The notes under the pieces are model-generated. The model saw only the letters and a list, made by a program, of their open reading frames with translations. It did not search any database and was not told the DNA's origin. The translations under genes were made by a program, and so were the position numbers. Shown here one piece after another: positions 1 through 64,000 of a stretch of 64,000 nucleotides of DNA. The DNA is from Phycisphaeraceae bacterium (GTDB lineage Bacteria > Planctomycetota > Phycisphaerae > Phycisphaerales > UBA1924), in the NCBI GenBank assembly GCA_019636515.1, contig JAHBXI010000001.1:806001-870000 (forward strand), given 5' to 3'. Position 1 is the stretch's first letter, and the number at the start of each line of letters is the position of its first letter.

Positions 1-29
1 CCACCCGCGGATGCCGTGCCGAAGACTCA

Positions 30-185
30 GCACCCATCTTCAAAGGCGTGGACAAAGGCGAAGAAGTCCTCGATATCGACGAACCCGGACTGGTCAAAGT
101 CGGCATCGTCGCCGCCGAGTTCAAAGGCCGTGACGAAGGCAATGTAATCCTCGAAGTCAACGAATCCCGAACGATCAAAGTCGGC
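30..185 (-). repeat. Paired EF-hand (dockerin-like) C-terminal tail, copy 1
   Basis: The last 52 codons of the frameshifted secreted protein encode two loops, DFDRSGFVDFED and DFDQSGFVDIED, 28 residues apart, each followed by a short helix (AFVTAFE, AFVHAFE). The protein ends in GC. Related tails end five other proteins in this window. Confidence 0.85.
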
Positions 186-944
186 GGGGCGCCACGTCTC
201 GAAAACCGAGGCGACGGGAATGGAAGATGTCTCACCCTCGTCGTTGATCGCCCTCACACCCCAGTAGTACTCGGTGCAGTGATCGAGGATCCCCGGTGGA
301 AGGTGCAGGGTGGTCTGTTCCGTCACGTCGGCCCAGAGAGCGGGCTCGAGCGAGGGACTTTGAGAAATCGTGACGGCGTAGAGGACCGCGTCGGCGGATG
401 GAGACCATGCAAGTTCGGGCGTGAGGGGGATCCCGAGGGAGACATCGGCGGGAGAGAACAATTCGAACGTACCCGGCGGGGCGACGGCTACCCAGTCGAT
501 GGTGACCTCGGCGTGGCCGTATCCGGGAATGGGAACTCCCATCTCGTCACCGAAGTACACCATGTACGTGGCGTTGAAATCGCCGGTGACGGCGGTCGCG
601 TACCAGTTGTGGAGCATGGAGCCGGACCACTGGATACGCGGGGCCGAGCCGTCGGTCGAGAAGATCGGTGAGAAGGTCCCCTGGTTCATCATGGTCCCGC
701 CGCTGTAGGACCTGATCGCAGGCGACACGTCGGACTGCTCGATCCAGAGAAGGGCGTTGGTGGGGGGAGACCAGAAACCCTCGACCATCCAGCCATACTG
801 GGCGTTGTACATGACTCCGTTGAGCACGGAGGCGTCTCCGGTGTAGGTTTCGCCGTAATTTCGCATGATCGGCATGTCAACGTGATGATCGACCATGACG
901 TACAGATCCACGCCGTCAAATGAGACCATAAGATGCTTCATCGG

Positions 945-952
945 CCCCCCCC
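945..952 (-). repeat. G8 homopolymer at a reading-frame break
   Basis: There are eight G on the coding strand, between the signal peptide and the mature part of the secreted protein. A tract of seven G would restore one frame. Homopolymers of this kind slip in replication and are also common sites of sequencing error. Confidence 0.9.
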
Positions 953-1078
953 ATCTTGGGATTGGTGGCCACGGCGCTTCCGGAGAGCATCCAGGCGGCG
1001 ACCAGCAACGATGAGAGGCGTTGGCATGAATAGTGACGTGACATCTTATATTCTCCATATTGAGGCAACAACGACGGG

Positions 1079-1759
1079 TCATTGCGCGGTGTGGGGATTA
1101 AACGAGTCCTGACCCACGCGTGGGTCAAAGACGGATATGAACGGGAGGGTGCAAGCGTGCCCATCGGCAAAGACCACGCCAGATCCCGGACGATGACGAT
1201 CGGTATCGACTTCCGGCGGCGCGCCGAAGTCGGTCCAGAAATGGGCCATCGCGTGGTCCGCGCTGGTGAGGTCGGAGAGTTCGGCGAACAGGACGGTCGA
1301 TGACGGGCGCGGGATGCCCGTGAACCGGGTCCAGACTCGCCCGCCGGTCTCCGCTGGGGTGAGTTCAAAGTACACGTTGTAGCCGTAACTCCACCGCTCG
1401 CGGCGGCGGTCGCAGGGACAGCGGTATGGCCCGTTGAAGACGTCGGTCCATCCGGCGTCGCCCGGGGAATACGCCCGTCCGGTGAGGTATTCGAAGAAGG
1501 CGTAGCCCCACGGGGCGACTCGGTTGGCAAAGGCCGAGTGCTGGCTTCGGGGCATGGCATCCCTGGAGGCATCGGCGTAGATCGCCGTGAGTTGCCCGAG
1601 GGTGCGCATCTGGCACAGGCATCGGCACTGCCTGGCGGCGTCGCGGGATCTTGCCAGAGCGGGGAGGATGATCGCCGTCAGGATGGCGAGGATCGCGATG
1701 ACGACCATGAGTTCGATCAGCGAGAACGCACGGCGCGGGTTCGCGGGGCGGCGCGTCAG
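1079..1759 (-). CDS. Prepilin-like protein (N-methylation motif, H...DGH type)
   Basis: The N-terminus has a type IV pilin/type II secretion pseudopilin signal: basic leader RRPANPRRA, then FSLIELMVVIAILAIL with the conserved Glu at +5. The residue before Phe is Ala rather than the usual Gly. The C-terminus has HRPGSGVVFADGHA, the H-x-n-DGH pattern common in the large planctomycete prepilin-like family. About 226 residues. No ATG lies before the motif. A CTG at 1759 overlaps the stop of the upstream Rrf2 gene (CTGA) and is my best start, though uncertain. The product is expected to be processed by a prepilin peptidase and held at the inner membrane. Its role is not known. Confidence 0.75.
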   Translation of the reverse strand: MTRRPANPRRAFSLIELMVVIAILAILTAIILPALARSRDAARQCRCLCQMRTLGQLTAIYADASRDAMPRSQHSAFANRVAPWGYAFFEYLTGRAYSPGDAGWTDVFNGPYRCPCDRRRERWSYGYNVYFELTPAETGGRVWTRFTGIPRPSSTVLFAELSDLTSADHAMAHFWTDFGAPPEVDTDRHRPGSGVVFADGHACTLPFISVFDPRVGQDSFNPHTAQ

Positions 1760-2208
1760 CGTCCACGGCGGATCGTCGGGACCATGAGCGATCGGCAGTG
1801 ACGGCGTCCGGGCGTGGACGTCTCGAAGATCTCCGCCAAGGAGGTGCGTGCGAACTCGCGCTCGATCATTCCCATCGCATCGTCGAGCCGGCGATGAAGC
1901 GGGCAGAGATGGACATGCTCGGGGTTTCCCAGTGGGCAGGTCTTGATGCGTTCGATGGGTCCCACGGCGTTGACCACGTCGAGCATGGAGATGGAGGCGG
2001 GCGGCCTGGCGAGGGTGAATCCCCCGTTGGGGCCACGCTGCGAAAGAACCAGCCCCTCCACCACCAGATCCCTCAGGATCTTGGAAAGGTATCCCTTGGG
2101 GACCTTGGTCCGGGCGGAGATCGTCTCGCTGTTGGCGGCCGAATCCGGGCCGAGAGCGGCAAGATGGATCATGGCCCGGAGGGCGTACTCGATGGTCTGG
2201 GAGAGCAT
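1756..2208 (-). CDS. Rrf2-family transcriptional regulator (two-Cys form)
   Basis: A 150-residue protein. It has the Rrf2 winged helix-turn-helix (MLSQTIEYALRAMIHLA; VPKGYLSKILRDLV; RGPNGGFTLAR) and the C-terminal CPLGNPEHVHLCPLH segment. The family includes NsrR (NO sensing) and IscR (Fe-S sensing), which bind a cluster through three Cys. Here only Cys91 and Cys102 are visible in that region; an Arg replaces the third Cys seen in the paralogue at 4336-4794. An upstream in-frame extension to 2289 exists, but the ATG at 2208 matches the family start. It lies just beyond the nos cluster and has an AT-rich stretch upstream. It may control the nos genes, the prepilin-like gene or itself; this is inferred from context. 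Confidence 0.88.
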   Translation of the reverse strand: MLSQTIEYALRAMIHLAALGPDSAANSETISARTKVPKGYLSKILRDLVVEGLVLSQRGPNGGFTLARPPASISMLDVVNAVGPIERIKTCPLGNPEHVHLCPLHRRLDDAMGMIEREFARTSLAEIFETSTPGRRHCRSLMVPTIRRGR

Positions 2209-2254
2209 GGAACGTGGAACTCGGCTGGATGGGGAGCGGGCGGGCAGGCACGGA

Positions 2255-2292
2255 TCTACGAAGGATAATAATACCCATATATCCACCATTGA
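2255..2292 (-). promoter_or_regulatory. Possible promoter/operator upstream of the first rrf2 gene
   Basis: A conspicuously AT-rich island in GC-rich DNA. It reads GGATATATGGGTATTATTAT on the coding strand, about 50 bases before the Rrf2 start. TATTAT could be a -10 box. A GATATAT core also occurs before the nosC-like gene near 12600. The function is inferred. Confidence 0.4.
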
Positions 2293-2328
2293 GCGGGAAT
2301 CCGACTGGATTTGATGATGGCTGGCGCC

Positions 2329-3096
2329 TCATGGTGATCGGATGTCGGATTGGTGTTGCTGGCCGGCCTGGCGGTTGGCGTACTCCACCATGCCGAGGTA
2401 CTGATACGGGCGAGCCTTGACCGCCAGGACGCAGCGTCCGCAGCAAACCCTGATCATGCGGTTTGCGACGACGATATCGATGACCGCATCGCTCGGAAGG
2501 ATGTCGCCCTGGACCGGGCACTTCCGGGGCATGCCGTAGGTCGGGGTTTGCGCGGCGACGACATGGCGGTCGAGGATACGGATGAAGCGCGCGGGATCGG
2601 CGAGGATCTCGCTTTGTTCCTCGGTTGAGGCGGCCCGAAACAAGCGGTTGCCCCAGACGAAGTCGATCGGTTGACTTCCGAGGGAGCGACCGGTGAGCAG
2701 GGACACTTCGACGGGATAGTACGGGGCCTGGTCGGCGATCATGATGGCATCAATGCGCCGCGTGGACTCAACGATATCGCGACCAAAATCGCGCTGGCAC
2801 TCCTCTCGGCAGTACCGCAGTTGACGCCCCTGGATGATCTGCTCGGGGGCCTCTCCCCATATTCCCAGGCGTCCTCCGCACCATGCGCAGACGCCGAGGT
2901 AGTAGCGGTCCATCGACTCGGACTCAACTTCACGGGCAAGATCCGACGCATCGCGAGGGGGACCTGTTCCACCAGGCCCCGACACGCAGGCAGGAACAAG
3001 CAGCACGTAAACGGCCGACGCGAACATCGCTGGCCAGAGGGCAACGAGCGATTTTCGGTGCCGTGGGCGGGTTCGCGGGGTACTCACAGCAGCCAT
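2329..3096 (-). CDS. Cys-rich putative lipoprotein with two YHS-like metal-binding segments
   Basis: A 255-residue protein. It has an N-terminal hydrophobic stretch (WPAMFASAVYVLLV) ending at a possible lipobox VPAC. There are two Cys clusters. One is CAWCGG...YCREECQRDF, resembling a treble-clef or heavy-metal-binding segment. The other is CPVQGD...IRVCCGRC, resembling YHS-type domains (CPVMG...CCPGC). The start at 3096 lies inside the end of the CopD-like gene, so the two are probably co-translated. Placed with nosL and the CopD-like gene, a role in copper or iron handling for N2O reductase, or in sensing, is reasonable. No named family is certain. It is the last gene before the first rrf2. 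Confidence 0.7.
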   Translation of the reverse strand: MAAVSTPRTRPRHRKSLVALWPAMFASAVYVLLVPACVSGPGGTGPPRDASDLAREVESESMDRYYLGVCAWCGGRLGIWGEAPEQIIQGRQLRYCREECQRDFGRDIVESTRRIDAIMIADQAPYYPVEVSLLTGRSLGSQPIDFVWGNRLFRAASTEEQSEILADPARFIRILDRHVVAAQTPTYGMPRKCPVQGDILPSDAVIDIVVANRMIRVCCGRCVLAVKARPYQYLGMVEYANRQAGQQHQSDIRSP

Positions 3097-3551
3097 CCGG
3101 TGCGAATCGAGACCCCCGCTATTGCCAACGCGACCGAAAGCAGCGTCACCAACCAGGCATGGCGTGTGAATCGGCCCAGGGTGGCCATGGACAACTTCGG
3201 AAGCAAGCGGTGGGTGGCGTGCGTGGCGAGTACGACAATGGCGATCAGGAGGGCGACTTTGGCCAGGACCAGGTGAGCGGGGTGCGTCGGCGTGGTGAAG
3301 ATGGAAGGCCATCCACCGATCCATCGGGAGGCGAGGATTGGGCCGGTCACCACCTGCACGGCCAGGGCCGCCAATCCGATCCTCCCGAATGACCGCTCGA
3401 AATTCCGAACCGGGGTGACGTCTCCCTGACCGCGGGCCTGGGGTATCACGACGGCAAGAAGGACCACGTGCCCGCCGATCCAAACGGAGGCTCCCAGGAC
3501 ATGGGCGATGAGCAGCACCTTGTCGATCACGGCCGCGTGACTCCGTGGCAT
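3084..3551 (-). CDS. CopD-like four-helix membrane protein
   Basis: A 155-residue protein with about four membrane segments: VLLIAHVLGASVWIGGHVVL, a central helix around IGLAALAVQVVTGPIL, VLAKVALLIAIVVLATHATH, and LVTLLSVALAIAGV. The His and Trp-Gly pattern in the first helix resembles CopD/DUF2269-type membrane proteins linked to copper or haem. The ATG at 3551 is preceded by GGAAGG; a GTG at 3575 is also possible. The start overlaps the end of the RIC gene and the end overlaps the lipoprotein start. Its place in the nos operon suggests copper or electron-transfer support. The assignment is by pattern only. Confidence 0.65.
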   Translation of the reverse strand: MPRSHAAVIDKVLLIAHVLGASVWIGGHVVLLAVVIPQARGQGDVTPVRNFERSFGRIGLAALAVQVVTGPILASRWIGGWPSIFTTPTHPAHLVLAKVALLIAIVVLATHATHRLLPKLSMATLGRFTRHAWLVTLLSVALAIAGVSIRTGWLL

Positions 3552-4339
3552 GTCCCGCCTTCCGCTTGGGAGCACGTCCCGTCGGGGTCCAGAACATTCC
3601 CCATCTCATGGCGTTGGGAAGCGCCGGCTTCGGCCCTGATGCCCGCGGGGAAAAGGATGTTGTTTTCCTTGTGAATGTGATGCCTGGTATCGGCCTCGAA
3701 CTCGCGGAGAATGGTGAGCAGCGCGACGACCGATCCGCACGCTCCGGCGGGAGTGGTGTAGTCCCGCGTGATGGCTCGAATGCGGGCGAAGCCCTCGGCG
3801 ACGGACTGGTGGTCGTGGACCATGCAGTCGATCGGGCGTCGGACGCTCCAGGGGGGGCCGATGTGGATGGCTCCGGCCTGCTCAAGCCTGCGAAGCCAGG
3901 GGAACAAGACCCTCTCCTCGCGGACCATGTGGTCGATCATCTCCTCGCGGAGTTGGGTGATGACGGCGGCAAGTTCCGCGTATCGCGGGTCCGAGTGGCC
4001 GTGAGCGGATACGACGCGATCGACCAGAGGGCCGAGACTCTCAAAGATCTCCCGGGCGCGGATATGGTGAACGGCCTCGATATGCTCGCACAACTGACTC
4101 ATGGTCATGGCAGCGGGGTCCGGCTCGGACGGCGTGTTCACCGTGGCGTCTGGCGCGGGTTCACTGGCGGCACCGATGATGTCCAGGATCTCGACGCCGG
4201 CACGCCGGCACGCCTGGCTGAGCGACTCGCCGCCGTGGCAGCAGTAGTCGATGCCGAGGCGATCGAAAACCGGGATCAGGTCAGGCCGTGAGACGGCAAG
4301 GCCGCCGACGGACGCGTTGGAGTCAAGGGTGGGGTTCAT
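3527..4339 (-). CDS. ric: RIC/ScdA/YtfE-type di-iron Fe-S cluster repair protein
   Basis: A 270-residue protein. The N-terminal DUF542 (ScdA_N) domain has the diagnostic DYCCHGGESLSQAC at about residues 31-44. A hemerythrin-like di-iron domain follows, with His/Glu pairs (CEHIEAVHHIRAREIFE, EEMIDHMVREERVLFPW, CMVHDHQSVAEGF, HHIHKENNILFP). The family repairs Fe-S and di-iron centres damaged by NO or oxidants. The start overlaps the stop of the upstream Rrf2 gene as ATGA. Its linkage to an NsrR-like regulator and N2O reductase fits a nitrosative-stress role. A Cys-containing tail (TCSQAEGGTCHG) after the domain is not part of the usual core. Confidence 0.92.
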   Translation of the reverse strand: MNPTLDSNASVGGLAVSRPDLIPVFDRLGIDYCCHGGESLSQACRRAGVEILDIIGAASEPAPDATVNTPSEPDPAAMTMSQLCEHIEAVHHIRAREIFESLGPLVDRVVSAHGHSDPRYAELAAVITQLREEMIDHMVREERVLFPWLRRLEQAGAIHIGPPWSVRRPIDCMVHDHQSVAEGFARIRAITRDYTTPAGACGSVVALLTILREFEADTRHHIHKENNILFPAGIRAEAGASQRHEMGNVLDPDGTCSQAEGGTCHGVTRP

Positions 4340-4794
4340 AACGGCTCCTTTGGCACGCCGGGGCAGCGCGGAACAAACAGGGACTGGCAGGAACCGGCCT
4401 GGGAAGCCCCATCAAGTACGCTTCCGACGGTGACGTGTCGGAATGTCTGCTCCATGTGTGCCAGGACGTCGTCGAGACAGCGGTGGAGCGGGCAAAGCGT
4501 GACATGGAGCGGATTATCGAGGGGACAGCCGTCGATGCGTCGGATCGGATCGACCGCGTTGACGATGTCCAGGAGGGTGACGAGGCGCGGATCGGCCGCG
4601 AGCGTAAACCCTCCGCGCGGTCCACGGTACGACCGGACGAGGCGGGCACGGACCAGATGCCGCATGACCTTGGAGAGATATCCCCTGGGGACGCGAGTCG
4701 ACCGGGCAATCTCCTCGCTGGTGGCGGCGGCATCCCCGACGGAGGCCAGGTGGCTCATGGCTCGGAAGGCGTATTCGACGGTCTGGGAGATCAT
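4336..4794 (-). CDS. Rrf2-family regulator, three-Cys NsrR/IscR-like form
   Basis: A 152-residue protein. It has the Rrf2 wHTH (MISQTVEYAFRAMSHLA; VPRGYLSKVMRHLV; RGPRGGFTLA) and three Cys in the effector region: Cys90, Cys101 and Cys106 (GCPLDN...LCPLHRC). Three such Cys commonly ligate a [4Fe-4S] or [2Fe-2S] cluster in NsrR and IscR. The ATGA overlap with ric makes it a coupled regulator-repair pair. It lies 49 bases after nosL and probably belongs to the same operon. It is the better candidate of the two Rrf2 proteins for NO or redox sensing. DNA targets are not shown by the sequence. Confidence 0.9.
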   Translation of the reverse strand: MISQTVEYAFRAMSHLASVGDAAATSEEIARSTRVPRGYLSKVMRHLVRARLVRSYRGPRGGFTLAADPRLVTLLDIVNAVDPIRRIDGCPLDNPLHVTLCPLHRCLDDVLAHMEQTFRHVTVGSVLDGASQAGSCQSLFVPRCPGVPKEPL

Positions 4795-4843
4795 GTCGGA
4801 GTCCGTACCTGTCGTTCAGGGTTGCCGAGCCTGCCCGACCGGG

Positions 4844-5341
4844 TCAGTCGTCTTCCCCGCGCTGGCGGGCGAGCACGCGTCTGGCACGCGCGGCGGAGAT
4901 CGCCGGTTCGTCGAGAATCTCGCCGCCGTGGATGGCGTGAAGGGCCTGAGCGTCAGCCCTGGCGGCAAAGGCGACTATGCCGGTCCCCATCGGGGTATGG
5001 AGGGAGATCGGATCGGCGTAGAAAAAGACGGCGTCGGCGGCCCGGATCCAGGCGCGCGTGCCGTGGTCATGGACGAACCGATCGATAACCGTGACGGCGG
5101 CGGGGTTCTCCCGGAGGTCATCGAGCATGCACCCGATATCATCGAAGAGCCGGTACGAGCGGCGCCCGCGATCCTCGACGAGGGTGGCGCTGGAGCATCG
5201 GTCTTCCATGATGATCATGCCGCACTGGGCGCATTGGTCCCGCCCGAGTCGCAGTTCCGGGGGTCCCGTACGTTCCCTTTGGTCGCAGGCCGTGAGCATG
5301 GTGACGGCGCATGCAAGGGCGGTTTGGAACCGGCGTTTCAT
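4844..5341 (-). CDS. nosL: NosL copper chaperone lipoprotein
   Basis: A 165-residue protein. The lipoprotein signal ends MLTAC and is followed by CAQCGMIIMED, the Cys-x2-Cys-Gly-Met copper site of NosL. NosL is an outer-periplasmic Cu(I) chaperone for assembly of the NosZ CuZ site. The ATG at 5341 overlaps the stop of nosY (ATGA) and has AGGAGG upstream, so an in-frame extension to 5410 is unlikely. It is the last classical nos gene in this operon before the Rrf2-ric pair. Confidence 0.93.
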   Translation of the reverse strand: MKRRFQTALACAVTMLTACDQRERTGPPELRLGRDQCAQCGMIIMEDRCSSATLVEDRGRRSYRLFDDIGCMLDDLRENPAAVTVIDRFVHDHGTRAWIRAADAVFFYADPISLHTPMGTGIVAFAARADAQALHAIHGGEILDEPAISAARARRVLARQRGEDD

Positions 5342-6222
5342 ACGGGAGACCTCCTTGCGAGCAGCACGGCCGCGGCGGCGAGGGGAATGACGACCCAGGC
5401 GAAAAGGCATACACCAAAGATGAGGTGAAGTCGTGGCCCGTGCTCATCGGCGGCGTACAGGCCCGCGGGACCAAGCACGTCGAGGGTGGCATCCACGGCA
5501 TGGAGCGACCACATCTTGAAGACCTGGAGCGGGTTCATGAGCGAGAGGGCGAAGAGTTCCTCGATGCGCAGCCGCAGGGCAACGACACCGGCCATGAGTG
5601 CCAGGTCGCTCACGAGCACCAGCGCAAGCCACACGAACACGGCGGCGCCCAGCGCGACCGACGCCCGCCTGGAGAGGACGGACAGGAGCATTCCGAGGCT
5701 GAGCATGCCAAGCGCCAGCAGAAGCGAGAGAGCGGCGAGCCAGAGGACGCTGGCGGGCCTGGCGGCCACGCCTTTCCACGCGAGGATGGCGGCGCAGACT
5801 CCCAGGCCCAGCATGAGGCAGGCGGCCAGGGCACCGGCCAGACCTGCGTATTTTCCCGCGAGGACTTCGGTCCGGGAAACCGGCTGTGCAAAGAGGTAGG
5901 CGAGCATGCCGCGTTCGCGTTCGGAGGCAATCGAAGAGGCCCCCGCGGTGAGCGCCATGAGCGGGACGACGAGCAGGACAAGATTGATGAGCCCGGCGGT
6001 GGTTCGGCCGAAGCCCGACAGGCCCGTGCCGCCGGTTCCGGCGGCGGAGACGAACGAAACGGCCAACCCCAGGACGGCGAAGGCGAGGGTGTACAGGATG
6101 AACCATCGACTGCGAACGGCATCGCGGAGTTCGCGTCCGGCGATGGTGAGGATATTTCTCCACGCGCGGGGCGGTGCCGGGATCGACAGGTCGCGTGGAT
6201 GGGCGGTGAGAGCAACGCTCAT
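5338..6222 (-). CDS. nosY: NosY ABC transporter permease
   Basis: A 294-residue ABC-2 type permease with about six membrane segments (for example LYTLAFAVLGLAVSFVSA, LINLVLLVVPLMALTAG, LFGVCLFAWVVI-like last helix). The motif ASSIASERERGMLAYLFAQP is typical of NosY. With NosF and NosD it forms the transporter complex needed to mature the CuZ centre of N2O reductase. Its start overlaps the nosF stop as ATGA and its stop overlaps the nosL start, so all three are translationally coupled. Confidence 0.94.
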   Translation of the reverse strand: MSVALTAHPRDLSIPAPPRAWRNILTIAGRELRDAVRSRWFILYTLAFAVLGLAVSFVSAAGTGGTGLSGFGRTTAGLINLVLLVVPLMALTAGASSIASERERGMLAYLFAQPVSRTEVLAGKYAGLAGALAACLMLGLGVCAAILAWKGVAARPASVLWLAALSLLLALGMLSLGMLLSVLSRRASVALGAAVFVWLALVLVSDLALMAGVVALRLRIEELFALSLMNPLQVFKMWSLHAVDATLDVLGPAGLYAADEHGPRLHLIFGVCLFAWVVIPLAAAAVLLARRSPV

Positions 6223-7148
6223 GGGAGCACCTCGGCGGCCGGTTGGCCTGCATCCCCGGTGGCTGGCGGAGCGCCGGGCGTGGCCTGTGTCGGCGCGGGA
6301 AGGATCTCAAAGTCATCGACGGCGATGCTGGCATCGGCGAGGATTCGAAAGGGAGCGGCCTTGCGGTCGGGATGAACACCGACGAGGATGCCCTCGCCGT
6401 TGAGCCGTGGATCGAAGCCGACCGCGCGGAGTTCGCGGATGGCGATGGGCCTGGCATCGTCTCGCATAAGCAGGTGGAGGACACATCCGGTGGATGCCCG
6501 GGCGAGGAAGTCGCGTGTCGGAGCGATCGAGGTGATGCGTCCGAGACTCATCTCGGCGACGCGGCGCGCAAGGGCACCGACTTCCTCGGGACGGTGAGAA
6601 GCAAAGAGCATGGTGCGTCCCTCACCCGAGAGCCGCTCGAGGAGACGGACGAACTCGCTTCGGCCGACGGCATCGAGGCTCGCGGTCACCTCATCGAGAA
6701 TGAGTATCCTGGGGTCACCCAGAAGCGCGATGGCCAAGGCGAGACGCTGCTTCATGCCGCCGGAAAGTTCACGGACCCGCTTGGACTCATGTCCGGAAAG
6801 GCCGACGTTGCCCAGGGCGATGGCTGGATCGGGGTGTCCGATGCCCTTGAGACGTGCAAAGAATACAACCGCCTCGGCGACCTTCATCTCGTCATGGAAG
6901 GCCAATTCCTGCGGGACGTAGCCGACGAGCATCCTCGCCTGCTTGCCGCGGCGAAGCACGTCCAGCCCGTTGATGGAGATGTTGCCCTTGAATCGCAGGA
7001 GCCCCAGGAGGCATCGTATCAGCGTGGTTTTTCCGGCTCCGTTGGCGCCCCAGAGGGCGACGCTGTCGCCCGGAGTTAGTTCGAGACACGCCTCATTCAC
7101 GGCGGCGTATCGGCCGAACCTCCTGGTGACATGTTCGATGCGGATCAT
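6219..7148 (-). CDS. nosF: NosF ABC transporter ATPase
   Basis: A 309-residue ABC ATPase. Walker A is GANGAGKTT (residues 34-42), signature ELSGGMKQR, Walker B ILILDEVTASLD, and the H-loop lies in ASHRPEE. About 80 residues extend past the ATPase core and end in a Pro/Ala-rich tail, as in other NosF proteins. It powers the NosDFY complex. ATGA overlaps join it to nosD upstream and nosY downstream. Confidence 0.94.
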   Translation of the reverse strand: MIRIEHVTRRFGRYAAVNEACLELTPGDSVALWGANGAGKTTLIRCLLGLLRFKGNISINGLDVLRRGKQARMLVGYVPQELAFHDEMKVAEAVVFFARLKGIGHPDPAIALGNVGLSGHESKRVRELSGGMKQRLALAIALLGDPRILILDEVTASLDAVGRSEFVRLLERLSGEGRTMLFASHRPEEVGALARRVAEMSLGRITSIAPTRDFLARASTGCVLHLLMRDDARPIAIRELRAVGFDPRLNGEGILVGVHPDRKAAPFRILADASIAVDDFEILPAPTQATPGAPPATGDAGQPAAEVLP

Positions 7149-8632
7149 GGGATCGCTCCAAGCGAGGAACCGATGGCGGATTGGTCACGGCGGCACGTCG
7201 AGGGGCCGGCGCGGGCAGCCGCCGTGATGCCCCCCCCGACGGCCAGGAGCAGGGCCGCGGCGGCGGCGAGCGGCCCCGGCGACGCCTGACGCGTGGCGGC
7301 GGATGTTTCAATCGCGACGGGTCGCATGAGAGGGACCTCGTCGGAGAACTTGGGCTCGGGGCAAATGGAGGGGAACGCCCGGCCGACGAACTCGATAGCC
7401 TGCTGGGCGGGGCTGAAGAGAAACAGCCTCATGGACGGCTCGCGGTCCATGAGGTTCTCGAAGAGGGTGGATGGTTCGTGGACGAAGTCCCCGACGCCGT
7501 TATGGTCGGCGTCGTACCCGGTGTAGTCGGTCCAGAAGTTTCCGCGTTCGCCGCTCCAGAAGCGGTTGGCTTCAAGGGAACCTCGACCGGCAACTCGGAC
7601 CTGGTCGATGTTGTCGATGAAGTTATTCTCGGTAAGTTCGTTGCCGCGAGCGGAAGGCAGGAACATGACGCCGACGTCATTGAAGGCGATCGAATTTCGA
7701 CGGATGACCCCCGGGGCGCGGGTAGTGAAGGGAGAGCCGTCTATGTACAGCCCCGCGCGGTTGGCGGCGATGACATTGTCTGATATGACGAATCGGTCGG
7801 ATTCCTTGAGACCGATGCCGTAGCCGCTGGGGCCGCGGTTTCGGACCAGGCGGTTGCGGCGTATCTCGATGCCGGTGCTGTACATAAGGTAGATGCCGAC
7901 GGAATTGCCGGAGAATTCGTTGTCGTCGATCACAACGTCGTCGCTGAACATGAGGTGCAAGCCGTAGCGGCAGTCGCGCCCGGTGTTCCGTCGGATGACC
8001 ACGCCGGTCGAGTACCAGAGGATGGCGTCGCGGCCGTCGTGGATGATGTTGTCCTCGATAACGGTCCGGTCGCACCTCCAGAGCCGCAGACCGTCTCCTC
8101 GGCGGGCGGTATCGAGGCTTTTGCCGCCGATGATGTTTCGCCGCACGACGCTGTCGGGTGACTCCCGCAGGTCGATGCCAAACAGAATGTCGGAAAACAT
8201 GTTGTCCTCGATGACCACGCGCGGGGCGACGGCTCGGACGGCGGCGTTCTCGGCGTCGAGATCAATGCCCGTGTTGCGGATGGTGAACCCTCGGAGCGTG
8301 ACGCCGGGAGCGGTAATCTCGACGATGTCGCCGCTCCCGCCCCCGTCGATGATGGCCCGTCCCCCGCCGTCGAGGATGATCGTCTTGTCGATGCGCAGGT
8401 GCTCGCGATGGAGCCCGGAAGGCACGACGATCGTGTCGCCTTCGCTGGCCTCGCGGATGAGGCGAGAGATAAGCCCCGAGCCGGGGGTGTTCTGGATGGC
8501 ACGGGAGGCGGCCGGCGGGGCGTGATCGTCGGTCTTCCGTGCGTGGTCAGGAGGCACGGCGCCCGAGGCCGAGGTCACGGCCATGAGGGAGGCCTGGAGG
8601 AGCGAGAGAACCAGTGCTTGAACAGCCTTCAC
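7145..8632 (-). CDS. nosD: NosD periplasmic beta-helix maturation protein
   Basis: About 495 residues. A signal peptide (VKAVQALVLSLLQASLMAV) is followed by a right-handed beta-helix built of CASH-type repeats (IVVPSGLHREH, GFTIRNTGIDL, NGVGDFVHEP near the end). A C-terminal membrane segment (LAAAAALLLAVGGGITAA) follows. NosD docks NosL and hands copper to NosZ. The GTG at 8632 overlaps the upstream TGA (GTGA) and has AAGGAGG before it; a longer in-frame ORF to 8749 would run into the NosB-like gene. The stop overlaps the nosF start. Confidence 0.92.
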   Translation of the reverse strand: MKAVQALVLSLLQASLMAVTSASGAVPPDHARKTDDHAPPAASRAIQNTPGSGLISRLIREASEGDTIVVPSGLHREHLRIDKTIILDGGGRAIIDGGGSGDIVEITAPGVTLRGFTIRNTGIDLDAENAAVRAVAPRVVIEDNMFSDILFGIDLRESPDSVVRRNIIGGKSLDTARRGDGLRLWRCDRTVIEDNIIHDGRDAILWYSTGVVIRRNTGRDCRYGLHLMFSDDVVIDDNEFSGNSVGIYLMYSTGIEIRRNRLVRNRGPSGYGIGLKESDRFVISDNVIAANRAGLYIDGSPFTTRAPGVIRRNSIAFNDVGVMFLPSARGNELTENNFIDNIDQVRVAGRGSLEANRFWSGERGNFWTDYTGYDADHNGVGDFVHEPSTLFENLMDREPSMRLFLFSPAQQAIEFVGRAFPSICPEPKFSDEVPLMRPVAIETSAATRQASPGPLAAAAALLLAVGGGITAAARAGPSTCRRDQSAIGSSLGAIP

Positions 8633-9309
8633 GGGGCTCCTCCTTTCGCGGACGCCTCGCGATGCATGCGTTCGAAGAGCGGCTTGTAGGCACGGCGGTG
8701 GAAGATGAACCCAATGATGGTGAGCACGGCGGCGGCCACGGCGAGCCAATAGCCGCTGCCCAGGTCGGCGTAGGTCTTGAACTGACCGATGCCCCCCTCG
8801 CCCAGGACCGTGGGGACGAATGGCTTGACGGACGAGGAAAGAGGGGCGTCGGGATCGAGGTTGAGCCCGAAAGTCCGCATCCAGAAATACAGGTCGATGA
8901 GGAAACCCGCGGGGAAGGCGATGGCGGGAATCGCGAGCACGACGGCCCAGCGGGTATGCACGAAGGCCGCGCCTTCGACGAGCAGGAACATGGCGATGAC
9001 GGCCCAGACGGCCACGGACCGCTCGAACTTCGCGGCCTCACCGAGCGGCCTCATGCCGATGTAGTGGTTCAGGCCGTCGATCTCGCGAACATCGCCGGAG
9101 AGGTGGTTGATGTAGGCGGTGAGGTACAGCCCTTTGGGGTACTGTGGTGCTTCGAGTTCCATGTGCCAATAGGGGAAGAAAACCGAAACCAGCAGCAGAA
9201 TCCTGGCGACCATGAACATGAACGTCGGGGTGAGGTATCGCGCCGGCCTTGAACGGAGTTCGTCCGCCGGGACACGCGGCCCGATGATGGCCTGGATCAA
9301 CCTGGACAT
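8629..9309 (-). CDS. NosB-like membrane protein of the clade II nos cluster
   Basis: A 226-residue integral membrane protein with about five segments (LTPTFMFMVARILLLVSVFF, AVWAVIAMFLLVEGAAFV, WAVVLAIPAIAFPAGFLIDL, YWLAVAAAVLTIIGFIF). It lies directly after nosZ and before nosD, the position of nosB in clade II clusters such as that of Wolinella. It contains many conserved-looking aromatic and charged residues (FPYWHMELEAPQYP, YFWMRTFGLNLDP). NosB function is not well established; electron transfer or assembly have been considered. The identity rests on position and topology. Confidence 0.7.
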   Translation of the reverse strand: MSRLIQAIIGPRVPADELRSRPARYLTPTFMFMVARILLLVSVFFPYWHMELEAPQYPKGLYLTAYINHLSGDVREIDGLNHYIGMRPLGEAAKFERSVAVWAVIAMFLLVEGAAFVHTRWAVVLAIPAIAFPAGFLIDLYFWMRTFGLNLDPDAPLSSSVKPFVPTVLGEGGIGQFKTYADLGSGYWLAVAAAVLTIIGFIFHRRAYKPLFERMHREASAKGGAP

Positions 9310-9380
9310 GCGAGGCTCCTTGCCGTGACGTCTCGCGGGTAGCGCGAGGGCCTGGTCGGCGGCGTATGGAAGAACAAGGC

Positions 9381-9408
9381 CCGGGCCGGGCGTGTGGGCC
9401 CGACCCGG
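9381..9408 (-). terminator. Strong hairpin between nosZ and the NosB-like gene
   Basis: Arms 9381-9391 and 9398-9408 pair over 11 bases with one mismatch and a six-base loop. On the coding strand it follows the nosZ stop by about 20 bases and precedes the T-rich CCTTGTTCTTCC. It could be a partial terminator or a 3' stabiliser that lets nosZ mRNA exceed that of the maturation genes. Confidence 0.45.
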
Positions 9409-9427
9409 ACACGGGTAACCATCACGG

Positions 9428-11530
9428 TCAGCGAGAATCGGTCCCGGGGGCGATCGCCTGGGCGGCGGCCACGGGAGTCTTGGGCTTGACGTGGAAGTAG
9501 CCCATCATTTCAAGGTGCAGCGCCGAGCAGAACTCGGTGCAATAGAAGGGGTAGGTGCCGGGACGATCGGCGATGAAGCGGAACTCGGTGTACTCGCCGG
9601 GCTCGAGAGAGAGGTTGATGTTGTACCCCCCGATGCAGAAGCCGTGCGTGGCGTCCTGGGCAGTCTCGATGGCGGTGATGCGCCAGGTGACCTCGTCGCC
9701 CTCGTTCACTTCGACGTGCTCGGGGAAAAAGTGGCTGCGGACGGCCGTCATCTTGACGAGGACCTTGTTGCCTTGGCGCGTCACGCCCTCGTCCCCTTTC
9801 TTTGGAGCGTTTGGATCGAGTTTCTGGGTGTGGGGATTCCAACCGATCTCGGGGTAGACCAGCCACGTCTTGAGTTTGTCGGCCTTGATCATCTGGGCGT
9901 AGTGAGGCTCGCCGACGCCGATGGGGCTGTCGTAGATCACCGGCATGGCCGTGCCGGTGGCGGCGATGTCGATCAACTGGAAGTTCTGCGGCAGCAGCGG
10001 CCCGGTGGGAAGGAAGCGGTCAACAGACCATTTTGACATGGAGACCAGGAACCGGCCATCGGGACTGACCGTGTCTCCTTCGGCGGCGCACAGGTGGCCG
10101 ATGTTGTAGTGGACGGGGGTCTTGGTGACGAGTTTCCAGGGTTGCTCGGGGTTGAGTTTGGCGTATTCACCGCCCAGGGTCCAGCGGGCGACGGCCGAGT
10201 CAAGGAAGAGCGAGGTGTAGGCGTAGCCCTTGTCGTCGAACTGCGTATGGAGCGGCCCGAGGCCCAGTTCCACCTGGGTTTCGACCACCGAATCGAAATC
10301 CAGGATGGGGACACCGTACTCGTCGGATCCGGCGCGCTTGCCGGAGGCGATGGCGGCCTTGATCTTCTCGATGGAATAAACCGTGACGTGAGGATCGAGT
10401 TTTCCGGCAACAACCATGAACTGACCGTTTGGGGTGACGTCGACCCCGTGCGGGCTCTTGGGCTCGGGGGCAAAGTAGAGGATGCCATCGGCGATAAGCG
10501 TGTCGAGCATCAGCACGGGGAAGCCGTTGATGGGCTTGGCTTTTCCGGCCTTGAAGGCGGCTTCGGCCTTCTTCCAGTCGATGATGTGGAGGTAGTCCAT
10601 GTCACGCTTGCTGGCGCCGGCCTCGAATGGCGGGTTTCCTTTCTCGACGCCGCCGGTGGCCATCTCAACGTTGAAGGAGTTGATGAAGAAGAAACCGTCG
10701 CTGGCGTTCTTGCCAGCGTCGGCGAGGTCCTGCCAGTACGGGGGGAGTTCGAGTGCAAAGGAATTGGGGACGTCGAACCGTCCCTTGGCGCGGTCGAACT
10801 TCCAGAGGGTCACCATGCCTCGGTAGGATTTTTTGTAATCTTCGGGGGGAGCGTAGCCGTAACCCAGGACGGTGGCGTACTGGCCGCCCTCGATGACGTA
10901 ATCGGTGTTGGGGGTGACGAAGGCCGCGCCGTGATCGCTGATGGTCAGCGGGTTCTTGACGATCTGCTTGGTCTCCCAGTCCCGCAGATCGATGACGGCG
11001 ACGCGGGCGTTGGCCTTGTCGCCGATGAACAGGAACTCGCCGTCGTAGTCGCCCTTGGTCTCGGAGAGGGCGGGGTGGTGGGTATCGCCCCACAGCACCG
11101 GATAGCCGTTGATCTTCAGCGATTCGGTCACGGGGTCGGCATCCCCGGCAAAGCCGTAGCCCTGCCAGGACTCGGGTGTAAAGACGGCGATCGACCGAAG
11201 AAGACGCATGCTCGGAACACCGATCGCGAAGACCTGGCCACACTGTCCGCCCGACGAGAACAGGACGTACTCGTCGTGGCGCCCGCTGGGCATGAAGGTC
11301 TTGGCGGCGGCGATCAGGTCATCGGAGTTGAGGCGGCGGTCGTTGGCGACCTTGGTGATCTGGGTGACCTGCTCGGGGGTGAGTTCGATGGGCCTGGCGT
11401 CCTGCCCGGTGCGACGACGACGGCCCTCCTGGGCGTCGGCGCTCTCCGCGAAGATGCCCAGTACGGATCCGGCCAGTGCCAGGACGATGGCGAGCCTTCC
11501 GGCCGCTCGTATCGATGATGAGATTCTCAT
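9428..11530 (-). CDS. nosZ: Nitrous oxide reductase, clade II (Sec-type)
   Basis: A 700-residue protein. The N-terminal signal peptide (AAGRLAIVLALAGSVLGIFA) lacks the twin-Arg motif, so it is Sec-type, as in clade II (atypical) NosZ. A seven-bladed propeller follows, with CuZ ligand motif GDTHHP (His151-His152) and later His residues (SDHGAAF, SPHGVDV, GPLHTQF, GEPHYAQ). The C-terminal cupredoxin domain has the CuA site Cys664-x3-Cys668-x3-His672-x2-Met675 (CTEFCSALHLEM). The enzyme reduces N2O to N2 in the periplasm using electrons from cytochrome c. It lies 66 bases after the cytochrome gene and is followed by the maturation genes. Length and motifs appear intact. Confidence 0.97.
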   Translation of the reverse strand: MRISSSIRAAGRLAIVLALAGSVLGIFAESADAQEGRRRRTGQDARPIELTPEQVTQITKVANDRRLNSDDLIAAAKTFMPSGRHDEYVLFSSGGQCGQVFAIGVPSMRLLRSIAVFTPESWQGYGFAGDADPVTESLKINGYPVLWGDTHHPALSETKGDYDGEFLFIGDKANARVAVIDLRDWETKQIVKNPLTISDHGAAFVTPNTDYVIEGGQYATVLGYGYAPPEDYKKSYRGMVTLWKFDRAKGRFDVPNSFALELPPYWQDLADAGKNASDGFFFINSFNVEMATGGVEKGNPPFEAGASKRDMDYLHIIDWKKAEAAFKAGKAKPINGFPVLMLDTLIADGILYFAPEPKSPHGVDVTPNGQFMVVAGKLDPHVTVYSIEKIKAAIASGKRAGSDEYGVPILDFDSVVETQVELGLGPLHTQFDDKGYAYTSLFLDSAVARWTLGGEYAKLNPEQPWKLVTKTPVHYNIGHLCAAEGDTVSPDGRFLVSMSKWSVDRFLPTGPLLPQNFQLIDIAATGTAMPVIYDSPIGVGEPHYAQMIKADKLKTWLVYPEIGWNPHTQKLDPNAPKKGDEGVTRQGNKVLVKMTAVRSHFFPEHVEVNEGDEVTWRITAIETAQDATHGFCIGGYNINLSLEPGEYTEFRFIADRPGTYPFYCTEFCSALHLEMMGYFHVKPKTPVAAAQAIAPGTDSR

Positions 11531-11596
11531 GTTGAAACTCCACGTACCGAGGCGTCGTGACGATCCAACGAGGATCGCGGCGGCGCCGGGTGGCTA

Positions 11597-12541
11597 TCAG
11601 TTCGTGCTTGCGGAAGCGGCCGCCTTGGGCTGGAGCGTCCGCAAATAGGCGATCACGTCGAGGATGTCGTCGTCGCTCATGGCCGGATTGCCGCCCTTGG
11701 GTGGCATCTGGATCCCGGTGGTGTTCTTTGGATCGGTCGGGGTTCGGCCCTTTTTAATGAAGTCGAGCAGGGCGTCGTCGTCGAGGGACTGGATAAATGA
11801 GTTGCTGGCCAGGGCTTTGCCGTTGCCCGCGATGCCAGTCCCGCCGCGGCCATGGCACGCCACGCAGGCGGTGTGGAAGATGCGGTCACCCGACGCGATG
11901 TACTCGGCCAGTTCGGCGTCCCCCCCGGCGGCCTCCAGGGCCGCGGCGGCTTGCTCGACCATGGGCTGGGTGCTGACCGCAAGCGCGGGGAGTTCGGGCA
12001 TGCGGCGCGGATCCTGGAGACCGCGGAGGTACATCACGAGGAATCCGAGGTCCTGGTCGGTGAGGTCATCGCGTCCGCCGCGTGGGGGCATCGCGACCGG
12101 CCTGGCTTCGGGACGGCCCTTGATGAGGAAGCCTTGTAGTTGCTCGTCGCTTTGCATCGCAACAAAGTCGCTCTCGACCAGGTTCCGCCCCAGGCCCGGT
12201 ACACCCAGGCCCAAAGCCCCGTGACAGGCCACGCACGTCGAGGCAAAGACCTCTCGCCCCTTGACCAGTTCATCCACCGGGAGCATGTCGGCCGGTGGGG
12301 CGGCGAGGAGGCACTCGTAGGCATTGGCGGCCTCGACCAGAGCCAGGCGAGCATCCTCACGGGCTCGCCATTGTGCATGGAGAATCCACCCGCCCAGCCC
12401 GAACATGGGAGCCAGAAGCAGCGCGGCCCAGAGAACAGCGATACCCAGATCGCGTAGACGTGCGTCGACGGGGGGTGACCAGCCGTCACCGCTTGATGGT
12501 CCTTGATTCGCAACCGCATTGACGGGATGGCGAGGTTTCAT
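11597..12541 (-). CDS. Membrane-anchored dihaem cytochrome c, likely electron donor to NosZ
   Basis: A 314-residue protein. A single N-terminal membrane segment (LGIAVLWAALLLAPMFGLGG, about residues 32-51) is followed by two cytochrome c domains, each with CVACH (Cys103-His107 and Cys226-His230) and a distal Met in VAMPPRGG or IQMPPKGG. It is the first gene of the nos operon. Clade II clusters often carry such cytochromes between the quinol pool and NosZ. The AT-rich region ahead of it probably holds the operon promoter. Confidence 0.88.
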   Translation of the reverse strand: MKPRHPVNAVANQGPSSGDGWSPPVDARLRDLGIAVLWAALLLAPMFGLGGWILHAQWRAREDARLALVEAANAYECLLAAPPADMLPVDELVKGREVFASTCVACHGALGLGVPGLGRNLVESDFVAMQSDEQLQGFLIKGRPEARPVAMPPRGGRDDLTDQDLGFLVMYLRGLQDPRRMPELPALAVSTQPMVEQAAAALEAAGGDAELAEYIASGDRIFHTACVACHGRGGTGIAGNGKALASNSFIQSLDDDALLDFIKKGRTPTDPKNTTGIQMPPKGGNPAMSDDDILDVIAYLRTLQPKAAASASTN

Positions 12542-12837
12542 GGGATGGGCTCGTGCGTGATCGTCAAAGCCGGATATCTGGAGTTGTATGTAGATATATC
12601 ATGAATAAGTCGGCGAGTCAACTTGGTTCCCGCAAAGCCGGCAAAGAAAGTTCCCGCGGGACCCCGGCGCGCGATGCTCCGATCGGGAACGGCCCCCGTT
12701 TGGCTCGCGTACGCATCTCGGTGAGCCGCCCGCGGCTCTCACACGGCACCCTGGAGACTCGCAAGAAGCACCGCGGCGCCCGGAGGGTCCGGCTCATCCC
12801 CGATGCGCGGAAGGCCCGCCCTACACTTGGCACCGCC
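12542..12837. other. Divergent intergenic region between the nos operon and nuoF-like gene
   Basis: About 296 bases without a convincing gene. In-frame extension of the nuoF ORF back to 12553 is low-complexity Arg-rich translation and is not supported. The nos side is AT-rich around 12580-12612. The remainder is GC-rich with no motif I recognise. Confidence 0.5.
12580..12614 (-). promoter_or_regulatory. Candidate promoter/operator of the nos operon
   Basis: An AT-rich island about 40-70 bases before the cytochrome start. The coding strand reads TTATTCATGATATATCTACA. The GATATAT core matches that ahead of the first rrf2 gene (about 2270), and both are followed at the same distance by TCC. A shared Rrf2-family operator is possible but unproven. 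Confidence 0.4.
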
Positions 12838-14253
12838 ATGTCGTACACCCTGAAAGCCGGTCAACCCATCCTCACCAAGCGAATCCCCTGCTGGCCCTTT
12901 GCCGATCCCAAGGGCCGGCACGTGGTCTCGTACGACGAGTATGTCCGCTCGGGCGGGTACGAGGGTCTGCGCAAGGCCCTTTCGATGAAGCCCGATTCGG
13001 TAACGGAGGAGGTCAAGAAATCCGTCCTGCGTGGGCGCGGAGGGGCGGGGTTCCCGACGGGTCTGAAATGGACGTTCCTGCCGAAACTCACGACGGACGA
13101 ATCCGGGGTCGAGGCCGACCCGGGGGCGCGGTACCTGGCGATCAACGCGGATGAATCCGAGCCGGGGACGTTCAAAGACCGCCTTCTCATGGATTTCGAT
13201 CCTCACCTGGTGCTGGAGGGGATCGCGATCTGTTGCTACGCGTGCCGGATCAGGACGGCGTTCATCTTCATACGCGGGGAGTACCACCACCAGGCGCACG
13301 TGCTGGAAACGGCGATCAAGGAGGCGTACGAGAACGGGATCTTCGGTGGCAAGGGGCTGCTGGGCGGTACGGCCACGGGCCGGGGCGGCCCGTTCGCGGT
13401 CGAGTGCCACGTGCATCGCGGGGCGGGCGCGTATATATGCGGGGAGGAGACCGCGCTGCTGGAGGCGCTCGAGGGCAAGCGGGGCTGGCCCCGCATCAAG
13501 CCCCCGTTCCCGGCGATCAAGGGGCTGTTCGGCCGGCCGACCATCATCAACAACGTGGAGACGGTGGCGCACCTTCCGAGCATCGTCGAGCACGGGTCGG
13601 AGTGGTTCACGCGTCAGGGTGTCGCATCGACGTTCCCGAACGGGATGGCCAGTTACGGAACCAAACTCATGGGGGTTTCGGGACACGTGAACCGTCCGGG
13701 GTGCTACGAGTGCGACCTGGGGATCCCGCTGCGAACGCTCGTGGAGGAGCATTGCCAGGGGATGCGGGGCGGCAAGAAGTTCAAGGGGGCGATCGCGGGC
13801 GGGATCTCGATGGGGATCCTGGGCCCGGACCAGTACGAGGCGGAGATGGACTTTGACATCGGCCGCAAGCACAACGTTCTGGGCCTGGGAACGGCGTGCC
13901 CGACGGTGTTCGACCAGGACACGGACATGGTCGCGGTGGCGAGGAACATCGCCAGGTTCTTCAAGCACGAGAGTTGCGGGCAGTGTACTCCCTGCCGTGA
14001 GGGGTCGGGGTGGCTGTACCAGTTGCTGGGCCGGATCGAGGAGGGTCACGGGAGGACCAAGGACCTTGACCTGACCCTGGAGATCGCCACGAGCATGGGG
14101 AGCATGCCGGGGACGACGATCTGCGGTCTGGCGGACGGGAACAACTGGGCCGTTCGGACGATCATCAACAAGTACCGCGCCGAGTTTGAAGCGCGGGTAA
14201 GGCCGACGTTCGTGCCGATACGAATGACGGTTGGCGCGATGGCGAAGGGATGA
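12838..14253 (+). CDS. nuoF: NADH-quinone oxidoreductase subunit F-like (NuoF)
   Basis: A 471-residue protein. The FMN/NAD-binding region has RGRGGAGFPTGLKW and ICGEETALLEALEGKRGWPR. A SLBB region and a C-terminal 4Fe-4S site follow, ESCGQCTPCREG with a fourth Cys in TTICGLADG. NuoF takes electrons from NADH in complex I. The ATG at 12838 fits the family start; the open frame upstream is not protein-like. No other nuo gene is in the window. It is therefore either separated from the rest of complex I or part of another NADH-dependent enzyme. Confidence 0.9.
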   Translation: MSYTLKAGQPILTKRIPCWPFADPKGRHVVSYDEYVRSGGYEGLRKALSMKPDSVTEEVKKSVLRGRGGAGFPTGLKWTFLPKLTTDESGVEADPGARYLAINADESEPGTFKDRLLMDFDPHLVLEGIAICCYACRIRTAFIFIRGEYHHQAHVLETAIKEAYENGIFGGKGLLGGTATGRGGPFAVECHVHRGAGAYICGEETALLEALEGKRGWPRIKPPFPAIKGLFGRPTIINNVETVAHLPSIVEHGSEWFTRQGVASTFPNGMASYGTKLMGVSGHVNRPGCYECDLGIPLRTLVEEHCQGMRGGKKFKGAIAGGISMGILGPDQYEAEMDFDIGRKHNVLGLGTACPTVFDQDTDMVAVARNIARFFKHESCGQCTPCREGSGWLYQLLGRIEEGHGRTKDLDLTLEIATSMGSMPGTTICGLADGNNWAVRTIINKYRAEFEARVRPTFVPIRMTVGAMAKG

Positions 14254-14428
14254 CCCGGTGGCTCGTCGCGGCTGGCCGAGAGGGTCACGATTTGCTTTCG
14301 TCGGCTGTATTCTCGGCCCTTGACCGGCCCAACCAGGCCTGTAACGCTCGACCGTATTCCAGAGTGAGGGCGCGGAAGATCCGGCGCCCGAGCACGAAGG
14401 GAGCGGTCCGAACCGATGAGTTTCACCA

Positions 14429-15118
14429 TTGAGACCCGGGAAGAAAGAAACCCCGACCCCGAACTCCCCGGTCGGCCGACCTGGAAGGCATCTCGGGGAG
14501 TCGGCGGCCCAACTGGCTCCTTACGAATCCGCTTTCGCGGCGCTTACTCCCCGGGATTTCGCGGAGTTTGTGAGGATCGCCGCTCCTCGCCTGTATTCCC
14601 TGCTTCGATGGCACTACTCGGGGTCACTCGGACACGCGGACCTGTCCGAATCGGTCGGCACGACGATGGCCCGCGCGTGGATTCACCGAGGCGCCTTCGA
14701 TCGGTCGCGCGGCTCGCTGTGGGGATGGCTGTGGTCCATCGCCAACCGAGCCGCGATCGACATACTCCGAGATCGCTCGAAGCACCCGAGCCGGCCCCTC
14801 CACCGCGATCTCGAATCACCGCAAGGCGGGGGCCAGGACGCCCGAGACGACCAGGAGGACGGTTCATCGCTCGACCAGCGAACGTTGATCGCGCGGCAGT
14901 TTCTTGATTCCCTGAATCCCCGCGACCGCCGGATCGTGGAGGGCGCCATGAGCGATACCCGCGGATGGACCAAGGAAATCGCCGACGAACTCGCGACAAC
15001 GCCCGGCGCGGTGCGGGTCCGATGGCTTCGGTTGAGGCGCGACCTGGTCGCGCGATTTGAAGTTGGAGAAAAGCACCGGGGCGAGGCCTCCCGCAAGGAG
15101 ACAGCCGATGGGTCGTAG
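14429..15118 (+). CDS. ECF-type RNA polymerase sigma factor
   Basis: About 229 residues. A region-2-like segment (YSLLRWHYSG...DLSESVGTTMARAW...GSLWGWLWSIANRAAIDILRDR) precedes a region-4 helix-turn-helix (LNPRDRRIVEGAM...WTKEIADELATTPGAVRVRWLRLRRDL). Its layout resembles planctomycete ECF families. The start is uncertain: I use TTG 14429. An ATG at 14416 is in another frame. The stop lies inside the start of the next gene, which is therefore probably co-translated. Confidence 0.8.
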   Translation: MRPGKKETPTPNSPVGRPGRHLGESAAQLAPYESAFAALTPRDFAEFVRIAAPRLYSLLRWHYSGSLGHADLSESVGTTMARAWIHRGAFDRSRGSLWGWLWSIANRAAIDILRDRSKHPSRPLHRDLESPQGGGQDARDDQEDGSSLDQRTLIARQFLDSLNPRDRRIVEGAMSDTRGWTKEIADELATTPGAVRVRWLRLRRDLVARFEVGEKHRGEASRKETADGS

Positions 15119-16118
15119 CCGCAAGGACCGGAAAAAAGAAGATACGGCTCGCAAACTCGCGCGGACGTTCGCATGCGAGACATCTCCCGAACTCTCCGAC
15201 GCCGAGGTGAGCGATCTCCTCCGGGAACTGGATGGATCTCCCCATGATTCGGCCGAGCCCGATCCGGCACAAGTCCACGAGTCGGCTCGTGTTGGTCTTG
15301 CGACGACGTTCGCGGTGATGCGATCAGCGGCCGATGTGCAGCATCTCGTCCTGGAGTTCATGGTTCGCCACGGCGATTCCCCCGCCATGGCCCGAGCGGC
15401 ACCCGGCCTGGGCGGCGACGCTGTATCCGCGCTAAACCGGATCCATCGTCTGCTGGCGGGCATCGCGCAACGCATCGAGCACTCGATGCCGTACGCCATG
15501 CGGCGTCGCGTCGCCGAGTCAGCCGAGTCGGAGTGTCACGTCCTGCTGAATCGCAAGGACGAGACGTATACGTGGGAGATGGAGGACCTTCGGGGAGAGC
15601 CGATGCCGATGCGGCCGGAGGTACTCGACGCCGCGACCCGGTTGGCGGGGATTCCCGAAGAATTCGCCGGCCCCCTGGCCGATCTTCTGATCAACGACCT
15701 CTATTCGTCTGGTTCGAATTGCCTCCCCAACTTCGCACGGCTGCGAGCGGAACGTGGGGATTTTTCGACCTTCACATGGATCCCCCCGAGGATCCACGTG
15801 AGCGAACAAGACCTCGCGGATGCCGAACGCGAACTACGTTCAGAAGTCATGAACGCCCCCACCCCATCCCCAACCGGAGCCGGTTCGCCCGACCCGACGG
15901 TCGAACACGGGGCCGGGATCGAGATCCTCCTGGAAGGTATCGAGTCTGATCCGCGGCACCATAGCCCAATCGCCGCCTCTGAGAAATCCTCGCTGGTTTT
16001 CGACAAGAAGGGGCGGCCGATCTCCGTGCATGAGTTCCGCGAGCGCCTGAAAGCCATCTATACGAATCCAGCCTCGTCTCCTCGGGGTCTTATCCACCGC
16101 CCAGAAGAGCCGGCCTGA
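15108..16118 (+). CDS. Protein of unknown function coupled to the ECF sigma factor
   Basis: A 336-residue soluble protein with no signal peptide or membrane segment. It begins MGRSRKDRKKEDTARKLA and overlaps the sigma gene by 11 bases, with AAGGAG at 15095-15100 just before its ATG. It has a Pro-rich linker (APTPSPTGAGSPDP) and a charged C-terminus (VFDKKGRPISVHEFRERL). I recognise no family. Position suggests a sigma-modulating partner (soluble anti-sigma or co-regulator), but no zinc-binding anti-sigma motif is visible. Confidence 0.7.
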   Translation: MGRSRKDRKKEDTARKLARTFACETSPELSDAEVSDLLRELDGSPHDSAEPDPAQVHESARVGLATTFAVMRSAADVQHLVLEFMVRHGDSPAMARAAPGLGGDAVSALNRIHRLLAGIAQRIEHSMPYAMRRRVAESAESECHVLLNRKDETYTWEMEDLRGEPMPMRPEVLDAATRLAGIPEEFAGPLADLLINDLYSSGSNCLPNFARLRAERGDFSTFTWIPPRIHVSEQDLADAERELRSEVMNAPTPSPTGAGSPDPTVEHGAGIEILLEGIESDPRHHSPIAASEKSSLVFDKKGRPISVHEFRERLKAIYTNPASSPRGLIHRPEEPA

Positions 16119-16239
16119 GGACGTGGCAGGGATGCAAGTGGTGGACCTGACAATGGGTGATCGCGTTGCGGCACGTCGAGCCAGGGGAAACACCAAACCG
16201 TGAGCAACGGGGAACCGAGCGTGCGTGGATCGGACGCGG

Positions 16240-17283
16240 TCACATGTCGAAGGTTCCGGACTTGGGACGCCTGGGACGCTTGGGACGCCCGGCTCGCCTG
16301 CCGACCGGGTGGCTGACCCGAGATGAAGCGTGGATCACGAGGGAGAAACGAGACCCATCCCACAGGTACCGCTCGGCTATCCAATCAACCTGTCCCGTAC
16401 CGGGATCTTTGGTCAGCACGTGAACAAAGAACCCTTGCTTCCCCGCCGTGGCCCGCCCCTTGAGCACCGAAGCCGACCTCCTCTCCCAGAATGACCCGCG
16501 ATCGACACCCGGATCAGGCCGGTATTCACGCTCGTGGAAGTGATGCGTATGTCCGGTAAGGGCCGCGTCGAGAACACCGAATCGCCAAGTCGCCAGAATC
16601 CGATTCCGGGATTGTTCGTCGAGCGGTCCGACCCAGGGACACGTGAGTTCTCGTGTCATGCTGTGGTGGCAGAGCAGGACGCGGATAACCGGACCCGCTC
16701 CATCGGATCCCTCCGCCTTCATCGCGTTCCAAAGCCGCGCGAACTCGGAGTCCGCGATACGGCCAACGGCCGGGAGGTTGTACCTGTGGCGAACCAGCCC
16801 CGAGTTTGAATCAACGCCGTACAGGTGCAGATGAAACCCGCCACCACTGCTGGGAACAACGGCTCTCCATGGGGTGCTTTCAAAAGGCGCCGGTTCCCTC
16901 CCCGAACTGGCAAATATGGCCGCGTTGTATGCCCCCACGTCAACCAGCCATCTCGGGCGTCCGTCCCAGTGGTCGTGATTGCCCGGGATCATGAATACTC
17001 GACGGGACGTGATCTTGCCGGCACTCGATAAAATCTCGCGGCCAACGCTGAACTGATCCGCTGTTCCATAATGAGTGAGGTCGCCGGTCATCGCGACCAC
17101 GAGATCGTCGGGTGATTCAAGTCCATGTCGGGCCGCGGCGTCCTGCATCGCATTGGGCAGCGCTTCGGCAAGGAGGACGTCGTGCCCGCTCAGGGCCGGC
17201 ACGTCACCGAACCACTTGTTATTGAGGATGCCGGCGCAGTGCGGGTCCGACACGTGAACAAGGACAATCCGATCATGCGTCAT
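16240..17283 (-). CDS. Calcineurin-like metallophosphoesterase
   Basis: A 347-residue protein. It contains the full metallophosphoesterase motif set: VSDPHCA, GDLTHYG, GNHDHWDGR, LLCHHS and GHTHHFHER, giving the two-metal site. The first motif is D-x-H as in the family. The ATG at 17283 (MTHDRIVLVHVSDPH) is preferred to an upstream extension. The C-terminus is basic and built from a short repeat (GRRAGRPKRPRRPKSG), matching three 9-base DNA repeats of GGGACGCxx near 16264-16292. The substrate is unknown. Confidence 0.85.
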   Translation of the reverse strand: MTHDRIVLVHVSDPHCAGILNNKWFGDVPALSGHDVLLAEALPNAMQDAAARHGLESPDDLVVAMTGDLTHYGTADQFSVGREILSSAGKITSRRVFMIPGNHDHWDGRPRWLVDVGAYNAAIFASSGREPAPFESTPWRAVVPSSGGGFHLHLYGVDSNSGLVRHRYNLPAVGRIADSEFARLWNAMKAEGSDGAGPVIRVLLCHHSMTRELTCPWVGPLDEQSRNRILATWRFGVLDAALTGHTHHFHEREYRPDPGVDRGSFWERRSASVLKGRATAGKQGFFVHVLTKDPGTGQVDWIAERYLWDGSRFSLVIHASSRVSHPVGRRAGRPKRPRRPKSGTFDM

Positions 17284-17453
17284 CGTCGCCCCCGGTATCG
17301 TCAGGCAGGCCCGCCTGATGCAGGAGGCTCGCCAATCTCCCTCGGTCACGGACTCCGTTGGGCACCAACCGTACCGCGCCGCACTCGCTCACACAAGTCA
17401 CTCGCGAACGATGGCGGCACTGGCCGCACCTTAACCCGTGATCGACAACGGCA

Positions 17454-18668
17454 TCACCCGTTCTTCATGATGCGGACCAGCGTGTCAAGCCCTCGCTCGA
17501 GATTCTCGATGGGGGTCGCGTAACTGAGCCGGAAGTGCGTGTCGCGCTTCGAGAACGTCCGCCCGGGGACGACCAGGACTCGCTCGGTCACGCACCTTTG
17601 GAAGAACCGCTCGCCGGCGGATTCCTCCGGATACCCGAGACGCTCGGGGACCTTGACGAAGGCGTAGAACGCCCCGCCGGGAGCGGGGACTTGGGTGACC
17701 GGCGAGAGGCGATCGACGACCAGCGACCGGCGCCGCTCGTACTCCCGGACGTGCTCGGTCATGTCGGCGTCGAAGGCGTCGATCACCCCCCACTGCAGCG
17801 GGTGCGGGGCGCTGACGTAGAGGTACTGCTGGAGTTTGACCATCTCCTCGATGAGCGGGCGCGGCCCGGCGGCGTAACCAAGCCGCCACCCGGTCACGCC
17901 GTAGGTCTTTCCAAAGCCGCGGATGACCAGGACGTTGTCCTGCGAACCCGGCAGGCGTGCGGGGCTGGGACATCGGCGCTTCGCGGGATCGGACGCGGAC
18001 GGCTGGGTGCGGAAGGCTTCGTAGGTAAACTCGTCGTAGATCTCGTCGGAGACCAGGATGATTCCGCGGCGTCGGCACAGGTCGAGCAGGTCAGCGCACT
18101 CCCGCTCGGTCGAGACCACGCCGGCGGGGTTGCTCGGGGAATTCAGCAGGATCATCTTGGTGCGAGGGGAAAGCAGCGGCTCGACCCGCTCGGCGGTAAG
18201 GCGGAAATCGGGGTAGGTCGAGCACGGGACGGCGACGGCGTTGGCGAACGTCCCCATGTAGGGGTACAGAACAAACCAGGGGTCCGGGATGATGATCTCG
18301 TCGCCTGGATCCAGCAGGGCCAGGCTGGCCAGCATGAGAGCCCCGGTGGTGCCCGCGGTGACAAACAGCCCGGAATGGGAGTCCGAGCACCCGGGAAGTT
18401 CGGTGGTCTTCCATCCCAGGTCGGCGTGGAGCGAGCGGGCGATCTTCTCCCGGAGTTCGGGGACACCACGGGTCAGCGGGTACCCGTTGCGTCCGCCATC
18501 GATCGCGCGGATGGCGGCGGCACGCATGGCCTGGGGAACGGCAAAGTCGGGTTGCCCGATGGAGAGGTCGATCTTGTCGTGGATCTTCGCGCCGATCTCA
18601 AAAACACGGCGGATCCCCGACCCGTTGATCGAGGTGGAGCGATGGCTGATGAGCGAGGAAAAATCCAT
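17454..18668 (-). CDS. PLP-dependent aminotransferase, class I/II
   Basis: A 404-residue fold-type I aminotransferase. Motifs: LSIGQPDFAVP, LLNSPSNPAGVV, VSDEIYDEF, and the PLP Lys in RGFGKTYGVTGWRLGY; the substrate-carboxylate Arg is likely in HFRLSYA. It is most like aspartate/aromatic aminotransferases. There is a short insert (PSASDPAKRRCPSPARLPGS) between the Asp motif and the PLP Lys. It is monocistronic; the neighbours are unrelated. Confidence 0.9.
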   Translation of the reverse strand: MDFSSLISHRSTSINGSGIRRVFEIGAKIHDKIDLSIGQPDFAVPQAMRAAAIRAIDGGRNGYPLTRGVPELREKIARSLHADLGWKTTELPGCSDSHSGLFVTAGTTGALMLASLALLDPGDEIIIPDPWFVLYPYMGTFANAVAVPCSTYPDFRLTAERVEPLLSPRTKMILLNSPSNPAGVVSTERECADLLDLCRRRGIILVSDEIYDEFTYEAFRTQPSASDPAKRRCPSPARLPGSQDNVLVIRGFGKTYGVTGWRLGYAAGPRPLIEEMVKLQQYLYVSAPHPLQWGVIDAFDADMTEHVREYERRRSLVVDRLSPVTQVPAPGGAFYAFVKVPERLGYPEESAGERFFQRCVTERVLVVPGRTFSKRDTHFRLSYATPIENLERGLDTLVRIMKNG

Positions 18669-18805
18669 GCCGGTCGCCTGGGAAGGTCGGGGACTCGTGT
18701 GGCGCGGCCCGCCGTCGCCGCAAGGGGCAACAGGGCCTTTGGCCGACCCTGGCCTGGCATCGAGCGGGGTCGCATCGACCGGGAAGCGTGAGAGAACCGG
18801 ATCGA

Positions 18806-18967
18806 TCAGGCCTTGGGGAGCAGTGTCTTTGGAATGCCCAGAGCCTTGCCGGACTTGAGGTCAAACTTCTTGTCGGCGACCATTTTCGCGACACGCTCGG
18901 CGCGGGTCATGACGGAGCGTTTGCCCGAGGTCTTGGCGGCCACACGGAGGGAACGGTCGAGGCTCAT
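18806..18967 (-). CDS. PVC-type small basic protein
   Basis: A 53-residue basic protein (MSLDRSLRVAA...RSVMTRAERVAKMV). It matches my memory of the small basic protein family (TIGR04137-like) shared by Chlamydiae, Verrucomicrobia and Planctomycetes, which has the pattern MSLDRSLK...RNVLTRAERI. An AGGAAAGG ribosome site lies upstream. Function is not established; an RNA or ribosome link has been suggested because of its size and charge. It is useful as a phylum marker. Confidence 0.85.
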   Translation of the reverse strand: MSLDRSLRVAAKTSGKRSVMTRAERVAKMVADKKFDLKSGKALGIPKTLLPKA

Positions 18968-19097
18968 CGGATCACACCTTTCCTGAACGGTCGTGCCGGA
19001 CGCCCGAACGGCGACGGGCGAGTGCTCTCTGGCCTGGGCCACGGGTCGCCCGATCCGGGCGGCGAGGGGCCGTACCGTTCGGAAGCGAACCCGCGAA

Positions 19098-20069
19098 TCA
19101 GCGGACGTACTTCTCCCAGTTGACCTTGGCAAAGTTGTATTTGCCGCGGTGCTGTCGTTGGTAGATGGCGCCGAGCCTTCGAGCCTCATCGGCCATGCGG
19201 TCTCGCCTGGACTGCGTGGCCTTCATCTGCGTGCTTTCGAAACCCTCGGCATGGAAGAGTTTGTAGAGGGGATCATTGTTGCCATCCCGAACGCCCCGAT
19301 CAACCGGCCGAACCGGCACGGCCACCGTGAAGTACCCGTTGCGGCCGAGAAAATCGATGGCTTCGCGGGCATCGGCCCGGGTCATGCCCGAGGCCAGGAG
19401 GAGGTAGTTCATGCCGGGCGTGCGAGGATCGGTGGTGAAACTGCCGTTATAGACCGGGAAAGGGCCCGAATCGTCGCGGTTGGCACCCGGCAGAAACGCG
19501 TCGGCGGCGGTCCGCCCGCCATCGGGCGCACGATCCCTGCTTGAGGATGGCCTCGGCTCGGTTCGTTCCCCGGATTGAATCCCGACGGGGGGCGAAGCAG
19601 TCAAAGGGTCGCTTGCGGACCTGTTCCTTGAAGGCGAAGCAGCCGGGTCGTCGGGCACGGTGGTGACGCCCCTGGTGGCGTCCCGTTGGTCCGAAGTCAG
19701 GCGGGGAGGAGGAGCCGGCGCCCCCCCCGTCAGGCGGACGGTCGCCTCCGACTCTCCCAACTTGTACGCGATGATCCAGACACCCAGGAGGATCGCCAGC
19801 GCCAGAGCAACAGACGCGGCGAACCAGGGGGTTGTAATGTCGATCCTGGCGCGGCCGTTCGCGGCGAGGGACCCGAAGAAGCCGCGCGGCGAGGTCCGAG
19901 AACGCGCGGAAGCGATCTGTTCGGAAGCATCGGTCGGATCACGCGGCGGTTGACGGGAGGCGGGCTTGAACTCAACCGCGGGGTTCGCGGCGATGGCACG
20001 CCGTCCCTTGTCGGCGTTCTCCTCGGCGATGAGGTCAAAGAGTGGTCGGTTCGGTCGTCCTGCCGGCAT
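19098..20069 (-). CDS. Single-pass membrane protein with SPOR-like C-terminus, unknown function
   Basis: A 323-residue protein. There is a cytosolic basic N-terminus of about 80 residues. One membrane helix (WFAASVALALAILLGVWIIA) and a long Pro/Ser/Arg linker follow. A C-terminal domain (NYLLLASGMTRADAREAIDF, GYFTVAVPV) alternates strand-helix-strand as in SPOR or similar peptidoglycan-facing domains. I cannot confirm the fold. The start MPAGRPNRPLFDLI at 20069 is well placed. It is followed after 130 bases by the small basic protein gene. Confidence 0.7.
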   Translation of the reverse strand: MPAGRPNRPLFDLIAEENADKGRRAIAANPAVEFKPASRQPPRDPTDASEQIASARSRTSPRGFFGSLAANGRARIDITTPWFAASVALALAILLGVWIIAYKLGESEATVRLTGGAPAPPPRLTSDQRDATRGVTTVPDDPAASPSRNRSASDPLTASPPVGIQSGERTEPRPSSSRDRAPDGGRTAADAFLPGANRDDSGPFPVYNGSFTTDPRTPGMNYLLLASGMTRADAREAIDFLGRNGYFTVAVPVRPVDRGVRDGNNDPLYKLFHAEGFESTQMKATQSRRDRMADEARRLGAIYQRQHRGKYNFAKVNWEKYVR

Positions 20070-20185
20070 GGCACCAATAGTATCGGCTCGGCGGCCGGGC
20101 CGATCTCACCCGGTCATGGACGAACGCCGCGCGAACTTGTCTTCGCCCGAGGGCTGAGGAATAAACCCATTCGGCCTGGGTGCCC

Positions 20186-20233
20186 AATCCGCAGCCCGAT
20201 CCGCAGCCCGATCCGCAGCCCGATCCGCAGCCC
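20186..20233. repeat. Four tandem 12-base repeats
   Basis: The unit is GATCCGCAGCCC (the first copy begins AATCC), four copies plus a degenerate fifth. It starts just past the stop of the WGEN-repeat protein. On that gene's coding strand it would read on as Gly-Cys-Gly-Ser units, echoing the ...FGC end. Confidence 0.9.
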
Positions 20234-20235
20234 GT

Positions 20236-20883
20236 TCAGCAGCCAAACTCGAAGGCGATGACGAAGGAGGTGAAATCGTCGGTATCAACAAAGCCCGTCC
20301 CGTCGATATCGCACGCCTCATCTCCATTCTCGAAGGCGATGACAAAGGCGGTGAAATCGTCGGTGTCGACAAAGCCGGACCCGTCAAAGTCCGAACGGCA
20401 GGCGGCGGACACAAAGATCAAGCCGTGGTCAAGGTTGATCCAGCCGACGTTCTCTCCCCAGGCGTACCCGCGGAACCGGCGCTCGTCGAAGTCAAACCGG
20501 GCCGGGTTCGACGGCGTCGCCAAGGCTCCGCCGCTGAAGTTGACCCATCCGATGTTCTCGCCCCAGGCGTAGCCGCTGAGATTTCCGCTCGCGGAATCGA
20601 CGTTGACACCGTAATTGCTCCCGTTGGTGTTCGCGTACCGGCCGTTGCCCGATCCCAGCGAGAGCCAGCCGACGTTTTCGCACCAGGCATACCCGGCGAG
20701 GTAGCCGAGGGTGTCGTTGACGGCCGCCCCGGAAAGGGCGGAATTGGCGTCTCGCCAGTTCATGAACCCGATGTTCTCACCCCAGGTGTACTTGTTCACG
20801 GTGTCCACATTGGACTGCGCCATCGCGGCGGACGAGACAAGTCCAACGGAAAGGCACACGGCAAATCGGATGGCATTCGGCAT
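20236..20883 (-). CDS. Secreted protein of WGEN repeats with dockerin-like tail
   Basis: A 215-residue protein. A clear signal peptide (IRFAVCLSVGLVSSAAMAQ) is followed by four copies of an aromatic repeat, YTWGENIGFMNW, GYAWCENVGWLSL, GYAWGENIGWVNF and GYAWGENVGWINL. It ends with two EF-hand-like loops (DFDGSGFVDTDD, DIDGTGFVDTDD) and a C-terminal EFGC. The ATG at 20883 has GAGGAG upstream and is preferred to one five codons earlier. The WGEN repeat occurs in uncharacterised secreted proteins; no activity is known to me. The tail is shared with five other proteins here. Confidence 0.85.
   Translation of the reverse strand: MPNAIRFAVCLSVGLVSSAAMAQSNVDTVNKYTWGENIGFMNWRDANSALSGAAVNDTLGYLAGYAWCENVGWLSLGSGNGRYANTNGSNYGVNVDSASGNLSGYAWGENIGWVNFSGGALATPSNPARFDFDERRFRGYAWGENVGWINLDHGLIFVSAACRSDFDGSGFVDTDDFTAFVIAFENGDEACDIDGTGFVDTDDFTSFVIAFEFGC
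20239..20394 (-). repeat. Paired EF-hand (dockerin-like) C-terminal tail, copy 2
   Basis: The last 52 codons of the WGEN protein: DFDGSGFVDTDDFTAFVIAF, then DIDGTGFVDTDD with FTSFVIAFE, ending FGC. The two halves are 27 residues apart. Confidence 0.88.
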
Positions 20884-21064
20884 GGCAAGACTCCTCACGA
20901 ACTCTCACTTCCGGCGATCCACGTTGCAGACGATATCAAAGACCTTCCAGTCATCCAACCGAATTGGCGTCAAATCCACGATACGCCCGTCGCGAGGAAG
21001 GCCATGGGATCCATTGCCCGTGGCGTCCGCGCGACCACTCCCCACCCAGGGGAGTGTCCGGGCA

Positions 21065-23737
21065 TCAGCACCCTTCCTCGAAGGCCAGGACAAAGGAGGT
21101 GAAATCCTCGATGTCAACAAAGCCCGATCCATCGAAGTCGGCGGATTCATCGCCTTCCTCGAAGGCCAGGACAAAGGCGGAGTAGTCCTCGATGTCAACA
21201 AAGCCCGACCCGTCGAAATCGGCGGTGATGATCCTAACCGTGACCGAGGCGCATCCCGACGAGCCGCAGGAGTTCTCCCGCCGGGCGAAATAGGTCGTGG
21301 TCGTCGAGGGGGAGGCGATGAGCAGAGGAGTGCCGGTCCCGACCAGAGACCCGCCGCATGACCCGGAGTACCAGCGGATCACTCCGCCGGTACCTCCCGT
21401 GGCCGTGAGCGTGATGTCGGGGATTTCCCCCGCGCAGAAACCGGACGCGCTGACCGAGGCCCCGATCGGCGGGGTGGGGAGCGGGGTCACGGTGACCAGC
21501 ACGCTGCCGCAGCCGGCGCTGACCTGGCCGTCGCTGGTGCGCCGGGCGCGGGCGTGGTAGGTCGTCGTCGCCGCGGGCGTGACCGACAAGGGGTTACCGG
21601 TACCGATGAAGCCCGATCCGCAGGAGGCGTTGTACCAGTCCACGACGATCCCCGTGCCGACCGACGCGGAGAGCGAGGTCGATGAGCCTTCGCAGACGGG
21701 GTTTGGAGTCGCGGTCACGTTGGTGGGATCGGGCGGGGGGCTCGAGGCGTTGACGGTGATCTTCGCGTTGTTGATATCGAAGAAGATGTTGCCGACGGCC
21801 TCGACCTTGATCCGGCCGTTGACGGTGTTGAGGTTCGGGACGGTGATCACCTCCGACCCGTCGTTGGGGGTATTGCTCGCCAGGACGATCGGGAAGGTCA
21901 ATCCGTCGTCGGTTGAGAAGAGGATGTTGACCGTCGAGCAGTTGACGGGCGAGGCGTTGGTGTTGGCGACGTTCCAGGAGACGGCCTGCGCGGCATTGCC
22001 CGTCCAGGTGGTGGCGGTGTTGGCGGTCGTGATGGAGAAGGGCCCGGCCGAGGTGGTGACGGTGACGCTGCGGTCGCTGAAGGCGGTGCCTCCCTCGCCC
22101 GAGCGGTTGTCTCGGACGGTCAGGCGCCACTTCACGCTGCGGTTGGTCTGGGCCCACTTCTCGCCCAGCGTGTTGGTCCCCGTACGGATGTTTGCAAGTT
22201 GCGGGACCAGGCGGGTGGGATTGGTCGTCGGGGTAAAAGGCCTGAACAAGGGAGATGCCCCGTTGTCGGCGGCGGCGGCGGTCTGGGCGGCGCCCAGGTC
22301 GCGTTCCTCCCAGGAGAAGGTCAGGGCGTCTCCGTCGGGGTCGCTGAAACTGGTGGGAGTCAGGAAGAACGGGGTCTGCTGCGGGATGGTGAAGGTGGTC
22401 GCGCCCGCGTTGACCAGCGGGGTGTTGTTCGAGGTGGTCGTGTTCGCGGAGCAGTTCTTGCCGTTGCCGTTGGTGATGAAGTTGGTGATTTCGGCGATCG
22501 AGCCGAAGCCGAAGTAGGGGATGCTGTTGTTGGCGATGTTGTCGGAGCCGCAGATCCCCGCGTAGCCCATGATGGTGACGGCCGATCCGATCTCGTAGGC
22601 CGTCGAGGCGTTGCGGTTGCCGCTGCACGACCCGCCGGTGCCGTTGAAGTTGTGGTTGGAGCCGAACTGGTGGCCCATCTCGTGGGCGACGTAATCGATG
22701 TAGAACGCATCGCCGACGGGGTTTGGCAGCCCGGTGACGCCCCAGGCCTTGCTCGACCCGCAGACCACGCCCAGGCCCGCGACGCCGCCGCCGCCGGTGG
22801 AGAAAACGTGGCCGATGTCGTAGTTGGCGCTGCCGATCTGGGTGTTGCAGGCGGTGACGTTCTGGTTCAGCATCGCCCCGCCGTCGTTGTTGGAATAGGG
22901 ATCGGTCGCGGCGTTGGTGTAGACGACGTTGGTGTTGTTGGGGACCAGTTCGAGGCGCACGCCGACCTCGGTCTCGTACACGCCCGTCACGCGGTTGATC
23001 GCCGTGACGATCGCGGCCTGCGCGCCCGCGACCGTCCCGCCGAACTTGGCCGCGTACTCACCGGTGCAGGCGTTGGCGAGGCGGTACTTGCGGCGGATGA
23101 CCGCGGCGCGGGGGGTCCAGCCGTCGGCCAGTTCGTTCCTGGCCATCAGCCTCGCGTCGGGAACGGTGCAGGTAAAGCCGTGGATGTTGTCGAGGTCCTT
23201 CTTGAAGTGAGAGGTGTAGACGACGACGTTGTCCTTGAAGTACGGGTCGATGTACCACGCCCCATCCTCGGCGGGGGAAAGGACCTGGGCGTGGAAGCCC
23301 AGCGGCGTGACATCCAGGCGGATCGTGGCCTGGGGCTCATCCACGCCCTGTCCGCGGTAGGTGCGGATGTCGGGGAACATCGCGCCAAGGTCCGGGTGCA
23401 TGACCGGCGCTTCGACGATGGCGAAGGTGGCAATGGTTCCGTCCGGCCGCGGCAGGGAGAGCATGAGTGGATCGGCCGCGTCGGGGGTGTCTTCCATGGG
23501 TACGCCGGCCAGGGCGTTGCGCATCGCCGCGAGGTCGATGACCACGCCGCGGTACAGCCGAGGCTGGACCCAGGGCTCCTCGTTGGCGTCGTTGGCGATC
23601 GGCTCTTCGAAAGTGGTCCAGGCTACGGGACCGGAGGCGGGCCAGCGGTGCTGGCGAGCCGAGGCGGTCGTTGAGGCGGACAGCGCCCAGAATACGGCCA
23701 ACGCCACAAAGAATCCGGTGATGCCGCGGCCCTGCAT
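21065..23737 (-). CDS. Secreted reprolysin-like metalloprotease with Ig-like domains and dockerin-like tail
   Basis: About 890 residues. A signal peptide (ITGFFVALAVFWALSASTTASA) and a propeptide-like region come first. The metzincin zinc site HEMGHQFGSNHNF (HExxHxxGxxH) then follows, with a Met-turn candidate at TIMGYAG, as in M12B/reprolysin-like enzymes. Beta-sandwich repeats come next (VNAGATTFTIPQQTPFFL; TNTATTWTGNAAQAVSW; two Ig-like PxxPVCEGSSTSLSAS and ASGFCAGEIPDITLTA modules). It ends with two EF-hand loops and EEGC. The ATG at 23737 is the sensible start; the open frame continues upstream to 24157. It is likely exported to act on extracellular protein. Confidence 0.9.
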   Translation of the reverse strand: MQGRGITGFFVALAVFWALSASTTASARQHRWPASGPVAWTTFEEPIANDANEEPWVQPRLYRGVVIDLAAMRNALAGVPMEDTPDAADPLMLSLPRPDGTIATFAIVEAPVMHPDLGAMFPDIRTYRGQGVDEPQATIRLDVTPLGFHAQVLSPAEDGAWYIDPYFKDNVVVYTSHFKKDLDNIHGFTCTVPDARLMARNELADGWTPRAAVIRRKYRLANACTGEYAAKFGGTVAGAQAAIVTAINRVTGVYETEVGVRLELVPNNTNVVYTNAATDPYSNNDGGAMLNQNVTACNTQIGSANYDIGHVFSTGGGGVAGLGVVCGSSKAWGVTGLPNPVGDAFYIDYVAHEMGHQFGSNHNFNGTGGSCSGNRNASTAYEIGSAVTIMGYAGICGSDNIANNSIPYFGFGSIAEITNFITNGNGKNCSANTTTSNNTPLVNAGATTFTIPQQTPFFLTPTSFSDPDGDALTFSWEERDLGAAQTAAAADNGASPLFRPFTPTTNPTRLVPQLANIRTGTNTLGEKWAQTNRSVKWRLTVRDNRSGEGGTAFSDRSVTVTTSAGPFSITTANTATTWTGNAAQAVSWNVANTNASPVNCSTVNILFSTDDGLTFPIVLASNTPNDGSEVITVPNLNTVNGRIKVEAVGNIFFDINNAKITVNASSPPPDPTNVTATPNPVCEGSSTSLSASVGTGIVVDWYNASCGSGFIGTGNPLSVTPAATTTYHARARRTSDGQVSAGCGSVLVTVTPLPTPPIGASVSASGFCAGEIPDITLTATGGTGGVIRWYSGSCGGSLVGTGTPLLIASPSTTTTYFARRENSCGSSGCASVTVRIITADFDGSGFVDIEDYSAFVLAFEEGDESADFDGSGFVDIEDFTSFVLAFEEGC
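21068..21223 (-). repeat. Paired EF-hand (dockerin-like) C-terminal tail, copy 3
   Basis: Two nearly identical 81-base halves (27 residues): DFDGSGFVDIEDYSAFVLAF and DFDGSGFVDIEDFTSFVLAF, ending EEGC. The close DNA match between the halves suggests recent duplication or gene conversion. Confidence 0.92.
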
Positions 23738-24107
23738 AAGTTCGGTCTCCGATGTTCGCCCGAGGGGACAATTCCTGATGAAACACGGGAACACGCGTGC
23801 GCCGGCTCGCGTGAAGCGAGACCAGAGAAAGCGATGGACCAACGGTCCGATCCCTTCGAACAGGGTTCGTCGGACCTGATCACCAGAGAGTCTACAAAAT
23901 CCGGCCGGGATTTGAAAGGGTGATTTTCGAGCGTGTTGGCCGATTTGCCTGCCGGGGTTATGGGGCTGGCGGTGGGCGATGCTGGCCTTTTGCCGGCGGG
24001 CAGGCCGCGAAATAGCCATCGATCGTGCGTCGATCGAATACGAAGTCGCGGAGCCGAATAGCGCCGCGGCCATCGCGCTGCCGGCGCGGGATCCAGGCGA
24101 CGCGGAG
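23738..24107. other. Gene-free region upstream of the metalloprotease
   Basis: About 370 bases with no supported gene. It includes a small inverted repeat AAATCC-GGCCG-GGATTT at 23897-23913, in the most AT-rich part. This could lie in the protease promoter; nothing else is recognisable. Confidence 0.4.
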
Positions 24108-25379
24108 TCATGCGGGTTGCAGGGCGGCGTCGAGGTCTTCGATGAGGTCGCGGACATCCTCGATGCCGACGCTCAGGCGGACCAGGCCGTCGGCGATGCC
24201 CAGCGCGGCGCGGGCCTGCGGTGGAAGGCTGGCGTGTGTCATGATGGCGGGGTGCTCGATGAGCGACTCGACGCCACCGAGGGACTCGGCGAGGCTGAAG
24301 AGCCTGACGCGTTCGAGGAGCCTTCGGGCGGGTTCGAGGCCGCCCTTGACGACGCACGAGATCATGCCTCCGAATCCTTCTCCCCAGGGCCCTCGCATCT
24401 GGCGTGCGGCGAGGGCGTGGCGCGGGTGCGATTCGAGGCCCGGGTAGATGACGCGTTCGATGGCGGGGTGGCCTTCGAGCCAGCGGGCGATCTCCAGGGC
24501 ATTTTCGCAGTGCCGCTGCATGCGGACGTGGAGGGTCTTGGTGGACCGGAGCATGAGGAAGCAATCCATGGCGCCCGGGACCGCGCCGACGGCGTTTTGC
24601 GTGTAGCGGAGGCGGGCGGCGAGGGAGTCGTCGCGGGTGACCAGGGCGCCAGCGACCAGGTCGGAGTGCCCGCCGATGTACTTGGTGCATGAGTGCATGA
24701 CCACATCGGCGCCCAGGGAGAGAGGGTTCTGAAGGGCGGGCGAAGCGAAGGTGTTGTCGACCACGAGGATGGAGCGCTCGAGGGGGGTGCCCAGGGGGCC
24801 CGCGCCGGGTTCGCGAAGGCCCTGGGAGGGGGTCGTGGAATCGGCCTTGCGGTCGATGATTCCACGGACGGCCCGGATATCGATGACCTTGAGCATGGGA
24901 TTGCTCGGTGTTTCGAGCCAGACCAGGCGGGTTCGCGGGGTGAAGGCGGCCTCGATGGCCTCGAGGTCGGTCATGTCGGCGCGGGTGGTCTCGATGCCCA
25001 GGTGGCGGAAGACCTTGTCGATCTGGCGGAAGGTTCCGCCGTAGACATCGTCGGAAAGCACCGCGTGGTCTCCCGCGCGGAGTTGGTGGAGGATGCAGTC
25101 CATCGCGGCCAGGCCACTGGAAAAAACCAGGCCGTGGGCACCCTTTTCGAGGGCGGCGAGGTTGGATTCAAGGGCTGTTCGTGTCGGGTTCTTCGAGCGG
25201 GCGTAGTCGTAGCCGTCCTTGAAGACGCCCGGGGAGGGCTGGACGTAGGTGCTGGTCATGTAGACGGGGGTCATGATGGCCCCGGTGGATGGGTCGGGCG
25301 CCTGCCCGGCGTGTATGCAGTCGGTGGCGAACCTCATCTCGCGGGGTGACGCGTCGCGTGGGTCGGAATTTGCGGACAT
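24108..25379 (-). CDS. Trans-sulfuration PLP enzyme (cystathionine gamma-synthase/lyase family)
   Basis: A 423-residue protein. Cys/Met-metabolism PLP family motifs are present: YARSKNPTRTALE, FSSGLAAMD, DDVYGGTFRQ, LVWLETPSNPMLKVIDI, and the PLP Lys in HSCTKYIGGHSD. It also has RLSVGIEDVRDLIEDL at the C-terminus. A charged insert of about 27 residues (RKADSTTPSQGLREPGAG...) sits between the ETPSNP strand and the VVDNTFASP strand. AGGAGA precedes the ATG at 25379. Synthase, gamma-lyase or O-acetylhomoserine activity cannot be separated by eye. Confidence 0.92.
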   Translation of the reverse strand: MSANSDPRDASPREMRFATDCIHAGQAPDPSTGAIMTPVYMTSTYVQPSPGVFKDGYDYARSKNPTRTALESNLAALEKGAHGLVFSSGLAAMDCILHQLRAGDHAVLSDDVYGGTFRQIDKVFRHLGIETTRADMTDLEAIEAAFTPRTRLVWLETPSNPMLKVIDIRAVRGIIDRKADSTTPSQGLREPGAGPLGTPLERSILVVDNTFASPALQNPLSLGADVVMHSCTKYIGGHSDLVAGALVTRDDSLAARLRYTQNAVGAVPGAMDCFLMLRSTKTLHVRMQRHCENALEIARWLEGHPAIERVIYPGLESHPRHALAARQMRGPWGEGFGGMISCVVKGGLEPARRLLERVRLFSLAESLGGVESLIEHPAIMTHASLPPQARAALGIADGLVRLSVGIEDVRDLIEDLDAALQPA

Positions 25380-25506
25380 CACGGTCTCCTTCGGCTTGGT
25401 GGAGGGCCGAAGGATAGTCGCGGGAGGGATGCCGGGGCCCCGCGGGAGCCGGTACAGCGAGCCGAGATTGCAAGCCCGGAGCGCGGGCCGGCGCGAGCGG
25501 GCCGGT

Positions 25507-27963
25507 TCAGCACAATTCGCCGAACTCGTAGGCCACGACGAACGCGTGGTAGTCTTCGAGGTCGACAAAGCCCGAATTATCGAAGTCCGCCATCGGGTGC
25601 CCCATCTCGAAGTACCAGACAAAGAGATCGAAGTCATCGGTGTCGATAAACCCGCTGTTGTCGATGTCGGGGCAGAAGTCCGCCGGGGGGAACATGGCTC
25701 TCCAGGCCCCTCGTCCGTAGGTGCCGGCAATCGCGAACTGGTATCCCTGGTCGATCTGGATATCGCCGATATTGACGTTTGGAAGGTCCGCGCAGTTTTT
25801 CTCCCACGTGACGCCCCCGTCGGAGGAGAAATAGATCCCCGCGCCCGAGCCGACGATCATGGGCAGGGTCCGGACGCTCCAGTCGACGGCCAGGGCGGTG
25901 ACGGCGACCCCGACGGGGAGGCTCCCGGTCATGTCCTCCCAGTCCACGCCGGCGTTGAAGGTCCTGAAGATCCGGCCCCCATCATCGTTTTGCAGAGAGA
26001 GGTACGCGATCGTCGGGCTGACGGGATCAACGGCGATGTCGCTGACTCTTCCGGCGGGCAGGTTCTGGTATCGGTCGTTCCAAACGCCTCCGATGATGTT
26101 GCTGGTGTAGTAGACGTTGCCGTTGGAACTTCCGGTGTAGACGTGTTTGGAGTCCCCCGCGCACGCCGCGATGCTGGTCAGCGCCCCGCCGCCGGCGATG
26201 CCGTTGCCGCTGCGGTCGGTCCAGGTTGGCGGGTTCGCGGTCGCGTCGGGCGTATGCCACACGCGATCGGTTCCGACCATGAGGGCCTTGGGGTTGTCAC
26301 CCGCTCGGACGACCGGCGCGATGAATTCGGACAACTCTCCCTGCCAGCCGCCGGTGATGTCGGTCTCGCCGTTGGCGTCGTGGCGGGAAAGATTGGGGAA
26401 GGGTCTTCCTGAAGGCTCATCCACCGCGACCGACGTGGTGTAGAGGATGCCCGCGGCCCCGTCGTAGGCTCCGTACCCGCCGTCGCCCGCGGTCACCTGG
26501 TCCCACTCCTGGGCCAGGTTGATGCGCTCGGGCGCGCCGTTGTCCTGCGTGCCGGCGATCAGGTCCTCCACGGTCCAGTCGTTGAGTGATATCTGGTAGA
26601 TCTGGGTGACGCCCAGCGTGGTGTTGGCGCTCTGCCACGTGATGAGCGGGGCGGTCTGGCATTTCCAGATGCCGCCGTCGTTTCCTTCCCAGATGGTCCC
26701 GTCCGGGCCGAAGGCCATGGCGTGGTGATCTGGATGGAGTTGCGACCCGTCGAGGCCGCGAGCCCACTCTTCCCAGGTGTCGCCAGCGTCGGCGGAGCGT
26801 ATCACGCCGTTCACGGCGTATCGGTCATCAACACCCCCGCACCAGACCACCTGAGGATCGGTGGGGTCGATGGCGACGTAGGCGTCGTACAAGCCCTGGG
26901 GGCCTGGGAAATCGGGTGTGTTCGCGAGTTTGGTGAAGGTGTCGCCCCCATCGGCGCTCTTGAAAAGCCCTTCCAGCGACTCGGCCGGATTGATGACCGC
27001 GACGTACAGCACGGAAGAGTCCGACGGGGCGACGTCCATGACGATCCGGGCGATGTCGTCGGCGTCAAGATCAAAGTCACGCAAGGCGAACGTGTCCCCT
27101 CCGTCGGTCGTGAACATCAACCCCAGCCCCACGACGCCGATGTACACGGTCCTGGGATCGGAGGGACTCATGCGGATGCACGACGCGGGGCGATCGGTCA
27201 TCTCCTCCCACGTGACGCCGCGGTCGAGGGAGCGGTGGCATCCGCCGGTACCCGTGATCCAGATTTCATCGGTGTCATCGGGGTTGATCACGATCCCCGA
27301 GCACGTCGGGCCGACCTTGTCGGCGCCGGCAACCTTGGCCCACGTAAGCCCGGCATCCTCCGAGCGGAACAGGCCGTCACCCCTGGAGAGCATGGTGTAC
27401 TCTCCGGTGCCGGCGTAGACGGTGTCGGGGTTTCCGGGTTCGAGGATCACGGCGCCGTGATTCAGCGTCGAGAGGCCATCGGTCAGCGGGACCCACGTGT
27501 CTCCCTTGTTGGTGGTCTTCCAGATTCCGCCCGAGGCGGACGCGATGTAGCAGATGTCCGCGTCGGTCGGGTGCGGGGCGATGGAGATCACGCGACCGGA
27601 ACAGTCGGCGTTCTCGCTCCAGAACTCCTCGCGGATTGGCCTGGGTCCGATGAACGACCATGTCAATTGACAGGCCCGGGCCTTGTCCTGTCCTGGAGTC
27701 CATCCGGGCACGACTCCGCCGACAACGACCGGGTGCCCCGGCGGGGGAGGACCGCCCACCTCGTACCCCTTTTTCACTACCTTTTCATGCTTTTTCCTGG
27801 GAAGCGGACGGCTTTCGACCTGCTCTCCCGCGTCGAGGTTGCCCAAAGCGTCAACGGGATCGGGAGGGGCCGAACACCCCGGCGAACCCAGGCACGCCAA
27901 ACTCGCCAACCCGCCCATCGCCACAAGGTGAGCCGCCACCGGCCGGTATCGGCGCATTTTCAT
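25507..27963 (-). CDS. Secreted BNR/sortilin-type propeller protein with dockerin-like tail
   Basis: About 818 residues. The N-terminal export signal has possible lipobox Cys (LASLAC, SPGC), neither ideal. The body has repeated Asp-box/BNR motifs (ASGGIWKTTNKGDTW, RSEDAGLTW, TTDGGDTF, KSADGGDTF, RSADAGDTW, SSDGGVTW), as in sortilin-like ten-bladed propellers and glycoside hydrolases of the BNR type. It ends with two EF-hand-like loops (DIDNSGFIDTDD, DFDNSGFVDLED) and FGELC. The start MKMRRYRPVAAH at 27963 is chosen over one 13 codons upstream. No catalytic residues identify an enzyme. Confidence 0.85.
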   Translation of the reverse strand: MKMRRYRPVAAHLVAMGGLASLACLGSPGCSAPPDPVDALGNLDAGEQVESRPLPRKKHEKVVKKGYEVGGPPPPGHPVVVGGVVPGWTPGQDKARACQLTWSFIGPRPIREEFWSENADCSGRVISIAPHPTDADICYIASASGGIWKTTNKGDTWVPLTDGLSTLNHGAVILEPGNPDTVYAGTGEYTMLSRGDGLFRSEDAGLTWAKVAGADKVGPTCSGIVINPDDTDEIWITGTGGCHRSLDRGVTWEEMTDRPASCIRMSPSDPRTVYIGVVGLGLMFTTDGGDTFALRDFDLDADDIARIVMDVAPSDSSVLYVAVINPAESLEGLFKSADGGDTFTKLANTPDFPGPQGLYDAYVAIDPTDPQVVWCGGVDDRYAVNGVIRSADAGDTWEEWARGLDGSQLHPDHHAMAFGPDGTIWEGNDGGIWKCQTAPLITWQSANTTLGVTQIYQISLNDWTVEDLIAGTQDNGAPERINLAQEWDQVTAGDGGYGAYDGAAGILYTTSVAVDEPSGRPFPNLSRHDANGETDITGGWQGELSEFIAPVVRAGDNPKALMVGTDRVWHTPDATANPPTWTDRSGNGIAGGGALTSIAACAGDSKHVYTGSSNGNVYYTSNIIGGVWNDRYQNLPAGRVSDIAVDPVSPTIAYLSLQNDDGGRIFRTFNAGVDWEDMTGSLPVGVAVTALAVDWSVRTLPMIVGSGAGIYFSSDGGVTWEKNCADLPNVNIGDIQIDQGYQFAIAGTYGRGAWRAMFPPADFCPDIDNSGFIDTDDFDLFVWYFEMGHPMADFDNSGFVDLEDYHAFVVAYEFGELC
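25510..25671 (-). repeat. Paired EF-hand (dockerin-like) C-terminal tail, copy 4
   Basis: The most divergent copy: DIDNSGFIDTDDFDLFVWYF then DFDNSGFVDLEDYHAFVVAY, ending FGELC. Asn replaces the common Gly in each loop. Confidence 0.85.
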
Positions 27964-28256
27964 TGATAAACCTCTTTCCCTCAAGGGTCGTGCGAACAGC
28001 ACAAGAATTGCAAAGGGTCAGAACGTACGAAGTGTCGGGATACTCACGGGAAAAATGCGTTCGCGGGCAAAAAAAACGCCATCCGCCCTCAATGGGCTTT
28101 GCGAGACCCGCTCGATCTGCTAGCGTGGCCACTTGTCATCCGCGGCGCACGCCGGCGTGGCTGTTGTACTGCCACTCGGCGGACGGCCTCGCAAGGCTCG
28201 GATTCTCCTTCGCGATTTGTACTCCAGCGACCTCGTGGGGATCCAAGGAACACGCC

Positions 28257-30638
28257 ATGCCCATCCGTTTGAACCAGTCGTTCGGACTTGATCGCCTCTC
28301 CTGGGAGCCGACGGCGTGTCGGCCGATGATCGGCTTGGCTCGCCAACCCCGTGGACCGCGCCGGTTCGGGTCCCGCGGGTGCTGGCGAGGGGTGAGCGTG
28401 GGGATACTGACCGCCGGGCTGTGGATGTTGGCTTCGGGCGCTGGGGAGGCTCGTGCGGGCCTGATTCCTCCCGCGAACGAGCCGGTGAAAGGGACCGAGC
28501 GGGGCACCTTGGCGCTGTACGTCGAGAAGCCCGGCGACATGGAGTTTTCGGGCTTTCTGACGGTTCGTCCGCTGCAGGAGCATCGCACGTCGGCGTCGGC
28601 AATCCTGCGGGGGCGGGACGCGGCGGCGCGTGAGCGGCTGGCGGGCAAGGTCGCGCGGTACTTCCCGGAGGTTGATGAATACCTGGTGCGGGTGCCGTCG
28701 GGGATGGCCCGTGGCGAGGGAGAGAACGCCCTGGCGTCGGAGTTGATCTCGACGGGCGACTACGAGTACGTGATCCCGGACTGGATCGTGTACCCGATCG
28801 CGATCCCGAACGATCCGTTGTACAACAGCCAGTGGCATCATCCGAAGATCGGATCGCCGCTGGCGTGGGACTACACGCTGGGAAGCACGACGATCATCTC
28901 GGCCTCGACGGACACGGGGATCGACGTCAATCATCCGGACCTGGCGGCGCACCGCGTGCCGGGGTTCCACGCCCCGTCGAATACGGCCGAAGTCAATGGC
29001 GGGCCGGTGACGGATGTGAACGGTCACGGAACGCACGTGGCGGGCTGCGCGGCGGCGATCGGGAATAACGGCGTGGGCGTAACGGGTGTGAATCAAAGAG
29101 CCCGGATCATGATGGCCCGCGTGACGGACTCATCGAACGGCAGCGCGAGCATCTCGAATATCCTGCTGGGCGCTCGCTGGGCGGCGGACAACAACGCGAA
29201 GGCGATCGGGTCGAGTTACTCGGGTGTGTCGTCCTCGACGATCCAGACCAGCGGGGCGTACATCAAGGGCAAGGGGGCGCTGTACCTGTACGCGGCGGGG
29301 AACGACAACGTGAACCTTTCAACGTTCGATTACCCGGACGTGATCGTGGTCGGGGCCTCGGACTCGGGGGACAACAAGGCCGGCTTCTCGGCGTACGGGA
29401 AGGCGGTCGATGTCTTCTCCCCCGGGGTCAACATCCTTTCCACGGTGGTCGGCGGGGGGTACCAGTCCTGGAGCGGGACGAGCATGGCGACGCCCGTGGC
29501 CAACGGGGTGATCACGATGATCTGGTCGGCGAACCCTTCGCTGACGGCGACGCAGGTGGAGAACATCCTGTTCTACTCGTGCGACGACCTTGGCTCTCCG
29601 GGGAACGACGACACGTTCGGTTGGGGTCGGGTGAACGTGGGCCGTGCGGTGCAGTGGGCGGTCGGGCCGGCGCCGGCCGTGGCCGTGGCCGACACGGCGC
29701 TGGCGTTGACGGGGCTGGCGAGGGCGGTCGACGTACTCGCCAACGACGTCGCGCTCGACGGCGGATCGATCTTGATCACGGGGCACTCGGCGACGAGCGT
29801 TCGCGGCGGAACGATCGTGAAATCGACGGGGACCGGCCCGGAGGGTCGTGACCTTCTGGTGTACACCGCGCCGGGTACGCCCGGGGCGGACTCGTTCACG
29901 TACACGATCCAGGGATCCTCGGGAGGCCCATCGACCACGACGGTGTCGATCTCGGTGGACTCATCGGCGGGGTACCAGGACCCGGCGAACCCGACAAGCA
30001 CGCAGCCGGGCGTTGACGTGTCGTACTACGACCTGGTGAACCCGTCGGTCCTGCCTGATTTCTCGCTTCTGACGCCGTACAAGACGGACGTGATGCCCCG
30101 CATCAATTTCCAGTCGACCAACGGGGTCTATTCCACGAGCGAGCGGCATACGGACGTTGGCGCGGTGTACGAGGGGTACATCGTGCTTGGGGAGCCGGCG
30201 GAGTACACGTTCTACGCGAACTCCGACGACGGGTCGAAGTTGCACATCGGCGGGACGCTCGTGGTGAACAACGACGGGCTGAAGAGCGCGTCCCCGCTGT
30301 GGAAGAGCATGGTTGAAAAATCAGGGAAGATCAAACTCAAGGAGGGCGCGCACCGGATCCGGGTCGAGTTCTTCGAGCACACGGGCAGCGCGGGACTGAT
30401 CGTGTCGGTCGCGGGTGGCGGCATGGACAAGGTGGTGGTCCCGGCGTCGATGTTCGTGCGCGACGCGGTCTCGTGCCCGGCGGACTTCGACGGTTCGGGA
30501 TTCGTGGACGCCGAAGACTTCAGCGCGTTCGTGGCGGCGTTTGAGAGCGGGGATGAGTCGGCGGACTTTGACGGGTCGGGGTTCGTGGACATCGAGGATT
30601 ACTCGGCGTTCATCCTCGCGTTCGAGGGCGGGTGCTGA
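28257..30638 (+). CDS. Secreted subtilisin-like (S8) protease with PA14 domain and dockerin-like tail
   Basis: About 793 residues. It has an unusually long N-terminus before a hydrophobic export segment (VSVGILTAGLWMLASGAGEA), then a propeptide. The S8 catalytic Asp is in STDTGIDVNHPDL, His in NGHGTHVAG, and Ser in SGTSMATP, so the triad is complete. A tandem-95/cadherin-like segment follows (AVDVLANDVAL...GADSFTYTIQG), then a PA14-like domain (EGYIVLGEPAEYTFYANSDDGSKLHI). It ends with DFDGSGFVDAED, DFDGSGFVDIED and EGGC. AAGGA lies upstream of the ATG at 28257. The ORF stays open back to 27660, but that part antisenses the BNR gene. Divergent to the BNR protein. Confidence 0.92.
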   Translation: MPIRLNQSFGLDRLSWEPTACRPMIGLARQPRGPRRFGSRGCWRGVSVGILTAGLWMLASGAGEARAGLIPPANEPVKGTERGTLALYVEKPGDMEFSGFLTVRPLQEHRTSASAILRGRDAAARERLAGKVARYFPEVDEYLVRVPSGMARGEGENALASELISTGDYEYVIPDWIVYPIAIPNDPLYNSQWHHPKIGSPLAWDYTLGSTTIISASTDTGIDVNHPDLAAHRVPGFHAPSNTAEVNGGPVTDVNGHGTHVAGCAAAIGNNGVGVTGVNQRARIMMARVTDSSNGSASISNILLGARWAADNNAKAIGSSYSGVSSSTIQTSGAYIKGKGALYLYAAGNDNVNLSTFDYPDVIVVGASDSGDNKAGFSAYGKAVDVFSPGVNILSTVVGGGYQSWSGTSMATPVANGVITMIWSANPSLTATQVENILFYSCDDLGSPGNDDTFGWGRVNVGRAVQWAVGPAPAVAVADTALALTGLARAVDVLANDVALDGGSILITGHSATSVRGGTIVKSTGTGPEGRDLLVYTAPGTPGADSFTYTIQGSSGGPSTTTVSISVDSSAGYQDPANPTSTQPGVDVSYYDLVNPSVLPDFSLLTPYKTDVMPRINFQSTNGVYSTSERHTDVGAVYEGYIVLGEPAEYTFYANSDDGSKLHIGGTLVVNNDGLKSASPLWKSMVEKSGKIKLKEGAHRIRVEFFEHTGSAGLIVSVAGGGMDKVVVPASMFVRDAVSCPADFDGSGFVDAEDFSAFVAAFESGDESADFDGSGFVDIEDYSAFILAFEGGC
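30480..30635 (+). repeat. Paired EF-hand (dockerin-like) C-terminal tail, copy 5
   Basis: The last 52 codons of the subtilase: DFDGSGFVDAEDFSAFVAAF then DFDGSGFVDIEDYSAFILAF, ending EGGC. It is closest to the tail of the metalloprotease although on the other strand. Confidence 0.9.
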
Positions 30639-30689
30639 ACCGGCCCGCTCGCCGCCGGCGCCCGGCGCGATGAACGAGAGATCACGACG

Positions 30690-30713
30690 CGGGACCCGGC
30701 CACCCGGGTCCCG
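30690..30713 (+). terminator. Intrinsic terminator-like hairpin after the subtilase
   Basis: CGGGACCCGG pairs perfectly with CCGGGTCCCG around a four-base loop, followed by TTTCTGTT. It lies 52 bases past the stop and 54 bases before the end of the convergent cyclodeaminase gene, so it may serve both strands. Confidence 0.65.
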
Positions 30714-30766
30714 TTTCTGTTGGACCGTACCCCTGGATTCAAGAACGATTCGGACGTGCCGCGGAC

Positions 30767-31429
30767 CTAGACGTCACCGTTGAGTTCGCCGCAGGCCCGT
30801 TCAACGTCACGGGCGAGTCCGATGCAGCGTTCGCGCAGGCGATCCGCCTGGGCGAGGGCGTCCTGGCCATGCGGAGCGCTCTCCGTGGAGGCCGGAACGC
30901 TTCCCGTGGAAGCGTTGATGCTGACGTTCCACCACGAGGAACGGGCCGCGGCCTCGGCCAGCACGGCGGCGATCGCCAGGTCCGACCGCAGGTGCCGGTT
31001 TGAAATGCCGGCGAGTTCCTTCAAGAGCAAAAGGACGTCTCCGCAGGCGGCCAGGGTGGCCATGGGGACCTGAAGGCAGGCGGCCTTGGCTTCGTCCAGC
31101 CCGGCCCTGGCGGGGTCGCTCGGGTCGAGGCGTGAAAGGTCCCGGACGGCCTGATAGGCGGCGGCGTCCTCGTCGGCAAGCCGAATGAAGAGGTCCGCGG
31201 CCCGGCCCAGGGTGCGGTGGGCTTCGGCCAGTTTGGGCTGGTGGGCCTCAAGGGCTTTGCGTCCAACGGAATAACTGACCACCATGGCGGCGAGGCTCGA
31301 CGCGAGCGACCCGACGACGCCGGAGACGGCCCCTCCGCCCGGGGTCGGGGTCTTCTCCGCGAGCGCTCGCAGAAACGAGGCGACGGTCATCGTGTCGAAG
31401 GACGGCGGCGAAGCGGCGTGTGCGGTCAT
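30767..31429 (-). CDS. Cyclodeaminase/cyclohydrolase-family protein (FTCD C-terminal type)
   Basis: A 220-residue helical protein. It matches the FTCD_C family: TVASFLRALAEKTPTPGGGAVSG, LASSLAAMVVSYSVGRK, ADEDAAAYQAV, and SNRHLRSDLAIAA. Members act on formimino- or methenyl-tetrahydrofolate in one-carbon metabolism. The formiminotransferase domain is absent, so this is the stand-alone form. A Ser/Thr-rich segment (SINASTGSVPASTESAP) is inserted near the C-terminus. The next gene upstream on the strand is mscL, 70 bases away. Confidence 0.87.
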   Translation of the reverse strand: MTAHAASPPSFDTMTVASFLRALAEKTPTPGGGAVSGVVGSLASSLAAMVVSYSVGRKALEAHQPKLAEAHRTLGRAADLFIRLADEDAAAYQAVRDLSRLDPSDPARAGLDEAKAACLQVPMATLAACGDVLLLLKELAGISNRHLRSDLAIAAVLAEAAARSSWWNVSINASTGSVPASTESAPHGQDALAQADRLRERCIGLARDVERACGELNGDV

Positions 31430-31499
31430 TGCGTGATTGTTCGCCCGCGGGAACGCCTCCGACGAGTCGTCCGCGTCGGGAAGGCGGCCACGGTGGTCT

Positions 31500-31961
31500 T
31501 CACCTGGCCTTGAGCAGGTCGCGGATCTCGGTGAGGAGTTTTTCCTCGGCGGATGGCCCGGTGGGCGGGGGTGGTGTCTTCTCGGCTTCGAATCGGCGGC
31601 GTGCGGTGTTGACCGTCTTGACGATCAGGAAAACGCAGAATGCCAGGATGACAAAGTTGATGAGTTCGGTGACGAAACTGCCGTAGGCGAAGACCGATCC
31701 GGCCTTGCGGGCCTCTTCGAGCGAAGGCACCGACCCTGTCGCGGCAAAGGCGGCGTCGATCACCTCCCGGCCCTTGGTGGTCAGGGGCAGGTACAGGTTG
31801 GAGAAGTCGGCCTTGCCGGGGATGCTGACGATGGGCATGATGACGTCGGAGATCGCCGACGCGATGATCTTGCCGAAGGCCCCGCCGATGATGACGCCGA
31901 TCGCCAGATCGAGCACGTTGCCCTTGAGGGCGAACTCTCGAAACTCCTTGACAAACCCCAT
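31500..31961 (-). CDS. mscL: Large-conductance mechanosensitive channel MscL
   Basis: A 153-residue protein. The N-terminal amphipathic helix and first membrane helix (KEFREFALKGNVLDLAIGVI, then GGAFGKIIASAISDVIMP) are highly typical. The second helix (LINFVILAFCVFLIVKTVN) and the cytoplasmic helix (AEEKLLTEIRDLLK) complete the fold. It opens under membrane tension to release solutes during osmotic downshock. The length is normal. Confidence 0.97.
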   Translation of the reverse strand: MGFVKEFREFALKGNVLDLAIGVIIGGAFGKIIASAISDVIMPIVSIPGKADFSNLYLPLTTKGREVIDAAFAATGSVPSLEEARKAGSVFAYGSFVTELINFVILAFCVFLIVKTVNTARRRFEAEKTPPPPTGPSAEEKLLTEIRDLLKAR

Positions 31962-32174
31962 GGCATGAACTCCTCATTCCCGGCGCGGCAAGGGGAATCC
32001 CTCATCCGGGCATCTCGCGTGAAGGACGCGAACCGCGCCCTGTGTGCGGCAGGGTATCGGGGAGGGGGTCGGCCCGCAAACACGATTGAAGAGCGATGGC
32101 GTCGGGTGGAATTCCGGGGAGTTTGGTGCAGAACCGGCGCATGCCCCACTCGGGAGGTCTTGCCCCGCCCCGGA

Positions 32175-32984
32175 TCATGGGTAATCCTGCCGTGTCGGCC
32201 GCAGGACGATGTCGTTGAAGTGGACCCAGGGCGGCTGGGTGATGGCGGACATGAGGGCGCGGACCACGTCCGCGGGCTCCAGAACAGGCCCGATGCGGTC
32301 AACCACGCCCGTGAACCAGGCGGGGTCGTACCCGGCGACACCCTGGAACTCGGACCTGACAAATCCGGGCTCGACGAGGGTGACGCGGATGCCCTTGGGT
32401 CCAAGTTCTCGGCGGGCGCCCTCGACCAGGCCGTGGAGGCCGAACTTGGTCGAGCCGTACATGGACGAAAAGGGCGAGACGTGACGCCCGACGGTGGACC
32501 CGATGACGACGATATCGTGCGGGCGATCTCTCCATGAGGCGCCCCGGGATGAGAGGCGTTCGAGGTCGGCGATCATGCGGAGGGCGGCGTGGCGGACCAC
32601 CAGCGCGGCGCCAAGCAGGTTCGTCCGGATCATCTCCTCCCACTGGGCGGTGTCCGAGTCCACGACGCTGCCTTTCAGCCCTCGGCCGGCGTTGACCACG
32701 ACCAGGTCGGCCTCGCGGGCGCCATCGCCGAAGGTCTCCCGGGCGGCATCGAACATCTCGCCGACGACGGCCTGGTCGGCGGTGTCTCCGCGGACGGTCG
32801 CGACGCACTCGGGGGAGAACTCCAGCACCAGGTCACGCAGGCGGTCCTCTCTGCGGCCGTTGGCGATCACGGAGCACCCGTGCCCGACAAGTCTCTTGAC
32901 GGTCTCGTAGCCGATGCCGGCGGTCGCGCCGGTGACGACGGCGATGCGATCGGCCATCGTCGAGTCGAAGACATTCTGGGTCAT
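32175..32984 (-). CDS. Short-chain dehydrogenase/reductase
   Basis: A 269-residue classical SDR. The nucleotide site is VTGATAGIG, followed by VVNAGRG, catalytic Ser in GSTVGRH and Tyr-x3-Lys in YGSTK. GFVRSEF lies after the active site. The ATG at 32984 (MTQNVFDSTMADRI) or the Met nine codons later is possible. It lies 43 bases downstream of fabG and may be co-transcribed. The substrate is unknown. Confidence 0.88.
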   Translation of the reverse strand: MTQNVFDSTMADRIAVVTGATAGIGYETVKRLVGHGCSVIANGRREDRLRDLVLEFSPECVATVRGDTADQAVVGEMFDAARETFGDGAREADLVVVNAGRGLKGSVVDSDTAQWEEMIRTNLLGAALVVRHAALRMIADLERLSSRGASWRDRPHDIVVIGSTVGRHVSPFSSMYGSTKFGLHGLVEGARRELGPKGIRVTLVEPGFVRSEFQGVAGYDPAWFTGVVDRIGPVLEPADVVRALMSAITQPPWVHFNDIVLRPTRQDYP

Positions 32985-33027
32985 GGAGTCAGGATAGCGG
33001 CGGGGACGGGCCAACGGCCCACTCGGC

Positions 33028-33777
33028 TCAGCACATGGTCATGCCGCCGTCAACACAGATGGTCTGCCCGGTGAGATACCCGGCCTGGTCGGAAGTCACG
33101 TAGGCGACGGCGTCGGCGATGTCCTGGGCGACGCCCAGTCGCTTGACGGCCATGAGCGAGAGGACGTGCTCCTTGACCTCGGGGGGGAGGTTGTCGGTCA
33201 TGTCGGTCTGGATGAACCCCGGGGCGATGAGGTTGCAGGTGATGCCCTTGGAACCCAGTTCGCGGGCGATGGTCTTGGTGAGGCCCGCCAGTCCGGCCTT
33301 GGCCGCGGCGTAGTTTGCCTGTCCGGCGTTTCCGACGACGCCGGAGGTGCTGCCGATGTTGACAATACGTCCGAACTTTCCGCGCATCATGGAGCGTGCG
33401 GCGGCGCGGATGGCGACGAAGGCGGAGGAAAGGTTGGTGTTCAGGACCAGGTCCCAGTCCTCGTCGGACATCCGCAGGGCGAGCCCGTCGCGGGTGATGC
33501 CCGCGTTGTTGACGAGGATGTCGATTCTCCCGAACTCTTCGGCGACGGACTCGACCATGGCGGCCAGGGCGGCGCGGTCGGCGACATCCACGGCCCGTAC
33601 GGCGGCCTTTCCGCCGTCGGCTTCAATCGTGGATCGCAGGTCGCCCAGGGGACCTTCGGAGCGGGCGACCAGGACCACAAGCCGGCCATCGGCGGCCAGT
33701 CGCTGGGCCGTGGCGCGTCCTATCCCGCGGCTTGCCCCCGTCACAATCGCCACCCTCTGCGAGACTGCCTGACCCAT
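33028..33777 (-). CDS. fabG: 3-oxoacyl-ACP reductase-like SDR (FabG type)
   Basis: A 249-residue protein. VTGASRGIGRA, DILVNNAGITRDGLALRM, Ser in NIGSTSGVVGN, YAAAKAGLAGLTK and the ending GQTICVDGGMTM follow FabG closely. It would reduce 3-oxoacyl-ACP in fatty-acid synthesis. No other fab gene is adjacent, so a FabG-like role in another pathway remains possible. Confidence 0.88.
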   Translation of the reverse strand: MGQAVSQRVAIVTGASRGIGRATAQRLAADGRLVVLVARSEGPLGDLRSTIEADGGKAAVRAVDVADRAALAAMVESVAEEFGRIDILVNNAGITRDGLALRMSDEDWDLVLNTNLSSAFVAIRAAARSMMRGKFGRIVNIGSTSGVVGNAGQANYAAAKAGLAGLTKTIARELGSKGITCNLIAPGFIQTDMTDNLPPEVKEHVLSLMAVKRLGVAQDIADAVAYVTSDQAGYLTGQTICVDGGMTMC

Positions 33778-33849
33778 GCGTGGCCCTCCATCGGAAGGCG
33801 ATGGTAGGACCCGGCGGGCGGGTCGAGGCCGGGGGAACGCGTCCGCGTG

Positions 33850-36171
33850 TCAGCACGGATCCTGGAACGCCAGGACGAACTCGGTGAAATCGTCGGTGTC
33901 GACAAAGCCCGACCCGTCAAAGTCGGCGTCGTCCCCGCCGATGACAAACGCCTGGACGAACGCGTCGAAGTCGTCGGTGTCAACGAAGCCTGAGCGATCG
34001 AAATCGGCGGGATCCGAAACGATGACGGTCGAGACGGGCATGAGGACGACTCGGCGGCCCAGGCCTTCGATCGTCACGGTGAGCGTTCCGGACCCGCAAT
34101 CGGACCCGGCCGTCACGGGAAAGGCAATGGTTCCGTCGCCCTGGAGCGTGGGCGAGCCGACCGAGACGATCCCACTTGATGAGGCGACCGAGACGGAAGC
34201 CCCGTCGAGGGATACCTCGTCGAGTTTCCAGTCGCGGGCGCGGATGGTGAGCATGGCGGGAGAGGCTTCATCGGCGTGCAGGACGGGCGGATCGAGCGTG
34301 GCGGTGGATCGCACGGCGTCGGGCTTGCCGACCAGGTCGGCTCTCCAGGCGTCGAACATGGACTGGAGGATGAAGACCGGGTCGGGGTCCGCGTTGATCT
34401 TGTTGGCGACGTTGAAGGTCATGAAGTAGTCGCCGCCGGCGAGGCCGGAAACCGGGTTGAAACCACCGCCGGCCACTCCCTGCATGATGCAGACGATCGT
34501 GGAGGAAACGCGGACGACCGCGTCAAGGAGGCCGTCGCCGTCCATGTCGGCGGCTCGCATGGCGTTTGGGGCAAAGCCGATGGGATACCAGACCCCTGGT
34601 TGAAGGGTCCCGTCTCCATTGCCCTTGAAGACGTACAGGCGCGACGCGGTGCGCTGCAGGGCGAGCAGGTCGAGTTTGCCGTCGGCGTCGAGATCTCGCA
34701 GGATCGGGTTTCCGGGAGCGGCGACCACGGAGTGGGTGGACAAGGTGAAGGTGCCATCGGGGTTCTGGACAAAGACCTTGACGAGCGGGTCGCCGTTGGC
34801 GGTGATGGCCAGGTCGATCCTTCCGTCGCCGTTGAGGTCGCCCGCGTCGATGCCGACCGGAGGCGCGGCGAAGGAAATGACCGGCCCGGCGACAAACGTG
34901 GCATCCCCGTTGTTGCGGAACATCGCAACGGTACGGGCCGCGGCATTGGTGACGATGAGGTCGAGGTCACCGTCGCCTTCAAGGTCCGCCAGGACCGGGT
35001 ACTGCGAACCATCGCCGGTGGAGAGGGTCGCGGCGAGCGTCATCACGCCCTGGCCGTCGTTGATGAAGATCGAGCAGGTATCGCCGGTGAAGTTGGCAAC
35101 CACGAGGTCGATGGTCTGGTTGCCGTCAAGATCCCCCACGGCCAGGCCCTGCGGCCCGGCGCCCGTCGGATGTACGACGGGCGAGGCGAAGGTCCCGTCG
35201 CCGTTGCCAAGCAGGATGGCCACGGTGCCCGCGGCGTTGTTGATGACGGCGGCGTCGAGGCGTCCGTCGGCGTTGAAATCCGCGACTTCGAGATCGCGTC
35301 CGGTAAAGCCCAGGGTGGTGGGGATGAGCGGGGCCAGGGTGGCCTGGCGGCCGGGCGTGGTGGTATTGAGCAACACGCCCAATCCTCCGTTGCCGCAGAC
35401 CGCGACGTCGGGCCTGCCGTCGCCGTTGAAATCGCCCGGGACGGCGGCGTTGCCGAAGTTGGTGGCCCGGTAATTGCCGTTGCTTCCTTCGCGGTCACCG
35501 GCTCGTCCGATGAGCATGTAGGCGATGTGGGCGGACTTAAAGGTATCCGGGAGGGTGGTGCAGCCGGTGGGAAAGGCGGGTGAGCATGAGCATCGCCCGT
35601 CGCCGCCCCAGGCTCGCGCGGCCTCCATCGAGGCCATGAGTTTGGCGGGTATATCGCCGGGGGTGTTGTGGATTGCTTCAATCGCTTTCTCGACGACCAG
35701 AGGCCCCCAGAGGACGTTTCCCTGGACGGCGAAGACAAGGTCGCCGTCGGATCCGGTGGCTCCTCCTTTCCAGGCGCCCGCGCCGGTGCCGGAAAAAGTG
35801 GCCGCCCGACCGAGGACATCGGCGATGCCGTACTGCTTGTTCTGGTGGCTGGTATCGAACACCGAGAGAGCGGCGAGGATCTCGTCGGGTGATGACCCGG
35901 CGTACAGGCCATCACGAACAAGAGTCCGGTTGGCTCCGGTCGAATCAACAAAGGATTGGGCGGTGGCGGCCCCGACGCCAACGACCAGCACGGGCGTGTT
36001 GGCCTGAAGATCGAAATTGGTCAGGCAGGTCGCTGAACCGAGCGCGACTTCCCCGGTTCGGGTGTCGCAGATGATGATGGACCATGTTGCACCCGCCGAT
36101 GCCGCGAGCACGGACACGACCGACGCGACCGCCCAAGCGGCCAGGGCGTGAGTGGAACGGGAACGGTACAT
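33850..36171 (-). CDS. Secreted DUF1028/FG-GAP protein with dockerin-like tail
   Basis: About 773 residues. Signal peptide (LAAWAVASVVSVLAASAGA). A DUF1028 domain (Ntn-hydrolase-like) follows: TWSIIICDTRTGEVALGSAT, ATAQSFVDSTGANRTLVRDG, QGNVLWGP. Seven or so FG-GAP/VCBS repeats with Ca-binding DFNGDGRPD, DFNADGRLD, DLDGNQTID, DLEGDGDLD, DLNGDGRID, DLDADGKLD and DMDGDGLLD come next, predicting an integrin-like propeller. A beta domain and two EF-hand-like loops (DFDRSGFVDTDD, DFDGSGFVDTDD) end it, with QDPC. The start at 36171 is chosen because it begins the signal peptide. Confidence 0.87.
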   Translation of the reverse strand: MYRSRSTHALAAWAVASVVSVLAASAGATWSIIICDTRTGEVALGSATCLTNFDLQANTPVLVVGVGAATAQSFVDSTGANRTLVRDGLYAGSSPDEILAALSVFDTSHQNKQYGIADVLGRAATFSGTGAGAWKGGATGSDGDLVFAVQGNVLWGPLVVEKAIEAIHNTPGDIPAKLMASMEAARAWGGDGRCSCSPAFPTGCTTLPDTFKSAHIAYMLIGRAGDREGSNGNYRATNFGNAAVPGDFNGDGRPDVAVCGNGGLGVLLNTTTPGRQATLAPLIPTTLGFTGRDLEVADFNADGRLDAAVINNAAGTVAILLGNGDGTFASPVVHPTGAGPQGLAVGDLDGNQTIDLVVANFTGDTCSIFINDGQGVMTLAATLSTGDGSQYPVLADLEGDGDLDLIVTNAAARTVAMFRNNGDATFVAGPVISFAAPPVGIDAGDLNGDGRIDLAITANGDPLVKVFVQNPDGTFTLSTHSVVAAPGNPILRDLDADGKLDLLALQRTASRLYVFKGNGDGTLQPGVWYPIGFAPNAMRAADMDGDGLLDAVVRVSSTIVCIMQGVAGGGFNPVSGLAGGDYFMTFNVANKINADPDPVFILQSMFDAWRADLVGKPDAVRSTATLDPPVLHADEASPAMLTIRARDWKLDEVSLDGASVSVASSSGIVSVGSPTLQGDGTIAFPVTAGSDCGSGTLTVTIEGLGRRVVLMPVSTVIVSDPADFDRSGFVDTDDFDAFVQAFVIGGDDADFDGSGFVDTDDFTEFVLAFQDPC
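33853..34008 (-). repeat. Paired EF-hand (dockerin-like) C-terminal tail, copy 6
   Basis: The last 52 codons: DFDRSGFVDTDDFDAFVQAF then DFDGSGFVDTDDFTEFVLAF, ending QDPC. The spacing of 28 residues with GGDDA between loops matches copy 1. Confidence 0.88.
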
Positions 36172-36790
36172 GCTGAAACTCCGGGGCGGGACGCACGACG
36201 AGCGAAGACGAGTACGCGCTGACGAGAATGACCAGTGTACTCGACCGGACCCGGATTCCGGATGCACGGATCCTCTCATTGTGCCGGAAAACACGGGAAA
36301 ATCGTATTCACGTTGGTGAGAGAATCAGGCGAAACGGTGCCGTCGTTTCCGGTGATGCCCCGGCTGAATGCACTCGGACGTGAAAACTAAAAAAACGGGT
36401 TGAAATCGCGTTGCGAAGATGGGAAAGATCGAGTAGTCTGATAAAAGTGCGGGCACGGCGGTGTGAAGAAACCATCCGCCACCGTGACCACACGAGAGGG
36501 CGAGCCGAACGTGGCGACGCACGCGACAAGCCTGCGTCATCGTGTTAAGGAGGTACGCTCAGGCGGGGATCGATACAAGTTGAGTCGGTGGCCGAGCAAT
36601 CCGAGGATTTGGGGCCGACGTTGGTTTGGGTTTCAATGGCCCCGCGTTGATCGTGTCGGGTTGAACTGGTCGGGTTGAACGCGTCTCGGGTCGGGTTGGC
36701 TCATCATGCCGTGGCGTTTCCCACGTCGGAATCGCGTGGAGCCACGCCCTGTTTTTTTACCTGTTTTTTCACAAGTCCCTCCCTCCACAG

Positions 36791-36822
36791 CCTCTCCCCG
36801 GCGAATGTTCGCCGGGGAGAGG
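36791..36822. repeat. Perfect 15-base inverted repeat
   Basis: CCTCTCCCCGGCGAA, then TG, then its exact reverse complement. A run of C follows, and T-rich DNA lies about 20-40 bases to the left, so on the minus strand the hairpin is followed at a distance by A/T-rich sequence. It may be a terminator, a mobile repeat or a protein site. Confidence 0.9.
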
Positions 36823-37064
36823 CCCCCTTGTGGTCCCTTCCCATCGCACAGCCTCGTGCGAGAACCTGAACGCGGCGGACCTTGTGAGTCCACTCCCGGA
36901 AGTCGTCCCAAGGGAACGCGCCGGCGGGCAGCCCGACGCGGTGGCATGAACGTAAACCCTGTGCGGAACCGGAGTATTCCCTCCCCGGACGGAATGTGTC
37001 GCGGGTTGATATGGACTCCCGCGGGTCTCTCGCGGGCTGGTCACCGGGGGCCATACCGGGAGCC

Positions 37065-37112
37065 GTGCACCAAACTGGACATGCACCAAACTGGCCATGC
37101 ACCAAACTGGGG
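37065..37112. repeat. Three tandem 16-base repeats
   Basis: The unit is ATGCACCAAACTGGCC with small changes in the first and last copies. It ends 10 bases before the stop of the phosphoesterase at 37123. Confidence 0.92.
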
Positions 37113-37122
37113 GATCGCCGGA

Positions 37123-38004
37123 TTACGGCGACGATATCCGTGCCACGTAGCGGATTGACTCTTCCGGACGTGGCGGATCGGAGAGGTCGATGGGGAGGTA
37201 GACCCCCCTCTCGTGGTCGCTGTTCAGCACGAGGGCGTTTGGCGGTATGAACCTGGCGCCATCCTCGGCTTTTTCGTGCCCGAGGATGAAGAGATAGACC
37301 CCCCAGCGCTCGGTGAGGTCTTCGAGGAGTTCGGCGTCGTATCCCCTCCCCCAGACCATGAGGTGGGCCGATCCTCGGCGCGGCTCGTAATCGTCGTCCC
37401 GCAGATCCCGTGTCAGGACCGAGGGGTCGAATCGCTGCATGATGGCGGCCGGCGGGACGCTATGGACACAGAGGATGTCCCCCCTCGGGCAGACGCATCG
37501 CAGGGCCAGGGGCATGGAGCGGACAAAGTCGGTGATGGCGTCTCGGACGTCGTCGGCATCGCCGCCGAAAACATAATCCACTCCCTGGTTGAAGGCCTCG
37601 ACGACGCGGACGCCATCCTTGACGATGCCCGCGCCCGCGATCTGCGAGAGTTCGTGGTTTCCGAGCAGGACGTGGACGTGCTCGGGGTGGCGAGCCTTCA
37701 GGTCGGCGGTGCGGGTCAGGACCCGGTAACTGAAATCCATGCCGTTGATGAGGCGGTCGCCGTGGATGAGTTCGTGGAGGGTGAGATGGGCCGGATCGGT
37801 GGCTTGGCCGTCGAGCCCGGCAACCGTGACAAGTCGGTCGAAATGGACGGGGTTGTCGTGGAGATCGCCGGTGGCGACGAGCCGGCCGGGCGCTTCGATG
37901 CGGTCGATCGAGCCTGTCCGGCACGCGGATCGCCGGTTGGCCTCCGCCCCGCGGGCAAGCGCGTCGATGACGGCGCTGGAACTCTGCAGGTCCTGGATCT
38001 TCAA
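37123..38004 (-). CDS. Metallophosphoesterase, Ser/Thr phosphatase-like
   Basis: About 293 residues. Motifs: VATGDLHDNP, VLLGNHELSQIAG, ILCVHSVPP and FILGHEKAEDG, the metal-binding set of calcineurin-like phosphoesterases, with GNHE as in PPP-type phosphatases. The family start is unclear. TTG at 38004 (FTLKIQDLQSSS) has no obvious ribosome site. An ATG at 38163 would add about 53 low-complexity residues. It lies back to back with a Ser/Thr kinase, which suggests, without proof, a kinase-phosphatase pair. Confidence 0.78.
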   Translation of the reverse strand: MKIQDLQSSSAVIDALARGAEANRRSACRTGSIDRIEAPGRLVATGDLHDNPVHFDRLVTVAGLDGQATDPAHLTLHELIHGDRLINGMDFSYRVLTRTADLKARHPEHVHVLLGNHELSQIAGAGIVKDGVRVVEAFNQGVDYVFGGDADDVRDAITDFVRSMPLALRCVCPRGDILCVHSVPPAAIMQRFDPSVLTRDLRDDDYEPRRGSAHLMVWGRGYDAELLEDLTERWGVYLFILGHEKAEDGARFIPPNALVLNSDHERGVYLPIDLSDPPRPEESIRYVARISSP

Positions 38005-38404
38005 GGTGAAAGTGTATGAAACAGCGTGCCGGTTGTGGCGTTGATCGGGCAGTTTGCGAGCGCGGGTGGGTTGGCCGGATCGGGATTCAGTGTCCGTTGA
38101 TTGCCTTTTCGGACCTGGAGCGCGATACTCCCCCCGCGTCGAATCCTCCCTTCGAAGGGTCATTGGAGGCATCCGAGGGGTTTGAGGGTGCGTACCCTCG
38201 GCGGCGGGATCGTGCGGCCCGGAACCGGGTCGTCCGCCGCTGCGGGGCGGGTTGGGGGTCGTGCGCCTCGTTCTTGCGCACGGCCGAGAGTGCGTGAGAG
38301 TGGCTCGGTCGTTCCCTGGACGCCACCGGGCGGGTTTCGGGGTGGCTGGTGCTTCCGGCGGGCGCGACGCGTCGCCCCCGGATCGGATGATGTGGATCGC
38401 CACG
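38005..38404. other. Divergent intergenic region between phosphatase-like and kinase genes
   Basis: About 400 bases. The frames of both flanking genes stay open through much of it, but translations are Arg/Gly/Ser-rich and unlike either protein. No promoter, repeat or RNA is clear. Confidence 0.4.
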
Positions 38405-39310
38405 ATGGGTTCGGAGCAGACAGAGTTCAAGCCTGGGCAGATCGTTGAGGGTTTCCGCGTCATGGCGGAACTGGGCCGGGGCGCGCGCTCGATCGTGTAT
38501 CTGGTGCAGAACCCCGAGACCAAGGAAGTCTGGGCACTCAAGCACGTTGAGAAGATCGGCCCCAAGGACGACCGCTTCATCGAGCAGGCGGAGATGGAGG
38601 CGAAGATCGCGGGCGGCCTCGACCATCCGGCGATCCGCAAGATCCACCGTGTGATCAAGAAGAAGGCCCGGTTCCTCTCGGTCAAGGAACTGTTCCTGGT
38701 CATGGAACTGGTGGACGGGGTGTCCATCGACATCCAGCCTCCCCGGACGTTCGAGCAGGCGGTTCACATCTTCCACCAGACGGCGTCGGCGATGGCGCAC
38801 ATGCATATGCGCGGGTACGCCCACGCGGACATGAAGCCCAACAACGTGGTGGTGGACGACAAGGGGACGGTCAAGATCATCGACCTGGGGCAGGCGTGCA
38901 AGATCGGGACGGTCAAGCCGCGGATCCAGGGGACTCCGGACTACATCGCGCCCGAGCAGGTTCACCTCAAGCCGATCACGGCCAAGACGGACATTTACAA
39001 CCTCGGGGCGATGATGTACTGGGTGCTGACGCGGCGGTATATCCCCACCGCGCTGCCCAAGGGCGACTCTCTGGTGAGTTCACTGGACCCGCACCTGATG
39101 GCCAAGCCGATGCCGGCGATCGAGATCAACCGCAAGGTGCCGCCCAAACTCAACGAACTGATCATGCAGTGCGTGGAGATCGTGCCCGAGGACCGTCCCG
39201 CGGACATGATGACGGTGGCCGACCGACTGAACCTGATCCACGGGATCCTGCTGGCTCGCCAGGGGCTCAGCGACTCGAAATTCAACGTTGATCCGCCCAC
39301 GGACGCGTGA
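38405..39310 (+). CDS. Serine/threonine protein kinase, single domain
   Basis: About 301 residues. Gly loop LGRGARSIVYLV, VAIK-type Lys in WALKHVEK, catalytic loop YAHADMKPNNVVV (HAD in place of HRD), metal-binding DLGQ in place of DFG, and APEQ. This is a complete Hanks-type kinase core. No membrane segment or sensor domain follows, unlike most PknB-type proteins. Start codons at 38387 and 38390 are also possible; I use MGSEQTEFKPGQIVEGF. The gene is divergent from the metallophosphoesterase. Confidence 0.88.
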   Translation: MGSEQTEFKPGQIVEGFRVMAELGRGARSIVYLVQNPETKEVWALKHVEKIGPKDDRFIEQAEMEAKIAGGLDHPAIRKIHRVIKKKARFLSVKELFLVMELVDGVSIDIQPPRTFEQAVHIFHQTASAMAHMHMRGYAHADMKPNNVVVDDKGTVKIIDLGQACKIGTVKPRIQGTPDYIAPEQVHLKPITAKTDIYNLGAMMYWVLTRRYIPTALPKGDSLVSSLDPHLMAKPMPAIEINRKVPPKLNELIMQCVEIVPEDRPADMMTVADRLNLIHGILLARQGLSDSKFNVDPPTDA

Positions 39311-39333
39311 CGGGGACCCCCGGGGACGCGTCT

Positions 39334-40248
39334 TCAGGCCGGGGGGTTCCAGCGCGGCCGCGGGGCCCGCCAGGCAAGCAATCCGGCCACGAGGCTGATC
39401 GAGCAGTAGGCGTTGAAAAAATACAGGCCAGGCTCGGCCCGGGCCGTGGACCCCTCGAGGCTGCGCAGCGCAAAGAGCGAGAGGAAGACCGCGGCGACGA
39501 AGAGATCGACAAAGGAGAACTGGCCGATCATGGAGGCCAGTCTGGACAAGCGACGCTCGATCGACTCGGATCGGACGGACCAGCGGTCGGCGGTGCCGGC
39601 GAAGCCGGGCGAGCGGTCGATGAACCCGGCGCGGTTGGCCAGGACGATGGCGAGCAGGACAAGTTTCACGGTCGGGAGCGAGATGCTCGCGGCCACGATG
39701 GTGAGGGCGACCCAGGGCTCTCCCGCGTCAAAGAGGTCCATGGCGGATCCCCATATGCTCTTGGTCCTGGCCTCGGCGACCACCGATCCGATGACGGGAA
39801 GATCTCGCTGGTTGATGAAACTGATCATGGGGGTAAAGACGCCGGGGACAAGCGCCACGGCGGCGATAACCAGCAGTGAGGCGACAAAGACGTCGGCTCG
39901 GGGCGATCCGCGGGCCAGGACCAGGGCGACCAGGGCAATCCCACCGGAGACGGCGAGCATGACACGCAGGTGCCTCCACTGAGCCTCGTGGCTGCGGTGG
40001 GCGGCCTCGCGGAGCGACTCGATGGCGGCCTTCTGGTCGGTCGCGCCCGAGTAGAGCCCGAAGGTGACGGCCTCGGCGATGTCCCTTTTTTTGAGGTCAA
40101 CCGCGCTGTGCATGTTGGCGGCGGCGGCGAGTGCCTCGAAGTCGTGCACGGAGGCGCGGGCGGATCGGACGACGGCGCAGGCGTGGACGGAGAGCATAAT
40201 CGCCGCGGCGAGGATAAACAGGAACTGGAAGACGGTCAGTGGTCGCAT
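39334..40248 (-). CDS. PqiA-like integral membrane protein
   Basis: A 304-residue membrane protein. There is an N-terminal helix (VFQFLFILAAAIMLSVHACA), a periplasmic-like segment of about 70 residues, then four or five helices (LAVSGGIALVALVLA, VFVASLLVIAAVALVPG, LTIVAASISLPTVKLVLLAI, VDLFVAAVFLSLFAL, YCSISLVAGLLAW). The segment GQFSFVDLFVAAVFLSL and the final FFNAY resemble the paraquat-inducible protein A domain, which works with MCE lipid-transfer proteins. No MCE gene is nearby. The two genes either side are unrelated. Confidence 0.65.
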   Translation of the reverse strand: MRPLTVFQFLFILAAAIMLSVHACAVVRSARASVHDFEALAAAANMHSAVDLKKRDIAEAVTFGLYSGATDQKAAIESLREAAHRSHEAQWRHLRVMLAVSGGIALVALVLARGSPRADVFVASLLVIAAVALVPGVFTPMISFINQRDLPVIGSVVAEARTKSIWGSAMDLFDAGEPWVALTIVAASISLPTVKLVLLAIVLANRAGFIDRSPGFAGTADRWSVRSESIERRLSRLASMIGQFSFVDLFVAAVFLSLFALRSLEGSTARAEPGLYFFNAYCSISLVAGLLAWRAPRPRWNPPA

Positions 40249-40328
40249 GGCCGGCTCGGCCGCCGAGGAGGAACTGGGTTCACGACCAGGCGGGTTTCGG
40301 CGCGTGGACCGGCGGCGTGAGCGCCGGT

Positions 40329-41448
40329 TCAGTCCCGCGGCTGCTCGCGTTCGGCCCGCCGCCTCTTGAGTTCGGCGTCGATGAAATCGCCGATATCCCC
40401 GCGGAGGACGGTCTCGTAGTCGGAGCGTTCATGGCCGGTTCGGTGGTCCTTGACGCGGTTATCGTAGAACACGTACGAGCGGATCTGCGTTCCCCATCCG
40501 CGTTCGGCGCTCCCCCCGGTGGCGGCGGCGATTTCCTTCTCTCGTCGCTCGTCTTCGAGCAACTGGAGTTTGGCCTGGAGCACCGCGAAAGCCTGCCGGC
40601 GGTTCTGGGGCTGGTCTCGGTACGTGGAGGCCACGACCTGGATGCCGGTGGGCTTGTGGACAAGCCGGATCGCGGTGGCGACCTTGTTGACGTTCTGTCC
40701 GCCGGGTCCGGACGCCCTGACGAAGGCGATGACCTCGACCTCATTCTCGGGGATCTTGACCTCGGATTCCTCGATCTCGGGGGTGACCTCGACGGTGCAG
40801 AAGGATGTCTGGCGTTTCCCCTGGGCGTTGAAGGGGGACACGCGGGCTAGGCGGTGAGACCCTTGCTCGCACTTGAGGTATCCGAAGGCAAACGGCCCCT
40901 TGACATGGAGGGTCACCGAGTCGATGCCGACTTCGGAGCCGTGGGACTTGTCAACCTCCTCGAGTTTCCAGTTCATTTTTTCGCAGTAATAGAGGTACAT
41001 GCGAAAGAGCATCTCGCACCAGTCGTTGGCCTCGGTGCCGCCGACGCCCGACGAGATGGTGAGAAAGCAGTTCTTGGAATCGTGCCTGCCGGCGAGGAGG
41101 GAATGCATCTCGACCCGGGCCATGCGGGCGGTGAGGTCGAAGAGTTGGTGGTCGGCCTCGGCGAGCAGGTCCTTGTCTCCCGCCTCTCGTGACATCTCGT
41201 AGGCGAGCCTGGCGTCCTCGAAGCGGCGTATCACCTCGGAGAGGGCATCGACCTGCGACTTGAGGGTCCTGATCGATCCGACCACCTTGTTGGCGCGTTC
41301 CTGGTTGTTCCAGAATCCCTCGGAGGATTGCTCGGCCTCGAGGTCGGCGAGTTGGCGGAGTTTTTCGTCGTAGTTAAAGCGAGTCGCGGATGGTCACGAT
41401 CCGCGCCTCGAGGTCGTCGATGATGGGCTGGTGTGCGTCGTAGTGCAT
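40329..41448 (-). CDS. prfB: Peptide chain release factor 2, programmed +1 frameshift
   Basis: The zero frame starts at ATG 41448 (MHYDAHQPIIDDLEARIVT) and stops at TAA 41374-41376 after 24 sense codons. The +1 frame then runs from AAC 41375 to the stop at 40329, giving 372 residues in all. The tripeptide SPF (ARVSPFNAQGKRQTSF) and the GGQ motif (SGPGGQNVNK) mark RF2, and both ends align with RF2 across the shift (IRDSL / NYDEKL against LRGYL / DYDAKK of E. coli). RF2 reads UGA and UAA stop codons. The slip site is CTT TAA C rather than the usual CTT TGA C. Confidence 0.95.
41373..41379 (-). other. Programmed +1 frameshift site of prfB (CTT TAA C)
   Basis: The coding strand reads GAC TCG CTT TAA CTA CGA. 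The ribosome would slip from CTT to TTT, skipping one T, and continue at AAC. The site sits where RF2 autoregulation occurs. The Shine-Dalgarno-like AGGGGG that stimulates the E. coli shift is absent; CGCGAC is found at that distance. Confidence 0.88.
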
Positions 41449-41565
41449 GGGAACTCCGATCGGGGCCAACTGTAGGCCCCGGCGCAGGGGCGGCGACCGG
41501 CGGGGAACGACCGGGCACGGCCGCCGGGCGCGTGCAATGATGTCATCGAAAGGACGTGTGGCCGT

Positions 41566-41862
41566 ATGGACGCGGACGTGTGGTCGACGATGGCGCAGGC
41601 GTCGGGCGCGATGCCCAGGGAGGCGCGGGCGTGGACTCTCATGGGCATCCTGGCGCTGGCGCTGGGTATTTTGGTGATGCTCATGGGTATTTCCCTGGCG
41701 GTGATGCTCCGTCGGCGTCGGCGCCGGTTGCTCGCGCTCAGGTCGGACACGGCAAGGCGCCGCGTGGTGGACCCCTGGATGGAGGCGGGACGGCGTGCCT
41801 CGCCGCCGACGGCCGAGGAACTGGAGGAGGACCGCGCCGACGACGCTCCCCCGTCGCGGTGA
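41566..41862 (+). CDS. Small single-pass membrane protein of unknown function
   Basis: A 98-residue protein with a single membrane helix (TLMGILALALGILVMLMGISLAVML) followed by a strongly basic patch (RRRRRR) and an acidic, disordered C-terminus (TAEELEEDRADDAP). The in-out topology by the positive-inside rule puts the C-terminus in the cytosol. It ends 13 bases before the tgt start, so it is probably the first gene of the tgt-yajC-secDF block. I recognise no family. Confidence 0.68.
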   Translation: MDADVWSTMAQASGAMPREARAWTLMGILALALGILVMLMGISLAVMLRRRRRRLLALRSDTARRRVVDPWMEAGRRASPPTAEELEEDRADDAPPSR

Positions 41863-41875
41863 GCGGATCGACACG

Positions 41876-43123
41876 ATGCCCGCGCTGACATTCGATATCC
41901 GTTCGAGGTGTTCGACGACCCATGCCCGGGTGGGGCGGGTATCGACGCCGCACGGGTGGTTCGATACGCCGGCGTTCATGCCGGTGGGCACGCGGGGATC
42001 GGTCAAGGGGCTGTTCCCCGGGGATGTCCGCCGGACCGGCTCGCAGATCGTCCTGAACAACACGTACCACCTCATGCTCCGGCCGGGGGCGGAACTGGTC
42101 AAGTCGCTGGGAGGGGTTCATCGCTTCATGAACTGGGACGGCCCGATCCTGACGGACTCGGGCGGATACCAGGCGTTTTCGATGAGCGACACGAACGCGG
42201 TGGACGACGACGGGGTGACGTTCAAGTCGATCGTGGACGGCTCGCCGGTGCGTCTGACTCCCGAGCGGGCCACGAAAGTACAGAACGACCTGGGGGCGGA
42301 CATCATCATGGCTTTTGATGACTGTCCGCCGGCGGCGGACCCGGGCGCGGTGGATGGTGGAGACTCGGATGGGGCCGACCCTCGCCTGTCTCGGGCGGTG
42401 GACCGCGACTCGGGACGATCGGGGTACGACCATGCCCGGCGCCTTGATGTTGCCAACGAGCGGACGGTGCGTTGGCTCGAGCGGTGTGCCCGCACGCACG
42501 AGAGAAAGGCCGATCAGGCTCTGTTTGGAATCATCCAGGGAGGGACGGACCTGTCGCGCCGGGCATGGTCTCGCGAACGGGTGTGTTCGGTTGAACTTCC
42601 GGGGTACGCGATCGGCGGCGTGGCCGTTGGGGAGGCCTTTGAGCAGATCGCCGGCGTGGTGGAATTCACCGCGCCGGGGATGCCGGATGGGAAGCCCCGC
42701 TACCTGATGGGTGTGGGGTACGAACGTGACCTGCTCGCGGCGGTACGGGCGGGGGTGGACATGTTCGACTGCGTTCTTCCGACCCGCAACGGGCGCAACG
42801 CCAACGCATTTACGCCGACCGGGCCGGTGCGCCTGCGGAACGCGTGCCACGCCTCGGACCCCAATCCCATCCAGGAGGGGTGCGACTGTCCTGCGTGCGG
42901 AGGGGGAGGGGCGGGGGGTGCCAGCGTGTTCAGCCGGGCGTACTTACGGCACCTCTTTGTCAGCGGGGAGATGCTGGGGCCGATCCTGGTCAGTTTGCAC
43001 AACGTTCGGCATTTCCAGCGGTTCATGGGGGATGTCCGTTCGGTGATCGGTTCGGGTGACTGGGCTGGCCTTGCCAGACGGTGGCCGGTGGCCTCCGAGG
43101 GGCTTCGTCCGGTCGTTGCGTGA
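41876..43123 (+). CDS. tgt: Queuine tRNA-ribosyltransferase (Tgt)
   Basis: A 415-residue protein. TDSGGYQAFSM (general-base Asp), IVLNNTYHLMLRPG, IIQGGTDLSRR, GYAIGGVAVGE, FDCVLPTRNGRNA (nucleophile Asp) and the zinc site CDCPAC with a later His are typical. The enzyme exchanges guanine-34 for the queuine precursor in GUN-anticodon tRNAs. About 30 residues (DPGAVDGGDSDGADPRLS...) are inserted after AFDDCPP, where most Tgt proteins are short. It is linked to yajC and secDF as in many bacteria. Confidence 0.95.
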   Translation: MPALTFDIRSRCSTTHARVGRVSTPHGWFDTPAFMPVGTRGSVKGLFPGDVRRTGSQIVLNNTYHLMLRPGAELVKSLGGVHRFMNWDGPILTDSGGYQAFSMSDTNAVDDDGVTFKSIVDGSPVRLTPERATKVQNDLGADIIMAFDDCPPAADPGAVDGGDSDGADPRLSRAVDRDSGRSGYDHARRLDVANERTVRWLERCARTHERKADQALFGIIQGGTDLSRRAWSRERVCSVELPGYAIGGVAVGEAFEQIAGVVEFTAPGMPDGKPRYLMGVGYERDLLAAVRAGVDMFDCVLPTRNGRNANAFTPTGPVRLRNACHASDPNPIQEGCDCPACGGGGAGGASVFSRAYLRHLFVSGEMLGPILVSLHNVRHFQRFMGDVRSVIGSGDWAGLARRWPVASEGLRPVVA

Positions 43124-43287
43124 ACAATTCCCCAACACCAGCGACGCCCGGGGTCGGGGTGAATAAAGTTGTCGCGTTCACCGGACGTCCCCGGGGGCGT
43201 GTCCCTCGGAAATCGGACGGTCCCGCCGTGCCGCGTCCAGGCACGGAGTTCATCAGCGGCAGATCCAGCAGTCAGAGGCTTGAATCC

Positions 43288-43764
43288 ATGAATCACCCCG
43301 ATTGGTTCGCGTTCGCGGCGGTCTCGATGTCGGCGACGATGCAGGCGGAGTCTGGCGGCGGGTCCGGCTCGACGCCTGTGAATGTCGTGGGTCTTCCGTC
43401 GGGCTCCCAGCCTTCGCCGTCCGCATCCGGTGAGGGCGCGACATCGACCCAGCAGGCGTCGCTGCCGCCGGCCCCTCCGCGCTCGGCGGACCTGACGTTC
43501 GTGTGGATGATGGGCGGCGTGATGCTGTTCATCATCGCGATCCAGGTCTTCGCGGGTCGGGGGGAGCGCAAGCGTCGCCAGAAGATGATGTCGACGATCG
43601 GCAAGGGCGACCGTGTGGTGATGTCGGGTGGCGTGATCGGCACGATCGCGGAGTTGGGCGAGACCGAGGTGGTGGTCCGGGTGGAAGAAGGTCGCATCCG
43701 GTTCGCCAAGTCGTCGATCCAGCAGGTGATCGAGTCCGTCCAGCGGCAGGGGGCGGCGGCCTGA
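43288..43764 (+). CDS. yajC: Preprotein translocase subunit YajC
   Basis: A 158-residue protein. The membrane helix (FVWMMGGVMLFIIAIQVFAG) and the following GKGDRVVMSGGVIGTIAELG and VVRVEEGRIRFAKSSI match YajC. The N-terminus is extended by about 70 Ser/Pro/Gly-rich residues, which is longer than usual. YajC joins SecDF at the Sec translocon. It sits 64 bases before secDF. Confidence 0.93.
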   Translation: MNHPDWFAFAAVSMSATMQAESGGGSGSTPVNVVGLPSGSQPSPSASGEGATSTQQASLPPAPPRSADLTFVWMMGGVMLFIIAIQVFAGRGERKRRQKMMSTIGKGDRVVMSGGVIGTIAELGETEVVVRVEEGRIRFAKSSIQQVIESVQRQGAAA

Positions 43765-43828
43765 CTCTTTTGTCACATCGGCCGATTGTTCCGCGCCGGT
43801 CCCGCGCCGGGGAAGGTTCCACACAGCC

Positions 43829-46800
43829 ATGACACCACTTGTCCGCAACCTGATCCTGACGGTCCTGTCGATCGTTCTGTTCACGTGGGTGATGATCCCG
43901 CCGAAGACCAAACTGCGCCTGGGGAAAGACCTGCGTGGTGGGGTGAGTTTGATCTACACGGTGCAGATCAACCCCGGGGAGGACGCCAAAGAGGTCCTGG
44001 GCAAGACGATCGAGGTGATCCGTGAGCGGGTGGACCCCAACGGCCTGCTGGAGATCTCGATCGTGGCGGTGGGCCGTGACCGCCTCGAGATCACGATGCC
44101 GCTGCCCGGACCGGAGGTCAAGGCTCTGCGAGCGGCGGTGGACCACGAGTTGGCGGACCTGGCCGAGCACGCGATCAGCGAGGGGACGTTCTATTCGATG
44201 ATGAGGATGGGTCCCCAGGAGCGTGCGGTCCGGATGCGCGAACTGGCGGGAAGCGACACCCGCCGCCTGGAGTTGCTGCAATCCGCGGCGGCGGCCTCGG
44301 CGGATGTATCGGGCAAGCGGGAGATGTACGAAGCGGCGGTGGCGGCGGGAGCGCCCGAGGATGAGCAACTGTCGCTTCTGACGGCGCTGACGGACGCGTC
44401 GCTGGCGTTCGACGCGGCGAAGGCGGCGGTGCTGCGGACCTCGGTCCCCCCCGACGCGGTTCGCCGGGCGCTTGTGCTGAGTTCGCACCGTCCGCGTCTG
44501 CTGGACGCCAAGACGCGGGAATCGATCGAGTTTCCAAGCCCGCGAGAAGAGGCCCTGGGGAGGCTCCGGGAGACGCACCCCGAGGCCCGTGAGCGGATCG
44601 ACCGTGTGGTCGCGGCCCACGACGCCTACATGGCGAAGCGGACGACGCTGGATGATCCCCAGGAGTTGATACGCCTGCTCAAGGGGGCGGGGGTGCTGAG
44701 TTTCCGCATCACGGTGGACCCGGGCTGGAACCCCGGGGAGGAAGTCCGGCTGCGCGAGGAACTACGTGAGAAAGGCCCTCAGAACGTGCGGTCTTCGGAC
44801 ATGCACTGGTACAAACTCAACGCGATTGACAAGTGGCACGACAACGACCTTGCCCGTGCCGAGCGGATGCGAGCGGACCCGAGGCGTTTTTTCTCGGAGA
44901 TGGGGTACGTCGTCGACGAATACGACGGCGAGTTCTACATGCTCTGCTGGGACACGCGCACGACGCGTCTGACGCAGAGCGAGGGGGTCTGGGCGGTCGA
45001 GCGTGCCTCCGAGGCTCCGGACCAGTTCGGCAAGCCGGCGATCACGTTCGCGATGAACCCCCGCGGGGCGAGCCTTCTGGGCGACCTGACCAAGGACCAC
45101 GTGCAGAGCAAGATGGCGGTGCTTCTGGACGACCAGGTGTACACGGCGCCGACGCTCCAGAGCGCGATCTCCCGCAACGGCCAGATCACGGGGAATTTCT
45201 CCCCCGAGGAGCGCTCGTACATCATCCGCGTGCTGTCGGCGGGATCGTTGCAGAGCAAACTCTCCCCCGAGCCGATCTCGACGAGCATCCTGGGTCCGCA
45301 ACTGGGGGCGGACAATCTGCGATCGGGGATGTGGGCGGGCGTGGTGGCGTTCACGCTGGTGGCGGGGTTCATGGTGGCGTACTACTTCACCAGCGGCGTG
45401 ATCGCGGTGTTCACGCTGGCGGTGACGGCGATCCTGCTGCTGGGGACGATGGCGATCGCGAAGGCGGCGTTCACGATGCCCGGCATCGCGGGCGTGATCC
45501 TGACGTTCGGGCAGGCGATCGACGCGAACGTGCTGATCTACGAGCGCATGCGTGAGGAGTTCCGCCGCGGCAACGACCTTAAGACGGCGGTGCGGCTGGG
45601 GTACAGCAAGGCCCTCTCGTCGATCATCGACGGGAACGTCACGAACTTCATCGTGTGCCTTGTGCTCGGGTCGTTCGGGACGGCGGAGGTCCGCGGCTTT
45701 GCGATCACGATGGGCGTGGGCGTGGTGGCCACGGTGTTCGCCGCGCTGGTGGGGAGCCGGGCGGTGTTTGACCTGGGCATCCACCTGGGATGGCGCAAGA
45801 CGAGCATGCTGCCGATGGCGATCCCCGCGATCCAGCGGGGGCTGACGTGGACGGTGGACTGGATCCGCCTGCGCTGGGTGTTCGTGACGATCTCGACGGT
45901 GCTGGTGGCGGTCGGGATGGTGATGGTCTTTGCGCGTGGCGGCAAGATGCTCGACACGGCGTTCCTGGGGGGGACGCAGGTGACGATCCAGTTCAAGCCC
46001 GATCCTCAGACGGGCCGCCCGATGACGCTGACGCGGCCGCGGGCGCAGGAACTGGCCCAGTCGATCGGGACAAGTTCTCCGCCGGGGTCCCTGCTCCGGC
46101 CGTTGCAGGCGGCGGAGGTGTCCCCGGTGAACCCTCGTGAGGATGGGATCACGTCCGACACGTTCATGATCAAGACGACGGTGCCCGACACGGGCGGGGC
46201 GGTGCTCAACGCGTTGACGGCGGCATTCGGCGAGTACGTGGAATCAAAGCCCCCCCTGGCATTCGACGGGTCGGAGGCGTCGGATTGGCGCGCGGCCCCG
46301 GTGTACCGGATCCTGGCCGGGCGACTGGGAGACAACATCGACCAGCCGTCGATCGGGGACAACGTCTCGAACCGGGTGGGCGGCCTTGCGGTGGTGCTTC
46401 GGAACATCCGCAACGCGCAGACGGGAGAGCGTCCGACGCTCGGGTCGCTGCGTGAACGCCTTGAAGCCATGAGGAGCCAGCCGGAGTTCTCCGACACGCT
46501 CGGGCGGCACCGGGACATCCGGGTGATCGAGGGGTCCGAGGACAAGGTCGTCACCGCGGTGGTGATCGTCCAGGACCCGGCGCTGAGTTTCCTGACCAGC
46601 GAGACGCGATTTGACAACGAGGTGGCGGATCGCGAATGGACCATGGCGGTCGAGTCGCTGGCCCGTTCGATCTCGCCCGCGAGCGTGCAGTCCTTCAGCC
46701 CGGCGATCGCGGAGAAATTCAAGGCCCAGGCGATCGTGGCGACCACGCTGAGTTTCGCGGCGATCACGCTGTACATATGGTTCCGTTTCAAGTCTCTGCG

Positions 46801-47302
46801 GTACAGCGGGGCGGCGCTGATCGCGCTGGTACACGACGTGCTGGCGGTGCTGGGGATGCTGGCGCTGTGCGCGTGGCTTTACGAATCGCCCTCGATCTCT
46901 CCGCTCATGGTGAGCCTGGGGATCCTGCCGTTCAAGATCGACCTGAACATGGTGGCCGCGCTGCTGACGGTGGCGGGTTACTCGCTCAACGACAAGATCA
47001 TCATCATGGACCGGATCCGGGAGAACAAGGGCAAGGTGCCGTTTGCCAGCGCGGCGATGATCAACAACGCGATCAACCAGACGGTGAGCCGGACGCTCAT
47101 CACCTCGGGCACGACCGTCATCGCCTCCATGACGCTGTACGTCCTGGGGGGGGAGGGTGTGCGGGCGTTCGCGTTCGCGCTGACGGCCGGGGTGATCGTC
47201 GGCACGTACTCGTCGATCGCGGTGGCGGCCCCGATCATCTGGTCCCGCCGCGAGGAAGAGGAACTCCGCCAGGTCACGGCCGCGACCGTGCCGGCGGTCT
47301 GA
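43829..47302 (+). CDS. secDF: Fused protein-export membrane protein SecD/SecF
   Basis: A 1157-residue protein. The N-terminal SecD half starts with helix LILTVLSIVLFTWVMIP then GKDLRGGVSLIY and IRERVDPNGLLE; the conserved GPQLGADNL precedes its membrane block, which includes GVILTFGQAIDANVLIYERM. The SecF half starts near MLPMAIPAIQRG, with FLGGTQVTIQF and ends VAGYSLNDKIIIMDRIREN and SRTLITSGTTVIASM. Both halves have large periplasmic insertions, of which the helical one in SecD (about residues 120-280) is long. It uses proton flow to pull exported proteins through SecYEG. It is immediately downstream of yajC. Confidence 0.95.
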   Translation: MTPLVRNLILTVLSIVLFTWVMIPPKTKLRLGKDLRGGVSLIYTVQINPGEDAKEVLGKTIEVIRERVDPNGLLEISIVAVGRDRLEITMPLPGPEVKALRAAVDHELADLAEHAISEGTFYSMMRMGPQERAVRMRELAGSDTRRLELLQSAAAASADVSGKREMYEAAVAAGAPEDEQLSLLTALTDASLAFDAAKAAVLRTSVPPDAVRRALVLSSHRPRLLDAKTRESIEFPSPREEALGRLRETHPEARERIDRVVAAHDAYMAKRTTLDDPQELIRLLKGAGVLSFRITVDPGWNPGEEVRLREELREKGPQNVRSSDMHWYKLNAIDKWHDNDLARAERMRADPRRFFSEMGYVVDEYDGEFYMLCWDTRTTRLTQSEGVWAVERASEAPDQFGKPAITFAMNPRGASLLGDLTKDHVQSKMAVLLDDQVYTAPTLQSAISRNGQITGNFSPEERSYIIRVLSAGSLQSKLSPEPISTSILGPQLGADNLRSGMWAGVVAFTLVAGFMVAYYFTSGVIAVFTLAVTAILLLGTMAIAKAAFTMPGIAGVILTFGQAIDANVLIYERMREEFRRGNDLKTAVRLGYSKALSSIIDGNVTNFIVCLVLGSFGTAEVRGFAITMGVGVVATVFAALVGSRAVFDLGIHLGWRKTSMLPMAIPAIQRGLTWTVDWIRLRWVFVTISTVLVAVGMVMVFARGGKMLDTAFLGGTQVTIQFKPDPQTGRPMTLTRPRAQELAQSIGTSSPPGSLLRPLQAAEVSPVNPREDGITSDTFMIKTTVPDTGGAVLNALTAAFGEYVESKPPLAFDGSEASDWRAAPVYRILAGRLGDNIDQPSIGDNVSNRVGGLAVVLRNIRNAQTGERPTLGSLRERLEAMRSQPEFSDTLGRHRDIRVIEGSEDKVVTAVVIVQDPALSFLTSETRFDNEVADREWTMAVESLARSISPASVQSFSPAIAEKFKAQAIVATTLSFAAITLYIWFRFKSLRYSGAALIALVHDVLAVLGMLALCAWLYESPSISPLMVSLGILPFKIDLNMVAALLTVAGYSLNDKIIIMDRIRENKGKVPFASAAMINNAINQTVSRTLITSGTTVIASMTLYVLGGEGVRAFAFALTAGVIVGTYSSIAVAAPIIWSRREEEELRQVTAATVPAV

Positions 47303-47320
47303 ACGTCCCTGGGCCGTCGC

Positions 47321-48145
47321 ATGGATCAAAGCCCGGCCATCAAGATCGCCGTCGCGCTGGCCACGCTGGTGACGCTGTGGATCGCGGTCTACTGGCTGTG
47401 GGAGCCTTCCCGATCGGCAAGCCCGTCGATCTCGTTTGCACGCGAACCCGGACAGGCCGCGCCACACGGCACCGCCGCGAACCCCTCCCCGACCGGAGAT
47501 GACCGGCGGGACATCTCGTCGGCGGCGGCTCGGGGGTCTTCCGGCGACCATCCGGATGTTCGTTCTCCGAATCCCGACTCGCTCGATGCCCCCGCCGGAG
47601 AAGGCTCGGTCATGACTCCCGGCGTGTCCGCTGATCGGACCGCCGGCACGGGGCCGTCTCATGCCCCGGTCAAGCAGCCCGCCGGCGAAAGCGGGCCGCT
47701 TGTGGTCAAGCCCCCGAAGTTCGAGGAGTACCGGGTGCAGGCCGGGGAGACGTTCGAGACGATCGCGGCGAAGCGCTACGGCCACCGCTCGATGGCATCG
47801 GCGATCGCGCGGGCCAACCCGTTTGTCGATCCCCGTCGTCTGCGTGCCGGGCGTGTGATCCTGCTTCCCGTGGACCCGACGAACATCCAGGGCCGCGTCG
47901 AGCCTTCTCGCCGGACGGCGGCGGAGGGTTGGAAGACGCACACGGTGCGTTCCGGAGAAACGCTCTCGGGAATCTCGCGGACGCACTACGGCACCACCGC
48001 GTTGAGCCGACATATCTTCGAAGCGAATTCCGACCGGCTCAAGAACGAGAACCAACTGAAAATCGGCATGGAATTGCTGATCCCGCCCAGGCCGGCGCCG
48101 GAGAAGCAAGGCGAGCCACCCGCGTCCGAGGGTTCGGCGCGATGA
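47321..48145 (+). CDS. Membrane-anchored LysM-domain protein
   Basis: A 274-residue protein. One N-terminal helix (IKIAVALATLVTLWIAVYWL) is followed by a Pro/Ser-rich linker of about 120 residues and two LysM domains (YRVQAGETFETIAAKRYGHR...ANP; HTVRSGETLSGISRTHYGTT...ANSDRL). LysM binds peptidoglycan or chitin-type glycans, so the protein likely spans from membrane to wall. It follows secDF by 18 bases and overlaps the next start (ATGA). Confidence 0.87.
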   Translation: MDQSPAIKIAVALATLVTLWIAVYWLWEPSRSASPSISFAREPGQAAPHGTAANPSPTGDDRRDISSAAARGSSGDHPDVRSPNPDSLDAPAGEGSVMTPGVSADRTAGTGPSHAPVKQPAGESGPLVVKPPKFEEYRVQAGETFETIAAKRYGHRSMASAIARANPFVDPRRLRAGRVILLPVDPTNIQGRVEPSRRTAAEGWKTHTVRSGETLSGISRTHYGTTALSRHIFEANSDRLKNENQLKIGMELLIPPRPAPEKQGEPPASEGSAR

Positions 48146-49350
48146 TCTCCCGACCGCGGACGGACGTGGTGGTGATCGGCGGGGGGATCTGCGGGCTGTG
48201 GCTTCGGGCCTTGTTGACCAGGTCCGGCTACGGGGTGACGCTGATCGATCGGGGACCGCTGGGTGACGGCCAGACGATGCACTCTCAGGGGATCCTGCAC
48301 CGCGGGGTGAAATACGCGTTCAGCGAATCGGCCCGTGACACTTCCGAACTGCTCAAGGCGGCGGGGGATCGCTGGGACCAGGCGATGCGAGGGGAGGGGA
48401 TCGTGGACCTGCGCGGGGTCGCTTCACTAAGCCCGACCACGTACCTCTGGACGGTCGGGACGCTGGACTCGCTCACGGCCTGGACGGCGTCGAAGGCGAT
48501 GCGATCGGCGGTTCACGAGGTCGGCCGGAGCGGTTTTCCGCCGGTGTTTGCCGGGGCACCCGGATCGGTGCGGGTCTGGTCGGTGGATGAGCCGGTGGTT
48601 GATCCCGGCTCGCTGCTGAATCGTGTGCTGTCCCAGGGAGAGGGCGCGATCCTGCGCGGGCGGGTCGTCCGGCTGACGGAGAATCCGGATGGATCGGGGG
48701 TCGAAGTGGGCGTTGCGTCGGGAGACGATCCGACCCGGCGGTTCGAGGTCGCGGCCTCGTGCGTGGTCTGCACGGCGGGGGAAGGGAACCGGGAACTGCT
48801 CGGCCTGTGGGCCGGCGGGGACGAGGGTGCTTGCCAGGTCCGTCCGCTTCGCATGGCGATGATCGATGGAGCGCCGTTTGACCTGTACGGGCACTGCCCG
48901 CGCCCGGGAAGCGACAAGCCGCGCCTGACGGTCACGACCGGCGATCGGGACGGTTCGCGGGTGTGGTACGTGGGTGGTGATGTCGCCGAGCGGGGCGTGG
49001 GGCAAGCGCCGGCGGCCTTCCACGACTCGATCCGGTCGGAGATCGCGCGTTGCCTTCCCTGGCTGCGGTTCCCCGGGGCGCGGATCGCGTCGGTGATGAT
49101 CAACCGCGCCGAGGGCCGGACTCCCGGCGGCCGGCGACCGGACGGCCCGGTCGTGCGTGCGTTCGGTCGTGTGATGGCCGTGTGGCCCACGAAACTCGCG
49201 TTCACTCCGATCGCGGCGGACATGGCCTTCAAGGAGATTCACGATCGCGTGCCGGACGCGGCGCGATCGGTTTCGAGAGATCCTGAGATCGAGGTTGAAA
49301 TCGGCCGGACGCCGTGGTCGGCGAGCGGCGTTGAGTGGGTCCGGTTCTGA
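48142..49350 (+). CDS. FAD-dependent oxidoreductase (DAO-like)
   Basis: A 402-residue protein. N-terminal Rossmann motif TDVVVIGGGICGLWLRALL followed by the acidic end of strand two (VTLIDRG). GQTMHSQGILHRGVKYAF resembles DAO-family (glycerol-3-phosphate dehydrogenase/L-2-hydroxyglutarate oxidase) enzymes. Its ATG overlaps the stop of the LysM gene. The substrate is unknown. It is followed after 15 bases by an aldo/keto reductase and the pair may act in one pathway. Confidence 0.82.
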   Translation: MISRPRTDVVVIGGGICGLWLRALLTRSGYGVTLIDRGPLGDGQTMHSQGILHRGVKYAFSESARDTSELLKAAGDRWDQAMRGEGIVDLRGVASLSPTTYLWTVGTLDSLTAWTASKAMRSAVHEVGRSGFPPVFAGAPGSVRVWSVDEPVVDPGSLLNRVLSQGEGAILRGRVVRLTENPDGSGVEVGVASGDDPTRRFEVAASCVVCTAGEGNRELLGLWAGGDEGACQVRPLRMAMIDGAPFDLYGHCPRPGSDKPRLTVTTGDRDGSRVWYVGGDVAERGVGQAPAAFHDSIRSEIARCLPWLRFPGARIASVMINRAEGRTPGGRRPDGPVVRAFGRVMAVWPTKLAFTPIAADMAFKEIHDRVPDAARSVSRDPEIEVEIGRTPWSASGVEWVRF

Positions 49351-49365
49351 TCGCGGCGATGACGG

Positions 49366-50178
49366 ATGATCCTCATGGAACACCGACCACTGGGAAAGAC
49401 CGGCATCCTGATGAGCGTGGTCGGTCTTGGCACGGTGAAACTCGGTCGTAGCGAAGGGGTGAAGTACCCCGCGACCTACGCGATCCCCGACGACCGATCG
49501 GCCGCGGCACTTCTGGACAAGGCCGAATCACTGGGCATCAACGTGATCGACACCGCCCCGGCCTACGGCACCTCGGAGGAGCGGCTGGGAAAACTGATCG
49601 GCGGGCGGCGGGACCGATGGGTCGTGGTGACCAAGGCGGGCGAGGAGTTTTCCGGCGGATCGTCGCGATTTGATTTCTCTCCGTCGGCGATCCGGGCGAG
49701 CGTGGAGCGCAGCCTTCGCCGGCTGGGAACGGATCGGTTGGACCTGCTGCTGGTCCATTCGGATGGGTTGATCGAGCGTGGGATGCCCGATGAGTTGTGG
49801 GCGGAACTCTCGGCGCTGCGGTCGGAAGGGAAGACCCGGGCCTACGGGGTCTCGACCAAAGGCGCGGCGGGCTCGCGGGCATGCCTCCCCCACTGCGAGG
49901 CGCTGATGGTGACGATCGGGGGTCCGGATGAGACGGGAGTTGTCGCGTCGGCTCGCACGGCCGGGGTTGGGATCCTGGTAAAGAAGGCACTGGATTCTGG
50001 GCGGGCCAGCGAACCCGGACCGGCCCTGCGACGGGCTGTTCAGACACCGGGGGTCACGTCGGTGATCGTGGGGACGATCAACCCGGATCACCTCGAGGAC
50101 AACGCCCGCTGGGCGTTGGGAACGGGGCCGGGCGAGGTAGGAACAGGGAGCGTGCCGGCGGGTGGATCGGGCGGCTAA
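49366..50178 (+). CDS. Aldo/keto reductase family protein
   Basis: A 270-residue TIM-barrel protein. LGKTGILMSVVGLGTVKLG, NVIDTAPAYGTSEERLG (catalytic Asp and Tyr) and VVVTKAG (Lys) are typical. The His of the tetrad is in LLLVHSDG, and TSVIVGTINPDHLEDNARWA is the usual NADPH-site end. It is shorter than the common 300-330 residues. Start at 49366 or the Met three codons on. Likely co-transcribed with the FAD oxidoreductase. Confidence 0.87.
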   Translation: MILMEHRPLGKTGILMSVVGLGTVKLGRSEGVKYPATYAIPDDRSAAALLDKAESLGINVIDTAPAYGTSEERLGKLIGGRRDRWVVVTKAGEEFSGGSSRFDFSPSAIRASVERSLRRLGTDRLDLLLVHSDGLIERGMPDELWAELSALRSEGKTRAYGVSTKGAAGSRACLPHCEALMVTIGGPDETGVVASARTAGVGILVKKALDSGRASEPGPALRRAVQTPGVTSVIVGTINPDHLEDNARWALGTGPGEVGTGSVPAGGSGG

Positions 50179-50289
50179 TCGCGGCGCGAGCGAGGTCCGG
50201 CGGGCACGATCTCGCGGGGTCGCTACGCTCCACGGCATCCCGAGGCGGGCCAACAGGGCGTCGGCGGCCACGGGCGTCGAGGGCTACGC

Positions 50290-51267
50290 GTGACACAGAC
50301 GATCAAACGCATCCTGGTGACGGGCGGGGCTGGTTTTCTCGGTTCGCACCTGTGCGACCGGCTCGTGGCACTGGGACACGACGTGATCTGCCTGGACAAC
50401 TTCTTTACGAGTCAGAAGTCAAACGTGGTCCACCTGCTGCAAAGGCCGAACTTTGAACTGATCCGGCACGACATCACGCACGACATCTGGCTGGAGGTGG
50501 ACGAGATCTACAACCTGGCGTGCCCGGCCGCGCCCGGGCACTACCAGTACAACCCCATCAAGACGATGAAAACGAGCGTGATGGGGGCGATCCACGTGCT
50601 GGGCATGGCCAAACGGTGCCGTGCGAAGGTGCTCCAGGCCTCGACCAGCGAGGTCTACGGCGATCCGGAAGTACACCCGCAGACCGAGTCGTACCGGGGG
50701 AACGTGAACTGCATAGGAACCCGGGCCTGCTACGACGAGGGCAAGCGGGCGGCCGAGACGCTCTTTTTCGACTACCACCGCCACAACCGGGTGAACATTC
50801 GCGTGATCCGGATATTCAATACGTACGGCCCGCGGATGCATCCCTACGACGGGCGGGTGGTCTCAAACTTCATCCGCCAGGCGATCCGCCACGAGCCGAT
50901 CACGCTGTTTGGGGACGGACGACACACCCGGTCGTTCTGCTTCGTGGACGACCTGATTGACGGGATGATCCGGATGATGAACGCCCCGGACGACTTTGTC
51001 GGCCCGGTTAACCTCGGGAATCCCGACGAGTTCACGATCCGTCAACTGGCGGAGAAGGTGGTCGAACTGGCGGGATCATCCTCCGTGATCGAGACGCGCC
51101 CGCTCCCGTCGGACGACCCGACGCAGCGGCAGCCGGATATCTCGCTGGCGAGAGAGAAACTGGGGTGGGAACCCCGGACGCCGCTGGCCGAAGGGTTGCG
51201 CAAGACCATCGAGTACTTCCGGTCGATCGACCTTGGGCACTTCCGGGCTCCCACACCGAACTTCTGA
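50290..51267 (+). CDS. UDP-glucuronic acid decarboxylase-like epimerase/dehydratase
   Basis: A 325-residue extended SDR. NAD motif [55 protein letters not shown], and a catalytic Tyr-x3-Lys in [12 protein letters not shown] follow UDP-xylose synthase (UXS) closely, as do [12 protein letters not shown] and [13 protein letters not shown]. These enzymes make UDP-xylose for cell-surface glycans. Start is GTG at 50290. No sugar transferase is adjacent. Confidence 0.92.
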
Positions 51268-51584
51268 TCCCGCGTGTGAAGGGGTGTGGTAGGCAGGCCG
51301 CGGACGGAACTGGCCCGAGTCGGACTTCGTATACAGTGTGCCCTCGCCCGGCGCCCGATCACGCGAGAGATGCGTGCCGGTGGCGTGGGCGGCGGGTTCC
51401 GTGGTCGGAGTCGAGGGGCGGCGGACCCGTGTCTGGCCGATGGTCTGGCCGATGGTCTGGCCGTTGGTCTGGCCGTGGATGGGGGGATCCAGGCCCGGAA
51501 ACGCGCGGGATGTCGTTTCTTTCGTTCGCCCGGCCGTGCGGGCGCGATTTCGGTCTCGCCAAAGGTCCTTCGGGAGGTTATTCT
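51268..51584. other. Intergenic region upstream of pilT
   Basis: About 317 bases. It contains four tandem 12-base repeats (51431-51478) and ends with GGGAGG, the likely ribosome site of the pilT-like gene. Open frames through it are unlike the flanking proteins. No promoter is certain. Confidence 0.5.
51431..51478. repeat. Four tandem 12-base repeats
   Basis: The unit is GTCTGGCCGATG in copies one and two; copies three and four end TTG and TGG. It lies in the gap between the decarboxylase and pilT-like genes. Confidence 0.92.
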
Positions 51585-52865
51585 TTGACCAGCGCATCCG
51601 CACCAGTGACGCCCCCGGTTTCGTCCGTTGAGTCTTCGACGCCCGCCGCCCAGGCCGGCGCCGGTGGCACGGGCACCAAACCCTCGGGCGGGGAGGCCCG
51701 AAAGACCATGAGCGTTGAATCCGAAGTCCATTCCGACGCCGCACACGTGGGGCACGTGGCTCTCCCGTCGAAACGCCGGGGTGATCCGTTCGAGACCCGC
51801 TGGGGCAAGTTCCTCCAGGCGGCGATCAAACTCGACGCGTCGGACTTGATCATGAAATCCGAGACGCAGCCGAAACTGCGACTGCGCGGCTCGCTCAAGC
51901 CGCTGGACTGCGAGCCGGTCTCGGGGGAGGAGTTCCTTCAGATCGCGCGGGCCATCCTGTCGGATGAGCAACTGGAGGACCTTCACCGGTTCGGCTCGGT
52001 GGACTTCGCGTACGATTACGACGACAACACGCGATTTCGCGTCAACCTGTTCATGGCGAAGGGAAAACTCTCGGTGGCGGCCCGCCTGATCTCGTCAAAG
52101 ATCCGGCGTTTCGACGAGTTGTATCTCCCCCCGATCATGTCCGAGATCGCCATGCAGCCGCAGGGGATCGTGCTGCTGTGCGGGGTGACGGGATCGGGCA
52201 AGTCAACGACGATCGCGGCGATGCTCGACTACGTGAACGAGCGCCGGCCGGTCCACATCGTGACGATCGAGGACCCGATCGAGTACCTGTTCAAGGACAA
52301 GAAGGCGACGATCAACCAGCGGGAGATCGGGATCGATTGCCTGGACTTCAAGATCGCGCTGCGGGCACTGGTGCGTGAGAATCCCGACATCGTGCTTGTC
52401 GGGGAGATGCGTGACAAGGAGACCTTCGAGGCGGCCCTGCACGCGGCCGAGACGGGCCACCTGGTGTACGGAACGATCCACGCCTCGAGCACGACGCAGA
52501 CGTTCAGCCGCATCTACGGCCTGTTCGAGCAGGACGAGGTGGACCAGGTGCGGCGGATCCTGGCGTACCAGATGCGAGGATTCGTGTACCAGAAACTCCT
52601 GCCGACGCTGCACGCGAACATCGCCCGCATCCCCGCGCTGGAGATCCTGATCAACAACGGGATCGTGCGCAAGCACATCCTCGAAGGGCGGGAGGGCGAA
52701 CTGCGGGAGTACCTCAAGAGCATCGAGGCCCGGCAGACGGGAATGGTGGATTTCAACGAGAGCCTGGTGAACCTGGTCGAGACCGAGTTCATCCACATGC
52801 GGACGGCGATCGACGCCTCTCCCAACGTGGACGAACTCATGATGCGTCTGAAGAAACTCGGGTAA
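51585..52865 (+). CDS. pilT: PilT-type secretion/retraction ATPase
   Basis: About 426 residues from TTG 51585 (GGGAGG seven bases before), or 385 from ATG 51708. The first 40 residues are a Ser/Pro/Ala-rich linker, so the start is uncertain. The core has Walker A GVTGSGKSTT, Asp box IEDPIEYLF, Walker B PDIVLVGEMRDKETFEAAL and His box GHLVYGTIHAS, all intact as in PilT/PilU. It would power pilus retraction or a related system. A GspE-like gene with a defective Walker A is next. Confidence 0.9.
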   Translation: MTSASAPVTPPVSSVESSTPAAQAGAGGTGTKPSGGEARKTMSVESEVHSDAAHVGHVALPSKRRGDPFETRWGKFLQAAIKLDASDLIMKSETQPKLRLRGSLKPLDCEPVSGEEFLQIARAILSDEQLEDLHRFGSVDFAYDYDDNTRFRVNLFMAKGKLSVAARLISSKIRRFDELYLPPIMSEIAMQPQGIVLLCGVTGSGKSTTIAAMLDYVNERRPVHIVTIEDPIEYLFKDKKATINQREIGIDCLDFKIALRALVRENPDIVLVGEMRDKETFEAALHAAETGHLVYGTIHASSTTQTFSRIYGLFEQDEVDQVRRILAYQMRGFVYQKLLPTLHANIARIPALEILINNGIVRKHILEGREGELREYLKSIEARQTGMVDFNESLVNLVETEFIHMRTAIDASPNVDELMMRLKKLG

Positions 52866-52900
52866 GCCGACCGCGGGCGCCCTCGGCGCGGCGGGTCGGG

Positions 52901-52952
52901 CACTGGACTCGGCCGCCGGATTCGGCCACTGGGCTCGGCCACTGGGCTCGGC
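52901..52952. repeat. Four tandem 13-base repeats
   Basis: CACTGGGCTCGGC twice (copies three and four) and two degenerate copies before it, just past the pilT stop. Confidence 0.85.
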
Positions 52953-53164
52953 GGCCGCATACGGTGGTTGTTCGCCGATGGGATCGCCCCGCTTCCCGAC
53001 CACCTCCGGGGGTCGTTCCTGGATCAGGCAAGCGACCCGCCGGTTGTGCTAACATCCAAACCCCCGCTGGGCCGGCCTTCCGGCGTTGCGCTGGGGTCGT
53101 GGGGGCGGTTCCTACCTGTTCCGCGCGGCACGGCGAAGAACCGGCGTCCGGTCGCGACTTGGAG

Positions 53165-54982
53165 ATGCGCGTGCTCGACATACCGAACAACGTCCTTTTC
53201 CCGGCGTTTTCAATGCCGGGGGCGAGTCCATCGGCGGCGATGACCCTTGCCGACGGGCTGCACCTGGTTTCGTATTGGAAGCCGGTCGTCCTGCTGATCC
53301 CGCTGACGTTCTGGGCGTGGCTGGTCTCGACCTCGTTCGACAAGTTCGCGGCGCGGTTCTATCTGAAGCGAGAGCGGTGGAATGTGATCCACCTTTGCTT
53401 CGGGCTGGCGGCCCTGGCGGCGGGCTTGTTTCTTCCGATCAAGGGGGAGGGCGCGTTCTGGGCGGGCCTTGGCGCGATGATCGTGATCCTTTCGATCGAC
53501 GTGGTGTGGTTCATCAAGTCGTCCAACGCGGATGAGAAAGTACCCGAGACCCTGCGGCTGAAACTGTCGAAGGAGATTTTCGGGCGTGTGACGGATGGAT
53601 CGAAGAAGAAGTCCAAGGAAGCCGTCTCATCCGGGAAGGCCGAACTGGTCATCAAGGGCCCCGACAAGAACACGGTCCCTGTGCCGGCGGCCGAAACGCC
53701 GGAACTGGCGACGCGAGTGGCGGCTGAAGGTCTTGTGCTGCGGTCGATCGTGGCCCGGGCAAGCCAGGCGGACCTGGCGCCGACGGGCAAGGACAACTCG
53801 TACGGTGAGTCGTTGTCGGTGGACGGCCTGCGCCAGGCGGGGCAGGTGATGCCGGCGGCGGACGCGGTGCGGATCATCGACTTCTGGAAGTCCGCCGGCG
53901 GCCTTGACGTCTCGGAGCGCCGGAAGAAACTGACGGCGGACGTGATGGTGGAGAAGTCGGAACTGAAGAAGAAGGTCCGCGTGATCGCTTCGGGTGTGCA
54001 GGGTGGCATGCGTCTGTCGCTGCTGTACGACCCGGAGAAGGCGGTGCGCCGCAAGCCCGACGACCTTGGCCTTGACCCTCGGCAGATGGAGGAACTCAAG
54101 GCGATTCTTGAGGAGAAGAAGGGGACGGTGCTGGTGGCGACGCCCCCGGATGGAGGCCGCACGACGCTGCTGTACACGATCCTGAAAATGCACGACGCGT
54201 ACACCAACAACGTGCAGACGGTGGAGATCGACCAGCAGGACGACCTTGAGGGCGTGAGGCAGAACCGCTGGGACCCCTTCGCGGAAGGGCCGGAGTTCTC
54301 GACGCTGGTGCGATCGATCCTTCGCCGCGACCCCGACATCGTCGGCGTGGCGGAAATTCCCGACCAGAACACGGCCAAGGAGATCAGCCGGGCGGACCTT
54401 GAGCGCTCGCGTATCTACGCGGGGCTTCGGGCCGACTCGGCGCTTGGGGCGCTGCAGGCGTGGTCGAAAATCACGGGCGACCTGGACACGGCCATGGCGG
54501 GACTCCGCGGCGTCGTGGCGGGTCGCCTGATGCGGAGGCTGTGTACGCAATGCCGCCAGGCGTACGTGCCGGCCCCCGAGATGCTCAAGAAATTCGGGCT
54601 CCCGGCCGACCGCGTCAAGCAACTGCACAAGAAGGGCGGCGTGGTGCTGGTCAAGGACAAGGAGCAGGTGTGCGGGATGTGCGCCGGGGTGGGGTATGTG
54701 GGGCAGGTGGGGTACTTCGAGGTCTACCGGATCGACGACGGGTTGCGCGACCTGCTCAAGAAGGGAGACTGGAACGCGTTCCGTGCAGAACTTCGCAAGA
54801 AGCAACTGCCGACACTGCAGGGGGCGGCGCTTCGCCACGCGATCGAAGGCACCACAAGCGTGGAAGAGGTCGTGCGGTCAATGGCGGAGGGACAGCCCGC
54901 GGCGGCGGCGGGAAGCGCGGCAAAGCCGGCGGCGCCGGGCCCTGTAAAGTCCCCGGCCGTCCCGGCGCAGAAGGCGCCGTGA
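53165..54982 (+). CDS. Membrane-anchored GspE/PilB-like protein with degenerate Walker A
   Basis: A 605-residue protein. About three membrane segments lie at the N-terminus (LVSYWKPVVLLIPLTFWAWL, VIHLCFGLAALAAGLFLP, GLGAMIVILSIDVVWFI). A GspE-like C-terminal region follows. The Walker A position reads ATPPDGGRTTLLYT where active proteins have GxTGSGKTTTLY, so the catalytic Lys is Arg and Gly spacing is changed. Walker B is RRDPDIVGVAEIPDQNTA. The zinc-type tetra-Cys (CTQCRQAY...CGMCAGVGYVGQVGYFEV) is intact. It is probably inactive as a classical ATPase and may scaffold or regulate PilT or a true PilB. Linked to pilT by 299 bases. Confidence 0.82.
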   Translation: MRVLDIPNNVLFPAFSMPGASPSAAMTLADGLHLVSYWKPVVLLIPLTFWAWLVSTSFDKFAARFYLKRERWNVIHLCFGLAALAAGLFLPIKGEGAFWAGLGAMIVILSIDVVWFIKSSNADEKVPETLRLKLSKEIFGRVTDGSKKKSKEAVSSGKAELVIKGPDKNTVPVPAAETPELATRVAAEGLVLRSIVARASQADLAPTGKDNSYGESLSVDGLRQAGQVMPAADAVRIIDFWKSAGGLDVSERRKKLTADVMVEKSELKKKVRVIASGVQGGMRLSLLYDPEKAVRRKPDDLGLDPRQMEELKAILEEKKGTVLVATPPDGGRTTLLYTILKMHDAYTNNVQTVEIDQQDDLEGVRQNRWDPFAEGPEFSTLVRSILRRDPDIVGVAEIPDQNTAKEISRADLERSRIYAGLRADSALGALQAWSKITGDLDTAMAGLRGVVAGRLMRRLCTQCRQAYVPAPEMLKKFGLPADRVKQLHKKGGVVLVKDKEQVCGMCAGVGYVGQVGYFEVYRIDDGLRDLLKKGDWNAFRAELRKKQLPTLQGAALRHAIEGTTSVEEVVRSMAEGQPAAAAGSAAKPAAPGPVKSPAVPAQKAP

Positions 54983-55116
54983 AAGCCCGCGACGGAGCGG
55001 GACCGCCGCGAACCGGAACGCGGACTGGTCCTGGGAGAAGATCGCGTCCGGTGTATAGGTGTTGAGTTCAACGTCGTGCCCCGTGACGGGGCCCGACCGG
55101 GATCGGAGCATACGTC

Positions 55117-56874
55117 ATGGCACTGAGCGGACTGGCCATCGCCGTCGTCGCCCTGCTGGGTTGGATCTGGCTCACGCGGGGCTTTTTCTCGGCATTCTTG
55201 AACCTGATCTGCTGCGTGGCGGCGGGCGCGATCGCGTTCGCGGTCTGGGAGCCGATCGCGTACATGCTGCTGGGCAAGATCGGCGGCAACGACGCCCTGG
55301 GCGGGACGATCTGGGCGATCTCGCTTGGGCTTCCGTTCGCGGTGGCGATGGCGCTTCTGCGGGCGGTCGTGGACCAGTGCTGCCCGAGCAACATGAAGTT
55401 CGACACGGTGACCGACGCGGTCGGTGGCGCCGCGTGCGGGGTGGGGGCGGGGATCATCACGGCCGGGATCCTGGTGATCAGCATGGGGTTTCTGCGGGTT
55501 GAACGCACCTTCATGGGCCATAACCCGGTCACGTTCCAGTCCAACGGCAGTCTGAAGACCGACAAGGGGCTGATCCTTCCGGTCGATACGCTGACGTCGC
55601 GCCTGTACCGGATGCTGAGCAACGGGTCGCTTTCAACCTCGACGCCGCTGGCGGCGTGGTACCCGGATCTCGAGTACGTCCCGCACTCGATCCGGCTGAG
55701 TTTTGGCCGGGGCAAGGCCCGCAACACCATCAACACGAAGGACTTTGAGGTCTGGAAGAGGTTCCGCGTGGGCGGGGAGGGCGTTTCCTTCAGCGACGTG
55801 CTTCGTGACGACTGGGAGCCGCAGGTCTCGCAGAGCGTGTCGGATATCGACGGATCCCCGTTCCCGTCGGGATCGGCGCTGGAGGGGTTCGTGCTCAACT
55901 TCCAGCCCAGTTCTCGCGAGCGTTCGGGGTCGGTCGTCATCGGCAACGCGCAGGTCCGGCTGCTGATCGAGAAGCCCGGGGCCGAGCCCGAGCACCGCAT
56001 CGTTCATCCCGTGTCGGTCATCAGCCAGGCAACCTCGGAGCGGGTCGGGTTCGCGAGGTTCCGGTTCAACGTTCCCGACACGTTCATCACGTCGGTGGGC
56101 GGTGCGTCGGAGACGCGGATGGGCTTTGAGTTCCCGGTGCCGCCGGGGTTCCAGGCCAAGGCGCTGTACGTGAAGAACACGCGGGTGGTGATCCCGCCGG
56201 AGAACAAGCCGATCGTGTACCCCACCGCGGCGGCTCGCGACGCGGAGATCCGATCGGGCAAGATGTTCGCCCTTCCGGTCGACTACGACACCATCACGCC
56301 GATCCGGACGACGGTGGCCTCGATCGCCAACCGCACCGACCAGGAACTGGGGATCATGGTTTCGCCGGGCCTGGGATTCACGATCCAGCGTGGAACCGAG
56401 CGAGGCCTGACGACCGAGGACGTGAACGTCATCGAGGGACAGGAGGTCTACGAGATCCGGATGTTCGACAAGACGCGGGGGATCGACCGGAACCTGAGGA
56501 TCGACCAGTTCCAGACCAAGAGCGATACGGTCATCGTGCAGATTTCGGTCGGGGGCGATCGTCCGCTGACATGGCTTCGGAAGGTCCCGGTCGTCGAGAC
56601 GACGCCGGCCCCGCAACTGGTCGATACCGACGGGCAGGTGTACGAGGCCATCGGTTACATCTACGACGAGCAGAACCGGTACCGGACCATCCGCTTCAAC
56701 CGCAGCCGCCCGATCCGTCTGATGTCGGACCTGCCCTCGATGTCGGCCCAGCGCGAGGACCAGAAAATGACGCTCATCTACGACGTCAGCCGCGGGGTGC
56801 GGCTGGCCAAGTTCCAGATGGGCGGGACGGTTCTGCACGAGTTCAAGCCGCCGATGAACACCGTGGATCGCTGA
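55117..56874 (+). CDS. Large membrane-anchored protein with CvpA-like N-terminus
   Basis: A 585-residue protein. Four N-terminal membrane helices (LAIAVVALLGWIWLTRGFFS, FLNLICCVAAGAIAFAVW, WAISLGLPFAVAMALLRAVV, AACGVGAGIITAGILVISMG) resemble CvpA. The rest (about 430 residues) is predicted periplasmic, rich in beta strands, with no family I recognise. Planctomycetes have several such proteins. It lies 134 bases after the GspE-like gene and may belong with it. Confidence 0.72.
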   Translation: MALSGLAIAVVALLGWIWLTRGFFSAFLNLICCVAAGAIAFAVWEPIAYMLLGKIGGNDALGGTIWAISLGLPFAVAMALLRAVVDQCCPSNMKFDTVTDAVGGAACGVGAGIITAGILVISMGFLRVERTFMGHNPVTFQSNGSLKTDKGLILPVDTLTSRLYRMLSNGSLSTSTPLAAWYPDLEYVPHSIRLSFGRGKARNTINTKDFEVWKRFRVGGEGVSFSDVLRDDWEPQVSQSVSDIDGSPFPSGSALEGFVLNFQPSSRERSGSVVIGNAQVRLLIEKPGAEPEHRIVHPVSVISQATSERVGFARFRFNVPDTFITSVGGASETRMGFEFPVPPGFQAKALYVKNTRVVIPPENKPIVYPTAAARDAEIRSGKMFALPVDYDTITPIRTTVASIANRTDQELGIMVSPGLGFTIQRGTERGLTTEDVNVIEGQEVYEIRMFDKTRGIDRNLRIDQFQTKSDTVIVQISVGGDRPLTWLRKVPVVETTPAPQLVDTDGQVYEAIGYIYDEQNRYRTIRFNRSRPIRLMSDLPSMSAQREDQKMTLIYDVSRGVRLAKFQMGGTVLHEFKPPMNTVDR

Positions 56875-56885
56875 CGTCGCGGGGC

Positions 56886-57560
56886 TCAGCCGCTTCGGAC
56901 GGCGCGGGAGCGAGCCGCGGCACGCCGGGGCGGCTTGGCGCCCGTGGTCATCGCATCGACCAACCGACGGGCCGCGGGCAGCGCCGCGCGGGCCGCGTCG
57001 TCGCGGTCGTGAACGTGGCGAAGGATGAGCGTTCCTTCCACCAGGATCGTGAACTCGTCGGCGAAGGCGTCGGGATCCTGGGCTCCGGCGAGGGCGGCGA
57101 GTTTTCGGAAGTGGTCCCGAGTGGCCCGTTTGTGGTCGGCGGCGGCGCGATGGACCGGGTGGCGGCGGTCGGGAAACTCGGCGCCGGCGTTGATGAACAT
57201 GCAGCCGTGGAACCCGGGGTCGTTGAACCAGGCATCCATGACGTGGAAGTAGGCGAGCAGCCGGGAGGCGGGATCGTCACCGCCGATGGTCTTGGCGGCG
57301 CGTTCCCACGACCGCGATTCCCACCGGTCCCGGCTTTGCACGCAGGCAATGGCGAGTTCATCCTTTGATTCAAAGTGCTTGTAGAACGTGGTCTTGGTCA
57401 CGCCGGCGTGCGCGATCACCTGGTCGAGACCGACGCCCTGAAACCCACGCTGGTAGAACAACTCGATTCCCGCGGCGATGAGGCGATCACGGCCGGTTCT
57501 GGGGCCGGGGGGAAGCCCGAAAAGTTCGGCGACGGACCATGCTGATGCGTCCTGGGCCAT
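56886..57560 (-). CDS. TetR-family transcriptional regulator
   Basis: A 224-residue protein. The TetR helix-turn-helix is clear (RLIAAGIELFYQRGFQGVGL...IAHAGVTKTTFYKHFESKDEL), followed by a helical ligand domain. The ATG at 57560 (MAQDASAW) is preferred; a GTG at 57599 would add 13 residues. It diverges from an OsmC-family gene with a perfect palindrome between them, a usual arrangement for a self- and neighbour-regulating repressor. Confidence 0.9.
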   Translation of the reverse strand: MAQDASAWSVAELFGLPPGPRTGRDRLIAAGIELFYQRGFQGVGLDQVIAHAGVTKTTFYKHFESKDELAIACVQSRDRWESRSWERAAKTIGGDDPASRLLAYFHVMDAWFNDPGFHGCMFINAGAEFPDRRHPVHRAAADHKRATRDHFRKLAALAGAQDPDAFADEFTILVEGTLILRHVHDRDDAARAALPAARRLVDAMTTGAKPPRRAAARSRAVRSG

Positions 57561-57601
57561 TCTCGCGACTCCGCGAAGGGCATCCGGGCGGGTGACCACA
57601 A

Positions 57602-57618
57602 GTACACCGGGGGTGTAC
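57602..57618. promoter_or_regulatory. Palindromic operator candidate for the TetR/OsmC pair
   Basis: GTACACC-GGG-GGTGTAC, a perfect 7-base inverted repeat with a 3-base centre, 42 bases before the TetR start and 102 before the OsmC start. Size and position suit a TetR dimer. Confidence 0.6.
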
Positions 57619-57719
57619 CGCGAGTCACCTGTTCCGGAGCGTACCGAAGGCCATCATATCAACGTCTGGTCCACTGTCGGATCGGGCACACGCACGGAGC
57701 ACCAGTCAAGGAGACACGC

Positions 57720-58286
57720 ATGAGCACGAGCACGACCGATCTGGCCCGCCTCAACGGAATCGACATGACCGCGCTTCGCCGGACGATCGACCGGATCACG
57801 GCGGATCCCCGCGAAGGCCAGACGACCTGGAGCATCCGGAGCGTCTGGAAGGGCGGGACCCGGTCGGACCATCACGTCGAGAGCGTGGCGATCGGCGGCC
57901 GGAACATCGACCGCCGGTTCACGATCCCGATCGACGAACCCCGTGAACTGTGCGGCACGGACGAGTTCGCCAATCCGCAGGAGTACCTGATGGCCGCGCT
58001 GAACGCGTGCATGATGGTCGGCTACTCGGCGGTCGCCGGGCTGATGGGCATCACGCTGACCAGGCTTGAAGTGACGACACGTGGCGACATCGACCTGCGC
58101 GGCTTCCTGGGAATCGCGCCGAGCGTCTCGGCGGGGTACGACCGGCTCTCGCAGGAGGTTCGAATCGCCGGGAGCGGAACCGAGGAAGAGTTCCGTCGCC
58201 TGCACGACATCGTCCGGGCAACCAGCCCCAACTTCTTCAATCTGACCCGTGCCATCCCGGTCAACTCGCACCTGACCATCGGGTGA
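57720..58286 (+). CDS. OsmC/Ohr-family protein
   Basis: A 188-residue protein. The core (DEFANPQEYLMAALNACMMVGY, with Cys in NACM and an upstream Cys in RELCGTDE) matches the two-Cys OsmC fold that reduces organic hydroperoxides, though the first Cys is placed outside the usual spot. It may be a less typical OsmC-like member. It is divergent from TetR, which probably controls it in response to oxidant or an organic compound. Confidence 0.87.
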   Translation: MSTSTTDLARLNGIDMTALRRTIDRITADPREGQTTWSIRSVWKGGTRSDHHVESVAIGGRNIDRRFTIPIDEPRELCGTDEFANPQEYLMAALNACMMVGYSAVAGLMGITLTRLEVTTRGDIDLRGFLGIAPSVSAGYDRLSQEVRIAGSGTEEEFRRLHDIVRATSPNFFNLTRAIPVNSHLTIG

Positions 58287-58315
58287 CGAGCGATAAACGC
58301 TTCACCAGCACGTTT

Positions 58316-58340
58316 CAGGCCCGCACCTCTCGCGGGCCTG
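58316..58340. terminator. Bidirectional terminator between osmC-like gene and murQ
   Basis: CAGGCCCGC and GCGGGCCTG form a perfect 9-base stem with a 7-base loop. TTTC follows on the plus strand and AAACG precedes, so weak U tracts exist both ways. The genes converge here. Confidence 0.7.
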
Positions 58341-58360
58341 TTTCACGCGCGGAGGTGGTC

Positions 58361-59311
58361 TCACGATGGGCCGGTGGCGCGGGCACCCTGGCGGGGCACG
58401 ATCGCGTCGGCGAGCCGCCCGTTCAACCCCGCGAGCGCCGCCGCGGCCTGCTCCGGGCCCAACCCGGTCTCGTGCATGACGACGGCGGTCTTGACCTCTC
58501 CCCCCGAGCGTTCGAGGAGGTCGAAACTCCGGGACCTGGAGAGGCCCGTGAGCGAGGAGATGATCCGGGCGGCCCGGTCCCTGAGTTTGTCGTTGGTTGC
58601 CCGGACATCGACCATGAGGTTTTCGTGGACACGGCCCGAACGGATCATGAGCGTGGTCGAGATGATGTTGAGGGTCATCTTGGTGGCGGTGCCGGCCTTC
58701 ATGCGGGTTGACCCCGTCAGGACCTCGGGGCCGGTCTTGAGTACGACGAGGTGATCCGCATCGCCGGGACGGGGTATGTTGACGCAGGCGATCAGGGCGG
58801 TGAGGGGACGGCGTCCCTCCGCGAGGCGTGTCTTGCAGAGGTGGAGCGCGCCCAGGGCGTACGGGGTGGTTCCCCCCGCCGTAACGGCGATCACGGTGTC
58901 GTTTTCTCCAAGCCCGAGCGGCTCGAGTTCATTCCAAACTCCTCCGGGATCATCTTCGAGACCTTCGCTCGACCGGCGGAGTGCGGCATCCCCTCCGGCG
59001 ATCAGCCCGATAACCCGGCCTTGAGGAACGCAGAACGTGGGAGGGGCCTCGGAAGCGTCCAGCACGCCAAGCCGGCCGCTGGTCCCGGCTCCGACGTAGA
59101 CAAGCCTCCCGCCGGCGAGGAAGCCCGGTTCGGCGGCGGAGATGAGATCGGCGATGGGCCGGCGGGCCCGTTTCATGGCCCGGAAAACCTCCCGGTCCTC
59201 TTCCTGGATGAGATCCACGATCTCCCGTACCGAGAGCGCGTGCAGGTTCATCGAGGCGGGGTTTCTTTGCTCGGTGAGGAGCGTGGCACGATCGGGGGGG
59301 AGTGGGTTCAT
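58361..59311 (-). CDS. murQ: N-acetylmuramic acid 6-phosphate etherase MurQ
   Basis: A 316-residue SIS-domain protein. LTEQRNPAS, RLVYVGAGTSGRLGVLDASE, PPTFCVPQG, LIAGGDAALRRSSEG, TGSTRMKAGTATKMTLN and RATNDKLRDRA are family hallmarks. It cleaves the lactyl ether of MurNAc-6-P to give GlcNAc-6-P in cell-wall recycling. The ATG is one base after the anmK stop (TGA C ATG), so the two are coupled and act in sequence. Confidence 0.96.
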   Translation of the reverse strand: MNPLPPDRATLLTEQRNPASMNLHALSVREIVDLIQEEDREVFRAMKRARRPIADLISAAEPGFLAGGRLVYVGAGTSGRLGVLDASEAPPTFCVPQGRVIGLIAGGDAALRRSSEGLEDDPGGVWNELEPLGLGENDTVIAVTAGGTTPYALGALHLCKTRLAEGRRPLTALIACVNIPRPGDADHLVVLKTGPEVLTGSTRMKAGTATKMTLNIISTTLMIRSGRVHENLMVDVRATNDKLRDRAARIISSLTGLSRSRSFDLLERSGGEVKTAVVMHETGLGPEQAAAALAGLNGRLADAIVPRQGARATGPS

Positions 59312-59312
59312 G

Positions 59313-60518
59313 TCAGGTGCGATCTCCGGATGATCCGCGGGGGATCGAATCCGATGGGCGCGACGGCGGGGCGGCCGCGGGCGGGAATACCCAGGCCCCG
59401 GCGACAGGGGCGGGTGAGGGGCAGTTGGTGATTGTCGGGCGAGAGATCGGGACGCCGTCCTGGCATAAGGCGCCCAGAACCGCGAACGCGGCGGCTTCCC
59501 GGTACGTGGCGGGGATTCCAAGCGAGTCGGAGGTCCGAATGGCTCGCCGGACCGCTTCGCCGTCTGTCGGACGAGGGCCAGGCTCGCCGAGGGCACGGCC
59601 GATCGCACCGACGAGCGTGGCGTTTCGAACACCCCCGCCCGCCAGGACCAATTCGTCGGCGTCGGCGACACGGGCGACCTGCCGCCCGATCGCTTCGCAG
59701 GCGGTGCGCAGCACATCCGGAGCGGGATGAGCGGCGGTGGCGGAAATCCAACCCGAAATTTCATCACCCGTGCCCAGCGAGCGGCCCGCTCGCGACTGGC
59801 GGTCAAGGATGTCCCCGAGCGAGTCGAGCGCGGCGGGAATCACGTCGCCCGCGGCGGCAAGACGCCCACCTTCATCGAAGGCACGTCCCGCCCGGCACCT
59901 GGCAAGGCCGTCCAGGACGTGGTTGCAGGCGCAGACATCAAACCCGCGGACGGCGGACAACCCGTCCGGCGAGAGGGCGGGCGGGACGATCGTGATGTTG
60001 CAGAAGCCGCCGAGGTTGACGACGGCGCGAGAGCGATCCTGGCATCGATAGAGGACCCAGTCGGCGATGGGCGTAACGGGAGCCCCCCCACCCCCCGCGG
60101 CGATGTCGGCCGCGCGGAGGTCGTAGACGACGGGCACGCCGATGGCACGCGCGATCGGCGCCGGCTGGATGAGTTGCCAGGTGCGCCCGCCGCCGTGGTA
60201 CACCGTCTGCCCGTGGATGCAGACCAGGTCGGGCAAGCACCCCGACCCGCGCGCCAGGTCCGCCGCCACCCGGGCGTGCGCTTCGCCCAACTCCCACATC
60301 AGATCCGCGATCCGACGGGCGGTCATCGGCTGCTGATCGGCCAGCCGCCGAAGGTCGGTGGCCAGGTCGGCCAGTGGGCGGGATTCGGCGGCCATGAACT
60401 CGGCGGTGATGTCCAGGCCGTCCCCGCGGAGGGCGACCATCGCGGCGTCGATGCCGTCGAGGCTGGTGCCCGTCATACACCCGATCACTCGCCGCATCCG
60501 TTGGGTGCCGTGGATCAT
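59313..60518 (-). CDS. anmK: Anhydro-N-acetylmuramic acid kinase AnmK
   Basis: A 401-residue ASKHA kinase. RVIGCMTGTSLDGIDAA (phosphate loop), CIHGQTVYH, VVYDLRAADIAAGGGGAPVTP, NLGGFCNITI, and LVLAGGGVRNATL are typical. It phosphorylates and opens anhydroMurNAc to MurNAc-6-P, the substrate of MurQ. Start MIHGTQRMRRVIG at 60518; the second Met seven codons on is the alternative. A Pro/Ala-rich tail of about 30 residues follows the fold. Confidence 0.95.
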   Translation of the reverse strand: MIHGTQRMRRVIGCMTGTSLDGIDAAMVALRGDGLDITAEFMAAESRPLADLATDLRRLADQQPMTARRIADLMWELGEAHARVAADLARGSGCLPDLVCIHGQTVYHGGGRTWQLIQPAPIARAIGVPVVYDLRAADIAAGGGGAPVTPIADWVLYRCQDRSRAVVNLGGFCNITIVPPALSPDGLSAVRGFDVCACNHVLDGLARCRAGRAFDEGGRLAAAGDVIPAALDSLGDILDRQSRAGRSLGTGDEISGWISATAAHPAPDVLRTACEAIGRQVARVADADELVLAGGGVRNATLVGAIGRALGEPGPRPTDGEAVRRAIRTSDSLGIPATYREAAAFAVLGALCQDGVPISRPTITNCPSPAPVAGAWVFPPAAAPPSRPSDSIPRGSSGDRT

Positions 60519-60550
60519 CTTCACCAGAATACGCGTGCCGGGGCGGGTCT

Positions 60551-63500
60551 TCACGCCGGGCCGATGGTGACGGCGCGATCGATCGAGGTAAAGACAACGG
60601 TGGCCCTCACACGCGCGGGCGGCAGGCCCAGGTGCCGGGAGACCAGGAGGCGGTAGGCTTCGAGTTGCGGCTGGTGATAGGCGACTCGACGCTCGATGGC
60701 GGGTTCCTGGTCGTCCTCGGGAAATGCATCGCTCTTCCAGTCGAGGACCTCGGCCTCGACGGGGACGCCGTCTCGCCGGACAACGGCCAGGCGGTCGATC
60801 CGGGCATGAACGACGCTTCCATCGCCATTGAGCACGGCGCCCGAGATCTCTCGCAGCAGGTCGACCGTACACCCCGGCCGATCCGTGGTGAGATACCGGG
60901 CGCGGGTGATCACGCCCATGACACCGGGCGAGCAAAGGACCCGCCGGGCACGGTCCACCAGTCGCCGGGGATCCACGTCGAAGGGAAGATCGGCCCTCTC
61001 GATCGCGAAAAGCAACTCTTCATCGGTGGGGAGTTCATCCTCGATCCAGGTGACCCGCTCGAGACAGGCGTGCAGCGCGGTACCGATCCCTTTGGCGAGT
61101 CGGGCCGATCGGCCACCGGCCACCGGCACGGGAATCTCATCCTCCCGGTCGGGATCTTGCAAGACGGCATCGGAGACTTCCTGCCCGTCCGCTTTCATCC
61201 CGATGATGATCGCCGTCTGGGTGGGTCGATCGGCGATCGCCGAGGGGCGCGGCTCCACATCGCAGGGCCACTGCTCGCTGCCCGAGGAGTGGATCAGTCC
61301 GTCCTCGTCCGCCTCGCCACCCAGGGCATACCGGACCACGTGGGCCAGCCGGAACGCGGTGGACTCTTCCTTGGGCGGGCGATGGATGATCATCTCCAGG
61401 TAGTGACGGGCGCGGGTCATGGTGACATAGAGGAGGCAGAGGCCCTCCCGGATATCGCGCCGCCTCCGGTCGTCGGCCAGGGCCGACAGGATGGGGTTCG
61501 AGCGGCGCACGCACTCGGCCGCGTTGAGAGAGAGGCGGGTGATCGGCCCGAGAAGATCGTCGCGCCAGGCCAGGACTTCCGGAGTTCGCTGAGGGACGAT
61601 GCCATCGAGGTCCGGGGCGACCACGGCATCGAACTCAAGACCCTTGGCGGCGTGGGTCGTCATGACCCGCACGAGCGACGGAACCCCAACCGGGCGGCGC
61701 GTGGCCTCGATCAAGGAGATCAGCCCCCGTATGGAGGCCCCGCCCCGCCGTTCGTGCTCCCACGCGGCCAGGGAGACCTGCGCCAGGCGCGTCCGGTCGA
61801 TCTCCGAGCACGCGGGAGCAAGCCACCGGACCCACTGGGAAACAACCTGTCCAAAGCCGTGCCGGGTGATTTGCTCACGGATCGCCTGCGAGACGGCGGC
61901 CACCGCGACGGCATCCTGCCGTCTCGAGAGGCCGACCTTGTCCCCCAGCGGCGTGGTCGCGACGTGAAAGGCCGCGAGCGTGTCGCCGGGGTGGTCGGCC
62001 AGCCGCAGGAGCGAGACCACCGCGGCCACGGCGGGGGATTGGGTGATCGAACTTCCTCCCTCTTCCGTGGCGTCAACACCCTCCTCCGAGAGTGCCATGA
62101 GCAGGCGAGAGACGGAAACCTTGTTGCGGACAAGCACGCCGATGCTCGCCCGCGGGGAGGCATCCCGGATCGTGGCCACGCGGCGGGCAATGAACTCGCA
62201 CCTGGCCATCACCAGCGCGTCCTTGTCCCTTGTATCTCCGAGGATGGGCGGGTACTCCCGCAGGACCACCTGGCCGCGGCGAACCGCGGCCTTGCCGGAG
62301 ACTGAATGGCTCGAGTACATGGCGGCCATGTCCGCCGCGGCGGCACGGGCCGCGTCGTCGGTCATCGCCGGGTTGCTTTGCAGTGAATCGAAGACGGCGT
62401 TGACGGCGTCGATCACCGGCGGGGTTGAGCGGTAACTCGACGAGAGAGGCTCGACCCGGACCTGCGGCCACTGCTTGCCGATATGACCGAGCAGCGCGGG
62501 CTCGGCGTCACGCCATCCATACAGCGACTGCTTGGCGTCGCCGACGTAGAAGAACGTGCGCGGGCGGGTCTCGTCGGAGATGATCTCGGCGATGATCGGC
62601 CTGACCACGTTGAACTGCCCGACGGACGTGTCCTGGAACTCGTCGAGCAGGACATGACCGATGCTCGCATCGAGGCGGTAGTACATCTCATCGCTCGAGG
62701 AGGCGAATCTCTCGGCGGCCAGGAGGCGCGGGATGTCATCAAAGAGAAGCGAGCCGCTCTCCATTTTCATGCGTTCGTAGACATCGGCGAATCGGCGGGC
62801 GATCTCGGCCGCGGCGAGGTTACGGTGCATGATCTCGCGGACGACCATGAACTCGGCGTGGCGGACGATGTTTCTCAGCGGCTCGGCCAGGCCCTCGGGG
62901 AACGGGATCTGGTAGTAGCACCCTTCGGATCGGAACTTGCCGACAAATCCAGAGTCCAGGAAGCCTTCCCAGTCATGGCGTCGGGCAACCTCAACGGCTC
63001 GTGCCCTGCCTTTGGTCCAGTTCTTATTGGGCTCGCCGCTCCTGGTAACGGGAAGGCCCGCCGCGCCGAAGGCTTCGACAGCCCGGGCAATGTCCTCGGA
63101 CGACATCTCATCTCCGGCGGGAACTACGGCGTGCCAGGCTTGCGGAGCGGCACCGGCCTGGGCGGCGTAGACCGCGTTCACCACGTCGATGAGGGACTGT
63201 CGGACGGAGCGTTCTCCCTCGGACTTCTTGAGCATCCGCAGCAGCGGCCCGATGACCTCCCGGCCCCCCTCGCGCAGGACCCGGTCGACGGCCGCGCGGC
63301 GCAGGCGTTTGTCCTCATCGTCACCGGCGATGCGCCAACCCGGCGAAAGGCCGATCTCGACGGAGAACGCGGTCGCCACCCGGACGAGGAATGAATCGAT
63401 CGTCCAGACCGCGACACGGTCGATCGACCGGGCGAGAGAGGCGGCGATCCGGCGGCACTCGGCGGCGGAAAGATCCGGGTTTTGAAGGGCTATCCGGAGT

Positions 63501-63709
63501 TCCGCAAGCCCCTTGGGATCGGCCGCGGCGGCGACCAGACGCCGCAGGACTCGGTCAAGGATCTCCCCGGCGGCGGCCCGGGTGAAGGTCGCGGCAAAGA
63601 CCGACTGCGGGGGGTGCCCTTGGAGGAAAAGGCTGATCAACTCGTTGGTGAGCCGATGAGTCTTGCCGGTTCCGGCGGAGGCGTGGATGCCGATCGCTCG
63701 GATGGTCAT
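60551..63709 (-). CDS. AddA-like UvrD-family helicase with RecB-type nuclease domain
   Basis: A 1052-residue protein. Walker A ASAGTGKTH (residues 10-18), motif Ia FAATFTRAAAGEI, motif II LLDEFQDTS, motif III GDAKQSLYGWR, motif IV SSSYRST, motif V THAAKGLEFDAVV and motif VI VTMTRARHYLEM give a full SF1A helicase. The C-terminus has the RecB nuclease signature VLDWKSD and YHQPQLEAYRLLV. It would process DNA double-strand ends. Its ATG overlaps the stop of the upstream gene (ATGA), which looks like AddB. Confidence 0.92.
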   Translation of the reverse strand: MTIRAIGIHASAGTGKTHRLTNELISLFLQGHPPQSVFAATFTRAAAGEILDRVLRRLVAAAADPKGLAELRIALQNPDLSAAECRRIAASLARSIDRVAVWTIDSFLVRVATAFSVEIGLSPGWRIAGDDEDKRLRRAAVDRVLREGGREVIGPLLRMLKKSEGERSVRQSLIDVVNAVYAAQAGAAPQAWHAVVPAGDEMSSEDIARAVEAFGAAGLPVTRSGEPNKNWTKGRARAVEVARRHDWEGFLDSGFVGKFRSEGCYYQIPFPEGLAEPLRNIVRHAEFMVVREIMHRNLAAAEIARRFADVYERMKMESGSLLFDDIPRLLAAERFASSSDEMYYRLDASIGHVLLDEFQDTSVGQFNVVRPIIAEIISDETRPRTFFYVGDAKQSLYGWRDAEPALLGHIGKQWPQVRVEPLSSSYRSTPPVIDAVNAVFDSLQSNPAMTDDAARAAAADMAAMYSSHSVSGKAAVRRGQVVLREYPPILGDTRDKDALVMARCEFIARRVATIRDASPRASIGVLVRNKVSVSRLLMALSEEGVDATEEGGSSITQSPAVAAVVSLLRLADHPGDTLAAFHVATTPLGDKVGLSRRQDAVAVAAVSQAIREQITRHGFGQVVSQWVRWLAPACSEIDRTRLAQVSLAAWEHERRGGASIRGLISLIEATRRPVGVPSLVRVMTTHAAKGLEFDAVVAPDLDGIVPQRTPEVLAWRDDLLGPITRLSLNAAECVRRSNPILSALADDRRRRDIREGLCLLYVTMTRARHYLEMIIHRPPKEESTAFRLAHVVRYALGGEADEDGLIHSSGSEQWPCDVEPRPSAIADRPTQTAIIIGMKADGQEVSDAVLQDPDREDEIPVPVAGGRSARLAKGIGTALHACLERVTWIEDELPTDEELLFAIERADLPFDVDPRRLVDRARRVLCSPGVMGVITRARYLTTDRPGCTVDLLREISGAVLNGDGSVVHARIDRLAVVRRDGVPVEAEVLDWKSDAFPEDDQEPAIERRVAYHQPQLEAYRLLVSRHLGLPPARVRATVVFTSIDRAVTIGPA

Positions 63710-64000
63710 GGAGGTTTTCCATTGCCCGGTCGCGCCAGGACCACGCAGACACCGCACAGGACACCCGGGACCCCTTGCTCGGGGGGCGTGGACCCGCGCT
63801 GTTGCCACACCCCAAGGCGCATGCTGCCGGCGATCTCGCGTGCCTGCTCGAATCCCGCGTGGACCGCCTCGTCAGGCCATCCGCCCTCATGGAGCATCAC
63901 CTCCCCGGACTTGGGCAGGGCGACGTACCCGAGGCGAACCGCGGACGGCTTGATCCGTTCGATGATTTCGCCGGCCAGCACGCGGTACAGCGGCATCTGC
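63706..64000 (-). CDS. Partial AddB-like nuclease, C-terminus only
   Basis: The last ~97 residues of a protein that runs off the right edge. MPLYRVLAGEIIERI, VRLGYVALPKSG and a C-terminal hydrophobic end resemble the end of PD-(D/E)xK AddB/RecB-family nucleases (QLPLY...GYVxLPK). It is coupled by ATGA to the AddA-like gene, so the pair would form an AddAB-type complex. The catalytic part lies outside the window. Confidence 0.6.
   Translation of the reverse strand, partial: QMPLYRVLAGEIIERIKPSAVRLGYVALPKSGEVMLHEGGWPDEAVHAGFEQAREIAGSMRLGVWQQRGSTPPEQGVPGVLCGVCVVLARPGNGKPP

Follow-up and report, generated by a model that had tools for sequence, protein, structure and literature searches.

Six otherwise unrelated proteins of a planctomycete end in the same short tail, which closes on a cysteine, and this raises the question of what the tail is and what its last residue does. 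The window analyzed here is the whole stretch of 64,000 nt from Phycisphaeraceae bacterium (assembly GCA_019636515.1, contig JAHBXI010000001.1, positions 806,001 to 870,000 of the forward strand). A six-frame motif scan found exactly 12 D-x-D-x-[ST]-G loops in the window, which form six pairs, each at the C-terminal end of one ORF (Table 1). The last residue is Cys in all six, four of them ending in GC. The shared paired-loop tail with a closing Cys on six window proteins, first described in the earlier note on these secreted proteins, is real. The spacing given there (27-28 residues, 29 in the BNR protein) needed correction. The loops lie 27 residues apart in all six tails, and the BNR tail differs by two additional residues after loop 2, measuring 53 residues from loop 1 to the end where the others measure 51. 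Loop positions D1, D3, S/T5 and D12 are occupied in the window tails, from which Ca2+ binding is predicted.

The carriers differ widely. Pfam domains of four of them are mutually unrelated (M12B reprolysin with Ig_7; S8 with PA14 and Big_9; DUF1028 with FG-GAP; Sortilin/BNR), and no Pfam match above cut-off was found for the WGEN-repeat and FN3-like proteins, the FN3 fold of the latter coming from a predicted model. The FN3 gene is apparently frameshifted, as had been noted: a signal-peptide-like start runs from 1044 down to 916, and the remainder lies in another frame from about 941 down to 27.

Table 1. Tail-bearing proteins of the window and their tails (window positions)
Feature	Position	Strand	Remarks
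FN3-like protein, portion past the apparent frameshift	27..941	-	tail 27-191
Signal-peptide-like N-terminus of the FN3 protein, other frame	916..1044	-	
WGEN-repeat protein	20236..20883	-	tail 20236-20400
M12B reprolysin-like metalloprotease with two Ig_7 stretches	21065..23737	-	tail 21065-21229
Sortilin/BNR propeller protein	25507..27963	-	tail 25507-25677
S8 subtilase, Big_9 and PA14 protein with tail	28257..30638	+	start 28257 likely, by judgement
S8 tail	30474-30638	+	tail-start Cys codon 30474-30476; last Cys codon 30633-30635
DUF1028, FG-GAP and Invasin_D3-like protein	33850..36171	-	tail 33850-34014

Each of the window's six tails hit NCBIfam NF041540 (dockerin_GC, 'GC-type dockerin domain-anchored protein') at E 0.0013 or better, which bears out the product name given in the earlier note; they are members of this family with no sequence difference from it. 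The curated cut-off of 29 bits was passed by four of the six window ORFs in hmmscan, with the BNR (19.1 bits) and DUF1028 (22.3 bits) proteins below it, and by five of the six in the genome search, with BNR again below. At E 0.01, the profile also matched the entire set of 76 aligned tails. Members proved to be many in the host genome, with 69 matches, 64 of them above the cut-off (one only together with its neighbours), and the tail is present on at least 68 (about 68) probably secreted proteins.

Comparisons of fold and sequence point to dockerins, and the predicted model of the tail has the two loop-helix repeats of the dockerin fold. The type I profile PF00404 recognized the tails less readily: it matched 23 of 76 at E 0.01 and none of the six window ORFs at E 0.1, its three matches in the genome include no window tail, and the S8 tail scored 16.9 bits, short of the gathering score of 22.9. 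Cellulosomal type I and II dockerins share the repeats and the fold with the tail. According to the excerpted text of PMC4728124, cellulosomal dockerins carry an intramolecular clasp, in which Tyr-Pro stacking joins the head and tail of the module; in the tails described here, this role likely falls to a disulfide.

The name NF041540 carries no mechanism. To it we add a second Cys that is coupled to the last, a missing cohesin and an exclusion of PEP-CTERM. In the open-licence literature that we searched, we found neither the phrase 'GC-type dockerin', nor papers joining dockerins with PEP-CTERM, nor an earlier printed account of the Cys pair or the PEP-CTERM exclusion.

The second Cys usually stands three residues before loop 1 (hereafter the first Cys). 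In the window, it is found there in the S8 and WGEN tails, the latter with a third Cys directly before loop 2; it stands two residues before loop 1 in the BNR tail, and the FN3, metalloprotease and DUF1028 tails have no Cys just ahead of loop 1. The presence of the two residues is coupled. The C-terminal Cys was absent in none of 389 tail records with the first Cys (records partly shared among sets), and 106 tails of relatives comprised 61 with both, none with the first only, 4 with the last only and 41 with neither. About 100 tails have the last Cys only. A phylogenetic test of the coupling was underpowered, yielding one independent pair on supported branches.

On balance, we favor the reading that the tails are NF041540 dockerin-like modules whose last Cys is likely disulfide-bonded within the protein, and that the module is a predicted docking plug for a surface receptor. 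The last Cys would pair with a Cys of the same protein, usually the first Cys, and this disulfide would staple both ends of the module rather than anchor the protein, as a covalent counterpart of the cellulosomal clasp. The stapled, presumably Ca2+-loaded module may then be the plug that keeps many different exported proteins, enzymes as well as propellers, attached to the cell surface, with a receptor that would not be a recognizable cohesin. In a few architectures that lack the first Cys (FN3 and perhaps Ig_7), a Cys of the beta-sandwich domain ahead of the tail may serve as the partner instead. The FN3-like portion contains exactly two Cys, one in its FN3-like part 82 residues before the end (codon 276-278) and one as the last residue (codon 30-32); the Cys at -82 is constant among FN3-type proteins, but none of these turned up with the first Cys to serve as a control. 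In the DUF1028 protein, the closest upstream Cys lies 81 residues ahead of the last one. The metalloprotease has a CGSSGC motif in its last Ig_7 stretch, upstream of the tail. A moved partner in Ig_7 metalloproteases is not demonstrated, since 29 of the 40 tails having the first Cys likewise show two upstream Cys.

Besides the roughly 100 tails that have the last Cys only, two further results count against the disulfide reading. DsbB and VKOR were found in none of 16 genomes of the host's family, and the Cys parity of tail proteins gave no disulfide signal: 94 even and 94 odd (n=188), 35 and 41 after removal of redundancy (n=76), and 38 and 33 in a stricter set (n=71). An even Cys number can be assigned to all six window proteins, but this depends on mature starts judged by eye and, for BNR, on two early Cys falling in the signal.

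Characterized dockerins act as cohesin partners. In the host genome (94.6% complete), however, we found no cohesin match with PF00963 at E 0.01 and none with a profile of lineage cohesins at E 0.1; PF00963 gave one weak match among the 16 genomes of the host's family. We infer that the receptor, if any, is not a recognizable cohesin, although a highly diverged one might escape both profiles. A partner gene co-occurring with the tails, which the earlier note had hoped to find, did not emerge, and none of cohesin, the lineage cohesin profile, exosortase, sortase, VKOR and DsbB positively tracks them. As far as the excerpted text of PMC6461901 goes, the planctosome hypothesis for freshwater Planctomycetes places a dockerin on an M12B reprolysin_4 peptidase, proposes a non-cellulosomal use and envisages two cohesin proteins, an adaptor and an anchor. 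The window's metalloprotease (21065-23737) is likewise a dockerin-bearing M12B reprolysin peptidase, whereas neither profile detected a cohesin for the adaptor or anchor role in the host genome. Separately, adaptor-like proteins with a cohesin match and, by eye, HYR-like and dockerin-like parts occur in two genomes of family f4.

A missing cohesin, together with the diversity of the carriers, would also suit a tail that has no receptor and acts as a Ca2+-dependent cap, folding last outside the cell and protecting the C-terminus, with the disulfide adding stability. We consider this unlikely: so close a sequence similarity on about 68 proteins would hardly be required for capping alone, the PEP-CTERM-rich genomes of the order lack the tail, and cohesins accompany tails in the two f4 genomes.

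Less likely still, the last Cys would be a sorting, crosslinking or lipid-anchoring tag for a dedicated enzyme, which the dockerin-like part merely presents. The earlier note leaned this way, taking the terminal Cys as invariant. In related genomes, however, the tail Cys is followed by at least one further residue in 55 of 65 cases and is absent from 41 of the 106 tails, and it tracks the second Cys within the domain, never being absent where the first exists. Sortase was found in 0 of 61 genomes, and exosortase occurs in all 61, tail-free ones included, and is therefore uninformative. Such a tag would fit the position of the Cys as the very last residue in 58 of 59 host-genome tails and 205 of 208 homologs having one, its retention without the first Cys at -3 in 8 host-genome tails and in 60 metalloprotease homologs, and the lack of DsbB and VKOR in the host's family. 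Overall, the tag or anchoring reading is weakened, and we do not favor a sorting or anchoring role for the last Cys. Joint action of the two Cys without a disulfide, as metal or cofactor ligands or through two bonds to a receptor, would also fit the coupling, the random parity and the missing DsbB and VKOR, but is quite improbable, as a pair of Cys alone would make a poor metal site and the consensus of alignment A1 has no conserved His or additional Cys near the pair.

We return to the docking plug and its possible place among surface-display systems. PEP-CTERM consists of a short motif, a membrane helix and a basic end. In this system of tag and exosortase, as with the tails, one C-terminal element marks many exported proteins that are otherwise unrelated; the tails differ, as read from their sequences, in being folded loop-helix modules without PEP motif, membrane helix or basic end. 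None of 61 genomes is rich in both. Tail and PEP-CTERM counts correlated negatively in 61 genomes (Spearman -0.27, p 0.03). In 37 genomes, with counts limited to 28 for most of them, the Spearman coefficient was likewise -0.27 but not significant (p 0.11), and a Mann-Whitney test gave p 0.008. The negative tracking lies between families and is absent within them, with at most 81 candidates scored per genome in one count (seven genomes of family f1 reach at least 81) and at most 115 in another. A swap of tail and PEP-CTERM on one and the same protein was not seen among metalloprotease homologs or WGEN loci: a dockerin-like tail was parsed in 109 of 116 metalloprotease homologs and in 64 of the 79 WGEN loci whose ORF is closed (a few look doubtful), the WGEN loci classed as 'other' still include dockerin-like ends missed by the parser, and a crude pattern found no PEP-CTERM-like end in either set. 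The between-family exclusion suggests that the tail substitutes for PEP-CTERM, a known surface-display tag. We speculate, with considerable doubt, that two planctomycete families swapped PEP-CTERM/exosortase display for a mostly cohesin-free dockerin display, with 16 to more than 80 stapled plugs per tail-bearing genome, an undescribed receptor and a staple made without DsbB or VKOR.

The tail-bearing group is poorly studied and represented here mainly by metagenome assemblies. The second Cys makes the role of the last Cys, previously an open guess, directly testable. That the host bears about 68 dockerin-type tails of similar sequence but no cohesin that could be detected means that it either has an undescribed receptor or puts the module to an undescribed use, and the receptor may be of a new kind.

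A six-frame motif scan of the window found 12 EF-hand-like D-x-D-x-[ST]-G loops and no others, which form six pairs, one per ORF end, and a Cys closes each of the six tails, as the earlier note had claimed for six proteins sharing one paired EF-hand-like tail. The two loops of every pair lie 27 residues apart, also in the Sortilin/BNR protein, for which 29 had been given; its two additional residues sit after loop 2. Pfam placed unrelated domains on four of the six proteins and none over the cut-off on two. The product name given in that note (GC-type dockerin) is correct: the tail matches NCBIfam NF041540. This family has 69 matches at E 0.001 in the genome of this bacterium, where the window covers 806001-870000 of contig 1; 64 of them are over the cut-off. 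By a crude hydrophobicity test, 159 of 200 tail homologs having a Met start showed a signal-like start, compared with 1 of 10 other window genes (the NosZ-like protein); export of the tail proteins is predicted only.

Among database records of tail homologs, many without a source name, the named sources were mostly Phycisphaerales or Phycisphaerae. Tail matches were present in 82/198 genomes of the class and 35/61 of the order. All 16 genomes of family f1 carried tails (30 to at least 81 each), as did 13/15 of f4 (16 to 71 each) and only 6/30 of f2, f3, f5 and f26 (1 to 9 each). First-look candidates in f1 numbered up to 224 in a single genome, among G003, G013 and G032, whose sizes are 3.3 to 3.6 Mb.

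Aligned tails start with C-x-x-D-x-D-x-[ST]-G and carry a Cys at the end. When any Cys within six residues before loop 1 was accepted as the first Cys, the relatives (81/117 parsed) gave 45 tails with both, 11 with the first only, 4 with the last only and 21 with neither. In all 11 first-only exceptions, the Cys was never at -3, and we therefore recounted with the first Cys exactly three residues before loop 1 and the second as any Cys from residue 18 of loop 2 onward (where the last helix is coming to its end).

Strict counts of the first Cys (-3) and the last Cys
Set	Both	First only	Last only	Neither	Records
Relatives	61	0	4	41	106/117 loci; 11 unparsed
Own genome (68 of 69 matching tails; BNR, with Cys at -2, scored as last only)	58	0	8	2	68
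Homologs by tail	191	0	17	0	208/209
Metalloprotease homologs	40	0	60	15	115/120
WGEN loci (the 11 with neither have a Cys near, not at, -3)	39	0	14	11	80; 15 unparsed, 1 open end

Of the 389 records with a Cys at strict -3, none lacked the last Cys (the records are non-independent, some being counted in two sets); the last Cys does occur without the first. Because the last Cys of the relatives mostly has one or more residues after it, its final-residue position is a lineage habit and no rule.

The one-way coupling and the non-final last Cys match the prediction of an intramolecular disulfide between the two Cys. Two observations count against this reading: the Cys parity of tail proteins is random, and neither VKOR (0/16, versus 24/61 across the order set) nor DsbB (0/16, versus 5/61) was found in f1 genomes. 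The disulfide would thus need another catalyst or oxidation outside the cell, which would be plausible if both Cys lie where the two ends of the module meet. VKOR and DsbB were absent together in 16/16 f1 genomes, and VKOR was present in 9/9 of f2 and 12/14 of f3. The earlier note suspected a tag for sorting or anchoring, with a partner yet to be found. A C-terminal tag does not predict that a first Cys is always accompanied by the last, nor that the last Cys is mostly non-final in relatives.

Some tails without the first Cys may retain a disulfide partner. FN3-type proteins have a Cys that precedes the C-terminus by exactly 82 residues; it occurs in 9/9 database proteins, in two more from this genome and in the window copy, whose part past the frameshift has no other Cys besides the last; only 2/191 ordinary tails have a Cys there. 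We infer from these positions that the partner has probably shifted into the FN3 domain. In the Ig_7 metalloproteases, a partner Cys may have moved. Two proteins (P0128, P0130) contain multiple EF-hand-like loops together with twelve or more Cys, and their sequences close with CPSCGC or CDTCNC.

Cohesin PF00963 had no match in this genome at E 0.01; it matched 5/61 genomes at that threshold, f1 giving only one weak match below the cut-off. A lineage profile made from ten of 13 stretches matched by PF00963 hit 4/21 f1 genomes at E 0.1 (one strongly, G232) and not this genome. Sortase was found in 0/61 genomes and exosortase in 61/61. Two f4 genomes, G212 and G224 (loci L101, L102, L105, L106, L111 and L112), encode cohesin-matching proteins with HYR-like and dockerin-like parts by eye, some ending in W, which look similar to the planctosome adaptor.

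Other genes in the window
Position	Observed	Reading
1079-2521	ORF with internal prepilin-type hydrophobic stretch (by eye), adjoining the frameshifted FN3 tail gene	
3527-4339	Hemerythrin domain and ScdA_N, beside nos-like genes	Apparent RIC-type protein for iron-sulfur repair
5338-12541	ABC transporter pair, NosD, nos_propeller protein (NosZ-like, 700 aa), cytochrome c	Apparent nitrous oxide reductase cluster
43829-47302	1157-aa SecD/SecF-type export protein, two SecD_SecF_C stretches	Likely SecDF fusion

Already known are the NF041540 family name, dockerins, the clasp (the head-tail contact of cellulosomal dockerins) and the planctosome idea (PMC6461901). To the extent covered by our searches, the coupling of the two Cys and the proposal that they form a disulfide staple are new, as are about 68 dockerin-type tails without a detected cohesin in one genome and the exclusion between tail and PEP-CTERM among families.

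PEP-CTERM proteins numbered 35 to at least 115 per genome in 7/9 genomes of f2 and 51 to 114 in 11/14 of f3, and 1 to 21, 1 to 11 and 1 to 12 in f1, f4 and f5, respectively. With thresholds of our choosing (15 or more tails, 30 or more PEP-CTERM), 29 of the 61 genomes were tail-rich, 18 were PEP-CTERM-rich, none was both and 14 were neither, an exclusion that rests on few independent transitions. Inside f1 and f4, the two counts correlate positively. With moderate confidence, we suggest that the tail and PEP-CTERM are alternative display tags.
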